A DNA stretch of 64,000 bases from Sulfurovum sp. (GTDB lineage: Bacteria > Campylobacterota > Campylobacteria > Campylobacterales > Sulfurovaceae). Under the pieces are notes generated by a model. It was not told the origin of the DNA. It worked only from the letters and a program-made list of their open reading frames with translations, and did not search any database. Below, piece by piece: positions 1 through 64,000 of the stretch. The stretch lies in assembly GCF_015493435.1 (NCBI RefSeq), contig NZ_WGDD01000048.1, forward strand, positions 1-64,000, in the 5' to 3' direction. The position numbers and the translations under genes are program-made. Within the stretch, counting starts at the first letter, position 1, and each line of letters opens with the position of its first letter.

Positions 1-478
1 CAATATCATCAACGAGTATCACATTGACATCCTTTTTCCCGCTATAGACAAAATCACGGGGATGCTCAAGCCTGTATTGAAGCGGCTTACCGGAATAGTT
101 CACGTGGTTCCCTGCCCGTAAAGATGCAGGCTGTACAATGGCATGTTTCATCTTCATCGCATGGGTAAGCTGTGCTACATGGGAATACCCGCTTTTTACA
201 TTTTCATCTACACCTACGATATAGACAGTGCCGTCGTCATGCTCGATGAACTCTTTCATAAAGGGACGAAAGAGCATTTTTCCAAGCTCCCTGTAAATGC
301 GCCATCCTTCCGGTTTATGTTTGCTTAGAAGCAGCGGTTCCAAAGTACTGTAACGGTAAAAAGAAATAATATCGAGTGTACCGACGGTACGGGTATGGAC
401 AGTAGGGGAGAAAAGCGTCTCACGGCATCTATCACAAAGGACGCGAAGACTCAGCCCGCCGCAGGAACAACAGCGCAT
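1..478 (-). CDS. comF: ComF-family phosphoribosyltransferase, partial (C-terminus outside window)
   Basis: Reverse strand reads MRCCSCGGLSLRVLCDRCRETLF... with N-terminal CxxC zinc-finger and DVNVILVDDI PRPP-binding motif at the window edge. Confidence 0.75.
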   Translation of the reverse strand, partial: MRCCSCGGLSLRVLCDRCRETLFSPTVHTRTVGTLDIISFYRYSTLEPLLLSKHKPEGWRIYRELGKMLFRPFMKEFIEHDDGTVYIVGVDENVKSGYSHVAQLTHAMKMKHAIVQPASLRAGNHVNYSGKPLQYRLEHPRDFVYSGKKDVNVILVDDI

Positions 479-488
479 ATCGGCAACT

Positions 489-692
489 TTAAAACCGACC
501 TATGATCCAAAAGACCACAGAAAGAAATACTGAAACAAGCAGCATGGAGGTAATGGGAATGAATACAAAACTGTTTTCACCTTTGTAGTTTATGTCTCCG
601 GGGAGATGTCCGAACCATCCAAGCAGACCGAATTTATATGCCACACCGGCACATATCAGCCCAAGACCGATCATGATCAGTGTATTTCCCAT
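489..692 (-). CDS. DUF2905-type small membrane protein
   Basis: 67 aa, GLLGWFGHLPGDINYKGENSFVFIPITSM is typical of DUF2905. Confidence 0.75.
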   Translation of the reverse strand: MGNTLIMIGLGLICAGVAYKFGLLGWFGHLPGDINYKGENSFVFIPITSMLLVSVFLSVVFWIIGRF

Positions 693-762
693 GGGCCGCT
701 CCTTCCTCTGGATCTATCTGTCCGGGCACCTGCGCCGCAGTAAAAAAACATAAAGGGAACCC

Positions 763-1209
763 CTAAAGAATATCTCTGATGATCATGGCATAATGCAGAA
801 TGAACAGGTTCAAAATAAAGATAAGCATGGACGAGCTTCTTGAGATAAAATGCTGCAGAGGTGTCCGCTCTTTGTTATTTGTTCTGAGTGCGATAACAAA
901 ATGTATGACCGTTACGATCAGAAGTACCAGTACGAACCACAGTTTGGTACGCAGCGCATCCACTACAGGAGAGTGATAGTCGGTAAAAAGCAATTCTATC
1001 AAACCGAAATCAGTGATCATGTAAACACCTGTTGCAAGCAGGAACAGCAGTGCAACAACTTCAAAATAGCCGAAGATCGGCCCAATATGCGGATAAACCG
1101 CTTTTTGTGCCTCTTTGTCCCGCATACTCACACCGAGTGCGAACATGAAAATGGAACCGCCTATCCAGGCGATCGCTGCGATCAGGTGAATATGTATCGC
1201 CCAACCCAC
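763..1209 (-). CDS. CopD-like / DUF integral membrane protein
   Basis: 148 aa, multiple TM segments, HIHLIAAIAWIGGSIF motif resembling the copper resistance D domain. Confidence 0.55.
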   Translation of the reverse strand: MGWAIHIHLIAAIAWIGGSIFMFALGVSMRDKEAQKAVYPHIGPIFGYFEVVALLFLLATGVYMITDFGLIELLFTDYHSPVVDALRTKLWFVLVLLIVTVIHFVIALRTNNKERTPLQHFISRSSSMLIFILNLFILHYAMIIRDIL

Positions 1210-3021
1210 TTAACTATCCAACTTTAATACAGCCATAAAAGCCTCCTGGGGAACTTCCACCTTGCCGATGGATTTCATTCTTTTTTTACCTGCTTTCTGT
1301 TTTTCAAGCAGTTTCCTCTTACGGGTGATGTCTCCCCCGTAACATTTCGCCGTCACATTCTTTCCCATGGACTTGACATTGGAGCGGGCAATGACATTAT
1401 TGCCAATGCTCGCCTGGATCGCAACTTCAAAAAGCTGTCTGGGAATAAGCTCTTTGAGCTGTGCCACAAAAGCAAGCCCCCTTGTACGCGCTTTTTCTTC
1501 CGGTACGATGATCGAAAGCGAATCTACCACTTCTCCGGCTACCCTGATATCGAGTTTCACCAGTTTTCCAGGCCTGAACCCGATAGGTTCATAGTCAAAA
1601 CTCGCATACCCTTTGGTAATGGATTTGAGTTTGTCATAAAAATCCATGACGATCTCATTCATGGGAATATCATATTCCATAAGCACGCGCGTTTCATTCA
1701 GATAATCCATCTTGATCTGCACACCCCGCCGGTCATTGAGCAGTTTAATCAGGTTGCCTACATACTCCTGCGGTGTCAGAATGGTCGCTTTGACATACGG
1801 TTCGTAAATCGTATCGATCTTCTGCGGTTCAGGCAATTCGCTGGGGTTCTGTATCTCCACTTCCTCACCGTTGGTCTGTTTGACCCGGTAAACAACTGTC
1901 GGTGCTGTAGCGATGAGTTCAAGATTGAACTCTCTTTCCAGACGCTCTTTGACCACTTCCATATGCAGCATACCAAGAAAACCGGTTCTGAATCCGGAGC
2001 CCAGTGCCATGGAACTTTCCGGTTCAAAACTCAAAGAAGAATCGTTGAGCCTGAGGCGGTTGAGTGCATCACGCAAGTCTTCGAACTTATCTGTCTCTAT
2101 AGGGTAGATACCGGCAAATACAAAAGGTTTTGCCGGTTCGAAGCCGCCGATGGCTTCCGCCGTCGGATGCTTCGCATCTGTAATGGTATCGCCTACCTGG
2201 AGGGAGTCTACCGTCTTGAGACCCATGACAACGATCCCGATCTCTCCGGTACGGATCTCATCTGTCTTGACCGGAGCAATAGGGTTGGGATACATCAGGT
2301 TGAGTACCTGATGCTGGTCCTTGGTTCCCATCACCTTTACCATCTGTCCTTTGCTGATGCTTCCGTCAAAAACACGGACCAGTGCCAGCGCCCCGAGATA
2401 GTTGTCGAACCAGCTGTCATAGATAAGTGCTTTAAGCGGTGCTTCCGCATCACCTTTGGGAGCGGGGACACGCTCCACAATCGAATCAATAAGTTCTTTG
2501 ACCCCGGCCCCTGTTTTGGCAGAGACAAGGTTGTGTTCCGTCGCATCGATACCGATGGCTTCTTCAAGCTCTGTCAATACCCTGTCCGGATCAGCTGCAG
2601 GCAAATCTATTTTGTTGACCACAGGCAGCAGTTCAAGATCGTTTTCTATGGCAATATAGACATTGGCAATCGTCTGTGCCTCTACCCCCTGCGCCGCATC
2701 AACAATGAGCAGTGCACCGTCCGATGAAGCCAGGGAACGGCTGACTTCGTAAGAGAAATCCACATGGCCCGGAGTGTCTATGAGGTTGAGGATATAGTGC
2801 TCCCCGTTCTTGACATAATCAAGACGGACCGACTGTGCCTTGATCGTGATACCGCGCTCTTTTTCAATATCCATCGTATCCATCACCTGTGAAGACATTT
2901 GACGGTCACTGACTGCACCGCATTCCTGAATAATACGGTCGGCCAGAGTGGACTTGCCGTGGTCAATATGTGCAATGATGGAGAAGTTTCGGATATTTTC
3001 CTGTGGTACTTTTTTTGTCAC
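1210..3021 (-). CDS. lepA: Elongation factor 4
   Basis: 603 aa, [14 protein letters not shown]1 motif, DTPGHVDF, LepA C-terminal domain. Confidence 0.98.
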
Positions 3022-3052
3022 TTTGTTCCTTGTCTCAACTTGTTGGGATTAC

Positions 3053-3121
3053 GTAGGGTGCTGTCTTCTGACAGCACGCTGCTTGATGTTGTGGTACTGT
3101 TGCAGGGAGACAGCACCCTAC
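3053..3121. repeat. REPIN-like palindromic element, copy 1
   Basis: Perfect 13-bp terminal inverted repeat GTAGGGTGCTGTC / GACAGCACCCTAC plus internal hairpin GTGCTGTC-ttct-GACAGCAC. Confidence 0.8.
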
Positions 3122-3126
3122 AGCGT

Positions 3127-4062
3127 CTAATTGGTTTCGAAAAGAGAATTCACACTTTCATTGTTATGTACCCTTCGGATTACTTCACCGAGCATGGAAG
3201 CCGTGGAAAGCATCTTTATCTTCTTGCACGTTCTGGTCATCGGAATGGTATTGGCAACAACCAGCTCGTCAAGCTCACCCTCTTCAATACGATCATAGGC
3301 AGGACCGGAAAGTACCGGGTGTGTACAGCAGGCCATAACGGATGCCGCTCCAAGCTCTTTCAGTGCTTTGGCCCCTTTGACCATGGTACCGGCTGTATCT
3401 ACCATGTCATCTATCAGTATTACATCTTTCCCCTTGACATCGCCGATCACGTTCATCACTTCGGAGACATTGGCTTTTTCACGGCGTTTGTCGACAATGA
3501 CCATATCGAGCCCGAGTTTGCTGGCAAAATACCTGGCCCTTGCCACACCGCCGATATCAGGAGAAGCGATCACAGGATTTGGGAAATTCTTCGCTTTGAT
3601 ATAATCCATAAAGAGAATCGCACCATACAGGTTATCGACAGGAATATCAAAGAAACCCTGTATCTGCGAAGCATGCAGATCGACAGTCACCATACGTGTT
3701 ATACCCGCTGTTTCCATGAGGTTTGCGACCAGTTTGGCTGTAATAGGTACCCTCGGCGCCGCTTTTCTGTCCTGCCGTGCATAACCATAATACGGTACGA
3801 CCGCAGTAATGGACTTGGCGGAAGAACGTTTCAGTGCATCGGTCATGATAAGCAGTTCCATCAAGTTGGCATTGGCCGGCGCAGAAGTCGGCTGGACAAT
3901 AAATACATCTTTACCGCGTACACTCTCAGAGATCTGAACATTGATCTCACCGTCGGAAAAACGGTTTATACTGGCTTTGGAAAGAGGCATTTCAAGGTAG
4001 GTAGCTATCTCTTCCGAGAGTTCAGGGTTAGAAGTTCCGGAAAATATCATATATCCGCTCAT
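3127..4062 (-). CDS. prs: Ribose-phosphate pyrophosphokinase
   Basis: 311 aa, DLHASQIQGFFDIPVDNL and VILIDDMVDTAGT motifs. Confidence 0.98.
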   Translation of the reverse strand: MSGYMIFSGTSNPELSEEIATYLEMPLSKASINRFSDGEINVQISESVRGKDVFIVQPTSAPANANLMELLIMTDALKRSSAKSITAVVPYYGYARQDRKAAPRVPITAKLVANLMETAGITRMVTVDLHASQIQGFFDIPVDNLYGAILFMDYIKAKNFPNPVIASPDIGGVARARYFASKLGLDMVIVDKRREKANVSEVMNVIGDVKGKDVILIDDMVDTAGTMVKGAKALKELGAASVMACCTHPVLSGPAYDRIEEGELDELVVANTIPMTRTCKKIKMLSTASMLGEVIRRVHNNESVNSLFETN

Positions 4063-4262
4063 TATAATGTACCTTCATATAAAATTTGGTAGACGTATTT
4101 TACACCAAATAGCCTAAAGGGAACCTCTACCAACCGCTGAATCTGCCCCAAGAAGATCTGATGCCAGGATTAAATCTCCGCACAAAGGGAATATAAAGCG
4201 CTTTGATACTACACTATTACCGCATTAATTAAATAAAATAAAACAGATAAGTACAGATTGAG

Positions 4263-4772
4263 ATGATAAGACAGTTTTTTAGAAAAGCAGCAACACACAA
4301 AGACAAATTCGACCATATTTTGGATAAATACAAAATACCGAGAGAATATTTCAATATTAACAGAAAAATGATCACCAAAGGTATACTCGTCGGCCTCTTC
4401 TGGGGTTTCATTCCCATGCCGATGCAAATGGCAGGGGTCATGATAACCACTCCCCTGCTGCGTTTCAATGTTCCCATTGGACTGGCCACTGTCTGGCTGA
4501 GCAATCCTTTTACCTATCCGCCGCTGTGGTATCTTGAATATGTGACAGGAAATTTCATTCTGGGCTATGAAGGCGTACATGATGTTCACCTTACCATGCA
4601 ATGGTTTGAGGATAACTGGGATCATATCGTTGTGCCGCTCTATGTCGGTACCGCGTTCTACTCTACCATTGTCGCCTACCTCATTTACCTGCTGCTGAAC
4701 TGGATGTGGAAACGTTCAGCAATGAAAGAGTGGCATGAAAGAAAGTGCAAACGGGACAAACAGGGGGATTAG
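4263..4772 (+). CDS. DUF2062 membrane protein
   Basis: 169 aa, GLFWGFIPMPMQMAGVMITTPLLRFNVPIGLATVWLSNPFTYPPLW signature. Confidence 0.85.
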   Translation: MIRQFFRKAATHKDKFDHILDKYKIPREYFNINRKMITKGILVGLFWGFIPMPMQMAGVMITTPLLRFNVPIGLATVWLSNPFTYPPLWYLEYVTGNFILGYEGVHDVHLTMQWFEDNWDHIVVPLYVGTAFYSTIVAYLIYLLLNWMWKRSAMKEWHERKCKRDKQGD

Positions 4773-4833
4773 GAGCAACTCTCCCCTCTGCTATTGACGC
4801 GGATGGGCAGTAACTTTCCTGCTGCTTCCGGGT

Positions 4834-5856
4834 TTAGCAGATCACTCCGCCGCCCAACAGTCTTTTACCGTCATAAAATGCGGCGACCTGCCCTTTGGCA
4901 AGTCCGAAGACCGGTTCCTTCAGGCGGACTGTGGCCTTCTCTCCTTCTATCTTGACATGACAGGGTACAGCGCTTGTACGGTAGCGTACTTTTACTTCGC
5001 AATCGAACTCTGTCAAAGCTTCAAAAAGATTGATCTCTTTCACTTCAAAAGCATTCTCTTCGAGTTTTTCACGTGTACCGACTACGATCTGATTGTCTTC
5101 GGGTTTGATCTCTACGACAAAATGCGGATCATGTGCACCGTTGACGAAGAAGCCTCTGCGCTTGCCGATAGTATAGTGCATATAGCCTTTGTGGGTTCCG
5201 ACCACATTACCCTCGGTATCGACCGTCTCTCCGGGTACATCAATATTCATATGTTTTGCCAGCACCTCATCATAGGTATTTTCCACGAAACAGATCTCTG
5301 AACTCTCTTTTTGTGTCGAAAATTCTTTGAGCGGTTCAATCTCGGCGGCATAGGCTTTGACATCCTCTTTCACCCAGGTACCAAGAGGAAAAATGAGCCT
5401 CGGAAGAACTTCTTTTTTCACTTCTGAAAGAAAATAGCTCTGATCTTTGTTGGTGTCGTCTGCCGCGTAAATAAAGCTGCCGTCACACTGGATATAGTGT
5501 CCCGTAGCGATAAAATCGGCACCGATACTGTCTGCAAAATCAATCATCTTTCCGAACTTTATGGTACGGTTGCACATGACACAGGGATTGGGCGTAAGTC
5601 CCTGTTTGTAACTTTCTACAAAATATTCATATACATTCGCATTGAAGGCTTCGCTCAAGTCGTAGAAATGGACCTTTACCCCCAGGTAGTCGGCGACTTT
5701 CTGTACTTTTTTCCAGTTCTCTTCATGGTATCCGGGTTTGTCGTGCAGCTTCATATAGACACCTTCGACCTCATACCCTTCTTTTTGGAGCAGGACCGAT
5801 GTTACGGTAGAATCAACCCCGCCGCTCATTCCTACAAGCACTTTTCCTTTTTTCAT
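4834..5856 (-). CDS. mnmA: tRNA-specific 2-thiouridylase
   Basis: 340 aa, [15 protein letters not shown] and [13 protein letters not shown]. Confidence 0.97.
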
Positions 5857-6335
5857 TGTTTTTCCACCTCTTTTATCTGTACAGCGATTTCATCATCCAC
5901 CATGACAAGTGCGGCAGATGCGATCTTTTTTTCCTCTGCGTAGAGCAGGATATTATCCATATCGATCTGTGCCGTCTCTATCTTGTGTCCTGCCTCAAGT
6001 ACCCTGCTTTGCAGTATTCCCAGGGAAATCTTTATGTTTTTATATTTTTTACTATCAAATTCTTCTGCCGTATCTCTGCAGGCTTCCATGACCCTAATGG
6101 TCATCCCTTCATCACAGGAAGACAGTACGGCTTTGGCAGAGCCATGCTCTTTTGAAACAAGCAGCATATCCATACGGCTCATCCCCAGAAGCAGAAGGTC
6201 CCCTTTTCTCAGTTTCCTAAGTGCGGCTTTTTTGACAGAAACAGAAGGCAGACACAATTCATATTCCGGATAACACTGATGTTTCTGCATCAGTTTTTCC
6301 AGCCGGAGTGCCTGGTTTTCAGCCATCATGCACAT
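5853..6335 (-). CDS. Hypothetical protein with SpoA/FliN-like C-terminus
   Basis: 160 aa; [21 protein letters not shown] and [14 protein letters not shown] resemble SpoA (FliN/FliY) segments; directly downstream of flhF. Confidence 0.4.
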
Positions 6336-7407
6336 CTCCTATAAACTGTTCAAGCAAATATTCTTTACTGGCCGCAAGAAGATCGTCAGGTACCTCCTGG
6401 CCTGTCGAAAAATAACTCATCGGCAGCTCATACAGCAGCATAAAATTCATCAGTGTACCGAAGTGTTTCGTTTCGTCAAACTTGGAAATGATCACTGAAT
6501 CCAGGTTTAGAAAAGAAAAGTTCTCATAAATATCTTCCATATCTTCATACTTCACCGTTGCCGCAAGTACCAGTGCCACTTCGAGCTTTTTGGGTATCTT
6601 TGTATTGACAAATTCGATCGTTTTGACGAACTTCTGTGTATCGTACGGGGACATACCGGCGGTATCTACCAGAATGATATCATGGGAACCCAGTTCTTCT
6701 ATCTTTTTTCCGAAAGCATCCGCTGATGCAATGGAATAATGTTCTATCTGCATGATGTCTGCATAATGTGCCAACTGCTCGATGGCACCGACCTTGTAAC
6801 TGTCAAGGTTGATGAGAGCCACTTTATAGGGCCGTTCAAGCAGGTAGGCATAACGTGCCGCCAGTTTGGCAATCGTGGTCGTCTTCCCCACCCCCGTCGG
6901 CCCGACAAGCATCATGATCTTCGATGTGTCCAGCTCTTCTTCTTTGACCTTGAGTGTCTCATCGATCTCTTCAAGCAGGTAGGAGACAAGAAGCTGGGCA
7001 TCTTCCATGACCGGTGTACCGATGAGCGGAATAAGAATAGTATCGAGCCAGCGTTCGCTAATACCTTTTTTCATAAAAAGTTTTTTGACATCATCTGCCA
7101 CATCGCCGAATCTGCCTTTTTCCAGCAGTCCGTCCCGCATTGCTTCAAGCTGTGTTTTCAGTTCGCCTATTTCACCGAGAAGCGCCTCTTCTTCATTTTC
7201 CAATTCGCTTTTCGGTACCTGTGTACCGAAAGATCTTTCCATAAAAAGTTCTTTGGGTACGGCAATGACCACTTCCGAGCGCAGTTCGTCATCACTGTAC
7301 TTCACCTGTTTTGCAGAGACGATCCTGATATCGGTACCGTATTTTTCCACCGCCTGTTCATAGGCATTTTTGGGGTTGGAGGCTACAAATGTTTCATTGA
7401 TCATCAT
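6319..7407 (-). CDS. flhF: Flagellar biosynthesis SRP-type GTPase FlhF
   Basis: MLVGPTGVGKTTTIAKLAARYA, ILVDTAGMSPYD; start placed at MMINETF. Confidence 0.9.
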   Translation of the reverse strand: MMINETFVASNPKNAYEQAVEKYGTDIRIVSAKQVKYSDDELRSEVVIAVPKELFMERSFGTQVPKSELENEEEALLGEIGELKTQLEAMRDGLLEKGRFGDVADDVKKLFMKKGISERWLDTILIPLIGTPVMEDAQLLVSYLLEEIDETLKVKEEELDTSKIMMLVGPTGVGKTTTIAKLAARYAYLLERPYKVALINLDSYKVGAIEQLAHYADIMQIEHYSIASADAFGKKIEELGSHDIILVDTAGMSPYDTQKFVKTIEFVNTKIPKKLEVALVLAATVKYEDMEDIYENFSFLNLDSVIISKFDETKHFGTLMNFMLLYELPMSYFSTGQEVPDDLLAASKEYLLEQFIGDVHDG

Positions 7408-7901
7408 CTTACCTTTGTTTTCATCATCGAGAGAGGGATCAGCACCGAAGCCCTCTGCATCCATGCAGGATGGGGAAGTGTCAGTTCTCTGCTCTGCATT
7501 GTTATATTTTCATAGAATATCAGGTCGATATCCAGGGTTCTCGGTCCATCCTTGAAAAGACGTTTTCTTCCGAATTTTTTTTCTACCCGAAGCACATAGC
7601 GCAACAGCTGCTTCGGCGTCAGGTCAGTTTCTACCCAGATCAGTGCATTTAGGAAATCAGCCTGTTCCAGAAAGCCGAACGGCGGATTTTTCAATAGAGG
7701 AGAAGTCTCAAGCACATGAACAAAACCGGATGCTTTGAAATACCAGTAAAGATGTTCAAAACGCCGAAGTACATCACCCATGTTCCCGCCGATCCCAAGC
7801 AGCGCTTTATAGCGCATACGTGAATTTCTGTTGGTATTATAGGGAAAATGCGGGGTAAAAAGCAATGTCAGGTCTTTGTTCAATTGTTTTCTTTTTACCA
7901 T
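7404..7901 (-). CDS. folK: 2-amino-4-hydroxy-6-hydroxymethyldihydropteridine pyrophosphokinase
   Basis: GIGGNMGDVLRRF, GPRTLDIDLIFY, LPHPAWMQRASVLIPL; start codon uncertain. Confidence 0.93.
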   Translation of the reverse strand: MVKRKQLNKDLTLLFTPHFPYNTNRNSRMRYKALLGIGGNMGDVLRRFEHLYWYFKASGFVHVLETSPLLKNPPFGFLEQADFLNALIWVETDLTPKQLLRYVLRVEKKFGRKRLFKDGPRTLDIDLIFYENITMQSRELTLPHPAWMQRASVLIPLSMMKTKVR

Positions 7902-7920
7902 TCATTTTCCTCGTTTATCC

Positions 7921-7990
7921 TGGGGTGCTGCCTCCCGACAGCACCCATGATGTTGCAAAATGGTACCGTGGGAACACGACAGCCCCCTAT
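7921..7990. repeat. REPIN-like palindromic element, copy 2 (degenerate)
   Basis: TGGGGTGCTGCCTCCCGACAGCACCC ... GACAGCCCCCTAT; imperfect version of copy 1. Confidence 0.65.
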
Positions 7991-7994
7991 AGTA

Positions 7995-9014
7995 TCAAAG
8001 TACCCGTGCTTTTCCGTCCACCATGGCTACCATATCTTCGATGCGTATACCGAACTCTCCGGGAATGTAGATACCCGGTTCTATCGTATAAACCATACCA
8101 TCCTCTATAATCGTGTCTGAACGGCTGGAAATATAGGGCATTTCATGAATATCCAATCCTACACCGTGACCTGTCGAATGCACATAATATGCTCCAAAGC
8201 CTGCCTTGTCGATGAAATCGCGTGTCAGGGCGTCCACTTCTTTGGCTTTCATGCCGGAACGGGCCCTGGAAATAGCTCTGTCATGGGCTTTGAGCACAGT
8301 ATCATATGCTTTTTGGATCTTTTTTTTCCCAAAAGACTGCTTGGTACCAAAGAGAAAATCTTTCTCGGCATGCACCGTACGTGTTCTGTCCGAACAGTAG
8401 CGTTTGTATTTCAGCCCGGCATCCACCAGCAGCAGATCACCTTTTTTTAATTTTTTCTTTGTCGGTGTCGCGTGCGGTCTGGCAGCATTGGCATTAATGG
8501 CTACAATGGGGTCAAAACTGAGATCATACTTTCCAAAACCGCCCAGAACTGTTTTGGCTCTGTACGTCAAAGTAAACTCGTTTTCGCCAAAACCTTTCTC
8601 ATTGAACTCTTTTGCCAGTGCGTTAAAGGCTTTGGCACCAAGCCTGGCTGCTTTGGAAAGTATCTTCAGTTCTTCGTCACTCTTGATGATCCGTTTTTTA
8701 TGTGAAAGATCCGGCTCCGCTGCAAAAACGGTCTTCGTTCCGGACGTGATTTTTTCAAATCCTGCCACACTCCACTCTTTCGGATCAAAACGTACTTTCC
8801 CAACACGGGCTTTTTTCAGTATTTTAGCTGCTCTGCCGTACAGGTCTCCGTCTATAACAACTTTGGCCTTTCTGACATGTTCCCGTGCATCAACCGTATA
8901 GCGGCTGTCCGTAATAAAAAATGCTTCTTTCCCCAAATGCAGGTAGAGTGCATTGTCACAGCTGTATCCGCATTCATAGTAAACAGCATTTTCATTTTTG
9001 AGCATATAGTTCAT
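7995..9014 (-). CDS. pepQ: M24 family Xaa-Pro aminopeptidase
   Basis: 339 aa, VDAGLKYKRYCSDRTRT, HSTGHGVGLDIHEMPYI, YTIEPGIYI. Confidence 0.9.
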   Translation of the reverse strand: MNYMLKNENAVYYECGYSCDNALYLHLGKEAFFITDSRYTVDAREHVRKAKVVIDGDLYGRAAKILKKARVGKVRFDPKEWSVAGFEKITSGTKTVFAAEPDLSHKKRIIKSDEELKILSKAARLGAKAFNALAKEFNEKGFGENEFTLTYRAKTVLGGFGKYDLSFDPIVAINANAARPHATPTKKKLKKGDLLLVDAGLKYKRYCSDRTRTVHAEKDFLFGTKQSFGKKKIQKAYDTVLKAHDRAISRARSGMKAKEVDALTRDFIDKAGFGAYYVHSTGHGVGLDIHEMPYISSRSDTIIEDGMVYTIEPGIYIPGEFGIRIEDMVAMVDGKARVL

Positions 9015-9127
9015 GTAAAGCCTTTTTTAAAAATCGGAAGGTGACTGCGGGGTGCGGTATTTCGCACCGTTCAACCCTGTACAGGTCGAGAGAGTGTCTT
9101 CTGCAGGAAACACAGAAGTTGAGGGTT

Positions 9128-9622
9128 TTACTGCTGCTGTTGCTGTGCCGCTGCCTGTGTTTTAGCCTGGTGTTCTCTCATCGCAGCCACTTCGGAAAGT
9201 ATCTGCGTCATACCGACCATCGCAAGATGGTAACCGAACGGCCCCATACCTATGATTTGACCTGCACATACCGGAGCGAGCAGGGATTTATGTCTGAACT
9301 CTTCTCTCTGATGAATGTTTGAAAGGTGTACTTCCAGTGTCGGAAGCTGTACCGCAGCGATCGCATCACGGATGGCGATGGAGGTATGCGTATAAGCTGC
9401 CGCATTGATGATGATCCCGTCCGCATCTCCGATACATTCCTGAATACGGTCTACGATCTCACCCTCAAGATTGCTCTGAAAAAACTCAATATCAACTTTG
9501 TTCTGCTCTGCAAATCCCTTCATTTGCTTGTGGATATCTTCGAGTTTCATCGGACCATAGATATTCTGTTCTCTGATTCCGAGCATATTGAGGTTTGGAC
9601 CCTGGATTACAACTATTTTCAT
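9128..9622 (-). CDS. aroQ: Type II 3-dehydroquinate dehydratase
   Basis: [50 protein letters not shown]. Confidence 0.97.
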
Positions 9623-9713
9623 TTAACTACCTTCTTAATATATATTTTGGGTATTATTTTATCCAAATAGGGTTAAAGGGTACCTATGAAATATCCCAAA
9701 CAGGAGAGATTTT

Positions 9714-10937
9714 ATGAAAATCATCATTGCTGACTACATCTATAGAGACGGAAAGTTTGCTGAAAACCTTGCTATTGCGTTTGGCACACACATTGAAGCG
9801 GTCGATCTTCCGGAAAAACTTTTGAAAAAATATCCCGATGCAAAGCTGATACGGACCAAACCCTACACCGTACTCTTCCCCGGTTTTATCAATACCCATG
9901 TACACCTTGAATTCTCGGCGAATAAAACCTCGCTCAAGTACGGTACCTTCATGCCGTGGCTCGATTCGGTCATAGAACACCGTGACGACCTGATGAAAGA
10001 CTGCAGCAATGAGATCATGCAGAACGAATGTCAGGAAATGCTGCGTTCGGGCATTACCGCTTTTGGTGCCATTTCCAGTTTCGGGACGGAACTTCAAGTC
10101 TGCGAAGAAAGCCCGCAGCGGGTAGTCTTTTTTAATGAACTCATCGGCTCCAATGCACAGTATGCCGATATGCTCTACGGAGATTTTCTGGAACGCATCA
10201 AAGCTTCGCAGAGTTGTGATGCAGACAGTCTCATTACGCCTGCTGTCGCCATCCACTCGCCCTACTCGGTGCATCCGGTCATTCTGCAGAAAGCCGTCAG
10301 CCTTGCCAAACAGAACAAAATGCCCCTTACGACACATTTTCTTGAATCTCAGGCCGAACGCGAGTGGCTCGAGAAGGCAGAAGGAGACTTTAAAACCTTT
10401 TTTGAAAAATTCTTCAACACGTCCACACCGGTCACTACCATCAGGGAATTCATGCATGCCTTCGACACTTACCCGACACACTTTGTGCACTGCGTACAGG
10501 CAAATGATGAAGAATTGGCATATCTTGCGCAAAAAGGACACACCGTGGCGCACTGTCCGCGTTCCAACCGCTACCTTGGATGCGGCAGGCTTGCCATAGA
10601 GAAGCTGAGAGCACTTGAACTTCCCTACAGTGTAGCCACAGACGGACTGAGTTCGAACGATTCACTCAACATATTCGATGAGTTCAGGTCGGCAATCATG
10701 CTGCACCACCAGGCCCCTGTCCAGGAGCTTTCACTCAGGCTCATCAAAGCTGCTACCGAAGATGCGGCTAAAGCCCTGGGCCTGAACAGCGGCACTCTTG
10801 AAGTAGGAAAGAATGCAGACTTTGCTCTCGTTACACTGCCTGAACTCCCCAAGCGTCCGGAAGAGATCGCACTGTGGAGCATACTCTATACCAGACAGGC
10901 GGATGCGGTCTACATAGAAGGAGAACAATATGTTTGA
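9714..10937 (+). CDS. mqnF: Amidohydrolase, aminofutalosine deaminase family (futalosine menaquinone pathway)
   Basis: 407 aa, PGFINTHVHLEFSANKTSLKYG, HCPRSNRYLGCG, ATDGLSSNDSLNIFDE. Confidence 0.8.
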   Translation: MKIIIADYIYRDGKFAENLAIAFGTHIEAVDLPEKLLKKYPDAKLIRTKPYTVLFPGFINTHVHLEFSANKTSLKYGTFMPWLDSVIEHRDDLMKDCSNEIMQNECQEMLRSGITAFGAISSFGTELQVCEESPQRVVFFNELIGSNAQYADMLYGDFLERIKASQSCDADSLITPAVAIHSPYSVHPVILQKAVSLAKQNKMPLTTHFLESQAEREWLEKAEGDFKTFFEKFFNTSTPVTTIREFMHAFDTYPTHFVHCVQANDEELAYLAQKGHTVAHCPRSNRYLGCGRLAIEKLRALELPYSVATDGLSSNDSLNIFDEFRSAIMLHHQAPVQELSLRLIKAATEDAAKALGLNSGTLEVGKNADFALVTLPELPKRPEEIALWSILYTRQADAVYIEGEQYV

Positions 10938-11787
10938 ACGCATCAGTGACGGTATCAAATGGATCGGCGATCATTTCAAAGGGCTTCTGTTTCTGCTTAT
11001 CGTACTCATTCTTGTCATGCCGAAATCAGAATCCGAACTCAAACCCGCCAATTTACAGGAGATAAGGCTTTCAGGGCCGATCATAAGTTCCGACAAAGTT
11101 GTCAGAGAAATAGAGAAGGCACAAAAGGACCCTGACATAAAAGGTGTCCTTTTCAATGTCAATTCTCCCGGAGGTTCCGTACCGCCATCCATAGAGATAG
11201 CCTATGCCATCAAAGAGCTCAAAAAACACAAACCTGTCATTGCCTATGCAAGCGGCATCATGGCCAGCGGAAGCTATTATGCTTCCATTTATGCCAACAG
11301 GATCATTGCCAATCCCGGGTCGGTCATCGGTTCTATCGGAGTCATCATGGAAAGCCCTGACCTTGCAGGGATCATGAAAAAAGTCGGCATCAGTATGCAG
11401 GTGGTCAAAGAAGGTACCTACAAAGAAGCCGGTACCCCGACACGCAAATGGACACCCAAAGAGAGAGAAGAACTTCAGCGGCTTACCAAAGATACCTATG
11501 AACTCTTTGTCTCCGATGTTGCCAAAGCAAGAGGACTGGACATTAACCGTTCAAAAACATATGCCGATGCGCATATTTTCTCTTCCAAAAGAGCAAAAAA
11601 AGCAGGCCTCATTGACGAGATCGGTACCATGCATACCGCCAAAACTGAAATAGCAGCCCTGGCAAAAGTCAAAAAACCGGTCTGGAAAGAAAAAGACAAG
11701 TTGGATGCATTTTTGGAAAGCTTCGGCACCCAAAGTCTTGTAAAACTGCAGGGGTATTTTTACGGATTGAAATCCATACTTTTTTAG
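10930..11787 (+). CDS. sppA: Signal peptide peptidase SppA
   Basis: LFNVNSPGGSVPPSIEIAYAIKEL, ASGIMASGSYYASIYANRIIANPGSVIGSIGVI. Confidence 0.95.
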   Translation: MFERISDGIKWIGDHFKGLLFLLIVLILVMPKSESELKPANLQEIRLSGPIISSDKVVREIEKAQKDPDIKGVLFNVNSPGGSVPPSIEIAYAIKELKKHKPVIAYASGIMASGSYYASIYANRIIANPGSVIGSIGVIMESPDLAGIMKKVGISMQVVKEGTYKEAGTPTRKWTPKEREELQRLTKDTYELFVSDVAKARGLDINRSKTYADAHIFSSKRAKKAGLIDEIGTMHTAKTEIAALAKVKKPVWKEKDKLDAFLESFGTQSLVKLQGYFYGLKSILF

Positions 11788-11865
11788 CACATAAAAGCAT
11801 CTGCCCAGGAAAACATGATAGCCCAATGTACCGACAAATGCACAAAAGAGGAATCCCGCATCAAT

Positions 11866-13122
11866 TTATGCGGTTTTTGCGGCTGCCTGGAGGAAGTCTT
11901 TGGCGATCGCTTCCGGGTCTTCCAGACCGATGGAGATGCGGATGAGCCCTTCAGTGACGCCGAGGAACTTTCGGGTTTGGGCATCGAAGTCGCTGTATAT
12001 CGTGCTTTGCATATGCAGCGCAAGAGTGCGGTTGTCACCGATGTTGGCCGTGAGTGTAGCCATGTTCAATGCATTGAGGAAGGCAAAAGCACGTTCCGGC
12101 GTGCCGCAGTCAATGGTCAGCAGCGGTCCGCAGCCGTCGGGAAAGTCACTGCGGTAGCGCGCATGGTCTTCGCTTTTGGGAAGCGAGGGATGGTTGACCT
12201 CAATGCCCTCTGGCAGGTTTTCATCCAGTATCTGTGCAACTTTCGCAACGGAACGATTGACACGTTCTACCCTGAGCGCGAGTGTTTCAAGTCCAAGCAT
12301 TGTCAGGAACGAGCCAAAAGCATTGGCTGTCATGCCCATATCCCTGATCGCCCTTTTTTTGCAAATGGGAATAAAAGCCTTTTTACCCATCTTGTTGACG
12401 ATCTTGTGTACATCAGCATATTTTTCATTGAAAAGTTTGTCATTCTTCTCTTTGACCGGTCTGAAAACGGCAACTCCGCCAAGTGCGGCAGAATGTCCGC
12501 TCATATTTTTGGTAGAAGAGTGTACTACAATATCTGCACCCAGTGCCAGGGGCTGAACGATGAGCGGTGTGGCAGTATTGTCCACCATTAAAAGTGTTTC
12601 ATAGGTATTGCAGAGCGCTGCAATTCTTTTGATATCGGGCAGACGGAGGCTCGGATTGCCTACACTCTCCATGATCACCATTTTGACCCCCCGTTTGAGT
12701 GTGGACCCGATATGGTCAAAATCATCAACCTCGCAGAAGGTATTGCTGACACCGAAACGCTTCATGGTCTCATTGACAAGGGTATAGGTTCCGCCAAAAA
12801 AACCGCCGATACAGAGTACTTCATCCCCGGCTTTTAAAAAAGCAGTGGTCACCATGGAGATGGCGCCCATACCCGATGCAGTTGCTATAGCGCCCCATCC
12901 GCCTTCCATTCTGGCAACGACTGATTCAAGCTTGGCATTGGTCGGATTTCCGACTCTGGCATAAAGCGGCTTGTTCACTTCACCCGCAAAGATTCCTTCT
13001 GCCTCTTCGGCATCTGCGTATCCGTATGCGGCAGACGGTACTATGGTCGGTGCAATGGGTCCGGTTTTTGAACCCACACCCTGTACAAGCAGTGTATTAA
13101 AATAATCGAAATCTTTTGTCAT
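11866..13122 (-). CDS. metY: PLP-dependent Cys/Met metabolism enzyme (O-acetylhomoserine sulfhydrylase type)
   Basis: 418 aa, YARVGNPTNAKLE, MVDNTATPLIVQPLALGADIVVHSSTKNMSGHS. Confidence 0.8.
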   Translation of the reverse strand: MTKDFDYFNTLLVQGVGSKTGPIAPTIVPSAAYGYADAEEAEGIFAGEVNKPLYARVGNPTNAKLESVVARMEGGWGAIATASGMGAISMVTTAFLKAGDEVLCIGGFFGGTYTLVNETMKRFGVSNTFCEVDDFDHIGSTLKRGVKMVIMESVGNPSLRLPDIKRIAALCNTYETLLMVDNTATPLIVQPLALGADIVVHSSTKNMSGHSAALGGVAVFRPVKEKNDKLFNEKYADVHKIVNKMGKKAFIPICKKRAIRDMGMTANAFGSFLTMLGLETLALRVERVNRSVAKVAQILDENLPEGIEVNHPSLPKSEDHARYRSDFPDGCGPLLTIDCGTPERAFAFLNALNMATLTANIGDNRTLALHMQSTIYSDFDAQTRKFLGVTEGLIRISIGLEDPEAIAKDFLQAAAKTA

Positions 13123-13130
13123 CTCTGTTC

Positions 13131-13544
13131 CTATATGGAGTAATTCAAGGTATGATTGGCTTTTTGCTGATAATTCTTGAGTTCGGAAAGAGGAATGTCA
13201 AATACATTCGCCACTCCTTCCCGTATATCTTCCCAGAAGAGTTTCAGTGTCGGATTGTCGGTCCGGCAGACATCGGAAAGCGCATCCGTCTCCAGGATCA
13301 TCACAATATCCTTCAGCGTAATATCTTTAAGCGGTTTAGCCAGTTTGTACCCGCCGTGAGCTCCCTTGACACTGATAAGAATGCTCTTTTTTCGGAGTTC
13401 CAGAAGTATCTGTTCCAAAAAGTTCTGGGGGACAGCCGCCCGGGAAGCGATATCTTTGATCTTGAGGACTGCATCCTCCTGTACCTGACTGAGTTCATGG
13501 AGTGCCGCGACCGCATAGATCGTTTTAGTTGAAATACCTGTCAT
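13131..13544 (-). CDS. Rrf2 family transcriptional regulator
   Basis: TKTIYAVAALHELSQ, VPQNFLEQILLELRKKSILISVKGAHGGYKLAKP. Confidence 0.9.
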   Translation of the reverse strand: MTGISTKTIYAVAALHELSQVQEDAVLKIKDIASRAAVPQNFLEQILLELRKKSILISVKGAHGGYKLAKPLKDITLKDIVMILETDALSDVCRTDNPTLKLFWEDIREGVANVFDIPLSELKNYQQKANHTLNYSI

Positions 13545-13983
13545 ACTGTAATTTTGCCTTTATGATTTGAAGGACGTAGTATATCCTACATCCTATACAA
13601 AAATCGAACAATGCTTCAAGCAAGGCACAGAAAAGTAACACAACTGCTGCCGCTACAGCGGCCGCTGCAAAACCAAAACTGTAAAGTACCAAAGCAAAAA
13701 ATGCGGTTCCAAGACCAAGGTAAAGAGCAAAACGTTTGGGGGATTCATCGCAGAATCTCGGTGTTGCACCCCACATTGAAAGGATGAACTTTCCCGTCAT
13801 GGAGAAGAGGCTCAGTTCCGGTCTTCGAAACGCTCTTACGGTAAAATCGAAAATGATAATAAAAAGAAACAGTCCTGCCTGCGTAAAAAGGAACAATGCT
13901 GTAAAAAGTGCAACCTGCGAAGAGATCATTCTGGACATATTCGCATCAACCCTTCTTGTTGATATGGGGCATGATGGTGACAT
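13525..13983 (-). CDS. DUF4395-like membrane protein
   Basis: CPISTRRVDANMSRMISSQVALFTALFL and FDFTVRAFRRPELSLF; start placed at MSPSCPIS. Confidence 0.65.
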   Translation of the reverse strand: MSPSCPISTRRVDANMSRMISSQVALFTALFLFTQAGLFLFIIIFDFTVRAFRRPELSLFSMTGKFILSMWGATPRFCDESPKRFALYLGLGTAFFALVLYSFGFAAAAVAAAVVLLFCALLEALFDFCIGCRIYYVLQIIKAKLQYDRYFN

Positions 13984-14040
13984 GTTTTCTCCTTGGCAGT
14001 ACACAGTGTGTAAGAAATATATCTTGGGCACCTCTAAATA

Positions 14041-14160
14041 CCCCAGGTCTCTACAAGATACCCGGTTCCAAAGTCAGTTAACAATAGAAGGAGGCTGCAA
14101 CTTTTCCCCAAGGGGTCAAACCGGGTATCCCTTGTCCATTGTACAGATTCTGGGGTTTTT
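14041..14160. other. Structured intergenic element, candidate ncRNA or leader RNA
   Basis: Nested inverted repeats CCCCAG/CTGGGG, GATACCCGGTT/AACCGGGTATC, internal hairpins, followed on + strand by TTTTT. Confidence 0.45.
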
Positions 14161-14243
14161 AGAAGTGCTTGACAATAATGATGAGCGTAGTTTAACCAAA
14201 ATAATTTTTAAAGTCAAGTAAATCTATAGAATTTATTGTAATT

Positions 14244-15389
14244 TTAGAATTTCAGCCTGAATTCTGTACCCTCGGCAGGTATAGAATCAAGTTTTATGCC
14301 TATATTGTATTGGCTGCAAATACTTTTTACAATACTTAGCCCGATACCGAAACCGCCTGAATAGGAGGTACCTCTCCTGAATTTTTCAAAGATCTCTTTT
14401 TGCTGTTCGGGCTCAATGCCTATACCGTGGTCCCTGATATGAAAGACCTTGTCTTTCAGGGAGATTTCTATCTCGGATCTCGGAGACGAGTATTTGATGG
14501 CATTGCCGATGAGATTTCCAAAAAGAAGAGAAGCCTGGGCTTCAGGGATAGCGAAAAGCATCTCTTCCAGATCGGTTTTGAAGCTGATACGTTTGATCTC
14601 TGCAAGTCCGCTGTAATATGCTATGCTTTTCTCCAAAATTTCTTTCAGGTCAACCACTTCCGTGCTCTCTTTCCTGCTTGAAAAATTCAAATAGGTCAGG
14701 GAACGGTAAATATCATAAAGCTGTTTGGTACTGATGGAAATGTTATTAAGCGTTTTGGCCGTACACTCCCCGCGCTTCAAAGCCTGGTCTGTCGACATAT
14801 GCAATGAGGTAATAGGCGTATTGAGCTCATGGGTCACATCATTGATGAAACGCTCTATCTGTCTTACACGCTGGTGAACGGGTTTCATAAAAAGCTTGGA
14901 GAGTACCCAGGCGATAAGGGCAATGGCAAAAGCAACGATGCCCAGTACGGCCAATACAGAATCTTTCAACTTATGCAGCTGTGCTTTGAGTGTATCGGAT
15001 TGTACAGCAACATAAGAGATATTGAGGTGTTCCCGCGGTGCATCTGAGATCAATACGTTATAACCGTCTACAAGAAAATATCCCGGTCTGATATGCATAT
15101 TCGGATCGACAAGTCTTCCCTCCGTCACTTTTCCCTGTGTATTGATCAGGGCTAAAATCATCTCTTTGGGAACAGCCATAGCTTGCAGCGGTGTCCCATG
15201 CATATGTGCCATGATGATCTCACCTGACTTTTTATCGGCAATATGTTCCAGTTTATAGTATGTTTCCTTTTCAAGCGCATGTTTTTGTGCCGTGTAGTAC
15301 CAGAAACCTGTCAGGGAAAGCAGGAAAAAAGAGGAAACGATATAAAGTCCCAGAAAGGAATAAAAGGATTTCTTTTCCAGATCATTCAT
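14244..15389 (-). CDS. Sensor histidine kinase (OmpR-type partner)
   Basis: Two TM segments, THELNTPITSLHMS H-box, IRDHGIGIEPEQQKEIFEKFRRG; start placed at MNDLEKK. Confidence 0.9.
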   Translation of the reverse strand: MNDLEKKSFYSFLGLYIVSSFFLLSLTGFWYYTAQKHALEKETYYKLEHIADKKSGEIIMAHMHGTPLQAMAVPKEMILALINTQGKVTEGRLVDPNMHIRPGYFLVDGYNVLISDAPREHLNISYVAVQSDTLKAQLHKLKDSVLAVLGIVAFAIALIAWVLSKLFMKPVHQRVRQIERFINDVTHELNTPITSLHMSTDQALKRGECTAKTLNNISISTKQLYDIYRSLTYLNFSSRKESTEVVDLKEILEKSIAYYSGLAEIKRISFKTDLEEMLFAIPEAQASLLFGNLIGNAIKYSSPRSEIEISLKDKVFHIRDHGIGIEPEQQKEIFEKFRRGTSYSGGFGIGLSIVKSICSQYNIGIKLDSIPAEGTEFRLKF

Positions 15390-16035
15390 AACGGTATCCC
15401 ATACCCCTCTGTGTAACAATTTTGTCAGGGCCTATTACTTCTCGCAGATTGCGAATGTAGGAGCGCAGTGTCGCATCGCTCGGAAGCGCATCGAATTCCC
15501 AAAGATTCTGTATCAGCTCTTCCGTACTGATCAGCCTTTGAGGATGCGCAATGAAATATTCCAGTATTTCACACTCTTTGGGACGCAGCGTCATTTCATT
15601 TGTACCGTCACTGACCATATGCTTTTTGGGGTAGTAGGTCAGTTTCCCATCCAGCGTGACAGGGGCATCCTGTTCGATACGGAACAACACCTTGCTCTTT
15701 TCGATACGCAGTCTCAACTCTTCAAGTTCAAACGGTTTGCGTATGTAGTCATGCGCCCCTACATTGAAACTCTCTTTAAGGTGTGCCGTATCTTCATAGG
15801 CGGTAATGATAATGGCCGGAGTGGTATCGTTAAAACTTCTCAGCTCTTCCAGCAGTTCTATACCGCTTTTACCCGGTACATTGATATCAAAGATGAAAAG
15901 GTCATACGATTCTTCATCTATGAACTCCTGGGCCTCTGCCGAATCGAATGCTCTGTGTGTCGTGTAGTATTGCTGCAGATAATCGGTCACAATGTCTCCA
16001 AGGACCGGATCATCTTCCATCAGTAGTATCTTCAC
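15382..16035 (-). CDS. OmpR-family response regulator
   Basis: MKILLMEDDPVLGDIV receiver plus winged-helix TLRSYIRNLREVIGPDKIVTQRGMGYRYE. Confidence 0.93.
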   Translation of the reverse strand: MKILLMEDDPVLGDIVTDYLQQYYTTHRAFDSAEAQEFIDEESYDLFIFDINVPGKSGIELLEELRSFNDTTPAIIITAYEDTAHLKESFNVGAHDYIRKPFELEELRLRIEKSKVLFRIEQDAPVTLDGKLTYYPKKHMVSDGTNEMTLRPKECEILEYFIAHPQRLISTEELIQNLWEFDALPSDATLRSYIRNLREVIGPDKIVTQRGMGYRYE

Positions 16036-16086
16036 CCTTCTCTCCTTGATTGCAGGTATCTGTTTTTTATTTTACTATAATCACGC

Positions 16087-18465
16087 CTATAATTTCACAT
16101 TCTTCAGTCTCAAAGAATTGGAAATGACAGAAACGGAAGAAAAGCTCATCGCTGCCGCAGCAATGACAGGAGAGAGCAAAATGCCAAAGGACGGGTAAAG
16201 CACTCCGGCCGCCACAGGTACACCCAAAGCATTGTAGATAAAGGCAAAAAAGAGGTTCTGGCGAATATTTCCCATCGTAGAACGGCTCAGCCTGATCGCT
16301 CTGATAATACCGGTAAGATCTCCTTTGACCAGAGTCACACCCGCACTTTCCATCGCGACATCGGTACCTGTACCCATGGCTATACCCACATGTGCCTGTG
16401 CCAGTGCGGGAGCATCGTTAACGCCGTCCCCTGCCATGGCTACATGTCTGCCTTCCTTCTGAAGTACCTGGACGACTTTTGATTTTTCTTCAGGAGAAAC
16501 TTCTGCCTGAACTCTGTCAATATTCAGTTTGGAAGCAACCGCTTTGGCTGTCGTTTCGTTGTCTCCCGTCAGCATGACCACTTCTATGCCCTGTTCATGC
16601 AGCTGCCTGATGGCGTCATGCGTTGTTTCCTTTATGGGATCCATCACTCCCAGAAGACCTGCCGCCTTGCCGTCTACCGCGATAAGCATCACTGTCTGTC
16701 CCTCTTGCCTGTAACGGTCGGCGCGTTCCGGAAGATCTTCGGCATCGATTCCCAGTCTCTCAAAGAGTTTGACATTGCCGATCGCCACTTTACTGCCGTC
16801 AACCACACCTGTTACCCCTTCTCCCGTCACAGAATCAAACTCTGTGCTTTTACCCAGCTCAAGCTCTCTGTTTCCCGCACCTTCCACAATGGCTTCGGCA
16901 AGAGGATGCTCACTTGCTTTCTCCAAGGTGGCAGCGGCTTTAAGCATGCTGTTTTCATCGATGCCTTCCTGGGCTTCCAGAGTGACGAGTGTCGGTTTTC
17001 CCTCGGTCAGGGTACCTGTTTTATCCACCACAAGTGTATCGACCTTTTCCAGTATTTCCAGTGCTTCGGCATTTTTAATGAGCACTCCCATGGAGGCACC
17101 CTTGCCTGTACCGACCATGATGGAAACAGGTGTGGCCAGACCAAGTGCACACGGACAGGCGATAATAAGCACTGCTACAGCAGAGACGACCGCATAGGCC
17201 AGACGGGGTTCGGGCCCCCAGAAATACCATCCTGTAAAGGCAAATACCGATATGGCCACAACAATAGGTACGAAATAGCTCGAAACGACATCTGCAAGTT
17301 TTTGGATAGGTGCACGTGAACGCTGTGCCTGTGCCACCATGGTCACGATCTGCGACAGCAGTGTATCTGCTCCGACCTTCTGTGCTTCGATCAGTATGGA
17401 ACCTGTTGCATTGACCGTGGCACCGATCACACTGTCCCCTGCTTTTTTGGGTACGGCTACAGGTTCTCCAGTGATCATCGATTCATCTACATTGCTCTCC
17501 CCGTCAGTCACTACACCGTCCACGGGGATCTTGTCCCCGGGCCGTATACGCAAAATGTCTCCAACTGCCACGGCTTCAAGCGCGATATCTTCTTCTCTGC
17601 CGTCTTCCCTGACGATACGTGCGGTATTGGGTGCCAGCCCAAGCAGTTTCTGAATGGCGGTATTGGTCTGGGAACGAGCGCGAAGTTCCAAGACCTGTCC
17701 CAAAAGCACCAGTGCCACAATGACCGCCGAAGCTTCAAAATAAACATGGACCAGTCCGCCTTCAAAACGCATCTTCGGAGGAAAGATATGAGGAAAAAGC
17801 AGTGCAACCATACTGTAAAGCCATGCTGCTCCTACCCCCAGGGCGATCAGTGTGAACATATTGAGGTTCCAGGTTTTCACAGAGTTGACACCTCTCACAA
17901 AGAAAGGCCAGCCTCCCCAGAGTACTACCGGTGTCGCCAGTGCGAATTCTATCCACTGCACTGCACGCATAGAAAGTCCGGAAGGCAGCCATTGCGGTGC
18001 CAGATCCGCCACCATTGCCAGCAGAAAGACCGGTATGGCCAGAAGGGTGCTGATTTTGAATCTGCGCGTCATATCAGCCAGTTCTTCATTCTCCTCTTCT
18101 TTGAGGCTCGTGACGACCGGCTCAAGTGCCATACCGCATATAGGACAGCTCCCCGGACCTTTTTGGCGAATTTCAGGATGCATCGGACAGGTATAGATTT
18201 TACTGTCTGAACCTGTCTCTGTTTCTGCTGCATCTGCACCGGCAGGGTGATGTTCATGCAGATCAGGGATATCCAGCGGCCTGCAGGAGATACAGGATGC
18301 ATCTGTTTTATCCTTTTTCATACTGTATTTTTGCGGTTCTTCCATGAAAGTATCTTGACACTTCTGTGAGCAGAAGTAGTATGTGTTGCCGTCAAACAGA
18401 GTGTCTAACCCGGTATCTTCCAATATTTCCATGCCGCAGACGGGATCTTTCAATAATGTTTTCAT
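16087..18465 (-). CDS. copA: Copper-translocating P-type ATPase with N-terminal YHS and heavy-metal-binding domains
   Basis: [16 protein letters not shown] (YHS), [55 protein letters not shown]. Confidence 0.95.
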
Positions 18466-18491
18466 TTCTAATCCTTTAGTCATTATTTGGC

Positions 18492-18525
18492 ATTATAGAA
18501 CTTTTTCGTGCACCTTATGTGCATA
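18492..18525 (-). promoter_or_regulatory. Putative 11-bp direct-repeat operator and -10 for copA
   Basis: Minus strand ATGCACATAAGGTGCACGAAAAAGTTCTATAATG: two GCAC half-sites 11 bp apart, TATAAT. Confidence 0.5.
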
Positions 18526-18553
18526 ATGCTTTTTTATATAAGTTAATAGTCTT

Positions 18554-18586
18554 TTCACATAAATTACACAATAATTTGGTTATAAT
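18554..18586 (+). promoter_or_regulatory. Putative 11-bp direct-repeat operator and -10 for DUF302 gene
   Basis: TTCACATAAATTACACAATAATTTGGTTATAAT; CACA half-sites 11 bp apart. Confidence 0.4.
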
Positions 18587-18615
18587 GCAAAAATAATTTA
18601 CACGAAGGATAACAA

Positions 18616-19194
18616 ATGATCAAAACCATACTTGCGTTTATCGGTACGCTCGCGCTTGTTGCTGCCATAGCAATGTTCGTTATGTTCGGAGGCATGATCT
18701 CCAAAGTCAGTACACTTGACTCCGGTGCCATGCCTGCCTATATGAAAATGTTCAACACTGTTCTTGAAACAGGGAATGCTGCCGAAGCCATGGTGCTCGA
18801 ATACAAAGTAGACAAAGAGGTTACCAACGATGAAGTGGCAGAGTCGGTCAAAGCGCTGACGGAAAACCACAATATGCGTCTTACAGGAGATGTCAAAATG
18901 TTCACCAAGAAAGATGCCAAGCCCAATGAAGTCAAACATGCACGTATCTTTTCACTCTGCAGCTTGTTCATTGCCAAGAAATTTCTCAATTTCTCCCACT
19001 ACTATGGCGGTTTCATGCCCTGCCGAATCATGCTTATCGAAATGGGCAACGGTGACCGTTTCCTCTACACCATGGATTTGACACTGATGATACACGGAGG
19101 AAGAACGCTGCCGCCTGAAATGCTTAAAATGGCACAAACCGTACAAACTGCCATGGAAGACATTTCCGCCCGTTCAGCCAAAGGTGATTTCTAA
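18616..19194 (+). CDS. Membrane-anchored DUF302 protein
   Basis: 192 aa, N-terminal TM, VAESVKALTENHNMRLTGDV...LPCRI-like (FMPCRIMLIEMGNG) DUF302 pattern. Confidence 0.65.
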   Translation: MIKTILAFIGTLALVAAIAMFVMFGGMISKVSTLDSGAMPAYMKMFNTVLETGNAAEAMVLEYKVDKEVTNDEVAESVKALTENHNMRLTGDVKMFTKKDAKPNEVKHARIFSLCSLFIAKKFLNFSHYYGGFMPCRIMLIEMGNGDRFLYTMDLTLMIHGGRTLPPEMLKMAQTVQTAMEDISARSAKGDF

Positions 19195-19200
19195 TCACCT
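19182..19200. other. Perfect hairpin overlapping stop codon of the DUF302 gene
   Basis: AGGTGATT-TCT-AATCACCT. Confidence 0.5.
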
Positions 19201-19271
19201 GTTCCTGTTCTGCATTCATTTCCAGTCTCTTTTTGGGACGGGGAACAACTTCTGGTTTATCAATCCATATA

Positions 19272-19299
19272 CACACTCCATGCACACTCTACCGATACT
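19272..19299 (+). promoter_or_regulatory. Putative 11-bp direct-repeat operator and -10 for multicopper oxidase
   Basis: CACACTCCATGCACACTCTACCGATACT. Confidence 0.5.
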
Positions 19300-19380
19300 A
19301 TTTCTTTTGAATACAGTTTTAATGAAGTATACCATCAGAGCTACAGTTGCCTGATAAATTCAAATGAAGGAATACCATCA

Positions 19381-20817
19381 ATGGAAAGAAGAACATTTTT
19401 AACACTCAGCAGTGTAACAGCCCTTTATGTCCTGAGCGGATGCGGAGGCAGTACAGGTACAATGAATGATACAACACCCGGTGGCGAAAACCCTGGCGGA
19501 GGAGGTACCCCTGCTGCCGGTACACTGCCTGTTCCGACACTCTTAAAACCGACGGACAGAAACGGTACACAGCACTATGACCTTAATATTATAGAGAGTA
19601 CCCATACATTTTTTGAAGGTACCGACACCCAAACCTATGCCGTGGACAGCAGCTATCTCGGTCCTACTCTTTTGCTCAGAAACGGCGACAAAGTTTCCAT
19701 CAACTATACCAATATGCTCAATGAGAAAATCAGCATGCACGGGCACGGTATGCATCTTCCCGCAAAAATGGACGGTACGGCACATCAGGAATTCCTGCCC
19801 GGATACAGCTGGTCGGCAGAATATACAGTAAAACAGAAAGCATGTACAAACTGGTATCATCCGCATACCCTCCACAAAACAGCCGAGCAGGTGTACAAAG
19901 GCATTGCCGGTCTGATCATCATAGAGGACAGTGAAAGTGACAGGCTTGATCTTCCCAAACGCTATGGAGAAGATGATATTCCACTCGTACTTCAGGACAG
20001 AAAGTTCAATGCCGACGGCCAAATCGTCTACACTCCGTCCAGACAGGAAATCATGCGCGGGTACACAGGCGATACCTTCATTGCCAACGGTGCCATCGAA
20101 CCGACTTTTGAAGCAGAAGCCAAAGAAATACGTTTTCGCATTCTAAACGGTTCCAATTCTACTGTCTATGAACTGGGTTTTTCTGACGGCAGGACCTTTA
20201 GACAGATCGCAACGGACAATGCTTTTCTTGAATCACCTGTACGTATGAACAGGCTGGTCCTCTCCCCTGCCGAAAGAGCAGAGATCGTAGTTGATTTTAC
20301 AGGAGAACTGAACAGAGCACTGACACTTCATGAATTCAATTACGGAAAAACTTTTGTAAAGATCAATGTATCTAAGAATCCTGCTTCTTCCACGGTTCTG
20401 CCTGCCCAGCTGACTGCTTTGGATACACTGGGAACGGCCGTAAACACACGGTCGTTTTCTTTGGGAGGAAGAATGGGAAATTTTACTATTAACGGCAGAT
20501 CCATGGACATCAATGTCATTAATGAAACCGTTTCCCTGGGTCAAACAGAAGAATGGACGGTAACCAATACCATGAACATCGACCATAATTTTCATATTCA
20601 CGCAACACATTTCAGACTGGTAAAGAGAAACGGGCGCACCAATATTGCTGCCAATGAACAGGGATACAAAGATACTGTCTATATTCCGGCCGGAGAGAAT
20701 GTCACTTTCCGGGTAAAAATGACAGATTACACCGATGCCGCCATACCGTACATGTACCACTGTCATTTCCTTGAACACGAAGACAACGGTATGATGGGCC
20801 AGTTTACCGTGGTGTGA
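19381..20817 (+). CDS. Multicopper oxidase (CueO/SufI type), exported
   Basis: 478 aa, RR-type signal with lipobox-like LSGC, HGHGMH, WYHPH, HNFHIHATHF, MYHCHFLEHEDNGMMGQF copper sites. Confidence 0.93.
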   Translation: MERRTFLTLSSVTALYVLSGCGGSTGTMNDTTPGGENPGGGGTPAAGTLPVPTLLKPTDRNGTQHYDLNIIESTHTFFEGTDTQTYAVDSSYLGPTLLLRNGDKVSINYTNMLNEKISMHGHGMHLPAKMDGTAHQEFLPGYSWSAEYTVKQKACTNWYHPHTLHKTAEQVYKGIAGLIIIEDSESDRLDLPKRYGEDDIPLVLQDRKFNADGQIVYTPSRQEIMRGYTGDTFIANGAIEPTFEAEAKEIRFRILNGSNSTVYELGFSDGRTFRQIATDNAFLESPVRMNRLVLSPAERAEIVVDFTGELNRALTLHEFNYGKTFVKINVSKNPASSTVLPAQLTALDTLGTAVNTRSFSLGGRMGNFTINGRSMDINVINETVSLGQTEEWTVTNTMNIDHNFHIHATHFRLVKRNGRTNIAANEQGYKDTVYIPAGENVTFRVKMTDYTDAAIPYMYHCHFLEHEDNGMMGQFTVV

Positions 20818-20830
20818 TGAAACATTCATT

Positions 20831-20858
20831 CACATTAAATTCACATTGATGCTATACT
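20831..20858 (+). promoter_or_regulatory. Putative 11-bp direct-repeat operator and -10 for cytochrome gene
   Basis: CACATTAAATTCACATTGATGCTATACT. Confidence 0.5.
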
Positions 20859-20892
20859 ATAGGAAAACAAAACCAAATGATAAGGATACACA

Positions 20893-21417
20893 ATGAAAAG
20901 AACACTACTTGTTACAGCAGGTTTGCTCCTCTCCACACTGGCACTCTCCGCCAACAACAGCGGAGAAGAAATTTTCAAGGCAAAATGCAGTGCCTGTCAC
21001 CTGCTTCAGGCACCTGGAGCTATGTATAAACCGGGAACACCTGAGTTCAGACAGGCTATGAACGATCTTAAAGCACCGCCTATGGCCAAAGTTGCATCAA
21101 TGATCAAAATGAAATATGAAACCAAAGAAGCATTTGCCAAATTTGTAAATGACTACATCACAACACCTGATGCTTCAAAAACCGTTTGTATGAAAAATGC
21201 TGTAAAAGGATTTGGCTTGATGCCTGCGATCGGAAAATCAATGAGTACAGAAGAGAAAAAAACCGTCGCGGAATGGATATACAACAATGCCAAAGCAACA
21301 CCTATGATGAAAAAAATGAAATGCGCTGCAGGAAAATGCGGCGGAGGTATGATGAAAAATGCACCTGCCAAAGAACACACTATGAAATGTGCTCCCGGAA
21401 AATGCGGAGGGAAATAA
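20893..21417 (+). CDS. Periplasmic c-type cytochrome with Cys-rich MKCxxGKCGG tail repeats
   Basis: Signal peptide, CSACH heme motif, C-terminal MKCAAGKCGGG and MKCAPGKCGGK. Confidence 0.85.
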   Translation: MKRTLLVTAGLLLSTLALSANNSGEEIFKAKCSACHLLQAPGAMYKPGTPEFRQAMNDLKAPPMAKVASMIKMKYETKEAFAKFVNDYITTPDASKTVCMKNAVKGFGLMPAIGKSMSTEEKKTVAEWIYNNAKATPMMKKMKCAAGKCGGGMMKNAPAKEHTMKCAPGKCGGK

Positions 21418-21480
21418 GACGTATTTTTTCTGTCTTTCCCTTTTTCCCGCACGATATGCGGGGAAGCCTACTGTGGGAAA

Positions 21481-21996
21481 TTACGCTTTTTGATAGAATT
21501 TGACTTCGCCTTTTCCAAGGTTTTCCAATACATCTTTCGCTTTTTCCGCTGATATGGCATTACGTACAATGATCACAGTTTTACCATTCTTGATAAGATC
21601 GGCATAGCGTTTTGCCTCGCTTTCATCAATACCGATATCGATAAATCCGGCAATAATTGCAGCAATACCCCCCACGGTCGCCGCACCGCCAAGTGCTCCT
21701 GCAAGTGATGCAATAACAGGCCCTGCCGCTACAAGAGGACCAAAACCCGGAACCCATAGGAAAAATGCACCGGCGAGGAATCCCCAGATACCTCCCCACA
21801 AGGCACCCTGTTTTCCCCAGGTTAGGATATCTGTATTTTCTTTGTCAAGTTCAAAATCATCTTTGGGCTCGCCTCTTTCTCCTTTTCCCACAACAGAAAT
21901 ATCTTCTTTCAATACACCTGCTGCCAGCATGGCTTTCATTGCTTCCGCTGCTTCATCATGGTTGTCATAAACCGCTATCACTTTTTCTTTTGTCAT
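21481..21996 (-). CDS. General-stress/DUF1269-like glycine-rich membrane protein
   Basis: 171 aa, VIAVYDNHDEAAEAMKAMLAAGV..., glycine-rich central TM, AKRYADLIKNGKTVIIV. Confidence 0.55.
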   Translation of the reverse strand: MTKEKVIAVYDNHDEAAEAMKAMLAAGVLKEDISVVGKGERGEPKDDFELDKENTDILTWGKQGALWGGIWGFLAGAFFLWVPGFGPLVAAGPVIASLAGALGGAATVGGIAAIIAGFIDIGIDESEAKRYADLIKNGKTVIIVRNAISAEKAKDVLENLGKGEVKFYQKA

Positions 21997-22095
21997 AATA
22001 CTTCTCCTCTTGTCATTTTAATTTTGGATAAAGTGATTATATCATAAGTTTGTAAAAATCCATAAAAACACTCAACGGCAGTTGCGGCAGATATG

Positions 22096-22123
22096 CACAG
22101 TATATGCACACTATCCGGATACA
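22096..22123 (+). promoter_or_regulatory. Putative 11-bp direct-repeat operator and -10 for second DUF302 gene
   Basis: CACAGTATATGCACACTATCCGGATACA. Confidence 0.5.
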
Positions 22124-22155
22124 CTTCGGTTATCACATAGAATAAAGGATGATAG

Positions 22156-22542
22156 ATGATCTATAAAGTAGAAACTTCCAAAGATATTGAAACAGTCAAA
22201 TCGGAAATCGAAGCAAAAGCAAAAGCAGTTGGTTTTGGTCTGCTGCAAACCTATGAATTCAAAAAAATACTGCATGACAAAGGATACCCGATAGAGAAAG
22301 AGATCACTGTCTTTGAACTTTGCAATCCGTCGGGTGCACAACAGGCTTTGACACAGATCGCAGAGATATCAGCCTATCTTCCCTGCCGTATTTCCGTCTA
22401 TAAAGAAAGCGGTGCGACCAAACTGGCAACGATCGGACTTGAGGAGATCGTCAATACCGTTGATGTAAATCCGGAATTCAAATCTTTTATGACAATTCTT
22501 TTCCTCAACCTAAAGCAAGTCATGCACAGCTGGGATGACTAA
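22156..22542 (+). CDS. DUF302 family protein
   Basis: 128 aa, GFGLLQTYEFKKILHDKGYPIEKEITVFELCNPSGAQQAL...LPCRISVY. Confidence 0.85.
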   Translation: MIYKVETSKDIETVKSEIEAKAKAVGFGLLQTYEFKKILHDKGYPIEKEITVFELCNPSGAQQALTQIAEISAYLPCRISVYKESGATKLATIGLEEIVNTVDVNPEFKSFMTILFLNLKQVMHSWDD

Positions 22543-22569
22543 ACAAATATTTTTTACAAAGGATATATA

Positions 22570-22779
22570 ATGTATGGATTCGGACACGGATGGGGCATGG
22601 GTATGGGATGGGGATGGCTGCTGCCGCTGCTTCTCATAGCGATCGTCTATTATCTTTTCCAGAACAGAAAAACACAGAGGTCTTCCGCACAGGACATTTT
22701 GGACAAACGCTATGCCAGCGGAGGTATCAGCAAAGAAGAGTATGATGAGAAATCAAAACATTTAAAAGAAAATACATAA
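22570..22779 (+). CDS. SHOCT-domain small membrane protein
   Basis: AQDILDKRYASGGISKEEYDEKSKHL. Confidence 0.85.
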   Translation: MYGFGHGWGMGMGWGWLLPLLLIAIVYYLFQNRKTQRSSAQDILDKRYASGGISKEEYDEKSKHLKENT

Positions 22780-22792
22780 AAGGAGGATCGGG

Positions 22793-24496
22793 GTGCAACG
22801 AAGAACATTTATAAAGGGGACAGCTGCCGCCTCCCTTCTCGGGGTCACTGCCGTAAATTTAGAGGCGGGAACACCCCGGAAGGCACAAAACAGAAGCCGT
22901 ACGCTCAGCGGTAAAGAATTCTTTCTCGATATCGATTATACTACGGTCAATATCACGGGAAAGAAAGCAGTTGCTACCGCCATCAACGGACAGATACCGG
23001 GACCGACACTTGTCTGGCAGGAAGGCGACACGATTACACTGCATGTAACGAACCATTTGAAAAAATCTTCTTCCATCCACTGGCACGGTATTATTCTGCC
23101 CTTTGGGATGGATGGTGTTCCGGGTATCAGCTATAAGGGCATTGCACCGGGAGAGACTTTTACCTACAGATTCACAGTACATCAGCACGGTACCTACTGG
23201 TACCACAGCCATTCGGGCTACCAGGAACAGACAGGAATGTACGGTGCCATCGTCGTAAAACCGAAGAAAAAAGAACCTTTTCGTTACGACAGGGATTATG
23301 TCGTACTGCTTTCGGACTGGAGTGATGAAAAGCCGACTTCCATCTACCGAAAACTCAAGCAGATGAGTGACTACTACAATTTCAACCAGAGAACCGCAGG
23401 AGACTTCTTCTCCGAAGTAAAACAAAAGGGCTTGGCCAAAGCATTTAAGGCACGCAAAATGTGGAATCAAATGCGTATGAGCGACAGAGACCTCTCCGAT
23501 GTCACGGGATATACCTATACCTACCTGATGAACGGGAACAATCCGGCCACACAGTTCACTGCACTGTTCAAAAAAGGAGAAAAGATCCGTCTGCGTTTCA
23601 TCAACGGTGCGGCAATGAGTATTTTTGACGTACGGATACCTGGACTCAAGATGACTGTAGTTGCTGCCGACGGCAATCATATCAAACCCGTCAGGGTTGA
23701 TGAATTCCGCATTGGTGTGGCAGAAACCTACGATGTCATTGTTCAGCCGACAAGCAGCAAAGCTTATGCACTTTTTGCCCAAAGTATTGAGCGTTCAGGC
23801 TATGCACTTGGTTCATTGACACCCTCCGCAGACCTGCGTGTCCATCCGCCGAAAACCGATAAGCCGCAGCCGCTTACCATGGTAGATATGGGCATGGATA
23901 TGACCAAATCAGGTAAACAAAAAGGGATGAAAATGCCTATGAAAAAGTATAGATGGTCAGCTATGGAGCAAGAGAAATATCCTATTACCCAACTTCCTTC
24001 GGCCAGCGGTCCCCAAAGTACCATGAAAGCGATGGCCCCCCACTACAGACTTGAAGATCCCGGTGTAGGATTGCGGCACAACGGCCGAAAGGTTCTGACC
24101 TATGCAGATATGAAAAACCGTTATTCAACACGCAGAGAGAAGAGACCGGACAGAGAGATCATTTTACATCTTACAGGCAATATGGAACGGTATATGTGGT
24201 CGATCAACGGCATTAAATATGCCGATGCAAAACCGCTTGTTTTCCACTACGGAGAACGATTGCGCATTACATTCATCAACGACACGATGATGAACCACCC
24301 CATGCACCTGCACGGAATGTGGAGCGACCTGGAGACAGGCGATGACAATCATCTGGTAAGAAAACACACTGTTCTTGTACAGCCAGGATCAAAAATAAGC
24401 TATCGTGTTACGGTCGATGCCAAAGGGGCATGGGCCTATCACTGTCACCTGCTTTACCATATGGCAGGGATGTTCAGAAAAGTCGTTGTGGTTTAA
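22793..24496 (+). CDS. CopA-type multicopper oxidase (copper resistance), Tat-exported, GTG start
   Basis: MQRRTFIKG Tat motif, HWHGIILPFGMDGVPG, YWYHSHSGYQEQTGMYG, HPMHLHGMWSDLE, AYHCHLLYHMAGMF; AGGAGG upstream. Confidence 0.93.
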   Translation: MQRRTFIKGTAAASLLGVTAVNLEAGTPRKAQNRSRTLSGKEFFLDIDYTTVNITGKKAVATAINGQIPGPTLVWQEGDTITLHVTNHLKKSSSIHWHGIILPFGMDGVPGISYKGIAPGETFTYRFTVHQHGTYWYHSHSGYQEQTGMYGAIVVKPKKKEPFRYDRDYVVLLSDWSDEKPTSIYRKLKQMSDYYNFNQRTAGDFFSEVKQKGLAKAFKARKMWNQMRMSDRDLSDVTGYTYTYLMNGNNPATQFTALFKKGEKIRLRFINGAAMSIFDVRIPGLKMTVVAADGNHIKPVRVDEFRIGVAETYDVIVQPTSSKAYALFAQSIERSGYALGSLTPSADLRVHPPKTDKPQPLTMVDMGMDMTKSGKQKGMKMPMKKYRWSAMEQEKYPITQLPSASGPQSTMKAMAPHYRLEDPGVGLRHNGRKVLTYADMKNRYSTRREKRPDREIILHLTGNMERYMWSINGIKYADAKPLVFHYGERLRITFINDTMMNHPMHLHGMWSDLETGDDNHLVRKHTVLVQPGSKISYRVTVDAKGAWAYHCHLLYHMAGMFRKVVVV

Positions 24497-24506
24497 AGGA
24501 GTGAAG

Positions 24507-25190
24507 ATGAAAAAATTACTATTGGGTTTTACGGCAGCTTTGCTTTTTGGGCACACACTTTATGCAGCAGGCGCAGACGATCCGCTGCGTACCATGCTGC
24601 TTATGGATAAATTCGAGATCCTCAACAATGACGAAAACAGCCGTGAATGGGAAGGCAGTTTTTATGCCGGATACGATCTGGACAAACTTTATGTCTATTC
24701 TCAGGGATCTGCCACTGCCGACGGTCTGGACTGGAGTCAGAACGATCTTGTCTACTCCCGGGCCATCGCACCCTTTTGGGATATTCAGGCAGGTATCGCT
24801 TATGATAGGAACAGTGATACTTCAAGAACCTGGGGCGAGATCGCCATTGCCGGTCTGGCCCCCTACTTCTTTGAAACACGTGCAGCTCTCCTCCTCAACA
24901 ATGAAGGCAATATGGGACTGAGACTGGATGCCGAGTATGAAATGCTGTTTACCCAGCAGCTCATCCTGACCCCATCTCTGGAAGCGGACTTTTATACCAA
25001 AGACGACCCGCAGATGCGTACAGGTTCAGGACTCTCTGCCATAGAGGCAGGTTTGCGCCTTCGCTATGAGATCATCAGAGAATTTGCCCCCTACATCGGG
25101 ATAACATGGGAAAAGACTTTCGGCAGCACCCGCGACTACAATCCGGTAAACGAAACTTCTCTGCTCGCCGGGATCAGATTCTGGTTCTAA
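24507..25190 (+). CDS. copB: CopB-like outer-membrane copper resistance protein
   Basis: 227 aa, signal peptide, beta-barrel-like repeats, FAPYIGITWEKTFGSTRDY; follows CopA-type MCO. Confidence 0.85.
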   Translation: MKKLLLGFTAALLFGHTLYAAGADDPLRTMLLMDKFEILNNDENSREWEGSFYAGYDLDKLYVYSQGSATADGLDWSQNDLVYSRAIAPFWDIQAGIAYDRNSDTSRTWGEIAIAGLAPYFFETRAALLLNNEGNMGLRLDAEYEMLFTQQLILTPSLEADFYTKDDPQMRTGSGLSAIEAGLRLRYEIIREFAPYIGITWEKTFGSTRDYNPVNETSLLAGIRFWF

Positions 25191-25253
25191 TGAATAGACT
25201 ATTTGAAAATATATAGCTGATATTAATATTTTATGTTCTACAATTGAACTATC

Positions 25254-25700
25254 ATGAAAAAGACGACACAAAGACTGAAGAATGCAACGCTGGCTACTTT
25301 AAAAAGTTTACGGATGATAGCACCTATGCTTTTGGCTGTCATCGGTTTGGTGGGCCTCTTTGAAACGTATATTACACCTGAAATGATTCACACTCTTTTT
25401 AACGGGAAAGTCATTCATGATACGCTGATAGGAACAGCCGCAGGCAGCATTTCGGTCGGACAACCGTTTTTAAGCTATATTATAGGGGGCGAACTGCTCA
25501 AAGACGGCATATCATCCTACGCTGTCACTGCCTTCATACTCTCTTTCGTAACACTGGGGGTCATTCAGCTTCCTTTGGAATTTTCAATCTTCGGGGCAAG
25601 ATTTACCCTCATAAGAAATCTGCTCAGCCTGGTATTTGCCGTGATCATTTCCTGGGCGACAGCCTATACGCTCGAACTTCTTAACGGATATTTCTCATGA
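25254..25700 (+). CDS. Half-size permease subunit A (ArsP/DUF318-like)
   Basis: 148 aa, TM helices with GQPFLSYIIGGELLKDGIS. Confidence 0.6.
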   Translation: MKKTTQRLKNATLATLKSLRMIAPMLLAVIGLVGLFETYITPEMIHTLFNGKVIHDTLIGTAAGSISVGQPFLSYIIGGELLKDGISSYAVTAFILSFVTLGVIQLPLEFSIFGARFTLIRNLLSLVFAVIISWATAYTLELLNGYFS

Positions 25701-26203
25701 GCAAAAAAAAACAGATGAAAAACAGAAGCGGCTACATGATGCTGGCTGTTGTGGCAATCCTGTATGCTGTATTGTATTTTTTCAATGCCGATAAAATACT
25801 TTTGGCACTGAAGGCAAGTTTCCATATTTTAAAAATGATCGCACCGATACTGCTGATCGTTTTTTTCCTTATGGCGCTGCTCAATACCTTTTTAGATGAA
25901 AAAAATATCGCCAAACATTTAGGCAAAGAGAGCGGTCTCAAAGGATGGTTCATCGCATTGCTCGGCGGCATACTGAGTCATGGACCGGGATATATCTGGT
26001 ATCCCATGCTTCAGGACCTGAGAGCTAAAGGCGCCCTTGACGGACTTGTGGTTGCATTTATCTATGCAAGGTCCATCAAACTGCCATGGCTTCCTCTTAT
26101 GATAAGTTATTTCGGCCTCGCCTTTACCCTTGTACTGAGTCTCTACATCATCCTGGGTGCATTCATACAGGGTGTACTGACAAACCGGCTTGAAACACGC
26201 TGA
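25697..26203 (+). CDS. Half-size permease subunit B (ArsP/DUF318-like)
   Basis: 168 aa, GILSHGPGYIWYPMLQDLRAKGALDGLVVAFIYARSIKLPWLP; ATGA overlap with upstream gene. Confidence 0.6.
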   Translation: MSKKKQMKNRSGYMMLAVVAILYAVLYFFNADKILLALKASFHILKMIAPILLIVFFLMALLNTFLDEKNIAKHLGKESGLKGWFIALLGGILSHGPGYIWYPMLQDLRAKGALDGLVVAFIYARSIKLPWLPLMISYFGLAFTLVLSLYIILGAFIQGVLTNRLETR

Positions 26204-26329
26204 CGAAAACCGCTCATTGTGTTCAATATCGGTATGCCGGTATTTTCAGGGCATAACTTATTATTATTTTGTTAATCTTTCCTGATTATAATACCCTTGT
26301 TAAATCAATTATTTATTAAGGATAACCGT

Positions 26330-26704
26330 ATGAAAAAAATAATAACAGGTTCATTACTCTCTATAAGTGCAATCGTTGCATTGTCCGGTACACTTTTGGC
26401 CAATGATACAGCAAAAGAAGTCAAGCAGGATGCAAGCAAAGTTGCAAAAGGCACGGCAGAAGCAACCGGCGGCGTGGTCGGTGGAACAGTCGGTGCCGGT
26501 GCCGGTGCAGCGGTAGGTGCAGTCAAGGGTACAGGTAAAGGCATTGAAGAAGGCATCAAAAAAGGCCATGAAGTCGCACCGGTGGTCGGCGATGTCGTAG
26601 GCGGTGTGGTCGGTGCCGCTGCCGGTGCTGTCGAAGGTACAGCCAAAGGCCTGGTCAAAGGTGCGGAGAAAGGTGCCAAAGTAGGAAGCGGCACAGAGAA
26701 ATAA
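26330..26704 (+). CDS. Exported glycine-zipper repeat protein
   Basis: 124 aa, signal peptide, repeated GxxxG blocks (VVGGTVGAGAGAAVGAVKGTGKG / VVGGVVGAAAGAVEGTAKG). Confidence 0.7.
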   Translation: MKKIITGSLLSISAIVALSGTLLANDTAKEVKQDASKVAKGTAEATGGVVGGTVGAGAGAAVGAVKGTGKGIEEGIKKGHEVAPVVGDVVGGVVGAAAGAVEGTAKGLVKGAEKGAKVGSGTEK

Positions 26705-26727
26705 TTCTTTTTACCCATCGTTTTTCA

Positions 26728-26809
26728 AAGGCTCTACTTCTGCTACAGGAGTACAGCCTTCACACTACCATAATGCAGTGATCTTTCCTCCTGATCACCT
26801 GCAAGGCTG
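26728..26809 (+). other. Intergenic RNA-like element with alternative pairing
   Basis: AAGGCTcTACTTCTG-cta-CAGGAGTAcAGCCTT hairpin; the same CAGCCTT also complements downstream AAGGCTG enclosing TGCAGTGATC/GATCACCTGCA. Confidence 0.5.
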
Positions 26810-26867
26810 CCAGACACCCAAACGGTAACTGCATTCTATCCATATTTTCCGGAACCTTCCCGCTATG

Positions 26868-26895
26868 CACACTTCTTACACGTAAATACTGTAAT
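26868..26895 (+). promoter_or_regulatory. Putative 11-bp direct-repeat operator and -10 for cusCBA-like operon
   Basis: CACACTTCTTACACGTAAATACTGTAAT. Confidence 0.45.
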
Positions 26896-26927
26896 ATTGT
26901 ATAAATTATACAATAGAGGACAAGAAA

Positions 26928-28124
26928 ATGCGCGTATTTCTCCTTACCCTTGTTAGTGCAGGCTTGCTACAAGCCCAAAGTATTAACCAACTGATTGACT
27001 ACTCACTGAAGAAACACCCTTCTCTGCTAACCATACAGCATCGTCTTTCCGCTATGGATGACCGCATCACAAAAAGCAGAAACTGGTCCAATCCGGAACT
27101 GGTACTGAACATCAACGATATCCAGTTTGATGACCCTACGGACCGTACACTCGAACCGATGCAGTATCAGGCCATCAATGTCAGGCAGCGCTTCCCCTGG
27201 TTTGGAAAGATCGATGCGAGAGAACATTTCACCAGGGCTCAGAAAAATGTTATTCTGGATTCGTATGACATTGCCAAAGTGAAGCTGGCCGAAGAAATCA
27301 GAAGCACTTCGTATACCATCCTCGAGATCAAAGAGCGTATTCGCATCGTTAGGCAGTACGAAAAACTTACCAAACAAAATATCTCCCTCTACGATGCCTA
27401 CACTGCAACGGACAAAATGAGCCACTCCAACAGTATGGCAGCAGAACTGATGCTATCACGGCTGCATATCAGAAAAGAACGATACAAGGCTGTACTGAAA
27501 AGCCAGGAGGCAAAACTTGCCTACCTTGTGCAGAAAAAAAACACCGTAGTTTCAGACAGGTTTAGGATCAATAAACCAAGATCGCTGGGCTACTATTTGT
27601 CACATTTGGGAAATAACCCGGCATACCACAGAACAGTCTCGCAAACCAGAGTGGCCAATGCCAACAGAGAGATGCAGGCTCTCGAAGTCAACCCGGATCC
27701 TTTTGTACAGGTGGGATATTTCAATCGTCAGGAGCATCCGGACTATGCCAGCATCTCCGTGGGCTTTTCTCTTCCTGTCTACGGTTCAGAAAAACTGGAG
27801 ACCGAAGCAGCGCGTAAAGATGCACTCGCAGCACAGAGTGCTTCGCTTGACTATCGTGATGCACTGGAAAGTGAAATACGCATCAACTATGCCAAAATGA
27901 AGGAAGCATACAGCATCTACGGTATCATCCAGAATGACAGTCTGCCAAAACTGCAGCATATGTTCGAGCTCAATGAAGCCTCTATCGAAAGCGGTGAAGA
28001 CCTCTTTACCTATACCAGTCTTTTGGAACAAAAACTTGATCTTGTAGAAGAAAGAACTGTAGCAAAAGCCGAATATCTCAGGATAAAAGCCAAATTAAAA
28101 TCACTCATTGGAGAAACAAAATGA
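26928..28124 (+). CDS. TolC/CusC-like outer membrane efflux protein
   Basis: 398 aa, signal peptide, coiled-coil OEP pattern, NPELVLNINDIQFDD. Confidence 0.85.
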   Translation: MRVFLLTLVSAGLLQAQSINQLIDYSLKKHPSLLTIQHRLSAMDDRITKSRNWSNPELVLNINDIQFDDPTDRTLEPMQYQAINVRQRFPWFGKIDAREHFTRAQKNVILDSYDIAKVKLAEEIRSTSYTILEIKERIRIVRQYEKLTKQNISLYDAYTATDKMSHSNSMAAELMLSRLHIRKERYKAVLKSQEAKLAYLVQKKNTVVSDRFRINKPRSLGYYLSHLGNNPAYHRTVSQTRVANANREMQALEVNPDPFVQVGYFNRQEHPDYASISVGFSLPVYGSEKLETEAARKDALAAQSASLDYRDALESEIRINYAKMKEAYSIYGIIQNDSLPKLQHMFELNEASIESGEDLFTYTSLLEQKLDLVEERTVAKAEYLRIKAKLKSLIGETK

Positions 28125-29323
28125 CCAGAAAGCTCATACTTTTACTTGCATTTTTCACACTCGCGGCACAGGCAGAAATGAAATGCGAATCCGGAAAATG
28201 TACCTCGGGGAAAGAAACCGGCACGAAAAATATACCTAAAAAAGTCAAAGCAGCCCCAAAAGAAAAAGCTAAAAGCACTTCAGCGGCCATGACACCGGAA
28301 GAACACGCTGCCATGCTGAAAAAAGAAAAGCAGAATGACATAAAGCCAAATTCCAAAAAAGAACAGGAAAAACGCAACAGACTTGTCATCGAGCAGCTTT
28401 TCAGTGTGCGAACAGTCAAGGTCAAACGTATGAAAGCCGCAAAAGAACAGATAAACTACGGCTACATCGTTGTAGAAGATTCACGCAGAGTGGATGTCGT
28501 ATCATGGTATGAAGGATACGTGGAAACACTGTATGCCGATACACGGTACAAAAAAGTAAAAAAAGGGGAAGCCCTTGCAAAGGTTTACTCCCCGGAAGTC
28601 TACAAAGCCAAGCAGGACTACCTGAACTCCATCCGATTCAATGCCCAGCGTTCTGTACCGGGCATGCTCAGAGGTGCCAAAGAGAAACTGAGGCTGCTCA
28701 ATGTCAGCCCAAAAGAGATCGAGCGGATCACTGCTACAGGAAAAGCAGATGAATATACAACCATCTATGCACCGATATCGGGTTGGATCTTTAAAAAGAA
28801 TCTCAACCAGGGATCAAGTTTCAAAAAACAGGAAACACTGTTTGAAATCGTCAATCTTGAAAAGGTATGGCTTGAAGCAAAGCTGTTTCAGAATGAATTG
28901 AAAACACTCGATATCTTACAAAATTTTACCGTCAGAGCAGAAGGCGTACCTGCCGAATTCAAGGCAAAAAAAGCATTGCTGTACCCCAAACTGGACACGA
29001 AAGAGGCGACTGCAACCCTGCGTCTTCTCATAAACAATACCAAGGAAGCACTCAAACCGGGTATGTACGCCAAAGTATATGCTTCCGGACAGGCAAAAAC
29101 ACAGCTGGTCATTCCCCGCACTGCGGCCATGAGAAAAGACGGCAAATGGTATGCTTTCATTGCCACAGCCTTTAAAGGAGAATATGAACCGGTCCAGATA
29201 GAACTCGTACCGCTTGACAATCAGTATTTCACCGTAAAAAAAGGCTTATCCGAAGGAGAGAACATTGTCAACAATGCCCTCTTTATGATGGATTCAGATG
29301 CCCAGATAAACAGTATTTATTAA
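28121..29323 (+). CDS. cusB: CusB-like RND periplasmic adaptor with N-terminal MKCESGKC motif
   Basis: 400 aa, VEDSRRVDVVSWYEGYVETLYADTRYKKVKKGEALAKVYSPE, TTIYAPISGWIF. Confidence 0.88.
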   Translation: MTRKLILLLAFFTLAAQAEMKCESGKCTSGKETGTKNIPKKVKAAPKEKAKSTSAAMTPEEHAAMLKKEKQNDIKPNSKKEQEKRNRLVIEQLFSVRTVKVKRMKAAKEQINYGYIVVEDSRRVDVVSWYEGYVETLYADTRYKKVKKGEALAKVYSPEVYKAKQDYLNSIRFNAQRSVPGMLRGAKEKLRLLNVSPKEIERITATGKADEYTTIYAPISGWIFKKNLNQGSSFKKQETLFEIVNLEKVWLEAKLFQNELKTLDILQNFTVRAEGVPAEFKAKKALLYPKLDTKEATATLRLLINNTKEALKPGMYAKVYASGQAKTQLVIPRTAAMRKDGKWYAFIATAFKGEYEPVQIELVPLDNQYFTVKKGLSEGENIVNNALFMMDSDAQINSIY

Positions 29324-29342
29324 CAGGACCGAGGAAACAATT

Positions 29343-29365
29343 ATGATAGAAAAACTGATAGCCTT
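29343..29365 (+). repeat. 23-bp direct repeat of the cusA start (upstream copy)
   Basis: ATGATAGAAAAACTGATAGCCTT identical to 29477-29499. Confidence 0.95.
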
Positions 29366-29480
29366 ATCATTGACAGGACGTATTTTGAACGAAGTCCAAA
29401 ACACTGCGTTAGCACTGGGCTTGCTTCAGCAGCAGGCTCATGTGACTGGCCACATTTCAACTAAAGGCTGTACAAAATGA
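29343..29480 (+). CDS. Small ORF (45 aa) sharing its start with CusA, overlapping the cusA start codon
   Basis: MIEKLIALSLTGRILNEVQNTALALGLLQQQAHVTGHISTKGCTK*; ATGA overlap with cusA. Confidence 0.4.
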   Translation: MIEKLIALSLTGRILNEVQNTALALGLLQQQAHVTGHISTKGCTK

Positions 29481-32400
29481 TAGAAAAACTGATAGCCTTT
29501 AGTGTCAAAAACCGTTTTCTGGTTCTTATGGCAACCCTTTTCATTATCATGGGCTCTATCTGGTCTATGAAACATACACCGCTGGATGCCCTGCCCGATC
29601 TTTCACCACCGCAGGTGATCGTCCAAATTACATGGAAAGGGCAAAGCCCCGAGATCATCGAAGATCAGGGAACCTACCCGCTGGTCTCGCAGTTTCTAGC
29701 CATTTCCAACATCGATACGGTACGGGGATTCTCCACGTATGAAAATGCGCTGATCTATATTATTTTCAAAGAGGGTACAGACCTCTATTGGGCAAGATCA
29801 CGTGTGCTTGAGCAGCTCGCTTCCATCCAGAGTCAGCTTCCTGACGATATGGAAATCACACTGGGACCTGATGCTTCAGGTGTCGGCTGGGCATATGAAT
29901 ATGCTTTGACATCCAAAACAAAGACCCTCGAAGAACTGCGTACTTTGCAGGACTACTACTATAAGTACGCATTGATGGGTGTTGATGGTGTCTCTGAAGT
30001 AGCGACTGTCGGCGGTTTCATTCCCACCTATCAGATCACGGTCAACAATGATGCACTGGTCCAGTACAACCTCTCTATCAAAGACGTGGCACGTACCCTT
30101 AAAGAGAACAACAATGATACCGGCGGACGTATCGTGATACAGAACGGTTATGAATGGATGGTACAGGCAAAAGGCTATATTAAAGACCTCAATGAAATAC
30201 GAAACCTTGTCATTACCACCAAAGGCGGCGTACCCTTGACACTGGGAGACATAGGGCGTGTCGAAAAAGTACCTGCTGCACGGCGCGGTATGGCAGATCT
30301 TAACGGCGAAGGCGAAGTGGTAGGCGGCATCGTGATGCTGCGCTACGGCGAAGATGTCTACAGTGCGCTTCAGCGTATTAAAGCCAAAATGAAAGAACTC
30401 AAGGTAGACGGTGTCGATGTCGTTACTACCTATGACCGTTCCGAACTCATAGGCAAAGCAGTCGATACCCTCAAGGGTACCCTCATTGAAGAAAGTATTA
30501 TCGTGGTCATCATTATCGGGCTTTTCCTGATGCACCTGCGATCCTCGCTTATTGTGCTGATCGTTCTACCTCTCACTATCGGTCTGACATTCCTGCTGAT
30601 GAAGCTGTTCGGGATCGGGTCCAACATCATGTCTCTCGGGGGAATCGCCATTGCCATCGGTGCCATGGTCGATGCTTCCATTGTCATGATAGAAAATGCC
30701 CACAAAGCCATACACAAAGAGGAACATAGACGGGAACGTTCTCTGACCGACAAAGAACGTATCTCTACTATCGTGTCGGCATCACAGGTAGTCGGCCGTC
30801 CCATTTTCTTTGCATTGGCGCTTGTCGTCGTCTCATTTTTGCCCATCTTTGCACTTTCAGGTCAGGAAGGATTGCTCTTTACGCCGCTGGCATTCACCAA
30901 AACCTTCGCAATGACTGCAGGTGCACTGCTCGCTGTCACACTGGTACCGGTACTGATGATCTATTTTGTCAAAGGAAAGATCATTCCCGAATCAAAGAAC
31001 CCGCTGAACCGCTTTTTTATCTGGCTCTATCATCCCATTCTGATATACGGCCTCAAATTAAAATATCTGGTCATCGCTATTGCTGCCGGACTGCTTATGC
31101 TGGCCGTACCGCTTTACCAGAAACTCAACTGGGAATTTATGCCTATGCTCGATGAGCAGACGGTCATGTATATGCCTGTGACACCCTACGGTATTTCCAT
31201 AGACCAAAGCAAGGCACTGACACAGAAGACCGACAAGATCATCAAAAGTTTTCCTGAAGTTGCAACAGTCTTCGGAAAAGGGGGACGTGCAAATTCTGCA
31301 ACCGACCCTGCACCGCTCGGCATGATAGAAACCATCATTACGTTCAAACCCAAAGACCAGTGGCCCAAAGGTATGACAACGGAAAAACTGATGGCTGAGA
31401 TGGACAAAGCGCTTCAGGTACCTGGACTGGTCAATTCCTGGACCTACCCGATCAGAGGGCGTATCGATATGCTGCTTTCAGGTATCAGAACCCCTCTGGG
31501 GATCAAACTATACGGTAAAGATGCCAAAGGATTGCAGAAAGTTGCACACCAAATCGAAAATACACTGCGTAACCTTAAAAGTACACAATCCGTTATTTCC
31601 GATCAGGCAAGTGCCGGTTTCTTTATTGATATCGATATTGATACAGAAGCACTCAAGCGCTATAACATCAGCAAATCTGTCATTCTTGACTATACATCCG
31701 CTGCGATCGGAGGGAAAAAAATAACGACCATGTACAAAGGCCTGGAGCGTTACCCTATCGCACTTCGTTTTGAGGAAGATGAGCGTAGGAACCTTGATGA
31801 GATACGAAACATCCAGGTGAAAACACCCCTCGGTTTCGTTCCGCTTTCGACTTTTGCCAAAGTAACATACAGACAGAGTGCTTCTGTCATTAAAAGTGAA
31901 ATGGCAACACCGGTAACCTTCATTTACATCACACCGAAACTCGGTATGAGTGTCGTTACCTATAAAGAAGAAGCGATCAAAGCCTTGAAAAATATCAAAC
32001 TGCCGGCAGGCTACTACATCGAATGGGCCGGCCAGTCCGAATATCTTGAATCTGCCATGAAGAAGATTACCTGGATCGTTCCGACTGTACTGCTGGTAAT
32101 CTTTGTGCTTATTTATTTTGCATTGGGCTCCATGGTACCGACACTGATCGTCTTTTTTACACTTCCTTTTGCCTTGCTTGGAGGCTTCTTTTATGTAGAT
32201 ATACTGCACTTCAATATGAGTATCGCCATTATTGTCGGTTTCCTTGCGCTGCTCGGTGTGGCTGCAGAAACGGCCATTGTCATGATCGTCTATCTCCAGG
32301 AGAGTGTCGATGAAGTCAAAGCAAGAAGAGGTGAAGCCTATGACGAGAAAGATCTTAACAATGCCATTTATGAAGGTGCTGTACAGAGGGTCAGACCCAA

Positions 32401-32590
32401 ACTCATGACAGTGTTCGCCATTCTCGCAGGTTTGCTTCCCATTATGTATACACATGGTGTGGGCTCTGAAGTCATGCAGCGGATCGCCGCACCGATGATA
32501 GGCGGAGTTGTAAGCTCTGCTGTGCTAAGCTTACTACTCATACCGATCTTTTACGAAATGTATGAAAAACATAAATTAAAGAAAAAATAA
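29477..32590 (+). CDS. cusA: CusA-like heavy-metal efflux RND transporter
   Basis: 1037 aa, TPLDALPDLSPPQVIVQ, GAMVDASIVMIENAHK, GVAAETAIVMIVYL. Confidence 0.95.
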   Translation: MIEKLIAFSVKNRFLVLMATLFIIMGSIWSMKHTPLDALPDLSPPQVIVQITWKGQSPEIIEDQGTYPLVSQFLAISNIDTVRGFSTYENALIYIIFKEGTDLYWARSRVLEQLASIQSQLPDDMEITLGPDASGVGWAYEYALTSKTKTLEELRTLQDYYYKYALMGVDGVSEVATVGGFIPTYQITVNNDALVQYNLSIKDVARTLKENNNDTGGRIVIQNGYEWMVQAKGYIKDLNEIRNLVITTKGGVPLTLGDIGRVEKVPAARRGMADLNGEGEVVGGIVMLRYGEDVYSALQRIKAKMKELKVDGVDVVTTYDRSELIGKAVDTLKGTLIEESIIVVIIIGLFLMHLRSSLIVLIVLPLTIGLTFLLMKLFGIGSNIMSLGGIAIAIGAMVDASIVMIENAHKAIHKEEHRRERSLTDKERISTIVSASQVVGRPIFFALALVVVSFLPIFALSGQEGLLFTPLAFTKTFAMTAGALLAVTLVPVLMIYFVKGKIIPESKNPLNRFFIWLYHPILIYGLKLKYLVIAIAAGLLMLAVPLYQKLNWEFMPMLDEQTVMYMPVTPYGISIDQSKALTQKTDKIIKSFPEVATVFGKGGRANSATDPAPLGMIETIITFKPKDQWPKGMTTEKLMAEMDKALQVPGLVNSWTYPIRGRIDMLLSGIRTPLGIKLYGKDAKGLQKVAHQIENTLRNLKSTQSVISDQASAGFFIDIDIDTEALKRYNISKSVILDYTSAAIGGKKITTMYKGLERYPIALRFEEDERRNLDEIRNIQVKTPLGFVPLSTFAKVTYRQSASVIKSEMATPVTFIYITPKLGMSVVTYKEEAIKALKNIKLPAGYYIEWAGQSEYLESAMKKITWIVPTVLLVIFVLIYFALGSMVPTLIVFFTLPFALLGGFFYVDILHFNMSIAIIVGFLALLGVAAETAIVMIVYLQESVDEVKARRGEAYDEKDLNNAIYEGAVQRVRPKLMTVFAILAGLLPIMYTHGVGSEVMQRIAAPMIGGVVSSAVLSLLLIPIFYEMYEKHKLKKK

Positions 32591-32594
32591 TACC

Positions 32595-32675
32595 CGCGCA
32601 GGGTGCTGTCCCCCGACGGCACCGATAATACCGAAATTATAGAAATGGTGCTGTGAGGACACAGCACCCTACGCG
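32595..32675. repeat. REPIN-like palindromic element, copy 3
   Basis: CGCGcAGGGTGCTGTC ... GACACAGCACCCTaCGCG, inner hairpin GGTGCTGTG-agga-CACAGCACC. Confidence 0.8.
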
Positions 32676-32694
32676 AAAAATAGAAGGAAATACA

Positions 32695-33090
32695 ATGAAC
32701 CATACAAAAATCTTATCACTCTCACTGCTCACTATCACTCTGATACTATCCGGCTGTTCAGACAAAGAAAAAGAAAAATCCCTCACCGAAGGCGGTATGA
32801 AATGCGGCGCGGGGAAATGCGGTTCAAGTATGGTCGACGGCTCTGCTGTACTTGTCAAGAAAAAAGTGAATATTCTTGATCAGATGAAAAAAGATGACAA
32901 ACGGCGCGACTGTGTCCTCAAGGCCAAAACAACCAAAGCACTGTACAACTGTGTACGTGACCCGAAAACAGGCAGGCTGACCGTTAACGGAAATGTCCAT
33001 GCGGCACCGTCAACAGCAAAAAAGGCACTTAAAAAAGAAACCAACAGTACGATGAAGTGTCAAGCCGGTAAATGCAGTACAGGAAAATAA
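32695..33090 (+). CDS. Lipoprotein with N- and C-terminal MKCxxGKC motifs
   Basis: 131 aa, lipobox LILSGC, MKCGAGKCGSS and MKCQAGKCSTGK. Confidence 0.75.
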   Translation: MNHTKILSLSLLTITLILSGCSDKEKEKSLTEGGMKCGAGKCGSSMVDGSAVLVKKKVNILDQMKKDDKRRDCVLKAKTTKALYNCVRDPKTGRLTVNGNVHAAPSTAKKALKKETNSTMKCQAGKCSTGK

Positions 33091-33134
33091 TTAAATATTG
33101 GAATCTTGGAATATCTGGAAAAAGGAGATGGAGG

Positions 33135-33162
33135 CGGGCTTCAAAAGCCCGAAGGCTTTTGA
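33135..33162. other. Overlapping hairpins between convergent genes (possible bidirectional terminator)
   Basis: CGGGCTT-caa-AAGCCCG overlaps TCAAAAGCC-cgaa-GGCTTTTGA. Confidence 0.6.
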
Positions 33163-33170
33163 AAACAGAA

Positions 33171-33470
33171 TTACTTCTTCAGTTTAGAAATATACTCTGC
33201 AAGTTCTTTGATCTTTGCGTCATCAAGTGATGCCACCTGACCTTTCATAAGTGCACCCATACCATGCTGGTTCAGTGTACCTGCTTTATATCCTTTGATA
33301 TCTTCTTCAAGTTTAGCTGCAGGAAGGCCTGCAATGATTGCAGATTTTCCGAGAGCGGCTTTTTCACCGTTTGCACCGTGACATCCTGCACATTTAGCGA
33401 AGTCAGCAGCACCGTCTGCCATAAGTAGTGTTGCACCGGCGAAGAACATTGTGATTGCGATTTTTTTCAT
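33171..33470 (-). CDS. Periplasmic class I c-type cytochrome
   Basis: 99 aa, signal peptide, CAGCHG, GMGALMKGQVASL. Confidence 0.92.
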   Translation of the reverse strand: MKKIAITMFFAGATLLMADGAADFAKCAGCHGANGEKAALGKSAIIAGLPAAKLEEDIKGYKAGTLNQHGMGALMKGQVASLDDAKIKELAEYISKLKK

Positions 33471-33576
33471 TGTAAATCCTTTAATATTGGTTTGTAAGCC
33501 GCTGATAATTTCTTACCAGCAACTTATGAAGTGTATATAATATAACTCTTTGACTTAAACTTATATGAATAATAAG

Positions 33577-33891
33577 TTAACAGCTTGGTACGTTACCTGA
33601 ATCAGATCCATACTCATGTGCGAAATCATATACATCATTGATATATTTCTTTTTCAACTTAAGGCCCGGGCAGATTTTTGCAGCTTCTTCCGCGAATTTA
33701 CCGGCACCTTTGATCTTTTCCCACTCTCCCTGAGTGTGTTTTGCAGCAAATTTTGCACCGTTGAAACCGCATGCAGCTTTCATTTTCTTCATGTAAATCT
33801 TTTTACCTTTATTTACATTGGCAGAAGCAGTAGTAGAAACCACAGCCAGTCCAAGAAGTGCAGCAACTGCGAGTTTTGTCATTTTTGTCAT
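33577..33891 (-). CDS. Exported cytochrome-like protein lacking CxxCH (paralog 1)
   Basis: Signal peptide; GKKIYMKKMKAACGFNGAKFAAKHTQGEWEKIKGAGKF...KICP...C-terminal Cys. Confidence 0.6.
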   Translation of the reverse strand: MTKMTKLAVAALLGLAVVSTTASANVNKGKKIYMKKMKAACGFNGAKFAAKHTQGEWEKIKGAGKFAEEAAKICPGLKLKKKYINDVYDFAHEYGSDSGNVPSC

Positions 33892-33925
33892 TGTTCATCC
33901 TTTTGTAAAATTTTAAGACAGCAAG

Positions 33926-33955
33926 ATAATAACATGAAATTGTGAAAAGATTGTG
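33926..33955 (-). promoter_or_regulatory. Putative 11-bp direct-repeat operator and -10
   Basis: Minus strand CACAATCTTTTCACAATTTCATGTTATTAT. Confidence 0.4.
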
Positions 33956-34012
33956 AAGAAAAAGAAAAAATGTGAAGCAGCTTTCATAGAACTGCTTCAG
34001 GAAGTTACATAT

Positions 34013-34339
34013 TTAACACTTCGGAACGATACCGTCACTTGCATATTTATGTGAAAATTCATAGACATACGGCCACCAGGATTTTTTGATCTTTTTGACA
34101 TTGAGTCTTGGACAGATCTTTTTTGCTTCGGCCTGAAACTTTCCGCTGTCATAAATATCTTCCCATTCTGCACTGGTATGTGTCCGTGCAAACCTCACAC
34201 CGGAAAAACCGCATTTCTTACGAAATTTCTTTTTAAAGATCTTCTGGCCTTTCTTGGCAGTGGCGCGTGCCATCGATACTGTCGGCACACTCATTGATAC
34301 AAGCAGCGCAACCGCTGCCATCCCTATCAGTTTTCTCAT
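34013..34339 (-). CDS. Exported cytochrome-like protein lacking CxxCH (paralog 2)
   Basis: Aligns with 33577..33891: KCGFSGVRFARTHTSAEWEDIYDSGKF...KICP...VPKC. Confidence 0.6.
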   Translation of the reverse strand: MRKLIGMAAVALLVSMSVPTVSMARATAKKGQKIFKKKFRKKCGFSGVRFARTHTSAEWEDIYDSGKFQAEAKKICPRLNVKKIKKSWWPYVYEFSHKYASDGIVPKC

Positions 34340-34387
34340 TGGTACTCCTTGTTTTATATAAAATTATATAATATAGAAATATTGTAT

Positions 34388-34723
34388 CTACTTCAACTTG
34401 TTAAAAACCTTAAATTTATCCCAATAGATATCGACTGCTTCATCCAGCTCCTTGGGTGTCAGTGTACTTTTTTTCTTGATCCCAAAGTTATCGATGAAAA
34501 GTGCCGACATCACCGAAATACTCCTGTTGGGATATTTCAAATAGTGTTTTATACCTGCTTTGACATTCTGTTCTCCGCTGTAAACCAGCAGATATTCTTT
34601 GAACATCTGCTGCAAAGAAGTCGGCAGATCCTTATGACAGGGAATACAGTTACGTTCATAGATATTCTGTGCAGACAGCATGTTCACAGACAGCATAATA
34701 AAAAATAATATTTTAAGTGTCAT
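34388..34723 (-). CDS. Small exported c-type cytochrome-like protein
   Basis: Signal peptide then NIYERNCIPCHKDLP; start placed at MTLKILFF. Confidence 0.7.
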   Translation of the reverse strand: MTLKILFFIMLSVNMLSAQNIYERNCIPCHKDLPTSLQQMFKEYLLVYSGEQNVKAGIKHYLKYPNRSISVMSALFIDNFGIKKKSTLTPKELDEAVDIYWDKFKVFNKLK

Positions 34724-34753
34724 TGGGTTTCTCCAATCTGATTTGATTAATAA

Positions 34754-34916
34754 TTTGCCTTCACGGCTGCACTTCGTTCCGACCGTTTCGGTTCCGAATC
34801 TAAAAACGTGAAGCAGTTCACGTTTTCTTACGCTTTTGCCTTCACGGCTGCACTTCGTTCCGACCGTTTCGGTTCCGAATCTAAAAACGTGAAGCAGTTC
34901 ACGTTTTCTTACGCTT
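34754..34916. repeat. Perfect tandem duplication, two copies, 81-bp unit
   Basis: TTGCCTTCACGGCTGCACTTCGTTCCGACCGTTTCGGTTCCGAATCTAAAAACGTGAAGCAGTTCACGTTTTCTTACGCTT twice, no differences. Confidence 0.97.
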
Positions 34917-34917
34917 C

Positions 34918-36105
34918 TCACCATGTGAGTACCATTCTTGTTCCTTCTTGTACTTTGGAATGCACCTCTATCGTTATATGATACTCATCAAGTATCTTTT
35001 TGACAATGCTCAAGCCGACCCCAAAACCGCCTTCACTCTGATTGAAACGCATATAACGGTCAAAAATGAACGGTATCTTTTCTTCATTAATGCCTACACC
35101 CGTATCCCATATTTCCAGTTTCCCGATACGCAGCCTGATACCGATCTTGCCTCCTCTTTTATTGTATTTGATCGCATTGGAGATAAGGTTGTCGATCACC
35201 CGGGTGACTTTCTGTTTGTCTGCATGGATGATCACATTGTCAAGGTCGAGATCAAAATGCAGATGCTTGGTCTGGGCCATGGCGGCAAAATATTCGATAC
35301 GGTTCCGTATCAGCCCCTGCAGTTCTATTTCTTCATCATTGTAGTTTTTCTCCTGTTCAAGGGTCAGGTACGTCAAGTCACGGTAGAGATGCGAAACCGT
35401 TTTAGCCGCAATATTGATGCGGTTCAGCTTTTTTTTGTTCTTCTCCGCCATGACTTCGGTATCCATCATTTCAATATTGGTCAAAATGGTCGAGAGCGGT
35501 GTGTTGAGCTCATGCGTCGTATCTTTAATGAACCGGTCAAGCAGCATAATGGAATCACGCATCGGTTTGAGAAAAAGCCTTGCCAAAACAAGACCGAACA
35601 TCATAAAGAATATAAAAGCCAGCATACCGTACCCGACAATACGTTTCAGGGCTTCGCTCCGCCATGCAGTATCTTCTTTCACTTCGATAATAAGATATTT
35701 TGTACCAAGATAATAGGTATCGAGCAGTTTGACAAAATGGACATAGTGGTTACTCAGATAGATCTCTTCATTGAAGTGGACATTTCCGTCTTCAAGCAGA
35801 GAAAATATTTTTTTATGCTCAATATCGTAAATAGCTGATTTGAAGCGGGGATCACGCGGATAAGTGGTACGTTCGGGAAAAAAGTAATGCAGCACTTTAA
35901 GACGTTTGGTCTGAATATAGGCATACTTGGAAAGCTCGGCACGCTGATTGGAGAACATCAGCTTTTCCTGACTCTGATAGTAAAAGAGTGACAGCAGTGT
36001 AATAAGCAGGATCACCAGTGCCGTATAGAGTGCCAAAAATCTTAAAAGAGATTTTTTTTCACTTCTTAGCAGTGAACTTGTATCCCTGTTTTTTGATACT
36101 AACAA
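34918..36105 (-). CDS. Sensor histidine kinase
   Basis: THELNTPLSTILTNIEMM, WDTGVGINEEKIPFIFDRYMRF; start codon uncertain. Confidence 0.9.
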   Translation of the reverse strand: MLVSKNRDTSSLLRSEKKSLLRFLALYTALVILLITLLSLFYYQSQEKLMFSNQRAELSKYAYIQTKRLKVLHYFFPERTTYPRDPRFKSAIYDIEHKKIFSLLEDGNVHFNEEIYLSNHYVHFVKLLDTYYLGTKYLIIEVKEDTAWRSEALKRIVGYGMLAFIFFMMFGLVLARLFLKPMRDSIMLLDRFIKDTTHELNTPLSTILTNIEMMDTEVMAEKNKKKLNRINIAAKTVSHLYRDLTYLTLEQEKNYNDEEIELQGLIRNRIEYFAAMAQTKHLHFDLDLDNVIIHADKQKVTRVIDNLISNAIKYNKRGGKIGIRLRIGKLEIWDTGVGINEEKIPFIFDRYMRFNQSEGGFGVGLSIVKKILDEYHITIEVHSKVQEGTRMVLTW

Positions 36106-36730
36106 TTCTTTCCTTACCGATGATCTTTCGAAGATTCTTTATATAGGTACGAAGTGCCGTATCGCTTGGCTCTTCATCATAATCCCACAAATGTGTATAG
36201 ATGCGTTCATGAGAAAGAACCTCTCCTTCCTTCTTGACAAAAAGTTTGAGCAGGCGCGATTCCTTGTTGCCCAGAGAAACACTTTGTCCGTCAATGACCA
36301 GTTCTGCATTCTTCGTGTCGTAAAAAACAGTGTCATCTATCTTTATCATCTCTTTTGACTCATGGTAAAAACTGCGCTTGAGCAGTGTTTCAACACGTAT
36401 TTTGAGTTCTTTCAATGCAAACGGCTTGCGGACATAGTCATCACAGCCGCTCTCAAATCCTCTTTCAAGGTCATCCACAGAATTCATAGACGTGATAAAG
36501 ATCGCCGGAGCGACAACCCCCTCTTCTCTGCTCTCTTTCAGTAGTGCCAGACCATCCATACCGGGGACATTGATGTCAAGCAGCAAAAGGTCATATCTGC
36601 TTTCATAGAGTTTCTCCTGTGCTTCATGTCCGTCATAGACGGAAACAACTTCGTATCCTTCCTCTTCGAGGAACTCTGTTACGGTCTCATTGAGATTGGC
36701 ATCGTCTTCAAGCAGCAGGATCTTAGACAA
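36059..36730 (-). CDS. OmpR-family response regulator
   Basis: MSKILLLEDDANLNETV receiver and winged-helix C-terminus. Confidence 0.93.
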   Translation of the reverse strand: MSKILLLEDDANLNETVTEFLEEEGYEVVSVYDGHEAQEKLYESRYDLLLLDINVPGMDGLALLKESREEGVVAPAIFITSMNSVDDLERGFESGCDDYVRKPFALKELKIRVETLLKRSFYHESKEMIKIDDTVFYDTKNAELVIDGQSVSLGNKESRLLKLFVKKEGEVLSHERIYTHLWDYDEEPSDTALRTYIKNLRKIIGKERIVSIKKQGYKFTAKK

Positions 36731-37151
36731 ACTGTTTCACCCAGCTTTCGAGCCTGCCGGCACTCAGGGCACCGCTGACCTGGTCTACCTGTTTACCGTT
36801 CTTAAATACCATCAGGGTCGGAATACTGCGTATTCCATACTGTGCACCCAGTGCCTGTTGTTCTTCCGTGTTGACTTTAAGGAACTGTGCCTGCAGAGGC
36901 ATCGAAAGTGCCACCTCTTCAAATGCCGGTGCCATCTGTCTGCACGGTCCGCACCAGGGTGCCCAGAAATCCACCACGACAGGAATATCCGAATTGGCCA
37001 GAAATATCCCCAGCTTGTTCGCATCGACTGAAACCGGCTTGCTGTCCAGAAGCGATTTTTTACAGGCTCCGCAGTTGGCTTTGGTGTAATGGTCCTTTTT
37101 GGGTATTCTGTTTACTTTCAGACAATGCGGGCATACTACATTTATATTCAT
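36723..37151 (-). CDS. trxC: Thioredoxin 2-type protein with N-terminal zinc ribbon
   Basis: VVCPHCLKVNRIP..CGACKKSLLD, DFWAPWCGPCRQMAPAFEEVA. Confidence 0.92.
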   Translation of the reverse strand: MNINVVCPHCLKVNRIPKKDHYTKANCGACKKSLLDSKPVSVDANKLGIFLANSDIPVVVDFWAPWCGPCRQMAPAFEEVALSMPLQAQFLKVNTEEQQALGAQYGIRSIPTLMVFKNGKQVDQVSGALSAGRLESWVKQFV

Positions 37152-37167
37152 GGTAAAACCTCCGATC

Positions 37168-37218
37168 ATTTTATGATATATTTTATTTTAAAAATTATTA
37201 TAGCACATATCATAAAAT
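37168..37218. promoter_or_regulatory. 12-bp perfect inverted repeat upstream of trxC-like gene
   Basis: ATTTTATGATAT (37168-37179) / ATATCATAAAAT (37207-37218). Confidence 0.5.
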
Positions 37219-37310
37219 AAAAAATGAACTGAAGTTGCATTTGCAACACACTATGTATGAGTATTCTTAGTATATTATTGTTTCTCTCTCATGTATATTT
37301 TTCCATACAA

Positions 37311-37511
37311 CTATCTATCTCCCAGCGGGTTGTCACTTCGCTTTTTTATTTTTCTCTCTTGTTCCTCGTCTATTTGAGGCTGTGAGAATTCTACTTTTCC
37401 GTAAATAATACATCCTCTGCATCCGGGGTCACAGACATGCCCCAGTTTCATGCACCATTCTTTGATATCGCCGTTCTTTCCCATGAACTGACATCCCCAT
37501 CCGCTTGCCAT
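37311..37511 (-). CDS. Small Cys-rich hypothetical protein
   Basis: 66 aa, WGCQFMGKNGDIKEWCMKLGHVCDPGCRGCIIYGKVEF. Confidence 0.65.
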   Translation of the reverse strand: MASGWGCQFMGKNGDIKEWCMKLGHVCDPGCRGCIIYGKVEFSQPQIDEEQERKIKKRSDNPLGDR

Positions 37512-37636
37512 TTTTGAGTCCTTTTTATCTTTTGGTTTTTATCTTTTGCTGAGTGGTACCATGGAGCACAGCGCTCCTACGGGCGCTTCAATGTAAAAGC
37601 ATACCGGCATCCTCCATCACCCCTTTCCCATCATTT

Positions 37637-37912
37637 TCAATATCTGATTTCGAAACCGTCCGTATTGAACACTGCATCATCGATGATCTCATGGCTGATC
37701 CCCTCGACACTGCTCAGAGGCGACCCCTCTTTGAGTATTTGCATGACTGTATCGAAATCATCATCAAAAATTTCTGCCACTACTTCCACAGTACCATCCG
37801 GAAGGTTCCGGATGTACCCTTTGAACTGTTTTCTCATCAGTGCCTGTGAAACGAACTTCCGGTAGAACACACCCTGCACCCTGCCCTGAATGATAAATCT
37901 GTACCATTCCAT
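37637..37912 (-). CDS. acyP: Acylphosphatase
   Basis: IIQGRVQGVFYRKFVSQ, GYIRNLPDGTVEVVAE. Confidence 0.95.
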   Translation of the reverse strand: MEWYRFIIQGRVQGVFYRKFVSQALMRKQFKGYIRNLPDGTVEVVAEIFDDDFDTVMQILKEGSPLSSVEGISHEIIDDAVFNTDGFEIRY

Positions 37913-37915
37913 CTT

Positions 37916-38389
37916 CTATGCCACCCTGCACTCATGTTTGAGTTCCTGTAAAAATTCGATAATACGCAGCTGAAAGAGTGCTTCGTCATCCTCTTCATCC
38001 ATACATTCATGCAGCTGCATCAAAAGGCCGATATCGATCTTTTCGCAAAAGCGCTTTACCTCTTTGACTTCCCTGCGTACCTGTGCGATCAAATGTTCAA
38101 AGTCCAGCCCGTTATTGGTCACGATCTTTGTATGGTATTCATAGACTGTATCTATGAGCAGCTCAGCCCGCTCCTGGTTTTCCGAGTAGATCGTATGGGC
38201 GATCTCTTTGAGTTTCTGCTTTTCGCATTCATTTATTTCATCATCCGTAGAGATCATCAGGGTTAACAGTTTTGCACGAAATTCAAGAGAACTGTTATGA
38301 TATACCAGCAATTCCCGAAACATTTTCATGACACTTCGTTTAAAAGTTTTAAGCATTATTTTCCTTGCGCATAGATGACTTAACACCAT
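37916..38389 (-). CDS. Hypothetical protein
   Basis: 157 aa; no family recognised; start uncertain. Confidence 0.5.
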   Translation of the reverse strand: MVLSHLCARKIMLKTFKRSVMKMFRELLVYHNSSLEFRAKLLTLMISTDDEINECEKQKLKEIAHTIYSENQERAELLIDTVYEYHTKIVTNNGLDFEHLIAQVRREVKEVKRFCEKIDIGLLMQLHECMDEEDDEALFQLRIIEFLQELKHECRVA

Positions 38390-38438
38390 TTTAACAAAAA
38401 AAGACTATAGTTTTATAATTTTTAGTCAAAGAGAGAAA

Positions 38439-39224
38439 ATGAACGATATTGATCTGCTCGTTATTTTAAGTACAGCCTTTTTGGGGAGTGTCGGACATTG
38501 TATCGGTATGTGCGGGGGTATCGTCGTTGCCTACAGTTCCACCAAAATAGACCACAAAGCTTCATGGGCACGTCAGACCATCTCGCATCTCGCTTACAAT
38601 TTTGGCAGGGTAACGACCTACTCGGTCATCGGTGCGCTCTTCGGGCTTCTGGGAAAAGCCATTGCATTTACACCTGAAACAAAAGGAGTACTTTTTTTGC
38701 TGACCGGTCTTTTAATGGTACTCGCCGGCCTTTCACTCGTAGGCAATCTCAAATTCCTCAACTCGGCGGAGTGGTCCATTTCCAAACACAAGTGGTATCA
38801 TACCGCATTTAGAAAACTGATCGGAGACCAGTCCCTCTGGAGTTTTTATCTGCTGGGAATGCTGAACGGGATCATCCCCTGCGGGCTGGTCTATTCGTTT
38901 GCCATTTTTGCCGCCAGTACAGCCAGCCCGCTTTGGGGAGCCATCGTTATGGCAACTTTCGGGCTGGCGACCATTCCTGCACTCTTTTTTCTCGGAACCG
39001 TCACCAAATTCCTGCAAAAAGGTTCTCTGCGCGGCACGATGATGAAGCTTGCTGCCATGCTTGTGATCTTCTACGGTTTCTACACCCTCTACAAAGGATA
39101 TCGATTTATCTCCCACCCCCAGGAGATGCAGCAAATGATGAACAGTATGCAGACAGGCAGCGTCAAAAGCAAGATAGAAGGCAAGTGCGGAGGCATGAAG
39201 TGTGCTCCGGGGAAATGCGGGTAA
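38439..39224 (+). CDS. Sulfite exporter TauE/SafE-like (DsbD_2-type) membrane protein with Cys-rich tail
   Basis: LGSVGHCIGMCGGIV, GMLNGIIPCGLVYSF; C-terminus EGKCGGMKCAPGKCG. Confidence 0.85.
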   Translation: MNDIDLLVILSTAFLGSVGHCIGMCGGIVVAYSSTKIDHKASWARQTISHLAYNFGRVTTYSVIGALFGLLGKAIAFTPETKGVLFLLTGLLMVLAGLSLVGNLKFLNSAEWSISKHKWYHTAFRKLIGDQSLWSFYLLGMLNGIIPCGLVYSFAIFAASTASPLWGAIVMATFGLATIPALFFLGTVTKFLQKGSLRGTMMKLAAMLVIFYGFYTLYKGYRFISHPQEMQQMMNSMQTGSVKSKIEGKCGGMKCAPGKCG

Positions 39225-39373
39225 GGATTGCCCTGTCTACCGGGTTAAATATCCGAACATTTCCCAGCCTATCAGGTTGTCAGCAATCAGATAAACTTTT
39301 CATTCACCCGTAACAGGACTTGGGAAATTTACCCGCACATCATATCTGCGATAATTTCGCTATAATTCCCTTC

Positions 39374-40471
39374 ATGAATCACATTAAGACCTATGCCTAC
39401 GACCATACCCCGCTGTACTTTGATTTCAAACAGACCATTGAACGCTTTTTTGTTGAAGAAATACCGCTTTATGCTTTTACGGGCAGCGGTAATTATCTTG
39501 TCCTCAAAATCAAGAAGACTGATATGAGCACACACAAACTGCTGACAGTACTTGCCAAAGCAACCGAACTGCAGGAGCGTGACATCGGGTATGCCGGACT
39601 GAAAGACAAAAGTGCGACGACCATTCAGTACATTTCCATTCCCAAACAGGCAGAAAAACTGCTCAACAAGAATCTGACTACCCAGAGAGTAGAAATACTT
39701 GAGCGTACCTACAACAAAGCACCCATCAAAATAGGCCATCTCAAAGGGAACCGATTTTCTGTCATACTGCATCACATTAATGAAAAAGATGCCAAGTTTT
39801 TCAATACTACCGCCAAAATGATGCAGACCAAAGGCATACCCAATTACTACGGATACCAGCGTTTCGGGGAAGACAGCCAGTCCTACCTGCAGGGAAAAGA
39901 GATCGCCCACAGCGGAAAACGCCTCAAAGGCAGCCGGGAAAAACTGCTGGTTTCTGCATACCAGAGCCATCTTTTCAACAAATGGCTCGGCTCCCGGGTC
40001 AAACTTTCCGCCATTATTGGCAAAGAAAAAATAGATAGTGCTGCCAGAAAACTGAAATATCCGGCAGAACTCGTCAAGGTCCTTGCTCAGCAGCCGCAGT
40101 TCTTCAAACTTTTTTTCGGTGATGTGGTCATGCCCTACCCCTACGGCAAAACATCCTTTGTCAAAGATATGATGCAAAGTGCCAGGGTATTTCAGGAAAA
40201 AAAGATCTCGCCTACCGGTCTGCTCTGCGGTGCCAATGCGCTCAGAGCACAGAATGATGCCTACCATCTTGAAGAGCCTTTTGATGACACAGAATTGAGC
40301 TCACTCAAAGGAGACAGACGTTTTGCCTGGATCTGGCCCAAAGAAGTGGAAACAGCCTATGAAAAAGAAACAAAGACTCTGCAGGCGGATTTCTATCTCC
40401 CCAAAGGTTCCTATGCCACGACATTCCTTGAAGAGATAGGGAAATTTTCGCTTAAAGGGCGTAAGGAATAG
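39374..40471 (+). CDS. truD: tRNA pseudouridine(13) synthase
   Basis: IGYAGLKDKSATTIQYISI, GIPNYYGYQRFG. Confidence 0.95.
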   Translation: MNHIKTYAYDHTPLYFDFKQTIERFFVEEIPLYAFTGSGNYLVLKIKKTDMSTHKLLTVLAKATELQERDIGYAGLKDKSATTIQYISIPKQAEKLLNKNLTTQRVEILERTYNKAPIKIGHLKGNRFSVILHHINEKDAKFFNTTAKMMQTKGIPNYYGYQRFGEDSQSYLQGKEIAHSGKRLKGSREKLLVSAYQSHLFNKWLGSRVKLSAIIGKEKIDSAARKLKYPAELVKVLAQQPQFFKLFFGDVVMPYPYGKTSFVKDMMQSARVFQEKKISPTGLLCGANALRAQNDAYHLEEPFDDTELSSLKGDRRFAWIWPKEVETAYEKETKTLQADFYLPKGSYATTFLEEIGKFSLKGRKE

Positions 40472-41120
40472 GGTCTTTTTCTCCTGCTGCTTCAAAGCCG
40501 CGCAGTCGAAGCCGGCAACTGTCACAGACACCGCATGCAGCATCTTCTGCCTGGTAGCAGCTCCAGGTATCGGCCAGGGGAACACCCCATTCCAGTGCTT
40601 TTTGTACAATTTCGCTTTTTTTCATAGCCACAAGAGGCATCCTTATCTGAATACACGTTTCTTCTCTCGTACCGAGATTGATCGCTTTTTCCATCTGTTC
40701 AATGTAACTTTGACGACAGTCCGGATAGCCCGAACTGTCCTCTTCGACCACACCGATGAACAATGCTTCCGCTCCGTGTTTCTCCGCCAAAGCAGCAGCA
40801 ATAGAGAGGAAGATACCGTTCCGAAAAGGCACATACGTTACAGGAACCCCCTCTTCCAGTCCTCCCGTAGGTACTTCGATCGTTTTGTCTGTCAGTGCCG
40901 AAGCACCGATCTGTTCAAAAAAATCAAGGTCTATTTCATAAGACTCGGATGCATTCAGTGCTTTGGACAGCTTTCTGAAGCATACCAGTTCCTTGTTCTG
41001 GGTACGCTGTCCGTAGTTAAAATGCAAAGCAATGATCTCATACTGCTCTTTCTGTGCGATCTTTGCGCTCAATGCGCTGTCCATGCCACCCGATATAATA
41101 CAGACTGCTTTTTTACCCAT
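40452..41120 (-). CDS. queC: 7-cyano-7-deazaguanine synthase
   Basis: CIISGGMDSALSAKIAQ, TWSCYQAEDAACGVCDSCRLRLRGF. Confidence 0.95.
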   Translation of the reverse strand: MGKKAVCIISGGMDSALSAKIAQKEQYEIIALHFNYGQRTQNKELVCFRKLSKALNASESYEIDLDFFEQIGASALTDKTIEVPTGGLEEGVPVTYVPFRNGIFLSIAAALAEKHGAEALFIGVVEEDSSGYPDCRQSYIEQMEKAINLGTREETCIQIRMPLVAMKKSEIVQKALEWGVPLADTWSCYQAEDAACGVCDSCRLRLRGFEAAGEKDPIPYAL

Positions 41121-41177
41121 GTGTATCGTCCTGTCTTTTTTACTCCCATTTTACCAAGATTTGGGTAAACTTCGGGC

Positions 41178-41624
41178 ATGAACAGTATAATAATAGACCT
41201 TGACAACCAAACCTCTCTGAATGTTGATATGGGTGCACTCGAAGAGATCGCACAGTCACTGACAGACAGAGAAACAGAACTCATCATAACTGACAATAAA
41301 AATATACAGGAACTCAATAAAGAGTACCGGGACAAAGATGCCCCTACAGATGTACTCAGTTTTCCCATGGAAACCCCTTTCGGAGAAGAAAGTGTTTTTA
41401 AGATGCCTCTGGGCTCCATTATCATTTCTGCCGACTATGTGAAAGAAAAAGCCGATGCGTTCTCCCATGGTGAACAAGACGAACTTAAACTGCTCTTCAT
41501 CCACGGTTTGCTGCATCTTATGGGATATGATCATGAAGAAGATCATGGCGAAATGCGCCAAAAGGAAAAGGAGATCATTGAAAAATTCGGTCTGCCTTCC
41601 AGCCTTATTGTACGAAACGATTAA
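41178..41624 (+). CDS. ybeY: Endoribonuclease YbeY
   Basis: NKEYRDKDAPTDVLSFPM, FIHGLLHLMGYDHE. Confidence 0.97.
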   Translation: MNSIIIDLDNQTSLNVDMGALEEIAQSLTDRETELIITDNKNIQELNKEYRDKDAPTDVLSFPMETPFGEESVFKMPLGSIIISADYVKEKADAFSHGEQDELKLLFIHGLLHLMGYDHEEDHGEMRQKEKEIIEKFGLPSSLIVRND

Positions 41625-41633
41625 AGGAAATCC

Positions 41634-42566
41634 ATGAATTTTGTTATATTTGTCATCGCTATGGGGGCACTGATATGGGGTGCGGAACTTATTATCAAGC
41701 AGAGTGAGAAGATTGCCCTGAAATTCAATATCCCTGAATTCATCATCGGAGCCACCCTTATTGCACTGGGTACTTCACTGCCTGAAATGGCTGCCAGTAT
41801 TGCGGCCAGTCTGGACCATAAACCCGATATTGCCATTGCGAACGTGATCGGAAGCAATATTCTGAATATTACCCTGGTGCTTGCTGCTGTTTTCCTCATT
41901 GCCAGGAAGATCGTTCCCGACAGAGATTTTTTTGCCAAAGACAGTACCTGGGCACTTGTCCCTGTACTCGTTTTTGTTCTCATGGTCCTCGACGGCGTGA
42001 TCTCCAGATTTGATGCAGCATTGCTGCTGCTTCTGATGGGAGCCTACCTGCTCTTTCTGCTCCAGGATGCAAAAAGCATTCCCATTGAAGAGCTGGATGA
42101 GATCGATATGGTCCATTTTTCCTGGGCAGGCACGGTCCCGGTACTGATCGGGGCTTTTGTACTCGTGATCATGGGGGCCCACTTTACGGTAGAAAGTGCA
42201 TCGGAAATCGCTAAAAGTTTTGGTATTTCTGAATGGATCATCGGTATTGTTATGGTTTCATTCGGTACTTCTATGCCGGAACTTGTGGTAAGTATCTCCG
42301 CTGCACTCAAAGGGAAAGTGGACATGGCCATAGGAAATATCATAGGTTCAAACCTGGCGAACACTACAGTGGTTCTTGGTTCGGCTGCACTTGCCAATCC
42401 TCTGCCTATCGATGCTTCTGCCTACATCTTCGATATTGCCACCATGATCGTTGCTACCCTGCTTCTTGTCTTCATTACCGCAAACAAACTTTACAACAAA
42501 TCAGCAGGGATCAGCCTGATAATCATTCTGGGACTGTTTCTAAACAATACTCTTCAGAACATGTAA
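41634..42566 (+). CDS. Calcium/sodium antiporter (CaCA family)
   Basis: GATLIALGTSLPEMAAS and MVSFGTSMPELVVSI repeats. Confidence 0.93.
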   Translation: MNFVIFVIAMGALIWGAELIIKQSEKIALKFNIPEFIIGATLIALGTSLPEMAASIAASLDHKPDIAIANVIGSNILNITLVLAAVFLIARKIVPDRDFFAKDSTWALVPVLVFVLMVLDGVISRFDAALLLLLMGAYLLFLLQDAKSIPIEELDEIDMVHFSWAGTVPVLIGAFVLVIMGAHFTVESASEIAKSFGISEWIIGIVMVSFGTSMPELVVSISAALKGKVDMAIGNIIGSNLANTTVVLGSAALANPLPIDASAYIFDIATMIVATLLLVFITANKLYNKSAGISLIIILGLFLNNTLQNM

Positions 42567-42589
42567 ATGTTTCTTCTGAAAAACACTGC

Positions 42590-44509
42590 TTAAAAGAGAG
42601 AAAGACCGCCGCCGCTCTTTTTTCTGAGGTCTTCATTTCTCTTTTTGATCTTCTCTTTCTTTTCCTCAAGTGCAGGTGTTTCGGAAGCGGTATTGCCTAT
42701 CTCTTTTTGCAGCTTGCTCTTAAAGTAGCCGTTCTTGTACAGCCATTTGTATATATCTCCTGCCATAGGGGCGGATGTACTCCCGCCATGGCCGCCATGC
42801 TCAATGAGGACCGTTACAACAAATTGCGGGTCGTCATAAGGTGCATAGGTCGTAATCCAGGCATGTGAACGGTGAAAATAGGCCAACTCCGATTCTTTCA
42901 GCCTTCTGCCTACCTGGGGAATGGAAGTGACCTGGGAAGTCCCTGTTTTCCCTGCAACAATAACAGGAAGATCATGCATCAGACGATAGGCGGTTCCTCT
43001 GCGGGTATTGCACACATCGTACATTCCCATGCGTACTTCGGAGAGCGTTCTGGGGTTAAATTTCATAGGAACGATCGTTGCATTGATCTCCTTGCCGTCA
43101 ATGCTTTTGGCTACCCGGGGTGTGACAAGATTGCCTGTAGCGACCAGAGCCGTGTAGCGTGCCACCTGAAGCGGTGTTACCAGGTCGTAGCCCTGTCCGA
43201 TGGAGGCAATGACTGTTTCACCAAGATACCACGGCTGTTTGAAGCGTCTCATCTTCCATGCTTTATCCGGAATGACACCGCTGTATTCCCGGGGAAGATC
43301 CACACCTGTTTTGACACCAAGACCGAATGAGCGAAGGTTTTTTGCCATCGCATCGATACCGACTTTGAGACTCTTTTTGTAAAAGTACACGTCACAGGAC
43401 TGCTGAATAGCTTTGCGCAGCCACACTTTTCCATGTCCGCTGTGTTTCCAGCACCGGAAACGGTGTTTGCTGTTCCCGATGGTCATCGAGCCGTTGCAAT
43501 ATTCATCCTGCTCCAAAATACCCGGTTTTGCTTTGTCGAATGCCAGTGCCATACCCGGTTTGATGGAAGAACCCGGAGGATAGGTCCCGTGTGTGATCTT
43601 GTTGGTAAACGGGTGTGCAAGGTCTTCCTGAAGGGATTTCCACGCTTTCGAACTGATGCCCCCCACAAAAAGATTCGGATCATAGGCAGGATAACTCACC
43701 GCAGCCAGAATTTCGCCATTGGTCCGCATAACGATCGCCACACCTGTTGCGTCTCCAAAATGTTCATAAATCATTTTCTGCAGATCGACATCGATATTGA
43801 GTTTCAGGTTCCGATTGTCTTTGGGAAGCATCTTTTCAAGCACATCGACCGCTTTGTTCCTTGCCGTTACTTTATTGATCTGATAGCCGAGTTTTCCTTC
43901 AAGGAAAGTATTGTAATATCGTTCAAGTCCGCTTTTCCCTACTTTTCCGACAACATCGACCACTTCATCCGCTTTATTTTCTTTGGTGTTCGACCGTCCT
44001 GTATAGCCTATGAGATGTGCACAGTATTTTCCGTAGGGATAATAACGTTTTGTTTCAGCTTCGATCTTAAGTTCATCATGCATACTCAGTGTCGGGTAGG
44101 CACTCATCATATCGGCATAGTGAATAAAATCAACTACTTTGATGTATTTGTGATTATAGGCTGAACTTTTCTTTTTATAGACCTTCATCATCGTTGTCTT
44201 GTTCAAATCGGGAAAGGTTTCAAGTATCGTATCGACAGCCTGTTCCAGCTGACTCTTTTTCCCTTCTTTGCTTTTCATGGACAAATGCGGTTTGATGGAG
44301 AGAGAAAAACCGATCTGGTTCATTGCCAGAAGGTTTCCGTTAAGGTCGGTGATCTCGCCCCTGACAGGCTTTATGAATTCTTTTCGCTCTACATTCGCTT
44401 TGGCAAGGCTTGTATAATAAAAGTTTGATTTGACACTGACATGGTAAAGCCGTGTGATCATGCCGGCCCATACCAGTATAAAAAGCAGCAGTACTATTTT
44501 ATATCTCAT
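42590..44509 (-). CDS. mrdA: Penicillin-binding protein 2
   Basis: GTYPPGSSIKPGMALA, QQSCDVYFY, VAGKTGTSQV. Confidence 0.95.
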   Translation of the reverse strand: MRYKIVLLLFILVWAGMITRLYHVSVKSNFYYTSLAKANVERKEFIKPVRGEITDLNGNLLAMNQIGFSLSIKPHLSMKSKEGKKSQLEQAVDTILETFPDLNKTTMMKVYKKKSSAYNHKYIKVVDFIHYADMMSAYPTLSMHDELKIEAETKRYYPYGKYCAHLIGYTGRSNTKENKADEVVDVVGKVGKSGLERYYNTFLEGKLGYQINKVTARNKAVDVLEKMLPKDNRNLKLNIDVDLQKMIYEHFGDATGVAIVMRTNGEILAAVSYPAYDPNLFVGGISSKAWKSLQEDLAHPFTNKITHGTYPPGSSIKPGMALAFDKAKPGILEQDEYCNGSMTIGNSKHRFRCWKHSGHGKVWLRKAIQQSCDVYFYKKSLKVGIDAMAKNLRSFGLGVKTGVDLPREYSGVIPDKAWKMRRFKQPWYLGETVIASIGQGYDLVTPLQVARYTALVATGNLVTPRVAKSIDGKEINATIVPMKFNPRTLSEVRMGMYDVCNTRRGTAYRLMHDLPVIVAGKTGTSQVTSIPQVGRRLKESELAYFHRSHAWITTYAPYDDPQFVVTVLIEHGGHGGSTSAPMAGDIYKWLYKNGYFKSKLQKEIGNTASETPALEEKKEKIKKRNEDLRKKSGGGLSLF

Positions 44510-44967
44510 ATCACCACCACTATCAGAAGATCGACGACAAGAGAATAGAGCAGAATAGTATCAAGCACAATACTGCTGGTTCCAAAAACAAAATCATACG
44601 CAAGCAGTATACCGAGGTAAATGACATCTATCAGAAAAACCGTCAAAAGCGGTCTGCATATCTTGCATTTTTTCAAATGTGACAGGGTACCGTAAAAAAG
44701 CATATAGACGATCAGTACCGCAACCAGTATCAGAAAAAACGGCAGGGAAAGGTTGACTTCAAGATTGATGAAATAGATGAGAGAGAGCAGAATATAGCTC
44801 CATTTTCCCTGCTCTATGCCTTCAATGAACAGATACCCCATCAAACCTATAAGCAAAGGAAGGAACACATAAAATGATATCAGCATAGGATAAAAAAGTA
44901 CAAAGGAAACGATCAGCAGCCAAAAAAGTACCTGCATCATAAACTTCATCGGTGAGGAGTGCTGCAT
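44506..44967 (-). CDS. Integral membrane protein, possible MreD-like
   Basis: 153 aa, hydrophobic, directly upstream of mrdA. Confidence 0.4.
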   Translation of the reverse strand: MQHSSPMKFMMQVLFWLLIVSFVLFYPMLISFYVFLPLLIGLMGYLFIEGIEQGKWSYILLSLIYFINLEVNLSLPFFLILVAVLIVYMLFYGTLSHLKKCKICRPLLTVFLIDVIYLGILLAYDFVFGTSSIVLDTILLYSLVVDLLIVVVI

Positions 44968-45428
44968 CAGAGTTTATACACCAGGGCTACTTCATTGCAG
45001 ACAGGGAAATGGATACACTTGATACAGTCTGCCCAGATCTTGTGTTCAGGAATGGCTTCTTTGCTAATCTCTCTAAATCCGAGTTTTTCAAAAAAGACCG
45101 GTCTGTATGTCAACACCAGTACATCTTCTTCCACACCAAGTGTTTTTGCTTCTTCGACCGCAAATTCAACCAGTCTCTGACCGATCTTCTTTCCCCGGTA
45201 TGCTTCATCCACAATAAGACTGCGTATCTCTGCCACCCTCATGGAGTGAATATGCAAAGCCGTATAGCCTACCAGCGTTTCTCCCTCTTTTGCCAGGACG
45301 TAGGAACGTATGTTCGTAGCAACTTCATCTTCGCTGCGGTTAAGGATCACGCCGTCTTTGACTTCGGAAAGGACCAGTCTCTGCATCGCAGGGATATCTG
45401 CCAGATTTGCTTTGACAAAAGTGATCAA
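44967..45428 (-). CDS. GNAT N-acetyltransferase (ArgA-like short form)
   Basis: AEIRSLIVDEAYRGKKIGQRLVEFAVEEA, FFEKLGFREI. Confidence 0.75.
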   Translation of the reverse strand: MITFVKANLADIPAMQRLVLSEVKDGVILNRSEDEVATNIRSYVLAKEGETLVGYTALHIHSMRVAEIRSLIVDEAYRGKKIGQRLVEFAVEEAKTLGVEEDVLVLTYRPVFFEKLGFREISKEAIPEHKIWADCIKCIHFPVCNEVALVYKL

Positions 45429-46066
45429 ACTGTTTTCTCCTCATTGCTGTTTTGTATATTCCCGTCAATACCGAAGATCGTTCGGAGTATTTCATAGTGT
45501 ACCCGGTCATGGCCGTTCTTTTTCAGATTGGACACGGTAATAGAACCGGGAAAATCACGTTTGAGTTTGGCACGTTCTTTCTGGTTCAGTTTGTCGATTT
45601 TGGTAAAAACGGTCAGATAACGCTGATCGGGACGGATGAACCGGGAAATATATTTTTCAACATCATCATCGATCTTGGCATGGGGATGGCGCGCATCGCG
45701 CAAATGAATGAAAAGCCGTATAGAGACACGGTGTTCTATGAACGCTACAAGGTTTTTCTGCCAAACTTCCTTGAGTGATTTGGACACTTTGGCATACCCG
45801 AAACCAGGAAGGTCTACGAACCGTACCGGATAGTTCTCTTCATGATACAGATACCGGGTCTCAAAAAAATTTATTAACTGTGTTTTACCCGGTGTAGCAG
45901 AGCTTTTCGCCAGATTTTTGCGTTGGGTAAGGGAGTTAAGCGTTGAACTTTTCCCGACATTGGAACGCCCGAGAAAAACCACTTCACTCATATCTTCAGG
46001 AAGAGAGTCGGCAATACTTTGCGCCGACTTGATAAAAGATGCTTCGACTATACGGGGTGTACTCAC
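45425..46066 (-). CDS. engB: Ribosome biogenesis GTP-binding protein
   Basis: VVFLGRSNVGKSSTLNSLT, FVDLPGFGYAKV, TKIDKLNQ. Confidence 0.95.
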   Translation of the reverse strand: MSTPRIVEASFIKSAQSIADSLPEDMSEVVFLGRSNVGKSSTLNSLTQRKNLAKSSATPGKTQLINFFETRYLYHEENYPVRFVDLPGFGYAKVSKSLKEVWQKNLVAFIEHRVSIRLFIHLRDARHPHAKIDDDVEKYISRFIRPDQRYLTVFTKIDKLNQKERAKLKRDFPGSITVSNLKKNGHDRVHYEILRTIFGIDGNIQNSNEEKTV

Positions 46067-46536
46067 TTTTTCTTCTCCATATCAAAAATAAATTTTACCG
46101 GTTTTTTCTTACTGCCCTTCACTGCTGCATTTCCGGTTTTCATATCCAGGGTGATCACATTTCCGTTGACATGGCGCTTGTTGCGCAGATCGTCAATTAC
46201 GGCTTTTCCTGTCAGTACATATTGGGAAGTGATGGGATAATACTTCACATTCCGGGCACTGCCTTTGTAAAATCCTTTTTTCTCTTTGACTTCAAAGGTA
46301 ACCGGATTTTTACTGCCGATCGCCTCATACATTTTTGTTTCATTGTTGTCATTGAAGTAGACGATCACCCGGTCTCCGTGCAGCCAGCTGCCAGATTGTT
46401 TGACAGTAACATTTCCGATAAAATGTACTTCTTTCTTCAAGTCTTCCGCTTTCATGGCATCAGAAGTCACTTCCACCTTCTGAGCATACAAAATACCAAA
46501 GAAGAGAAAAGGAAGAAAGTATTTAAACCAATTCAA
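46063..46536 (-). CDS. lptA: LPS transport periplasmic protein LptA
   Basis: VEVTSDAMKAEDLKKEVHFIGNVTVKQSGSWLHGDRVIVY. Confidence 0.88.
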   Translation of the reverse strand: MNWFKYFLPFLFFGILYAQKVEVTSDAMKAEDLKKEVHFIGNVTVKQSGSWLHGDRVIVYFNDNNETKMYEAIGSKNPVTFEVKEKKGFYKGSARNVKYYPITSQYVLTGKAVIDDLRNKRHVNGNVITLDMKTGNAAVKGSKKKPVKFIFDMEKKK

Positions 46537-46617
46537 GAGATACCCTTATGAAAATTTAGCATATAGTATACCATTTTATTACTTGTTCTGCGACGACCCG
46601 GCTCTACTGAAAATTTT

Positions 46618-47136
46618 CTATTCCCGGGTTTGGGCGGTATAAAGCACGGCATTGATCTCTTTGGCAAAGAGAATCTTTTTACGTGTATCATAGTGTGCCG
46701 TATTGCCGTGTACGATATTTTTAGCCAGCACTGCTGTGAACTTTGATGTGATGTCAAGTACGCCTGTCTTTTTGTTGTAGACTGCATGTTCTGCACTGTA
46801 GTTAAACCCTTCTTTCTGTTTTACCCGTACCCGGCCGTCAAGATAGGCTGTCTCCCCCACATAGCGTCCTCTGTCTGCCCAAATACGCTCGATCGAATCG
46901 GTATGATAAATGAGATTGTCAACGGTAAGAACCCCTCCTGTACGGACACCGTATGTCCCTGACAGTGTTGAAAGCAGCTTCTGTGTATTGACCTCTGTCA
47001 GGGTGGCATCGGTGAACTGCATTTCTTTTTGGGCAATTGGTTTGCCTGAAACTTCATCGGAAAGCTTCACGGTATACCCAAGCATGAACATTACTGCAAT
47101 CAGTACCAGAAGAAGAAGTTCTAACTTTACGCCCAT
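46618..47136 (-). CDS. lptC: LPS export protein LptC
   Basis: N-terminal TM; YLDGRVRVKQKEGFNYSAEHAVYNKKTGVLD. Confidence 0.82.
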   Translation of the reverse strand: MGVKLELLLLVLIAVMFMLGYTVKLSDEVSGKPIAQKEMQFTDATLTEVNTQKLLSTLSGTYGVRTGGVLTVDNLIYHTDSIERIWADRGRYVGETAYLDGRVRVKQKEGFNYSAEHAVYNKKTGVLDITSKFTAVLAKNIVHGNTAHYDTRKKILFAKEINAVLYTAQTRE

Positions 47137-47624
47137 AATGCCAGATACTTCTCTTCAAGGCCTTCTTTGACGATGAGGTATTCGATCATTTCTCTGACCG
47201 CGCCCTCGCCGCCTTTTTTGGACAGGATCACAGTAGCGATCCTGTCCACATAGGCACTCGCATCTCTGGGTACAAAAGAGACAGCCGCAGTTTTAAGCAT
47301 TTGAAGATCATTCAAGTCATCACCGATGGCTGCAACATTTTCCATACTGATATCAAGTTTGTCAAGCAGTGTTTCAAGTACTTCCTTTTTATTGTCTACT
47401 CCCTGATAAAAATACTCGATATGCAATTCTTTTGCCCTGCGTTCGACGATAGCGGACTTCCTGCCGGTAATGATCGCTACCTGTTTTCCCAGTTTCCGCC
47501 AACTGGCGATCGCCAACCCGTCTTTGACATTGAAAGACTTGATCTCATCACCGTTGTGGCTGTAGGTAATACGGCTGTCTGTCATCGTTCCGTCAACATC
47601 CAGTACGATCAGTTCTATGCTCAC
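47127..47624 (-). CDS. kdsC: KDO 8-phosphate phosphatase
   Basis: LIVLDVDGTMTDSRI, FNVKDGLAIASWRKLGKQVAIITGRKS, AIGDDLNDLQML. Confidence 0.95.
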   Translation of the reverse strand: MSIELIVLDVDGTMTDSRITYSHNGDEIKSFNVKDGLAIASWRKLGKQVAIITGRKSAIVERRAKELHIEYFYQGVDNKKEVLETLLDKLDISMENVAAIGDDLNDLQMLKTAAVSFVPRDASAYVDRIATVILSKKGGEGAVREMIEYLIVKEGLEEKYLALWA

Positions 47625-48193
47625 AGCACACCCTTGGTACTCGGAATACCTGCATTTTCATTCACAGCAACTGCACGGCGGAGTGCCACTGCCAGTGCCT
47701 TGAACGAAGCCTCTATAATATGGTGCTTGTTCTTTCCTCTGTTATAGATCAGGTGCAGCGTCAGGGGAAGATTGAATGCAAATGCCCTGAAAAACTCTTC
47801 CACAAGTTCCACATCAAAGGTTCCGACTTTTCCGCCGATAGGCAGTTCATAGACAAGAAACGCCCGGTTCGAGAGGTCTATATCGCAGGTAACGCTTGCT
47901 TCATCCATCACTACCGTGGCATTGCCGAAACGTTCGATACTTTGTACCGGATAGATCGCTTTTCTCAAAGCCTGCCCTATGACAATACCCACATCTTCCA
48001 CCGTATGATGGTCATCTATATGGGTATCCCCGGTACACTGCACTTCAAGATCGAGATGCGCATGTTTGGCAAAAGCTTCGAGCATATGGTCGAAAAAACC
48101 CACTCCCGTATCGATCTTCGCTTTGCCCTTGCCGTAAAGGTTCAGTTTTACAGTGATCTGTGTCTCTTTTGTTTCTCTTGTTACTTCTATCAT
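47621..48193 (-). CDS. hisB: Imidazoleglycerol-phosphate dehydratase
   Basis: TGVGFFDHMLEAFAKHAHLDL, DDHHTVEDVGI. Confidence 0.97.
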   Translation of the reverse strand: MIEVTRETKETQITVKLNLYGKGKAKIDTGVGFFDHMLEAFAKHAHLDLEVQCTGDTHIDDHHTVEDVGIVIGQALRKAIYPVQSIERFGNATVVMDEASVTCDIDLSNRAFLVYELPIGGKVGTFDVELVEEFFRAFAFNLPLTLHLIYNRGKNKHHIIEASFKALAVALRRAVAVNENAGIPSTKGVL

Positions 48194-48203
48194 TTAACCA
48201 TCC

Positions 48204-48989
48204 TTAGTTTCTTACGATAAATGCGCCCGGCATATTGTAATGCGCTTTAAACTCTCTCGCTTCGCCTTCAGAATCAAAGCCCATCAGCCATACACGGTAC
48301 AGCGGTGCACCGTTCACATCCGGGAACTTCCTGATAATAGGCTTATAGCGCGGATCGATGTGGGCATATCTGCGCTCAAAGACTTTGGCCCCCTCATACT
48401 TTCTGAAAGCACCTACCTGTACACCGAAATTGGTCAGGCGCACACGTGTGCTCGTCTTATTTTTTCTGGCTTTGGCAATGGCGGCCGGAGACTCTACCTT
48501 GCCCGCGAAACCAAGCACTTCTATCTGTACTTTGGCAATGCCCATTCTGTCAAGTCCCAACTCTTTTCCCGCTGCATAGGAGCAGTCAATGATCCGGCCT
48601 CGAACAAAAGGCCCTCTGTCATTGATACGTACGATCGTACTTTTCCCGTTCTGAAGGTTTGTTACCCGGACCATCGTATCCATTGGCCAGGTTTTGTGTG
48701 CCGCCGTCCGTGCATACATATTGTACCGCTCGCCGTTGCTTGTGTATTTACCGTGGAAGTTGGGACCGTACCAGCTCGAAATACCCTTCATTTTCTGCCC
48801 TACTTCCACATAAGTGGGAGTATAGCATTTTCCGCACACTTTGTACGCACGCATCGTCGATCTCTGTCTTGCAGCAGACGTATGCCCTGTTCCCCTGTAG
48901 GCCATTTTCTTTTTACTGGCACAACCGGTAAAAAACAGACTTGAGAGTACCACAGCAACCGATAGAAAAAGCATGGCAGATCGTCTCAT
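48204..48989 (-). CDS. rlpA: RlpA-family septal ring lytic transglycosylase with SPOR domain
   Basis: GISSWYGPNFHGKYTSNGERYNMYARTAAHKTWPMDTMVRVTNLQNGKS. Confidence 0.93.
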   Translation of the reverse strand: MRRSAMLFLSVAVVLSSLFFTGCASKKKMAYRGTGHTSAARQRSTMRAYKVCGKCYTPTYVEVGQKMKGISSWYGPNFHGKYTSNGERYNMYARTAAHKTWPMDTMVRVTNLQNGKSTIVRINDRGPFVRGRIIDCSYAAGKELGLDRMGIAKVQIEVLGFAGKVESPAAIAKARKNKTSTRVRLTNFGVQVGAFRKYEGAKVFERRYAHIDPRYKPIIRKFPDVNGAPLYRVWLMGFDSEGEAREFKAHYNMPGAFIVRN

Positions 48990-49043
48990 AGGCCCTCGAT
49001 TGTTTTTGGGTTATTATCTCTTTATTTCTCTTTATCTATGCTT

Positions 49044-50162
49044 TTACAGGCTTCGCAGCATTTGATCAAACATTTTTTGTGTTACAGGCACAAGAAGAAG
49101 AGAACCCAGTATCAGAAAGTCATCATCGAGTCTGTTGGCTCTTCTTATTTCCTCTGCGGTGCTATGGTATTTTTTGGCAATACTTTCGAGTGTATCTCCC
49201 ATTTTGACAACATGGGAGACAAAATGCGGTTTTACCGGTAGGGTTTCCGGTTCCTGTTTTAATTCATATTTGAGATAAAAAGGTATCATTTTTTCTTCAG
49301 GGATCATCAGAGTATAGACGGCTTTTTTGGTCGGTACGATACCGTGTTTGAACTGTCTGTTCATACGCAGAAGATCGAGCGGTTTCATTCCCAGGGTCCC
49401 TGCCAGTTTTTCAAGGTCGCATCCTCCGGAAATTTCAACCTGTACCGGCTGTGACTCACCCTCTCCCGGCCGTACTCCGAAATCTATATATTTTCCCTCG
49501 CCTATCATGGCAGCCAAAAGGATCTTCTGTATGTATTTGCGTGTTTCAGCCGGCAGATATTTGTCCCTTTCATCCGTCAGAATACCCAACTCGTCACTGC
49601 CTGCTTTTTTAATGGCACGCTTCAGCCGGCCTTCACCGCAATTGTAGGCAATGGCTGCAAGATACCATTTTCCGAACTGCTCATGCAGTTTTTTAAGGTA
49701 TTTTATCGCGGCATTGGTGGCACTGACCGGATCACAGCGTTCATCGAAACTGTTACATACATCCAGCTTGTAATGCTGTGCCGTTGCAGGCATGAATTGC
49801 CAGAGGCCTACGGCTTTTTTAGAAGACACAACATCGGTTGAAAAACCTGATTCCACCATGGAAAGATAGATGAACAGATCAGAAACCCCCTGATCCATCA
49901 AATACCCTTTGACCATAGGTGAAATCATTTCCCCTCTTTGCATGGAACGTTTATAGAGATGCCTGATACTCTTTTCATTCTTCCTGACAAAGCGTTCAAA
50001 ATCTTCATTGTCAATATACCCTTCATCGACATCGAATTCTGAAAATACATAGGTATAGACAGGATATTTTTCAGCAAGCGGGAGCGAAGCAGAAAAAAGT
50101 ACTGCGGGTATCAGGAGCAGACAGAAGAGAACCGGTTTGACACCCGTATATATCTTTTTCAT
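49044..50162 (-). CDS. mltD: Membrane-bound lytic murein transglycosylase with LysM
   Basis: MVESGFSTDVVSSKKAVGLWQFMPATA, AIAYNCGEGRL, C-terminal LysM. Confidence 0.93.
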   Translation of the reverse strand: MKKIYTGVKPVLFCLLLIPAVLFSASLPLAEKYPVYTYVFSEFDVDEGYIDNEDFERFVRKNEKSIRHLYKRSMQRGEMISPMVKGYLMDQGVSDLFIYLSMVESGFSTDVVSSKKAVGLWQFMPATAQHYKLDVCNSFDERCDPVSATNAAIKYLKKLHEQFGKWYLAAIAYNCGEGRLKRAIKKAGSDELGILTDERDKYLPAETRKYIQKILLAAMIGEGKYIDFGVRPGEGESQPVQVEISGGCDLEKLAGTLGMKPLDLLRMNRQFKHGIVPTKKAVYTLMIPEEKMIPFYLKYELKQEPETLPVKPHFVSHVVKMGDTLESIAKKYHSTAEEIRRANRLDDDFLILGSLLLVPVTQKMFDQMLRSL

Positions 50163-50164
50163 CC

Positions 50165-50938
50165 CTACTGCAGTCCGAAAAGTCTTTCGGCATTGTGTGT
50201 GGTCAATGTTTCCATACGGGATCTCGGCATGTCACTCAGCTCTGCCATCTTTTGTGCTACGAAGGTACAATAGGCGGGTTCATTCCGTTCACCCCTGTGG
50301 GGATGCGGTGTCAGATAGGGGGCATCTGTTTCGATCACCAGCCGCTCAAGAGGGATTTTCGGATACACATTAACCAGTTTTCTGGCATTTTTGAATGTCA
50401 GTACGCCTCCGATCCCATAATAAAAGTTTTTCGCTGCGAGTTTCAGCAGAGATTCATCTGCATTGTAGCAGTGTAGCACACCGCCCTCTTCTCCTGCATA
50501 GGCTTCAAGCAATTCCAGTGAATCGGCATTGGCATCCCTGATATGGACTATCAGCGGTTTTTTCAATTCTTTTGCCAAAAGGATCTGGTCTGTAAAAACC
50601 TCTTTCTGCAGCTTTTTCTCTGCAGCAGTTTCCGTTTCGCCCTCAGGCAGTCGAAAATAGTCCAGCCCGCATTCACCAATAGCAACACACTTCGGGTGAG
50701 CAGTGAATTTTTCCAGAAAAGCACGGTCATAGTTCCGGGAATCATAAGGATGGACACCCGCAGCGAACCACACAGCATCGTGCTGTTCTGAAATCTCAAC
50801 AGCCCTTTCCAGACTTTCAGGGTCTGCTCCGGGTATAATAAATTTTTCTACACCGTTTTCCCTGGCATAGTTTATCACTTCTTCAAGGTCATCATTGTAC
50901 CGTGCATCGTCAAGATGGCAGTGTGTGTCTATTATCAT
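50165..50938 (-). CDS. tatD: TatD-family deoxyribonuclease
   Basis: IIDTHCHLDDARY, ETDAPYLTPHPHRGERNEP. Confidence 0.95.
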   Translation of the reverse strand: MIIDTHCHLDDARYNDDLEEVINYARENGVEKFIIPGADPESLERAVEISEQHDAVWFAAGVHPYDSRNYDRAFLEKFTAHPKCVAIGECGLDYFRLPEGETETAAEKKLQKEVFTDQILLAKELKKPLIVHIRDANADSLELLEAYAGEEGGVLHCYNADESLLKLAAKNFYYGIGGVLTFKNARKLVNVYPKIPLERLVIETDAPYLTPHPHRGERNEPAYCTFVAQKMAELSDMPRSRMETLTTHNAERLFGLQ

Positions 50939-51138
50939 ATTTTTTACAGAACCCTGTTTTTTGGGTGAATTATAACAAAATTTACTGTTTTGGCAGCCTA
51001 AATGAAACTTACTCTAATCTTAAATGGGTTATAGTTATTTATCAATTAAAAATGGAAGATACAATAAAACCGCTGTAAACTGTGTGGTGAATGATATATT
51101 TTTATTGTACAGTCCGATGAAAAGAGGAGGTCTTTCCT

Positions 51139-52047
51139 ATGGCTGCTTATATTATCCTGTTTATTATAATTCTTATTTTTGCACTGCTTATCTATAACCC
51201 GGGTAAAACCCCACCCCCTCCGGAAGAAGAAGAAAAACCCTCAGACAACAGAAATAAAGAAGCTGAGGCCCAAAAAAAAGCCGAAGCCCAAAAAAGGACA
51301 GACGAGGAGCAAAAAGCTGCCAGGGAACGTACCAAAGTACAATTAGAACAAAGAGCCAGAGAAAAAGCAGCTAAAGAGCGTGAAGCACAGCAGAAGGCTG
51401 CAGAGCTGGAAACTGCCAAAAAAGCTTTGGAAAAAGAGGCTGCTGCCAAAAAAGAAGCGGAACGACAGGCGGCGGAAGCTGCTGCCGTAAAAGCCGAAGC
51501 AGAGAAAAAAGCCGCGGAAGAGGCGGCAAAGAGAAAAAAAGAACAAAAAAAGCGCGAGGCCAGAGAAAAAGCAGAGGCCGAGGCAAAAGCCAAAGAGACT
51601 GCCAGACGCGAAGCGGAACGGCAGGCGGCGGAAGCAGCGGCCCAAAAAGAGGAAGAAGAAAGAAAAGCTGCAAAACAGGAAGCCAAAGAAACAGTGGCAG
51701 AAAGCATTCCGGAAATACCGGAATATCCTGAATTCAGCCATTCAAGACTGCTTGAAATGGGACTCTCGGACGAGGAGGCAAGAGAATTTGTCGATGAACT
51801 CATTACACAGATCGAGAATCAGATCCCTCTTATTCAGGCAGCCATTGATGCAAACGATTTTCATCAAATGGAGCGCATGACGCACAGTATCAAAGGTTCT
51901 TCAACCAATATCGGTACCGGCGGGGTAGCCGATCTGCTGGTAGACTATAACACTTATCTTAAAACAGGCCATGACCTTCCCCTTGCCAAAGCCTACCTTG
52001 AAAACCTGAAGATCTATCTTGCAAAACTCCAAGAGCAGTACCGGTAG
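51139..52047 (+). CDS. Membrane-anchored coiled-coil protein with C-terminal HPt-like domain
   Basis: N-terminal TM, ~150 aa Lys/Glu/Ala coiled coil, MERMTHSIKGSSTNIGTGGVADLL HPt signature. Confidence 0.75.
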   Translation: MAAYIILFIIILIFALLIYNPGKTPPPPEEEEKPSDNRNKEAEAQKKAEAQKRTDEEQKAARERTKVQLEQRAREKAAKEREAQQKAAELETAKKALEKEAAAKKEAERQAAEAAAVKAEAEKKAAEEAAKRKKEQKKREAREKAEAEAKAKETARREAERQAAEAAAQKEEEERKAAKQEAKETVAESIPEIPEYPEFSHSRLLEMGLSDEEAREFVDELITQIENQIPLIQAAIDANDFHQMERMTHSIKGSSTNIGTGGVADLLVDYNTYLKTGHDLPLAKAYLENLKIYLAKLQEQYR

Positions 52048-52051
52048 ACTA

Positions 52052-53581
52052 CTATGCTCTCAGTTTTTTGGCAAAAGCTACCGCCTGCTCTGTCGGATTT
52101 TCACCAGCGATAATACGGGATATCTCTTCAATACGTCCCGCATCATCCAAAACCTGTACCCTGCTCTGCATGCCTTCTTTCGTAACCACAATATGCTGAT
52201 CTGCTTTCGCAGAAAGATGAGGCTGGTGTGAAATCGCAAATATCTGATAGACCGAAGAAAGTTTTGCGATCAGTGTGGCAATAGCGATCGATTCGTCTCC
52301 GCTGACATTGGCATCGATCTCATCGAGTATCAGCACGCCCTGCCCTTCAGACTTTTCATCGATACTGACTGCCATGAGTGCCAGGCGAAGTCGGTTGAAC
52401 TCCCCGCCGCTCAGAGTCGCTGTACCCGAACTGCCCAATCCTGCTTCTATCTCGTCTATACCTGTTTCACCCAGCGCAACGCCTCTGAAACCAAAATGCA
52501 TGGCAGAAAGCTTCAATGCTTCAAGATAAGTCGCCAGTCTTTTCTCGATCTCTTTTGCTTCTTTCTGACGTGCCAGGGAAATTTTCTGTGCCAGGGTAAA
52601 AAGCTCTGAATATTCCAGGTCCAGGAACTGTTCAAGCAGGCTTTTGTCACGCTCAATGTTTTCATACCCGGAAAGTTCAGCCTTTTTATCTTCTTTATAT
52701 ATCAGAGCTTCCTCTACAGAGCCATAGCGGTTCTTCAGGGCGGTCAGGTCACTCAGCCTGTCAAGCACTTCTTCCACATCGGTCTCTTCAAGTTCATCTG
52801 CAAGTATCTGCGTCTCTTCAAAATCGGCACGAAGCTGATTCATCGCGTCAAAGAATACATCACCCTCTTTCTCCAACAGACGGTAAACTTCCTCTATGCT
52901 GCTTTCCAGTTCGAAAATACCGGAAGCCTTCTCAAGTGCAGCTCTGATCTTGTCCACCCGAGAAAGCTGTTGTTTGATTTTCAGCAGTTTTTCTTCTTCC
53001 CCCGGCTGGGGGTCGATGCGTTCTATCTTTTCTATCTCATAGGCTGCAAACTCGATCAGTTCGGCCAGTCTGCTTTCATCTTCCTTGATCTTTTGCAGTT
53101 CCTGGGCTTTGCTTTTGTAGTGTGCATAACGTTTTTTGTACTCTTTCAGCAATGCTTTGAAATGTTTTTCCCTGCTTTTGATGGAATCATCGATCATTTC
53201 GATGAGTGTTTCTGATTCAAAACCGCTTTTGTCACGTACACTGAGATAGCGCACATACGGTTTAAAAAGTTCTGCCAGCGTTTTTTTGGAAATGTTCTGT
53301 CCGTCGATAAAGTAGCGCAGCTTCTCTTTTTTGAGTGCTTTGAGTGTCAATTCTTTTTCAAGCATATAGGCATCGCTTTTCAGTTTCGGCGGTTTGTTCA
53401 CTGAAAGCTCGCATAAAGCGGCTGCACCCTGTGTCGCAAAGCCGAAACTGGAAAGAAGTGCGGAGATCAGTACCGATTTCCCTGCTCCGCTCGGTCCGCT
53501 CAGCACAACCAGTCCCTTGTCAAACTCCAGTTCCACTTCACGAAAAGTCACCAGGTCACGCAAATAAAGCCGCTCTACCAA
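52052..53581 (-). CDS. recN: DNA repair protein RecN
   Basis: VVLSGPSGAGKSVLISALL, LSGGEFNRLRLALMAV, LILDEIDANVSGDES. Confidence 0.95.
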   Translation of the reverse strand: MVERLYLRDLVTFREVELEFDKGLVVLSGPSGAGKSVLISALLSSFGFATQGAAALCELSVNKPPKLKSDAYMLEKELTLKALKKEKLRYFIDGQNISKKTLAELFKPYVRYLSVRDKSGFESETLIEMIDDSIKSREKHFKALLKEYKKRYAHYKSKAQELQKIKEDESRLAELIEFAAYEIEKIERIDPQPGEEEKLLKIKQQLSRVDKIRAALEKASGIFELESSIEEVYRLLEKEGDVFFDAMNQLRADFEETQILADELEETDVEEVLDRLSDLTALKNRYGSVEEALIYKEDKKAELSGYENIERDKSLLEQFLDLEYSELFTLAQKISLARQKEAKEIEKRLATYLEALKLSAMHFGFRGVALGETGIDEIEAGLGSSGTATLSGGEFNRLRLALMAVSIDEKSEGQGVLILDEIDANVSGDESIAIATLIAKLSSVYQIFAISHQPHLSAKADQHIVVTKEGMQSRVQVLDDAGRIEEISRIIAGENPTEQAVAFAKKLRA

Positions 53582-54453
53582 TTTCGGTCTCCCCAGTGCA
53601 GTTTTTCACGAAGCACGGAAAAGTAGTTATGTTCTTTCCTGTGGATCAGTGTCGCACCCTTTTTGGCACCGGCAATATAGAGAACATCACCTTCATCCAG
53701 ATCATAGACTTCCTGTCCGTCAATAGAAGCAATAGCACGATATTTCTCCGCATCAAGTTCAATACCGAAATCAGCCGGTACGACAAGAGGGCGCTGATTT
53801 GCCAGCGAATGTGCCAAAACCGGGGTAATGATGAATGCCTGTGTCAGCGGGTACAAAATAGGGCCGCCGGCAGAGAGATTGTATGCTGTTGAGCCTGTCG
53901 GGGTAGAAATAATGAGCCCGTCACCCGTATAGCTGTTAAAACGTTCACCGTCGATAGAGGCATTGACCTTCACCATTTTGGAAGGTTCGGGAGAGGTAAT
54001 GACTACATCATTAAAGGCAATAAAGCGCTTTTTGTCTCCATTCTTTTTTTCGATATATCCCTCGATCATCATACGGTCATCTATACGGTACTCACCCAAA
54101 AGCAGACGCGCGAGAAAAGCATCTACTTCATCAATAGTGATATCGGCCAGAAATCCGAGATTTCCTGCATTGATACCTACTACCGGTTTATGAAAACCGT
54201 AACTTCTGCGCACCAGAGAAAGCAGTGTACCGTCTCCTCCGAGAGAGACAAGAAAATCGGAATTTTCACACATTTTTTCAAAAGGTACTCCCGGAAGTCC
54301 GACCATTGCAGCAGATTTTTCGGAAAGCATTACATTAATACCCTTTGCCTCGAACTGTGCTTTTATCGTTTGATACAACGCTTTGATCTCGGGAGACTCC
54401 GGTTTCAATATGAATCCGGCCGTTTTGGTCCGTGCTAATTTCTCTGTTTTCAT
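53575..54453 (-). CDS. nadK: NAD kinase
   Basis: LVSLGGDGTLLS, GINAGNLGFLADI, STPTGSTAYNLSAGGPI. Confidence 0.96.
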   Translation of the reverse strand: MKTEKLARTKTAGFILKPESPEIKALYQTIKAQFEAKGINVMLSEKSAAMVGLPGVPFEKMCENSDFLVSLGGDGTLLSLVRRSYGFHKPVVGINAGNLGFLADITIDEVDAFLARLLLGEYRIDDRMMIEGYIEKKNGDKKRFIAFNDVVITSPEPSKMVKVNASIDGERFNSYTGDGLIISTPTGSTAYNLSAGGPILYPLTQAFIITPVLAHSLANQRPLVVPADFGIELDAEKYRAIASIDGQEVYDLDEGDVLYIAGAKKGATLIHRKEHNYFSVLREKLHWGDRNW

Positions 54454-54715
54454 ATGTATCCTGTAGGGGTTCTATGGTCCGCCTGATAAAACGCGGTTCA
54501 TCATTGATTCATACATGTAGGGTATCATAATGTTGCTTTTGCAGGTTAAAAAAGTGTCGAATTGTCATATTTATCTTTCCTGATGTTTAGAGAATATACA
54601 AAAAATCCATCTTTAATTCAATATATAGATAAAAATTCTTATTTAATAAATTTAATCGTTATTTAAGCATGACTGTCCTATAATTCTTTTTATACAATTA
54701 TTTAGGAGCAAATCA

Positions 54716-55738
54716 ATGAAAACAATTAAAGTCGTAGGGATGTCACTGCTGGCATCTTCTTTACTGTTCGGTGCAGGAAGTCTTGCTGAGAAAGCCAAAA
54801 GTGTGGGATTAAAAGCCATCCCTGCAGACAAAGCGGCACTGATGAAGCTGACAGACCCTGACAAGACGGTTACCCCTGCAAGAGTTGAACTGGGTAAAAA
54901 ACTTTATTTCGAACCGCGTCTTTCCAAGAGCGGTATCATTTCGTGCAACACGTGTCACAACCTTGGACTGGGCGGTGTAGACGGTATTCCTGCGGCAAGA
55001 GGCCATATGTGGAGAGCCAACCCTCACCACCTCAACTCTCCGACAGTTTACAATGCTGTATTCTTCGACAGACAGTTCTGGGACGGACGAAGCCCTAATC
55101 TTGAAGACCAGGCACAGGGTCCTATGCAGGCGGCACCTGAAATGGCTGCGGCACCTTCTCTTGTAGAGGCAAGGGTCAACTCTATCCCTGCCTATGTTGA
55201 TGCATTTAAAAAAGCATATGGCAAAGATGTTAAGGTAGATTTTGTAACCATCACAAAAACCATCGGTATTTTTGAAAGAACCCTTGTCACACCATCAAGA
55301 TTTGACGACTATCTCAACGGTAAAGAGAATGCTCTGAGCAAAGAGGAAAAAGAGGGTCTTGCCACTTTCATTGACAAAGGATGTACTGCCTGTCATACAG
55401 GTATTGCCCTGGGAGGAAGCATGAAACCTTTCCCTACAGTTGGAAAGTTCAAGTATGCCAATGTAGGTGACTTCAAAGGAGACAAGAACGGTTTGGTCAA
55501 AACACCGACACTCAGGAACATCACAGAAACAGCACCCTACTTCCATAACGGAACCGTATGGAATCTTGCCGAAGCTGTCAAAATCATGGGTGAAACACAG
55601 CTTGGTATGAAAATTTCCGATGAAGACGCCAAAAAGATCGTGACTTTCTTCGGTGCACTCAAAGGAAGAAAACCTGAGATCATTTACCCTCAGTTTCCCG
55701 CAAGTACAGCGAAAACGCCCAAGCCGGAATTCAATTAA
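54716..55738 (+). CDS. ccp: Di-heme cytochrome c peroxidase
   Basis: CNTCHN and CTACHT heme motifs, PTLRNITETAPYFHNGTVWNLAEAV. Confidence 0.95.
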   Translation: MKTIKVVGMSLLASSLLFGAGSLAEKAKSVGLKAIPADKAALMKLTDPDKTVTPARVELGKKLYFEPRLSKSGIISCNTCHNLGLGGVDGIPAARGHMWRANPHHLNSPTVYNAVFFDRQFWDGRSPNLEDQAQGPMQAAPEMAAAPSLVEARVNSIPAYVDAFKKAYGKDVKVDFVTITKTIGIFERTLVTPSRFDDYLNGKENALSKEEKEGLATFIDKGCTACHTGIALGGSMKPFPTVGKFKYANVGDFKGDKNGLVKTPTLRNITETAPYFHNGTVWNLAEAVKIMGETQLGMKISDEDAKKIVTFFGALKGRKPEIIYPQFPASTAKTPKPEFN

Positions 55739-55824
55739 AGTACTTTCTTTTCCCGCCTCTTCCGGGGCGGCTCAATTTTCTCTATATATTATTTTGTTAT
55801 GATATCTTTTAAAAAAGGTATCCT

Positions 55825-57015
55825 ATGCATATGAATTTTTCGGAAGAGGCTGAAGACAGCTATTTCTTCTCCCAGCCACATCAGCCTTTTTTCATTCTCG
55901 CTTTTATCAGTGCTCTCGCCGGTATGCTGTTGTTTATGCTTTCCTATAAAGGCATACTGAACCTGTCCGTTTCGCCTGTCGGTTTTCATGTCTATGTATT
56001 TACCTATCTGATGTTCACACCTGCCTTTTTCGGATTTCTTTTTACAACATTCCCCCGTTTTACTGCCACACCGCCCATTGACAAAAGTGTATATATGCGT
56101 ATTTTCAGTTTTTACTATATCGGTGCAACACTCATACTGCTTGGCAGTATTGTCACGCCGGTTTTTTCCGGAATCGGTATGAGCATCGTTTTCATCGGCC
56201 ATTTCATGGGTACCCAGGTACTCAGAAAAATCTATAAGACCACTGTTATGGAAGACAAACACGATATCTTCTGGATACTTACAGCCATGAGCATCGGGGT
56301 GTTTGCACATTTTCTCTTCATTATTGCAGCATTTTTTTATGCACCGCTCATGGGTCTTTCCATAGAAATATCCGTTTATCTCTTTCTTTTTCTGCTGACC
56401 TTTTCCGTCGCACAGCGTATGGTTCCTTTTTTCTCCCACTGTACAGTCGAACGCAACCCGTATTTGATGAGAAGTATTTTTATACTGCTTATTTTGCATA
56501 TACTGCTTGAAGGTTTCTATACCAACAGCTCATTCATTGTTGATCTGCTGATCGGTGTACTGATCGCTAAAGAACTTCACCGCTGGAAACTCCCTTTCCC
56601 CAACCCGAATCCCCTGCTCTGGATCCTGCATATCGCACTGTTCTGGGTGCCTGTGGCTTTCATACTTTCAGGCCTGGTAAACCTTGTCACCCTCCTCAGC
56701 GGTATCAGTTTCCTTGCACTGGACATACATATGCTCGTGCTTGGCTTCGTTCTGACCATACTGATCGGTTTCGGTACCCGCGTGACCATCGGGCACTCAG
56801 AAAATATGCTGCAGGCCGACAAATGGACCACGCTGCTCTTTTACTGGACACAGGTCGTCGTCGTATCCCGTATCCTTGTTTCTCTTGCCGCTGCACTGGG
56901 TTATCATTTTATTATTCTCTTCGATATCTCTGCAACAGCCTGGCTCCTGCTGTTCATTGTCTGGGCTGTCCGTTTTTTCGATGTACTCATCAGAGGAAAA
57001 AAGCTTACTTCATAG
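55825..57015 (+). CDS. nnrS: NnrS family heme-copper membrane protein
   Basis: 396 aa, 12 TM pattern, QPHQPFFILAFISALAGM, IGFGTRVTIGHSE. Confidence 0.9.
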   Translation: MHMNFSEEAEDSYFFSQPHQPFFILAFISALAGMLLFMLSYKGILNLSVSPVGFHVYVFTYLMFTPAFFGFLFTTFPRFTATPPIDKSVYMRIFSFYYIGATLILLGSIVTPVFSGIGMSIVFIGHFMGTQVLRKIYKTTVMEDKHDIFWILTAMSIGVFAHFLFIIAAFFYAPLMGLSIEISVYLFLFLLTFSVAQRMVPFFSHCTVERNPYLMRSIFILLILHILLEGFYTNSSFIVDLLIGVLIAKELHRWKLPFPNPNPLLWILHIALFWVPVAFILSGLVNLVTLLSGISFLALDIHMLVLGFVLTILIGFGTRVTIGHSENMLQADKWTTLLFYWTQVVVVSRILVSLAAALGYHFIILFDISATAWLLLFIVWAVRFFDVLIRGKKLTS

Positions 57016-57169
57016 AAGGTATGCAACAGCGTACTCCCCCTGATGACCCACGGTGCATTTCAAATTTCATACAACCCCCTTCAACAGGCGCACTGCACAA
57101 ATTGCAAGAATGCTATTTCGAGATTCGGGGTATCTTCCCTTTGCTCCTGACTATGCTATAATGGCATTT

Positions 57170-57373
57170 ATGAAAAAATTATTCTATGCTGCACTTCTGT
57201 CAACACTGCTTTTTGCTGCAACACCTGAACAGGTAGAAAAATATCTTTCTGTAACCTATGCCGAAGAACAGCTCCTTGAACTTGAAAAGCACTTTTCCGT
57301 GATGCAGAGCAATTTTAGCCAAAACGATGAAAATACAGCCAGTACCTACGCTATTTTCAGGCACAAAAGATAG
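57170..57373 (+). CDS. Small exported hypothetical protein
   Basis: MKKLFYAALLSTLLFAATPEQVEKYLSVTYAEEQLLELEKHFSVMQ. Confidence 0.6.
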   Translation: MKKLFYAALLSTLLFAATPEQVEKYLSVTYAEEQLLELEKHFSVMQSNFSQNDENTASTYAIFRHKR

Positions 57374-57376
57374 ACT

Positions 57377-58198
57377 ATGAAACCCATTTATATTACTGAC
57401 CTCGACCATACCTTTCTGCGTACAGACCAGACCATAAGTCCTTTCAGCAGAAGTGTATGGAATGAGAAAAATCACAGCGCCATACTCTCCGTAGCGACAG
57501 CGAGAAGTTTTCAAAAAAGTCACGACTTTCTTGAAGCCCTGCATCTGCATGCACCGATGATCCTGCTTGATGGCACTATGATCGTCTCTCCTGAAAAAGA
57601 ACTCATTGATATCAAGCTTGTCAATAAGGCACTCGGGGATGCCGTCATAGACGAAGGCACAAAATTCGGTATTTTTCCCTTTGTCATTGCACTGAAAGAT
57701 ATGGATCTCAATGAAGCCTTTCTTTTTCCTACGGCACTCAACACACACCAGCACGGTGTCCTTGAAAATTACCGTAATGACCCGCGTATGGTCGAATGCA
57801 CAGAGATACGGGCTAGAGAGATGAATTTAAAGATTGTCTATTTCGGCAGCTATGCCGTGCTCAAACCGCTGACAGACCATATGCGGCAAACATTCGGGAA
57901 AGAACTGGAGTACAAACTTTCACCGGAAAAATACTCTGACGGCTGGTTTCTTACCATCCTGCATCCCGAAGGTGACAAAGCACATGCCCTGAAAAAAGTA
58001 ATGGAGCATTTGGGCAGAAGTTTGGAAGATGTTACCGTTTTTGGAGATTCAGTCAATGATATCGGCATGTTCAAACTTGCCGGTACTTCCGTAGCGGTCT
58101 CAAATGCATTGGATGAAGTGAAAAGTGTGGCGGATATCGTACTGCCCCACAGCAACGATGAGGATGCTGTGGCACACTACCTCGCCAGGCAGAACTAA
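57377..58198 (+). CDS. HAD-superfamily (Cof-type) hydrolase
   Basis: ITDLDHTFLRTDQT, VTVFGDSVNDIGMFKLAG. Confidence 0.88.
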   Translation: MKPIYITDLDHTFLRTDQTISPFSRSVWNEKNHSAILSVATARSFQKSHDFLEALHLHAPMILLDGTMIVSPEKELIDIKLVNKALGDAVIDEGTKFGIFPFVIALKDMDLNEAFLFPTALNTHQHGVLENYRNDPRMVECTEIRAREMNLKIVYFGSYAVLKPLTDHMRQTFGKELEYKLSPEKYSDGWFLTILHPEGDKAHALKKVMEHLGRSLEDVTVFGDSVNDIGMFKLAGTSVAVSNALDEVKSVADIVLPHSNDEDAVAHYLARQN

Positions 58199-58201
58199 GA
58201 T

Positions 58202-58549
58202 TTACTTTGAGATCGGGCTCGAACAGCCTATGCGTCCCTGCTTTGCAAGTTTTTCATAGATCGAAGGGGTGCCTTTGCCGATGGCGACTCCCATTTCCTC
58301 TTTAGCGCTCTCCTCTTCCCAGGTGATATCGCCTTTCTTACAGTCGCTCAGGCCGATCTTCTGGTAAAACACGATGACCTTCTCATCGACGTACGGCGAG
58401 ACATGCGCCCCTTTGGGGATATTGTACGATTTGCCCTTCACCGATACGACCGTGGTATCGGAGGGGTCGAAGTCAGGCTGGTTGCTGCTGCATCCTGTTG
58501 CCAAAAGCAAAGTCATAGCCGATGCTGTTATAATTAATCTGTTTCTCAT
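58202..58549 (-). CDS. Lipoprotein, hypothetical
   Basis: MRNRLIITASAMTLLLATGCSS lipobox. Confidence 0.65.
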   Translation of the reverse strand: MRNRLIITASAMTLLLATGCSSNQPDFDPSDTTVVSVKGKSYNIPKGAHVSPYVDEKVIVFYQKIGLSDCKKGDITWEEESAKEEMGVAIGKGTPSIYEKLAKQGRIGCSSPISK

Positions 58550-58586
58550 TGTATTCTTCCTCATTTATTTGATACGGTAATTGTAT

Positions 58587-59255
58587 CTAATTACTATTGA
58601 AAAGCTGGGCATTCAACCGTTCGAGTCTTTCGGGCGTACCGATGTCAAGCCACTCCCCCTCATAGAGCTCTCCGGTGACCCTTCCCTCCTTCATAGCCGC
58701 CCTCAACAGAGGTACGATACTGCTTTTCCCGTAGGGAACCCCCTCAAAGAGCTTTGGCGAATAATACCCGATACCGGCAAAAGTATACTCCCTGGCATCC
58801 ACCACTTTTCCCCCAAGCAGCGCGAAGTCGCCTTCAGGGTTGTGTTCGGGGTTAGGGACCAGCACGAGATGCGCCAGGATGCCTTCGGGAAGCGCTTTGT
58901 TGACATCAAAGTCATAATCGGTAAAGATATCCCCGTTAACGACCAGAAAGGTCTCCTCACCGAGCAGAGGCAGGGCTTTGACGATTCCCCCGGCACTCTC
59001 CAGACATCCCTCTTCCTGCTCATCGGAGTAGGAAAGTTGCACCCCCCACTCGGACCCGTCCCCCAAAGCCTCTTTGATCTTATAGCCCAAATGCGCCACA
59101 TTGATGACGATCTCCCTGAAACCGTCATGCTCAAGACGCTCGATATGCCAGACGATAAGGGGAATACCTCCCACCTCCAAAAGCGGCTTGGGCGTATGGT
59201 CCGTCAACGGACGCATCCGCGTACCGAGTCCCGCGGCAAGTATCATGGCTTTCAT
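58587..59255 (-). CDS. murU: Nucleotidyltransferase, MurU-type
   Basis: MKAMILAAGLGTRMRPLTDHTPKPLLEVGG; downstream of amgK-like gene. Confidence 0.8.
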   Translation of the reverse strand: MKAMILAAGLGTRMRPLTDHTPKPLLEVGGIPLIVWHIERLEHDGFREIVINVAHLGYKIKEALGDGSEWGVQLSYSDEQEEGCLESAGGIVKALPLLGEETFLVVNGDIFTDYDFDVNKALPEGILAHLVLVPNPEHNPEGDFALLGGKVVDAREYTFAGIGYYSPKLFEGVPYGKSSIVPLLRAAMKEGRVTGELYEGEWLDIGTPERLERLNAQLFNSN

Positions 59256-59593
59256 AAGGCAAACCTTTCCAGTTTTATTTTCATTTCGGGGAAATACTCA
59301 TCAATGACTTTTTCGATCAGATAGAGATCAACACCATCATAGTCATGTACGATAAAATTACGGGTTTCATAGGCCCCTTTCTGCTCGACTTCAAGACCAA
59401 GATCGGTGATAACACTTTGTTCTATCTTATTGAGTGTCTCCCCTATTTGGGAGATAGCCATCAAAAGGGCCAGTTGTCCTTCCGTATCTTCCAGTGCGCT
59501 GACCACATTACCATGCCTTTTGACTATAAATTCGATCTTCTCGATCATCTCAAGAAGAAAAGCGATCTGTACCTCTGCCTTCCTTTTAGACAT
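59252..59593 (-). CDS. hepT: HepT-type (DUF86) RNase/toxin
   Basis: RNFIVHDY matches the RX4HXY motif. Confidence 0.85.
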   Translation of the reverse strand: MSKRKAEVQIAFLLEMIEKIEFIVKRHGNVVSALEDTEGQLALLMAISQIGETLNKIEQSVITDLGLEVEQKGAYETRNFIVHDYDGVDLYLIEKVIDEYFPEMKIKLERFAL

Positions 59594-59888
59594 TCAACAC
59601 TCTGGAAAGCATATATTTTTTTGCGGTTTCGGAAAGACCTCTTGAAGCGATAAGATCCACCTCTTTATGCAGTTTTTCCGCCAACAACTGTTTGATCTCC
59701 GCAATACGGGAAAAAGTGGCAAACCCATGATATTTTCGAACGAATGTATCATCTACATGGTAGAGTATATCCACATCACTTGCAGCCGTATGGTCGCCAT
59801 ATGCATAGGAACCGACGATACCGTCTATCATGAAGCCTTCATTTTCCAATTGGGGTTTCATCTTTTTCAATACAGATACGACATCCAT
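59586..59888 (-). CDS. mntA: MntA-type minimal nucleotidyltransferase antitoxin
   Basis: GSYAYGDHTAASDVDILYHV; 8-bp overlap with hepT. Confidence 0.85.
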   Translation of the reverse strand: MDVVSVLKKMKPQLENEGFMIDGIVGSYAYGDHTAASDVDILYHVDDTFVRKYHGFATFSRIAEIKQLLAEKLHKEVDLIASRGLSETAKKYMLSRVLNV

Positions 59889-59923
59889 GCATGGTCCTTC
59901 ACTCTAAAATTGATTTTATTATA

Positions 59924-60877
59924 CTATATCTTCGGCTCAAATGACAAACGGCCAAGCATAGTGGCAAAATCCCGGGTCTCCGGGTACAGGGAAGCCGTTT
60001 CCAGCACATACTTCAGTGTCAAAGGTATATCCTTCAGGTAGCCGTCCTTGCCGTCCCTCAGATGAAGGCGGGAGAAGATCCCCAGTACTTTGATGTGCCG
60101 CTGCAAGCCCATGAAGTCGAACCATTTCAGAAAGTGCGCGTCTTCCACTTTCAAACCTGCCTGGTCCCGGTAGTAGAGCGCAAGGCGTTCCATTTCATCT
60201 CCGGGCCATTCGATATAGCAGTCTTTCAGAAGAGAGACAAGGTCATAGGTGACCGCTCCTGCCCTTGCATCCTGAAAATCGATCACCCCTACTTCATTTT
60301 GGGGTGTCAGCATAATGTTTCTGGAATGGAAATCACGGTGCACAAATACACCCTGCGGCTGCTCCAGTACCACATCGGCGATCCTCTCCAGTGTCTCTTT
60401 GAGTATGTTCTGCTGATCTGCTGACAATACCGCCCCCAGATATTTTTCCAGATACCACTCCTGCATCAGGTCCATTTCGAACAGTAGGAATGCTCTGTCA
60501 TACAGAGGCAGTCCATCTGTATCCGCCTTTTGCATTTTGACGATTTCGTCGATGGCTTTGACGTAAAGTTCACGGTAATTCTGTTCATTCAGCACATCGA
60601 GGTAATGCGTGTTTCCAAAGTCTTCGAGGATCAGGTATCCCAGTTTAATATTTTTTACTATGATACGGGGAACACGTACGTTCACCGCACTGAGCCTCTC
60701 GTTCATCTCCACGAACGGAGGCAGGCTTTCAAGCATCAGGGAGCTGTCCATAAGAATATAGCTCTCTCCCTGCCTGCGCAACCGGTAGTACGACCTGAAA
60801 CTCGCATCGGCAGAAGCGACTTCAATTTCCCACTCCCCCCAGCCGATACTCTCGAGCCACGCTTCGATCTTATGCAT
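59924..60877 (-). CDS. amgK: Aminoglycoside phosphotransferase-family sugar kinase, AmgK-type
   Basis: FVHRDFHSRNIMLTPQNEVGVIDFQDARAGAVTYDLVSLL; start at MHKIEAW. Confidence 0.85.
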   Translation of the reverse strand: MHKIEAWLESIGWGEWEIEVASADASFRSYYRLRRQGESYILMDSSLMLESLPPFVEMNERLSAVNVRVPRIIVKNIKLGYLILEDFGNTHYLDVLNEQNYRELYVKAIDEIVKMQKADTDGLPLYDRAFLLFEMDLMQEWYLEKYLGAVLSADQQNILKETLERIADVVLEQPQGVFVHRDFHSRNIMLTPQNEVGVIDFQDARAGAVTYDLVSLLKDCYIEWPGDEMERLALYYRDQAGLKVEDAHFLKWFDFMGLQRHIKVLGIFSRLHLRDGKDGYLKDIPLTLKYVLETASLYPETRDFATMLGRLSFEPKI

Positions 60878-61952
60878 AGACGCCTCCAAGGATGGCGTTG
60901 CGGCTTGCCCCCGTCACATCTTTGAGGTTCACATGTTCATGGTGCAGGCGTTTGTAGGCAAGCCACGCGAAGGTCATCGCCTCTATGTTGTCCGCATCCT
61001 TGGCAATGCCTATCTGCACATTGGGCATCAGCACAGCGAGCCGTTCAACCAAAAAAGCATTTTTGGCCCCTCCGCCGCAAAGCAGCAGGATGTCGGGGTT
61101 GGACTTCAGGACCTCATTGGAGATGCTGATGGCGGTCAGTTCGAGCAGGGTCCGCTGGACATCCTCTGGATGCAATGTTGAATGTTGAATGTTCTTCATC
61201 AGCCATTCTTTGTTGAACTTCTCGCGTCCGGTACTTTTGGGGTGCGGCTGTGCAAAGTACGGGTCTTCCAGCATGGACTCGAGAAGCGGGTAAATCACTT
61301 CTCCGCTTTGGGCCCATGCTCCGTTCCTGTCATAGGCGACGCCCTGATGCTCGGCGATCCACAAGTCCATCAGTACGTTTCCCGGGCCTGTATCGTATCC
61401 CAGGAGCGTTTTTCCCAGTACGGTGATGTTTGCCATGCCTCCGATGTTCAAAATGCCTATAGAGGCATTTGGGGCTTCCGTGTTACCGAAAAGAAAGGCA
61501 TGGAATGCCGGAGCGAAAGGGGCCCCCTCTCCTCCGAGCGCCACATCTTTCTGCCTGAAATCCGCCACGACCCTGATGCCCGTTCGGACCGCGATCGTAC
61601 CCGGATCCCCCAGCTGCAGGGAAAAAGGATACTCCCCTTCCGGTGCATGCCAGAGCGTCTGTCCGTGCGAACCAATGGCTTTGATGCTTTTGGGGTCTGC
61701 CTTTTCCTGTGCCAGCAAGGCATTAACCGCATCGGAGAACAACAGGGCCAGCCTGATATTCACAGTACCTACCCGGGCCAGCGTACATTCTCCGCCGATC
61801 ATGGCAAGTATCTCCTCTTTCAGGTCTGAAGGAAAGGGATATTCGAGGGAAGCTTTGAGCTGACAGCTATACCTGTCTATCTCGCACAGTACTACATCCA
61901 CACCGTCAAGCGAAGTACCGGACATAATACCGATATAGCGTTCTTTATTCAT
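60870..61952 (-). CDS. anmK: Anhydro-N-acetylmuramic acid kinase
   Basis: GIMSGTSLDGVDVVL, GIRVVADFRQKDVALGGEGAPFAPAFHAFLF. Confidence 0.96.
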   Translation of the reverse strand: MNKERYIGIMSGTSLDGVDVVLCEIDRYSCQLKASLEYPFPSDLKEEILAMIGGECTLARVGTVNIRLALLFSDAVNALLAQEKADPKSIKAIGSHGQTLWHAPEGEYPFSLQLGDPGTIAVRTGIRVVADFRQKDVALGGEGAPFAPAFHAFLFGNTEAPNASIGILNIGGMANITVLGKTLLGYDTGPGNVLMDLWIAEHQGVAYDRNGAWAQSGEVIYPLLESMLEDPYFAQPHPKSTGREKFNKEWLMKNIQHSTLHPEDVQRTLLELTAISISNEVLKSNPDILLLCGGGAKNAFLVERLAVLMPNVQIGIAKDADNIEAMTFAWLAYKRLHHEHVNLKDVTGASRNAILGGVYA

Positions 61953-62086
61953 AATTTTCCTCTTTATCTATCTAAACGGTATTTTATCATACTTTATTCG
62001 GCTTCTTCACAATCACTCCACTATGGCCTCACAAAACCTACACAAACTTGTTTTATCATGCCTCATTACAACAAAAGGAGTCACCT

Positions 62087-62668
62087 ATGACACGAAGATT
62101 TTTAAAGATCCTTGCTCTGACCGGTCTGGCTTTTATGGCCACGACACTGTTCGGAGCACAACCGCAGCCTCTGAGCGAAGTCAAGATCCAACAGCTTGAC
62201 AGACAGCTGACACAGCACAAAACACAGTACCGGAACTTTCATACCAAACAGGAGTTCAAACACCGCATGAAACGCCCGACAGTCATGCATCATCTCGGGC
62301 AGCAGTACCGCAGCAGGCCATACCGCTATGACCACCCCGAAGAAAGACACTACGTACAGGGTCGCTACAGGGAACGCTACTCCGAAGCTTTTTACGGCAT
62401 TCCCAGAAGCTACCATGTTCAGTATGGCCGCGGACACAGGCACCCCAGGCGAGGATGGGTGCTCGCCTACCGCTATGACAGAGCAGCTTTTTATGACCGA
62501 GACGGGTTTTACTACAGTTATTTTAACCGGTACGGATATTATTTTGAAGGTGTATTTTACCGCTACGACCGGTTTTATACCTACCGTGACCGGCTAAGGG
62601 GAAGAGGACTCTTTGACCGCTATTTCTACCAGCCAGCAGACTACCGGTACTACGGGTTCTGCCCGTAG
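62087..62668 (+). CDS. Secreted Tyr/Arg-rich hypothetical protein
   Basis: 193 aa, signal peptide, C-terminal half dominated by Y/R/F/D/G. Confidence 0.65.
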   Translation: MTRRFLKILALTGLAFMATTLFGAQPQPLSEVKIQQLDRQLTQHKTQYRNFHTKQEFKHRMKRPTVMHHLGQQYRSRPYRYDHPEERHYVQGRYRERYSEAFYGIPRSYHVQYGRGHRHPRRGWVLAYRYDRAAFYDRDGFYYSYFNRYGYYFEGVFYRYDRFYTYRDRLRGRGLFDRYFYQPADYRYYGFCP

Positions 62669-64000
62669 ACAGAGGCAGGGGACTTTCCCGCCAGCATCAC
62701 GGAAAATGCTACAAGCGTGCCGAACAGTATCTGCCAGGCGAAGCCCAGTTTGAAACCGAACACGGCACCCAGCATATAGGGCTGAAGCAGCAGTACTGTC
62801 AGAAAGCCGCCGATAAGGGCAAGAGGTACAGTCGCAGCATTGCCGCGTTTGGTAAAGATGGCGGCACCGTAGACACCGAGCAGACCGGTATAGGCAAAAG
62901 CCATCACACCCAGTGCAAAACTGAGCAGCGGAAGTTCCGTGTAACGCTGCCAGTAGTAGCTTACCATAGCCATAAGCGAAAGTGCCAGCGCAAAAAGCAG
63001 TATGGAAATTCTTGACGCTCTGACAAAATACATTTCATCCACATTACCTTTTTTCTGCCGCCACGGCTTGTAGAGATCTTCGATTGCCACAGAGGACATC
63101 GCACCGAGGACAGAGTTGGAAGAAGAGAGTGCCGCTGCTACAGCCCCTACAGTCACAAGGCCGCGCATACCTTCAGGCATTTCATGAAGAATATAATACA
63201 TAAAGATCGTGATCTTCTCTCCGTCAAATTTCTGTACGACATGGGTATTCAGGCCGGAAAGTTCCGGATGCTGGTAAAAAAGGTAGAGCAGCAGTCCGAT
63301 ACAGAGGAACAGAATTGCCACAGGAATGGTCATATAGATGGAGAACATCAGGGATTCCTGCGCCTCTTTGGTATCTTTACAGCTCAGTGCCCTCTGTGTC
63401 ATATCCTGATCGAGCCCATAGGCTGCAATATTAAGCAGCAGCCAGCCGCCGAGCAGAGCCCAGACGGAAAACCCGCCGTTAAGAGACCAGTCCAGCATTT
63501 TAAGCTTGTGGTCTGCCTGAAGGGTCGAAACGATCGTACCGAAATCGCTGTTGATATTCATATAAAGATAGATCAGAACGGCAATACCCGCCCCAATATA
63601 GGTAACTGCCTGAATAATATCGGAGAAGATCACCGACTTGACACCGCCGAAATAGACATAGGCCAGAGCTCCCAGCATCAAAATACCAATGGAGACGGCC
63701 ACATGACCTGCTGCAATATCAAGAAAAAGAATCATCGAGATCGCCAGTGCGCCAATGTAAAGTCTGGCCCCCGAAGCAAACAGGCGCCCGACAAGAAACA
63801 TCACTCCCGCCTGCTTTTTGGCAGCAGTACCGTAACGCTTTTCCAGCAGTTCATATACTGTCACGGCTTTGATAGCATAAAAGCGGGGAATCAGGACTTT
63901 GGCTACAAACAGGACAGCAAGAAAAGCGGAAAAATAAAAACCGATAAAAGTAAGGTCTTTACCGTAGGAATATTCCGGCCCGCCAAGGAAGGTGGCGGCA
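62650..64000 (-). CDS. Sodium:solute symporter family protein, partial (N-terminus outside window)
   Basis: ORF continues open to window end: AATFLGGPEYSYGKDLTFIGFYFSAF...; SSS-type TM pattern. Confidence 0.88.
   Translation of the reverse strand, partial: AATFLGGPEYSYGKDLTFIGFYFSAFLAVLFVAKVLIPRFYAIKAVTVYELLEKRYGTAAKKQAGVMFLVGRLFASGARLYIGALAISMILFLDIAAGHVAVSIGILMLGALAYVYFGGVKSVIFSDIIQAVTYIGAGIAVLIYLYMNINSDFGTIVSTLQADHKLKMLDWSLNGGFSVWALLGGWLLLNIAAYGLDQDMTQRALSCKDTKEAQESLMFSIYMTIPVAILFLCIGLLLYLFYQHPELSGLNTHVVQKFDGEKITIFMYYILHEMPEGMRGLVTVGAVAAALSSSNSVLGAMSSVAIEDLYKPWRQKKGNVDEMYFVRASRISILLFALALSLMAMVSYYWQRYTELPLLSFALGVMAFAYTGLLGVYGAAIFTKRGNAATVPLALIGGFLTVLLLQPYMLGAVFGFKLGFAWQILFGTLVAFSVMLAGKSPASVYGQNP

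Follow-up and report, generated by a model that had tools for sequence, protein, structure and literature searches.

The peptide MKCxxGKC(G) recurs on unrelated envelope copper proteins of Sulfurovum sp., where it is probably a portable Cu(I) (soft-metal) ligand module that works without being modified. Six copies lie in the window, the 64,000-nucleotide stretch of DNA analysed here. An interpretation of this kind had been put forward in a first-pass annotation of the window and, taken as a whole, was partly supported.

Tagged proteins of the window

All six copies listed in that annotation were found, on the + strand and in frame (Table 1), and zero are expected from 100 dinucleotide shuffles of the window. 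They are spread over four ORFs with unrelated Pfam matches (PF13442, PF16576, none and PF13386). The earlier description of four unrelated exported or membrane proteins was thus right for the window but undercounted the tag: a pattern search of the 99.6% complete genome returned 11 MKCxxGKC sites in 8 proteins, each exported or membrane. The looser pattern KCxxGKC gave 14 sites in 9 proteins, its carriers including another small Cys-rich lipoprotein, encoded on contig 3, and the reversed pattern gave zero sites in the genome in both searches. One match of the looser pattern, on contig 2, was set aside; one of its frames opens CGNGKCG, runs into a stop, and lies outside the longer ORFs.

Table 1. 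Tags, tagged proteins and neighbouring copper genes in the window
Feature	Positions	Strand	Evidence
P-type ATPase with YHS and heavy-metal-binding domains (context)	16087..18483	-	PF00122, PF19335, PF04945
Multicopper oxidase directly upstream of tagged cytochrome (context)	19381..20817	+	PF07732/PF07731
c-type cytochrome, 174 aa, Sec signal, CxxCH, two-tag tail	20893..21417	+	PF13442, E 5e-9
Tag MKCAAGKC(G), cytochrome tail	21316..21339	+	pattern search, shuffles
Tag MKCAPGKC(G), near cytochrome C-terminus	21382..21405	+	pattern search, shuffles
Second multicopper oxidase (context)	22793..24496	+	PF07732/PF07731/PF00394
CopB outer membrane copper protein (context)	24507..25190	+	PF05275, E 7e-70
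TolC/CusC-type outer membrane protein (context)	26928..28124	+	PF02321, E 3e-19
CusB-type periplasmic adaptor of CusCBA efflux pump	28121..29323	+	PF16576 (HlyD_D23), E 1.4e-51
Tag MKCESGKC, right behind CusB signal peptide	28178..28201	+	pattern search, shuffles
CusA-type RND pump (context)	29477..32590	+	PF00873, E 2e-215
Small lipoprotein, tags at both ends around C-x12-C core	32695..33090	+	no Pfam match
Tag MKCGAGKC(G), near lipidation cysteine of lipoprotein	32797..32820	+	pattern search, shuffles
Tag MKCQAGKC(S), lipoprotein C-terminal	33052..33075	+	pattern search, shuffles
Six-helix membrane protein, DsbD_2 family, C-terminal tag	38439..39224	+	PF13386, E 1.3e-51, 176 bits
EGKCGG half-motif directly before DsbD_2 tag	39177..39194	+	ORF translation
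Tag MKCAPGKC(G), extreme C-terminus of DsbD_2 protein	39195..39218	+	pattern search, shuffles

The tagged cytochrome ORF begins 75 bases downstream of a multicopper oxidase ORF. The tagged HlyD_D23 adaptor adjoins both an RND pump and an outer membrane protein, the arrangement of a CusCBA system, and matched the NCBIfam CusB subfamily model at E 1e-35, which is under the model cut-off. Downstream of CusA lies the gene for the two-tag lipoprotein, which, judged by its sequence, is a new family outside Pfam; its AF2 model had a mean pLDDT of 48 with both tags in low-confidence segments, and a search for plasmid carriage of this lipoprotein gave no match. The fourth tagged protein had earlier been called TauE/SafE-like, an identity that was replaced by DsbD_2, its best match, with no TauE match up to E 0.01. 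Its C-terminal tag is predicted to be periplasmic from a positive-inside reading by inspection, and the half-motif before the tag is also present in most tagged DsbD_2 orthologs.

In HMA/Atx1-type domains, Cu(I) is bound by an initial Met-x-Cys and one further Cys. Their C-x2-C lies in a ferredoxin-like fold, whereas the tag has C-x4-C, no such fold and a disordered terminal place; the tagged proteins of the window had no HMA match in Pfam and fall outside the HMA/Atx1 MxCxxC group. One carrier outside the window combines an HMA domain with the tag.

Conservation and spread in Campylobacterota

When CusB orthologs were collected by core sequence alone, without use of the motif, the tag was present in 7 of 7 orthologs of at least 58% identity. 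Its six fixed positions were 100% identical, compared with 24-27% identity in the flanking linker and 65% in the core, and the codons differed synonymously between copies, as earlier noted, and also between orthologs; this pattern argues for selection on the peptide. Every close ortholog of the cytochrome that a core search returned had likewise retained the tag MKCAPGKC(G). For the lipoprotein, the N-terminal-side tag MKCGAGKC(G) was present in 11/11 orthologs and the C-terminal tag in 8/11, the other three being without the whole tail. The cysteine-conservation check proposed for the tag thus came out in its favour among close orthologs.

The K and G positions are fixed as well as M and C, which is more than a ligand set needs, and the tag is joined to unrelated folds. 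Both facts would suit a label for docking or recognition by a single common partner, metal binding then being of lesser importance. However, no partner was found, and untagged cytochrome and DsbD_2 orthologs often have other Met/His/Cys tails at the tag's place, which points to ligand content and not to a specific label; we consider a docking role quite improbable.

Among 298 Campylobacterota genomes the motif was found in 37, or about 32 once chance matches were taken out, and it was largely restricted to two families, Sulfurovum- and Sulfurimonas-type. The discarded matches were MKCHFGKC in four genomes of family f2 plus one match with a stop codon, all of them short non-coding ORFs or chance. 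The tagged folds number at least ten and are unrelated: CusB, two kinds of cytochrome c, NosL, PCuAC, YtkA, HMA, DsbD_2, EF-hand and small Cys-rich proteins. The suggested scan of related genomes for terminal copies bore out the pattern, with 88 of 90 tags in the first 50 or last 40 residues. In YtkA-type proteins the end is swapped, the tag being N-terminal in L036 and C-terminal in L076. The signal-peptide score was passed by 68/73 carriers compared with 154/424 background ORFs, and the five that failed comprised one chance ORF and four with borderline signal peptides by eye.

Whether the string is frequent in cytosolic proteins had been named as a possible objection, which failed within the phylum, where no coding match was a cytosolic carrier, but has force outside it, where MKCGxGKCG is common in cytosolic proteins of the PyrK/hydrogenase-gamma type. 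The string there is identical to the tag, and the iron-sulfur motif accounts for most matches outside the phylum. To the reading that the tag is a meaningless convergent short Cys motif, or a PyrK-type [2Fe-2S] motif, we nevertheless give next to no credence. PyrK-type strings run on as GxC...C (C-x4-C-x2-C...C) with two further cluster-binding cysteines, whereas a third and a fourth Cys so spaced are missing after the window tags, whose carriers are exported. The absence of reversed-pattern sites, the lineage restriction, the invariance of the tag inside diverged linkers and its terminal position on exported carriers refute this reading for the window.

The tagged genes were mostly in copper loci, with multicopper oxidase, CusCBA, P-type ATPase, a nos-type cluster, Sco1, ccoN and an HMA chaperone as neighbours; the G116 ortholog of the DsbD_2 protein, for instance, adjoins ccoN. 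With conserved carriers that are exported or membrane proteins, the earlier idea of a modular tag tied to copper genes was upheld. The carriers also include a Spy-like helical protein and an EF-hand protein, for which no role in copper handling is established.

A role without copper specificity is unlikely, whether as a generic thiol or soft-metal site that takes Cd, Zn, Ag and Hg in addition to Cu, or as a redox-active dithiol used in envelope stress. The Sulfurimonas-type tagged cytochrome has as neighbours an ArsR-like regulator, an ArsP-type permease and a TolC-like protein, and in Nitratiruptor a cluster of like content was induced by Cd (log2 4.3) and Cu (2.4); a cytochrome there with a matching gene neighbourhood responded to Cu but more strongly to Cd (PMC10092412), so the tag may serve other metals as well. 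Against a general role, the carriers belong mostly to copper-specific families (NosL, PCuAC, CusB) in copper loci, and the strictly conserved Met two residues before Cys fits Cu(I)/Ag(I).

Relation to captophorin-type repeats

The first-pass annotation likened the tag to HvfA- and bufferin-type peptides, and the KCxxGKCG spacing of HvfA/captophorin repeats is indeed present (PMC13097082). Captophorins, HvfA and Buf_EGKCG also share with the tagged proteins Sec export, seen here as N-terminal hydrophobic segments, and a copper context (PMC13097082, PMC12452194), as well as a DoxX neighbour in the case of this genome's small multi-copy proteins. They differ in having Glu, Gly or Ala before K-C where the tag has Met, and in being dedicated precursors, whereas the tag is single or double on large unrelated proteins. 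The small protein of Sulfurovum sp. scored 25 against an HvfA model cut-off of 95, with the KCxxGKCG spacing kept and Glu replaced by Met; Sulfurimonas-type small proteins exceeded the cut-off of the KCGExKCG_twice model. A literature search with six tag strings matched only a fish phylogeny paper (GAGKCG only), and within the scope of that search the tag is without prior description.

That no MNIO gene lies in the window was confirmed, and the same is true of the whole genome, in which none of DUF692 (MNIO, PF05114), DUF2063 (PF09836) and YcaO was found. The possibility of MNIO-type modification raised earlier was therefore rejected for this genome. MNIO was likewise absent from 36 of the 37 motif genomes. 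In the one genome of 298 with both (G060), the tag lies inside a small MNIO precursor just upstream of MNIO. The cysteines of the tag are most likely unmodified, since the genome lacks the enzyme that forms thiooxazole from the look-alike repeat. Modification by some other enzyme is still conceivable, and exported thiols may become disulfides by oxidation.

The tag might still be a captophorin/HvfA-type substrate, with an unrecognised enzyme acting on whole proteins and turning the tag cysteines into thiooxazoles or a comparable ligand by oxidation, a reading we regard as doubtful. The spacing equals that of FonA SGEAKCGEGKCGEK (PMC13097082), and Antoine et al. suggest that long proteins may be MNIO targets (PMC12452194). 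The same direction is indicated by the precursor in G060, by the DoxX gene that separates the small Cys-rich genes of Sulfurovum sp. and is a usual member of such clusters, and by a conserved neighbourhood that contains GMC/gluconate-dehydrogenase and glutamate-synthase-like flavoenzymes. Set against these are the missing enzymes and the Gly or Ala, not Met, that precedes KC in most MNIO-bearing relatives.

A proposed role in copper handling

In the reading we favour, an unmodified copper ligand module, the Met thioether and two Cys thiolates, spaced M-x-C-x4-C, would form the ligand set, joined to disordered ends of envelope proteins of unrelated families, whose work is to carry, oxidise, insert or export copper. 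The tag would be an extra exposed, fast-exchanging site that catches periplasmic Cu(I) and delivers it either to the site of the protein itself or onward to the next protein. The multi-copy small Cys-rich proteins would be buffers. Related KCxxGKCG repeats bind Cu in modified form (PMC13097082); since the nearest studied motif binds copper after MNIO modification, the unmodified form may differ in binding.

A precedent is E. coli CusB, in which a Cu(I) site, Met3 (M21/M36/M38), lies in the disordered adaptor N-terminus and is served by a small periplasmic donor, CusF (PMC6235853). The tag of the window CusB would occupy the place of this site, with Met and two Cys in place of three Met, and the same tag occurs on many other proteins. 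No CusF homolog was identified; the tagged lipoprotein behind CusA stands in its place and is a likely CusF-like donor. PCuAC offers a second likeness, a ligand-rich tail on a copper chaperone, and a Sulfurimonas-family PCuAC bears the tag there. Known PCuAC tails are His/Met-rich and bind Cu(II), in contrast to the fixed 8-residue Cys/Met module, and the His/Met tail of AccA (PCuAC) is dispensable in vivo (PMC13006917), so such tails can be accessory.

More tentatively, one peptide may possibly serve this lineage of marine Campylobacterota as a shared point of exchange on the majority of its envelope copper proteins. Cu(I) would pass from tag to identical tag, whatever the fold, among cytochromes, chaperones, the efflux pump and proteins of oxidase assembly; the module would have arisen from captophorin-type repeats, by copying or convergence, and would work without MNIO. 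The usual view is that each copper chaperone docks to a single partner, and one portable ligand module found alike on the pump, the cytochromes, the chaperones and the buffers would organise metal traffic differently. Motif-based annotation is risky here, as database models call some MNIO-less small proteins oxazolone/thioamide-modified metallophores. Almost the same motif occurs in relatives with MNIO and in relatives without it, and a comparison of the two offers a natural test of the contribution of the modification.

Occurrence of the tag and its gene neighbourhoods

All six copies of MKCxxGKC reported in the window by the first-pass annotation were recovered at exactly the positions given, where chance would be expected to yield none, and the four carriers are indeed unrelated: a cytochrome c, a CusB-type adaptor, a small lipoprotein with zero Pfam matches, and a membrane protein that Pfam assigned to DsbD_2 and not, as proposed, to TauE. 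The placement of these carriers in or near a copper island was borne out by the neighbouring genes, which encode a P-type ATPase with YHS and heavy-metal-binding domains, two multicopper oxidases, CopB, and CusC-, CusB- and CusA-type proteins. Across the whole genome (2.16 Mb, 99.6% complete) the motif occurred at 11 sites and the reversed pattern at none; five sites lay beyond the window. The relaxed pattern KCxxGKC gave 14 sites and one extra carrier, a second small lipoprotein on contig 3, where a DoxX gene lies between the two small Cys-rich genes.

Tagged genes beyond the window and further features of the tag neighbourhoods
Feature	Location	Coordinates	Remarks
Small Cys-rich protein with tag	contig 3
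NosL-domain protein with tag	contig 22		adjoins second NosL gene and ABC genes
Helical protein, tag at both ends	contig 26
Small tagged protein	contig 29 (locus L027)	5899-6222	adjoins HMA chaperone; C-x12-C
Core of tagged lipoprotein	window	32860-32960	C-x12-C
ArsP_1 permease family	copper island, window	25254-26203	split permease: N- and C-terminal halves matched by two adjoining ORFs
Paralogous small exported proteins, 104 and 108 aa	window, beside tagged lipoprotein	33577-34339 (-)	adjoining; three conserved cysteines; no Pfam match; both kept in genome G219 (locus L068)
DUF302 protein	copper island, window	22156-22542
DUF302 protein	copper island, window	18616-19194
DUF302-like protein	locus L077	3786-4163	near Sulfurimonas-type tagged cytochrome
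Small Cys-rich HvfA-like genes with DoxX	locus L024 (contig 3)	4745-5700
Same	locus L078	4479-11403
Same	locus L081	3962-8938

Near the HvfA-like genes lie those for gluconate-2-dehydrogenase subunit 3 and a GMC oxidoreductase, a neighbourhood conserved in Sulfurovum- and Sulfurimonas-type genomes that lack MNIO; the Sulfurimonas-type version adds a glutamate-synthase-like flavoenzyme. The C-x12-C pattern in the core of the lipoprotein and that of the contig 29 protein have similar surrounding residues and may mark the same small helical domain.

Among 298 Campylobacterota genomes the motif was found in 37 and the reversed pattern matched once; five of the 37 were dropped as non-coding or chance matches. 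The remainder clustered in the window's own genus (7/7 genomes) and a second family, which, judging by named records, are probably Sulfurovum- and Sulfurimonas-type bacteria. Many of the carriers were small Cys-rich proteins; others included cytochrome c of two kinds, CusB, the lipoprotein, DsbD_2, NosL, YtkA, PCuAC, a lipoprotein with HMA, an EF-hand protein and a DUF4395 membrane protein. Nearly all tags (88/90) fell within 50 residues of the N-terminus or 40 of the C-terminus, and the tag was N-terminal in one YtkA-type carrier (locus L036) and C-terminal in another (locus L076). By a hydrophobic-segment score, a crude signal-peptide test, 68/73 carriers passed compared with 154/424 background ORFs; the five below it were one chance ORF and four resembling borderline signal peptides. 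Tagged genes mostly adjoined copper genes, such as Sco1 by tagged PCuAC, ccoN by DsbD_2, a multicopper oxidase by the cytochrome, and a P-type ATPase and CusA by the lipoprotein. Outside the phylum, PyrK-type iron-sulfur proteins predominated among the matches listed. Two Bacteroidota lipoproteins (loci L146 and L205) bear repeated or C-terminal EGKCG/MKCGEGKCG tails, which suggests that the tag is spread wider than the phylum.

Conservation of the tag among orthologs

CusB orthologs were gathered with the core sequence alone, so the motif played no part in their selection. In all seven with at least 58% identity the signal peptide was immediately followed by the tag; the next ortholog (52%) was without it, a remote one (34%) had MQCGAGKCG, and remoter ones had none. 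In the seven, the six fixed tag positions were 100% identical, with 27% identity in the 20 residues before the tag, 24% in the 40 after and 65% in the core, and the codons varied. With the whole lipoprotein as query, tags included, the N-terminal tag was kept in 11/11 good matches and the C-terminal tag in 8/11, the other three missing the entire tail.

A cytochrome core search found close orthologs tagged in both families, and several untagged ones with a Met/His/Cys-rich tail where the tag would sit. DsbD_2 is nearly universal (114/121 genomes of the phylum) and mostly untagged, with frequent tails such as LLNCCESED, LLHCCD, ILQCH and MHQMQDSHS; the tagged DsbD_2 tail in the window is predicted to be periplasmic. 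Because untagged orthologs often bear Met/His/Cys-type tails, the tag appears to substitute one type of soft-metal tail for another.

Relation to MNIO precursors and a possible role in copper handling

No DUF692 (MNIO), DUF2063 or YcaO gene was found in the 99.6% complete genome. A studied thiooxazole-bearing substrate includes AKCGEGKCG, with the same spacing as the tag (PMC13097082), and Antoine et al. noted that such precursors seldom occur without MNIO and may then work unmodified (PMC12452194). MNIO scored above cut-off in 13/298 genomes, together with the motif only in G060, where the motif lies in the precursor encoded just before the MNIO gene. Precursors in other MNIO-bearing relatives typically carry [G/A]KCGAGKCG, which lacks the Met. 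The two tag lineages are a large exception to the pairing of precursor and MNIO, and their tags are probably unmodified.

With the thioether of its Met and the thiolates of its two Cys, M-x-C-x4-C would make a sensible ligand set for Cu(I) on general grounds of coordination chemistry. The E. coli CusB has a disordered N-terminus, the same location as the tag on CusB here, which binds Cu(I) via M21, M36 and M38, with CusF as donor (PMC6235853). Because of this ligand set and precedent, we propose that the tag on each protein could be an exposed capture-and-exchange site, which would bind Cu(I) and pass it from tag to tag; the two-tag lipoprotein would be a CusF-like donor and the multi-copy small tagged proteins buffers. 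Both Cd and Cu induce a set of neighbouring Nitratiruptor genes for a regulator, a cytochrome c, an SO_0444-type transporter and TolC (PMC10092412). This set resembles the gene surroundings of the tagged cytochromes here, and because it responds to both metals, the tag may serve soft metals more widely.
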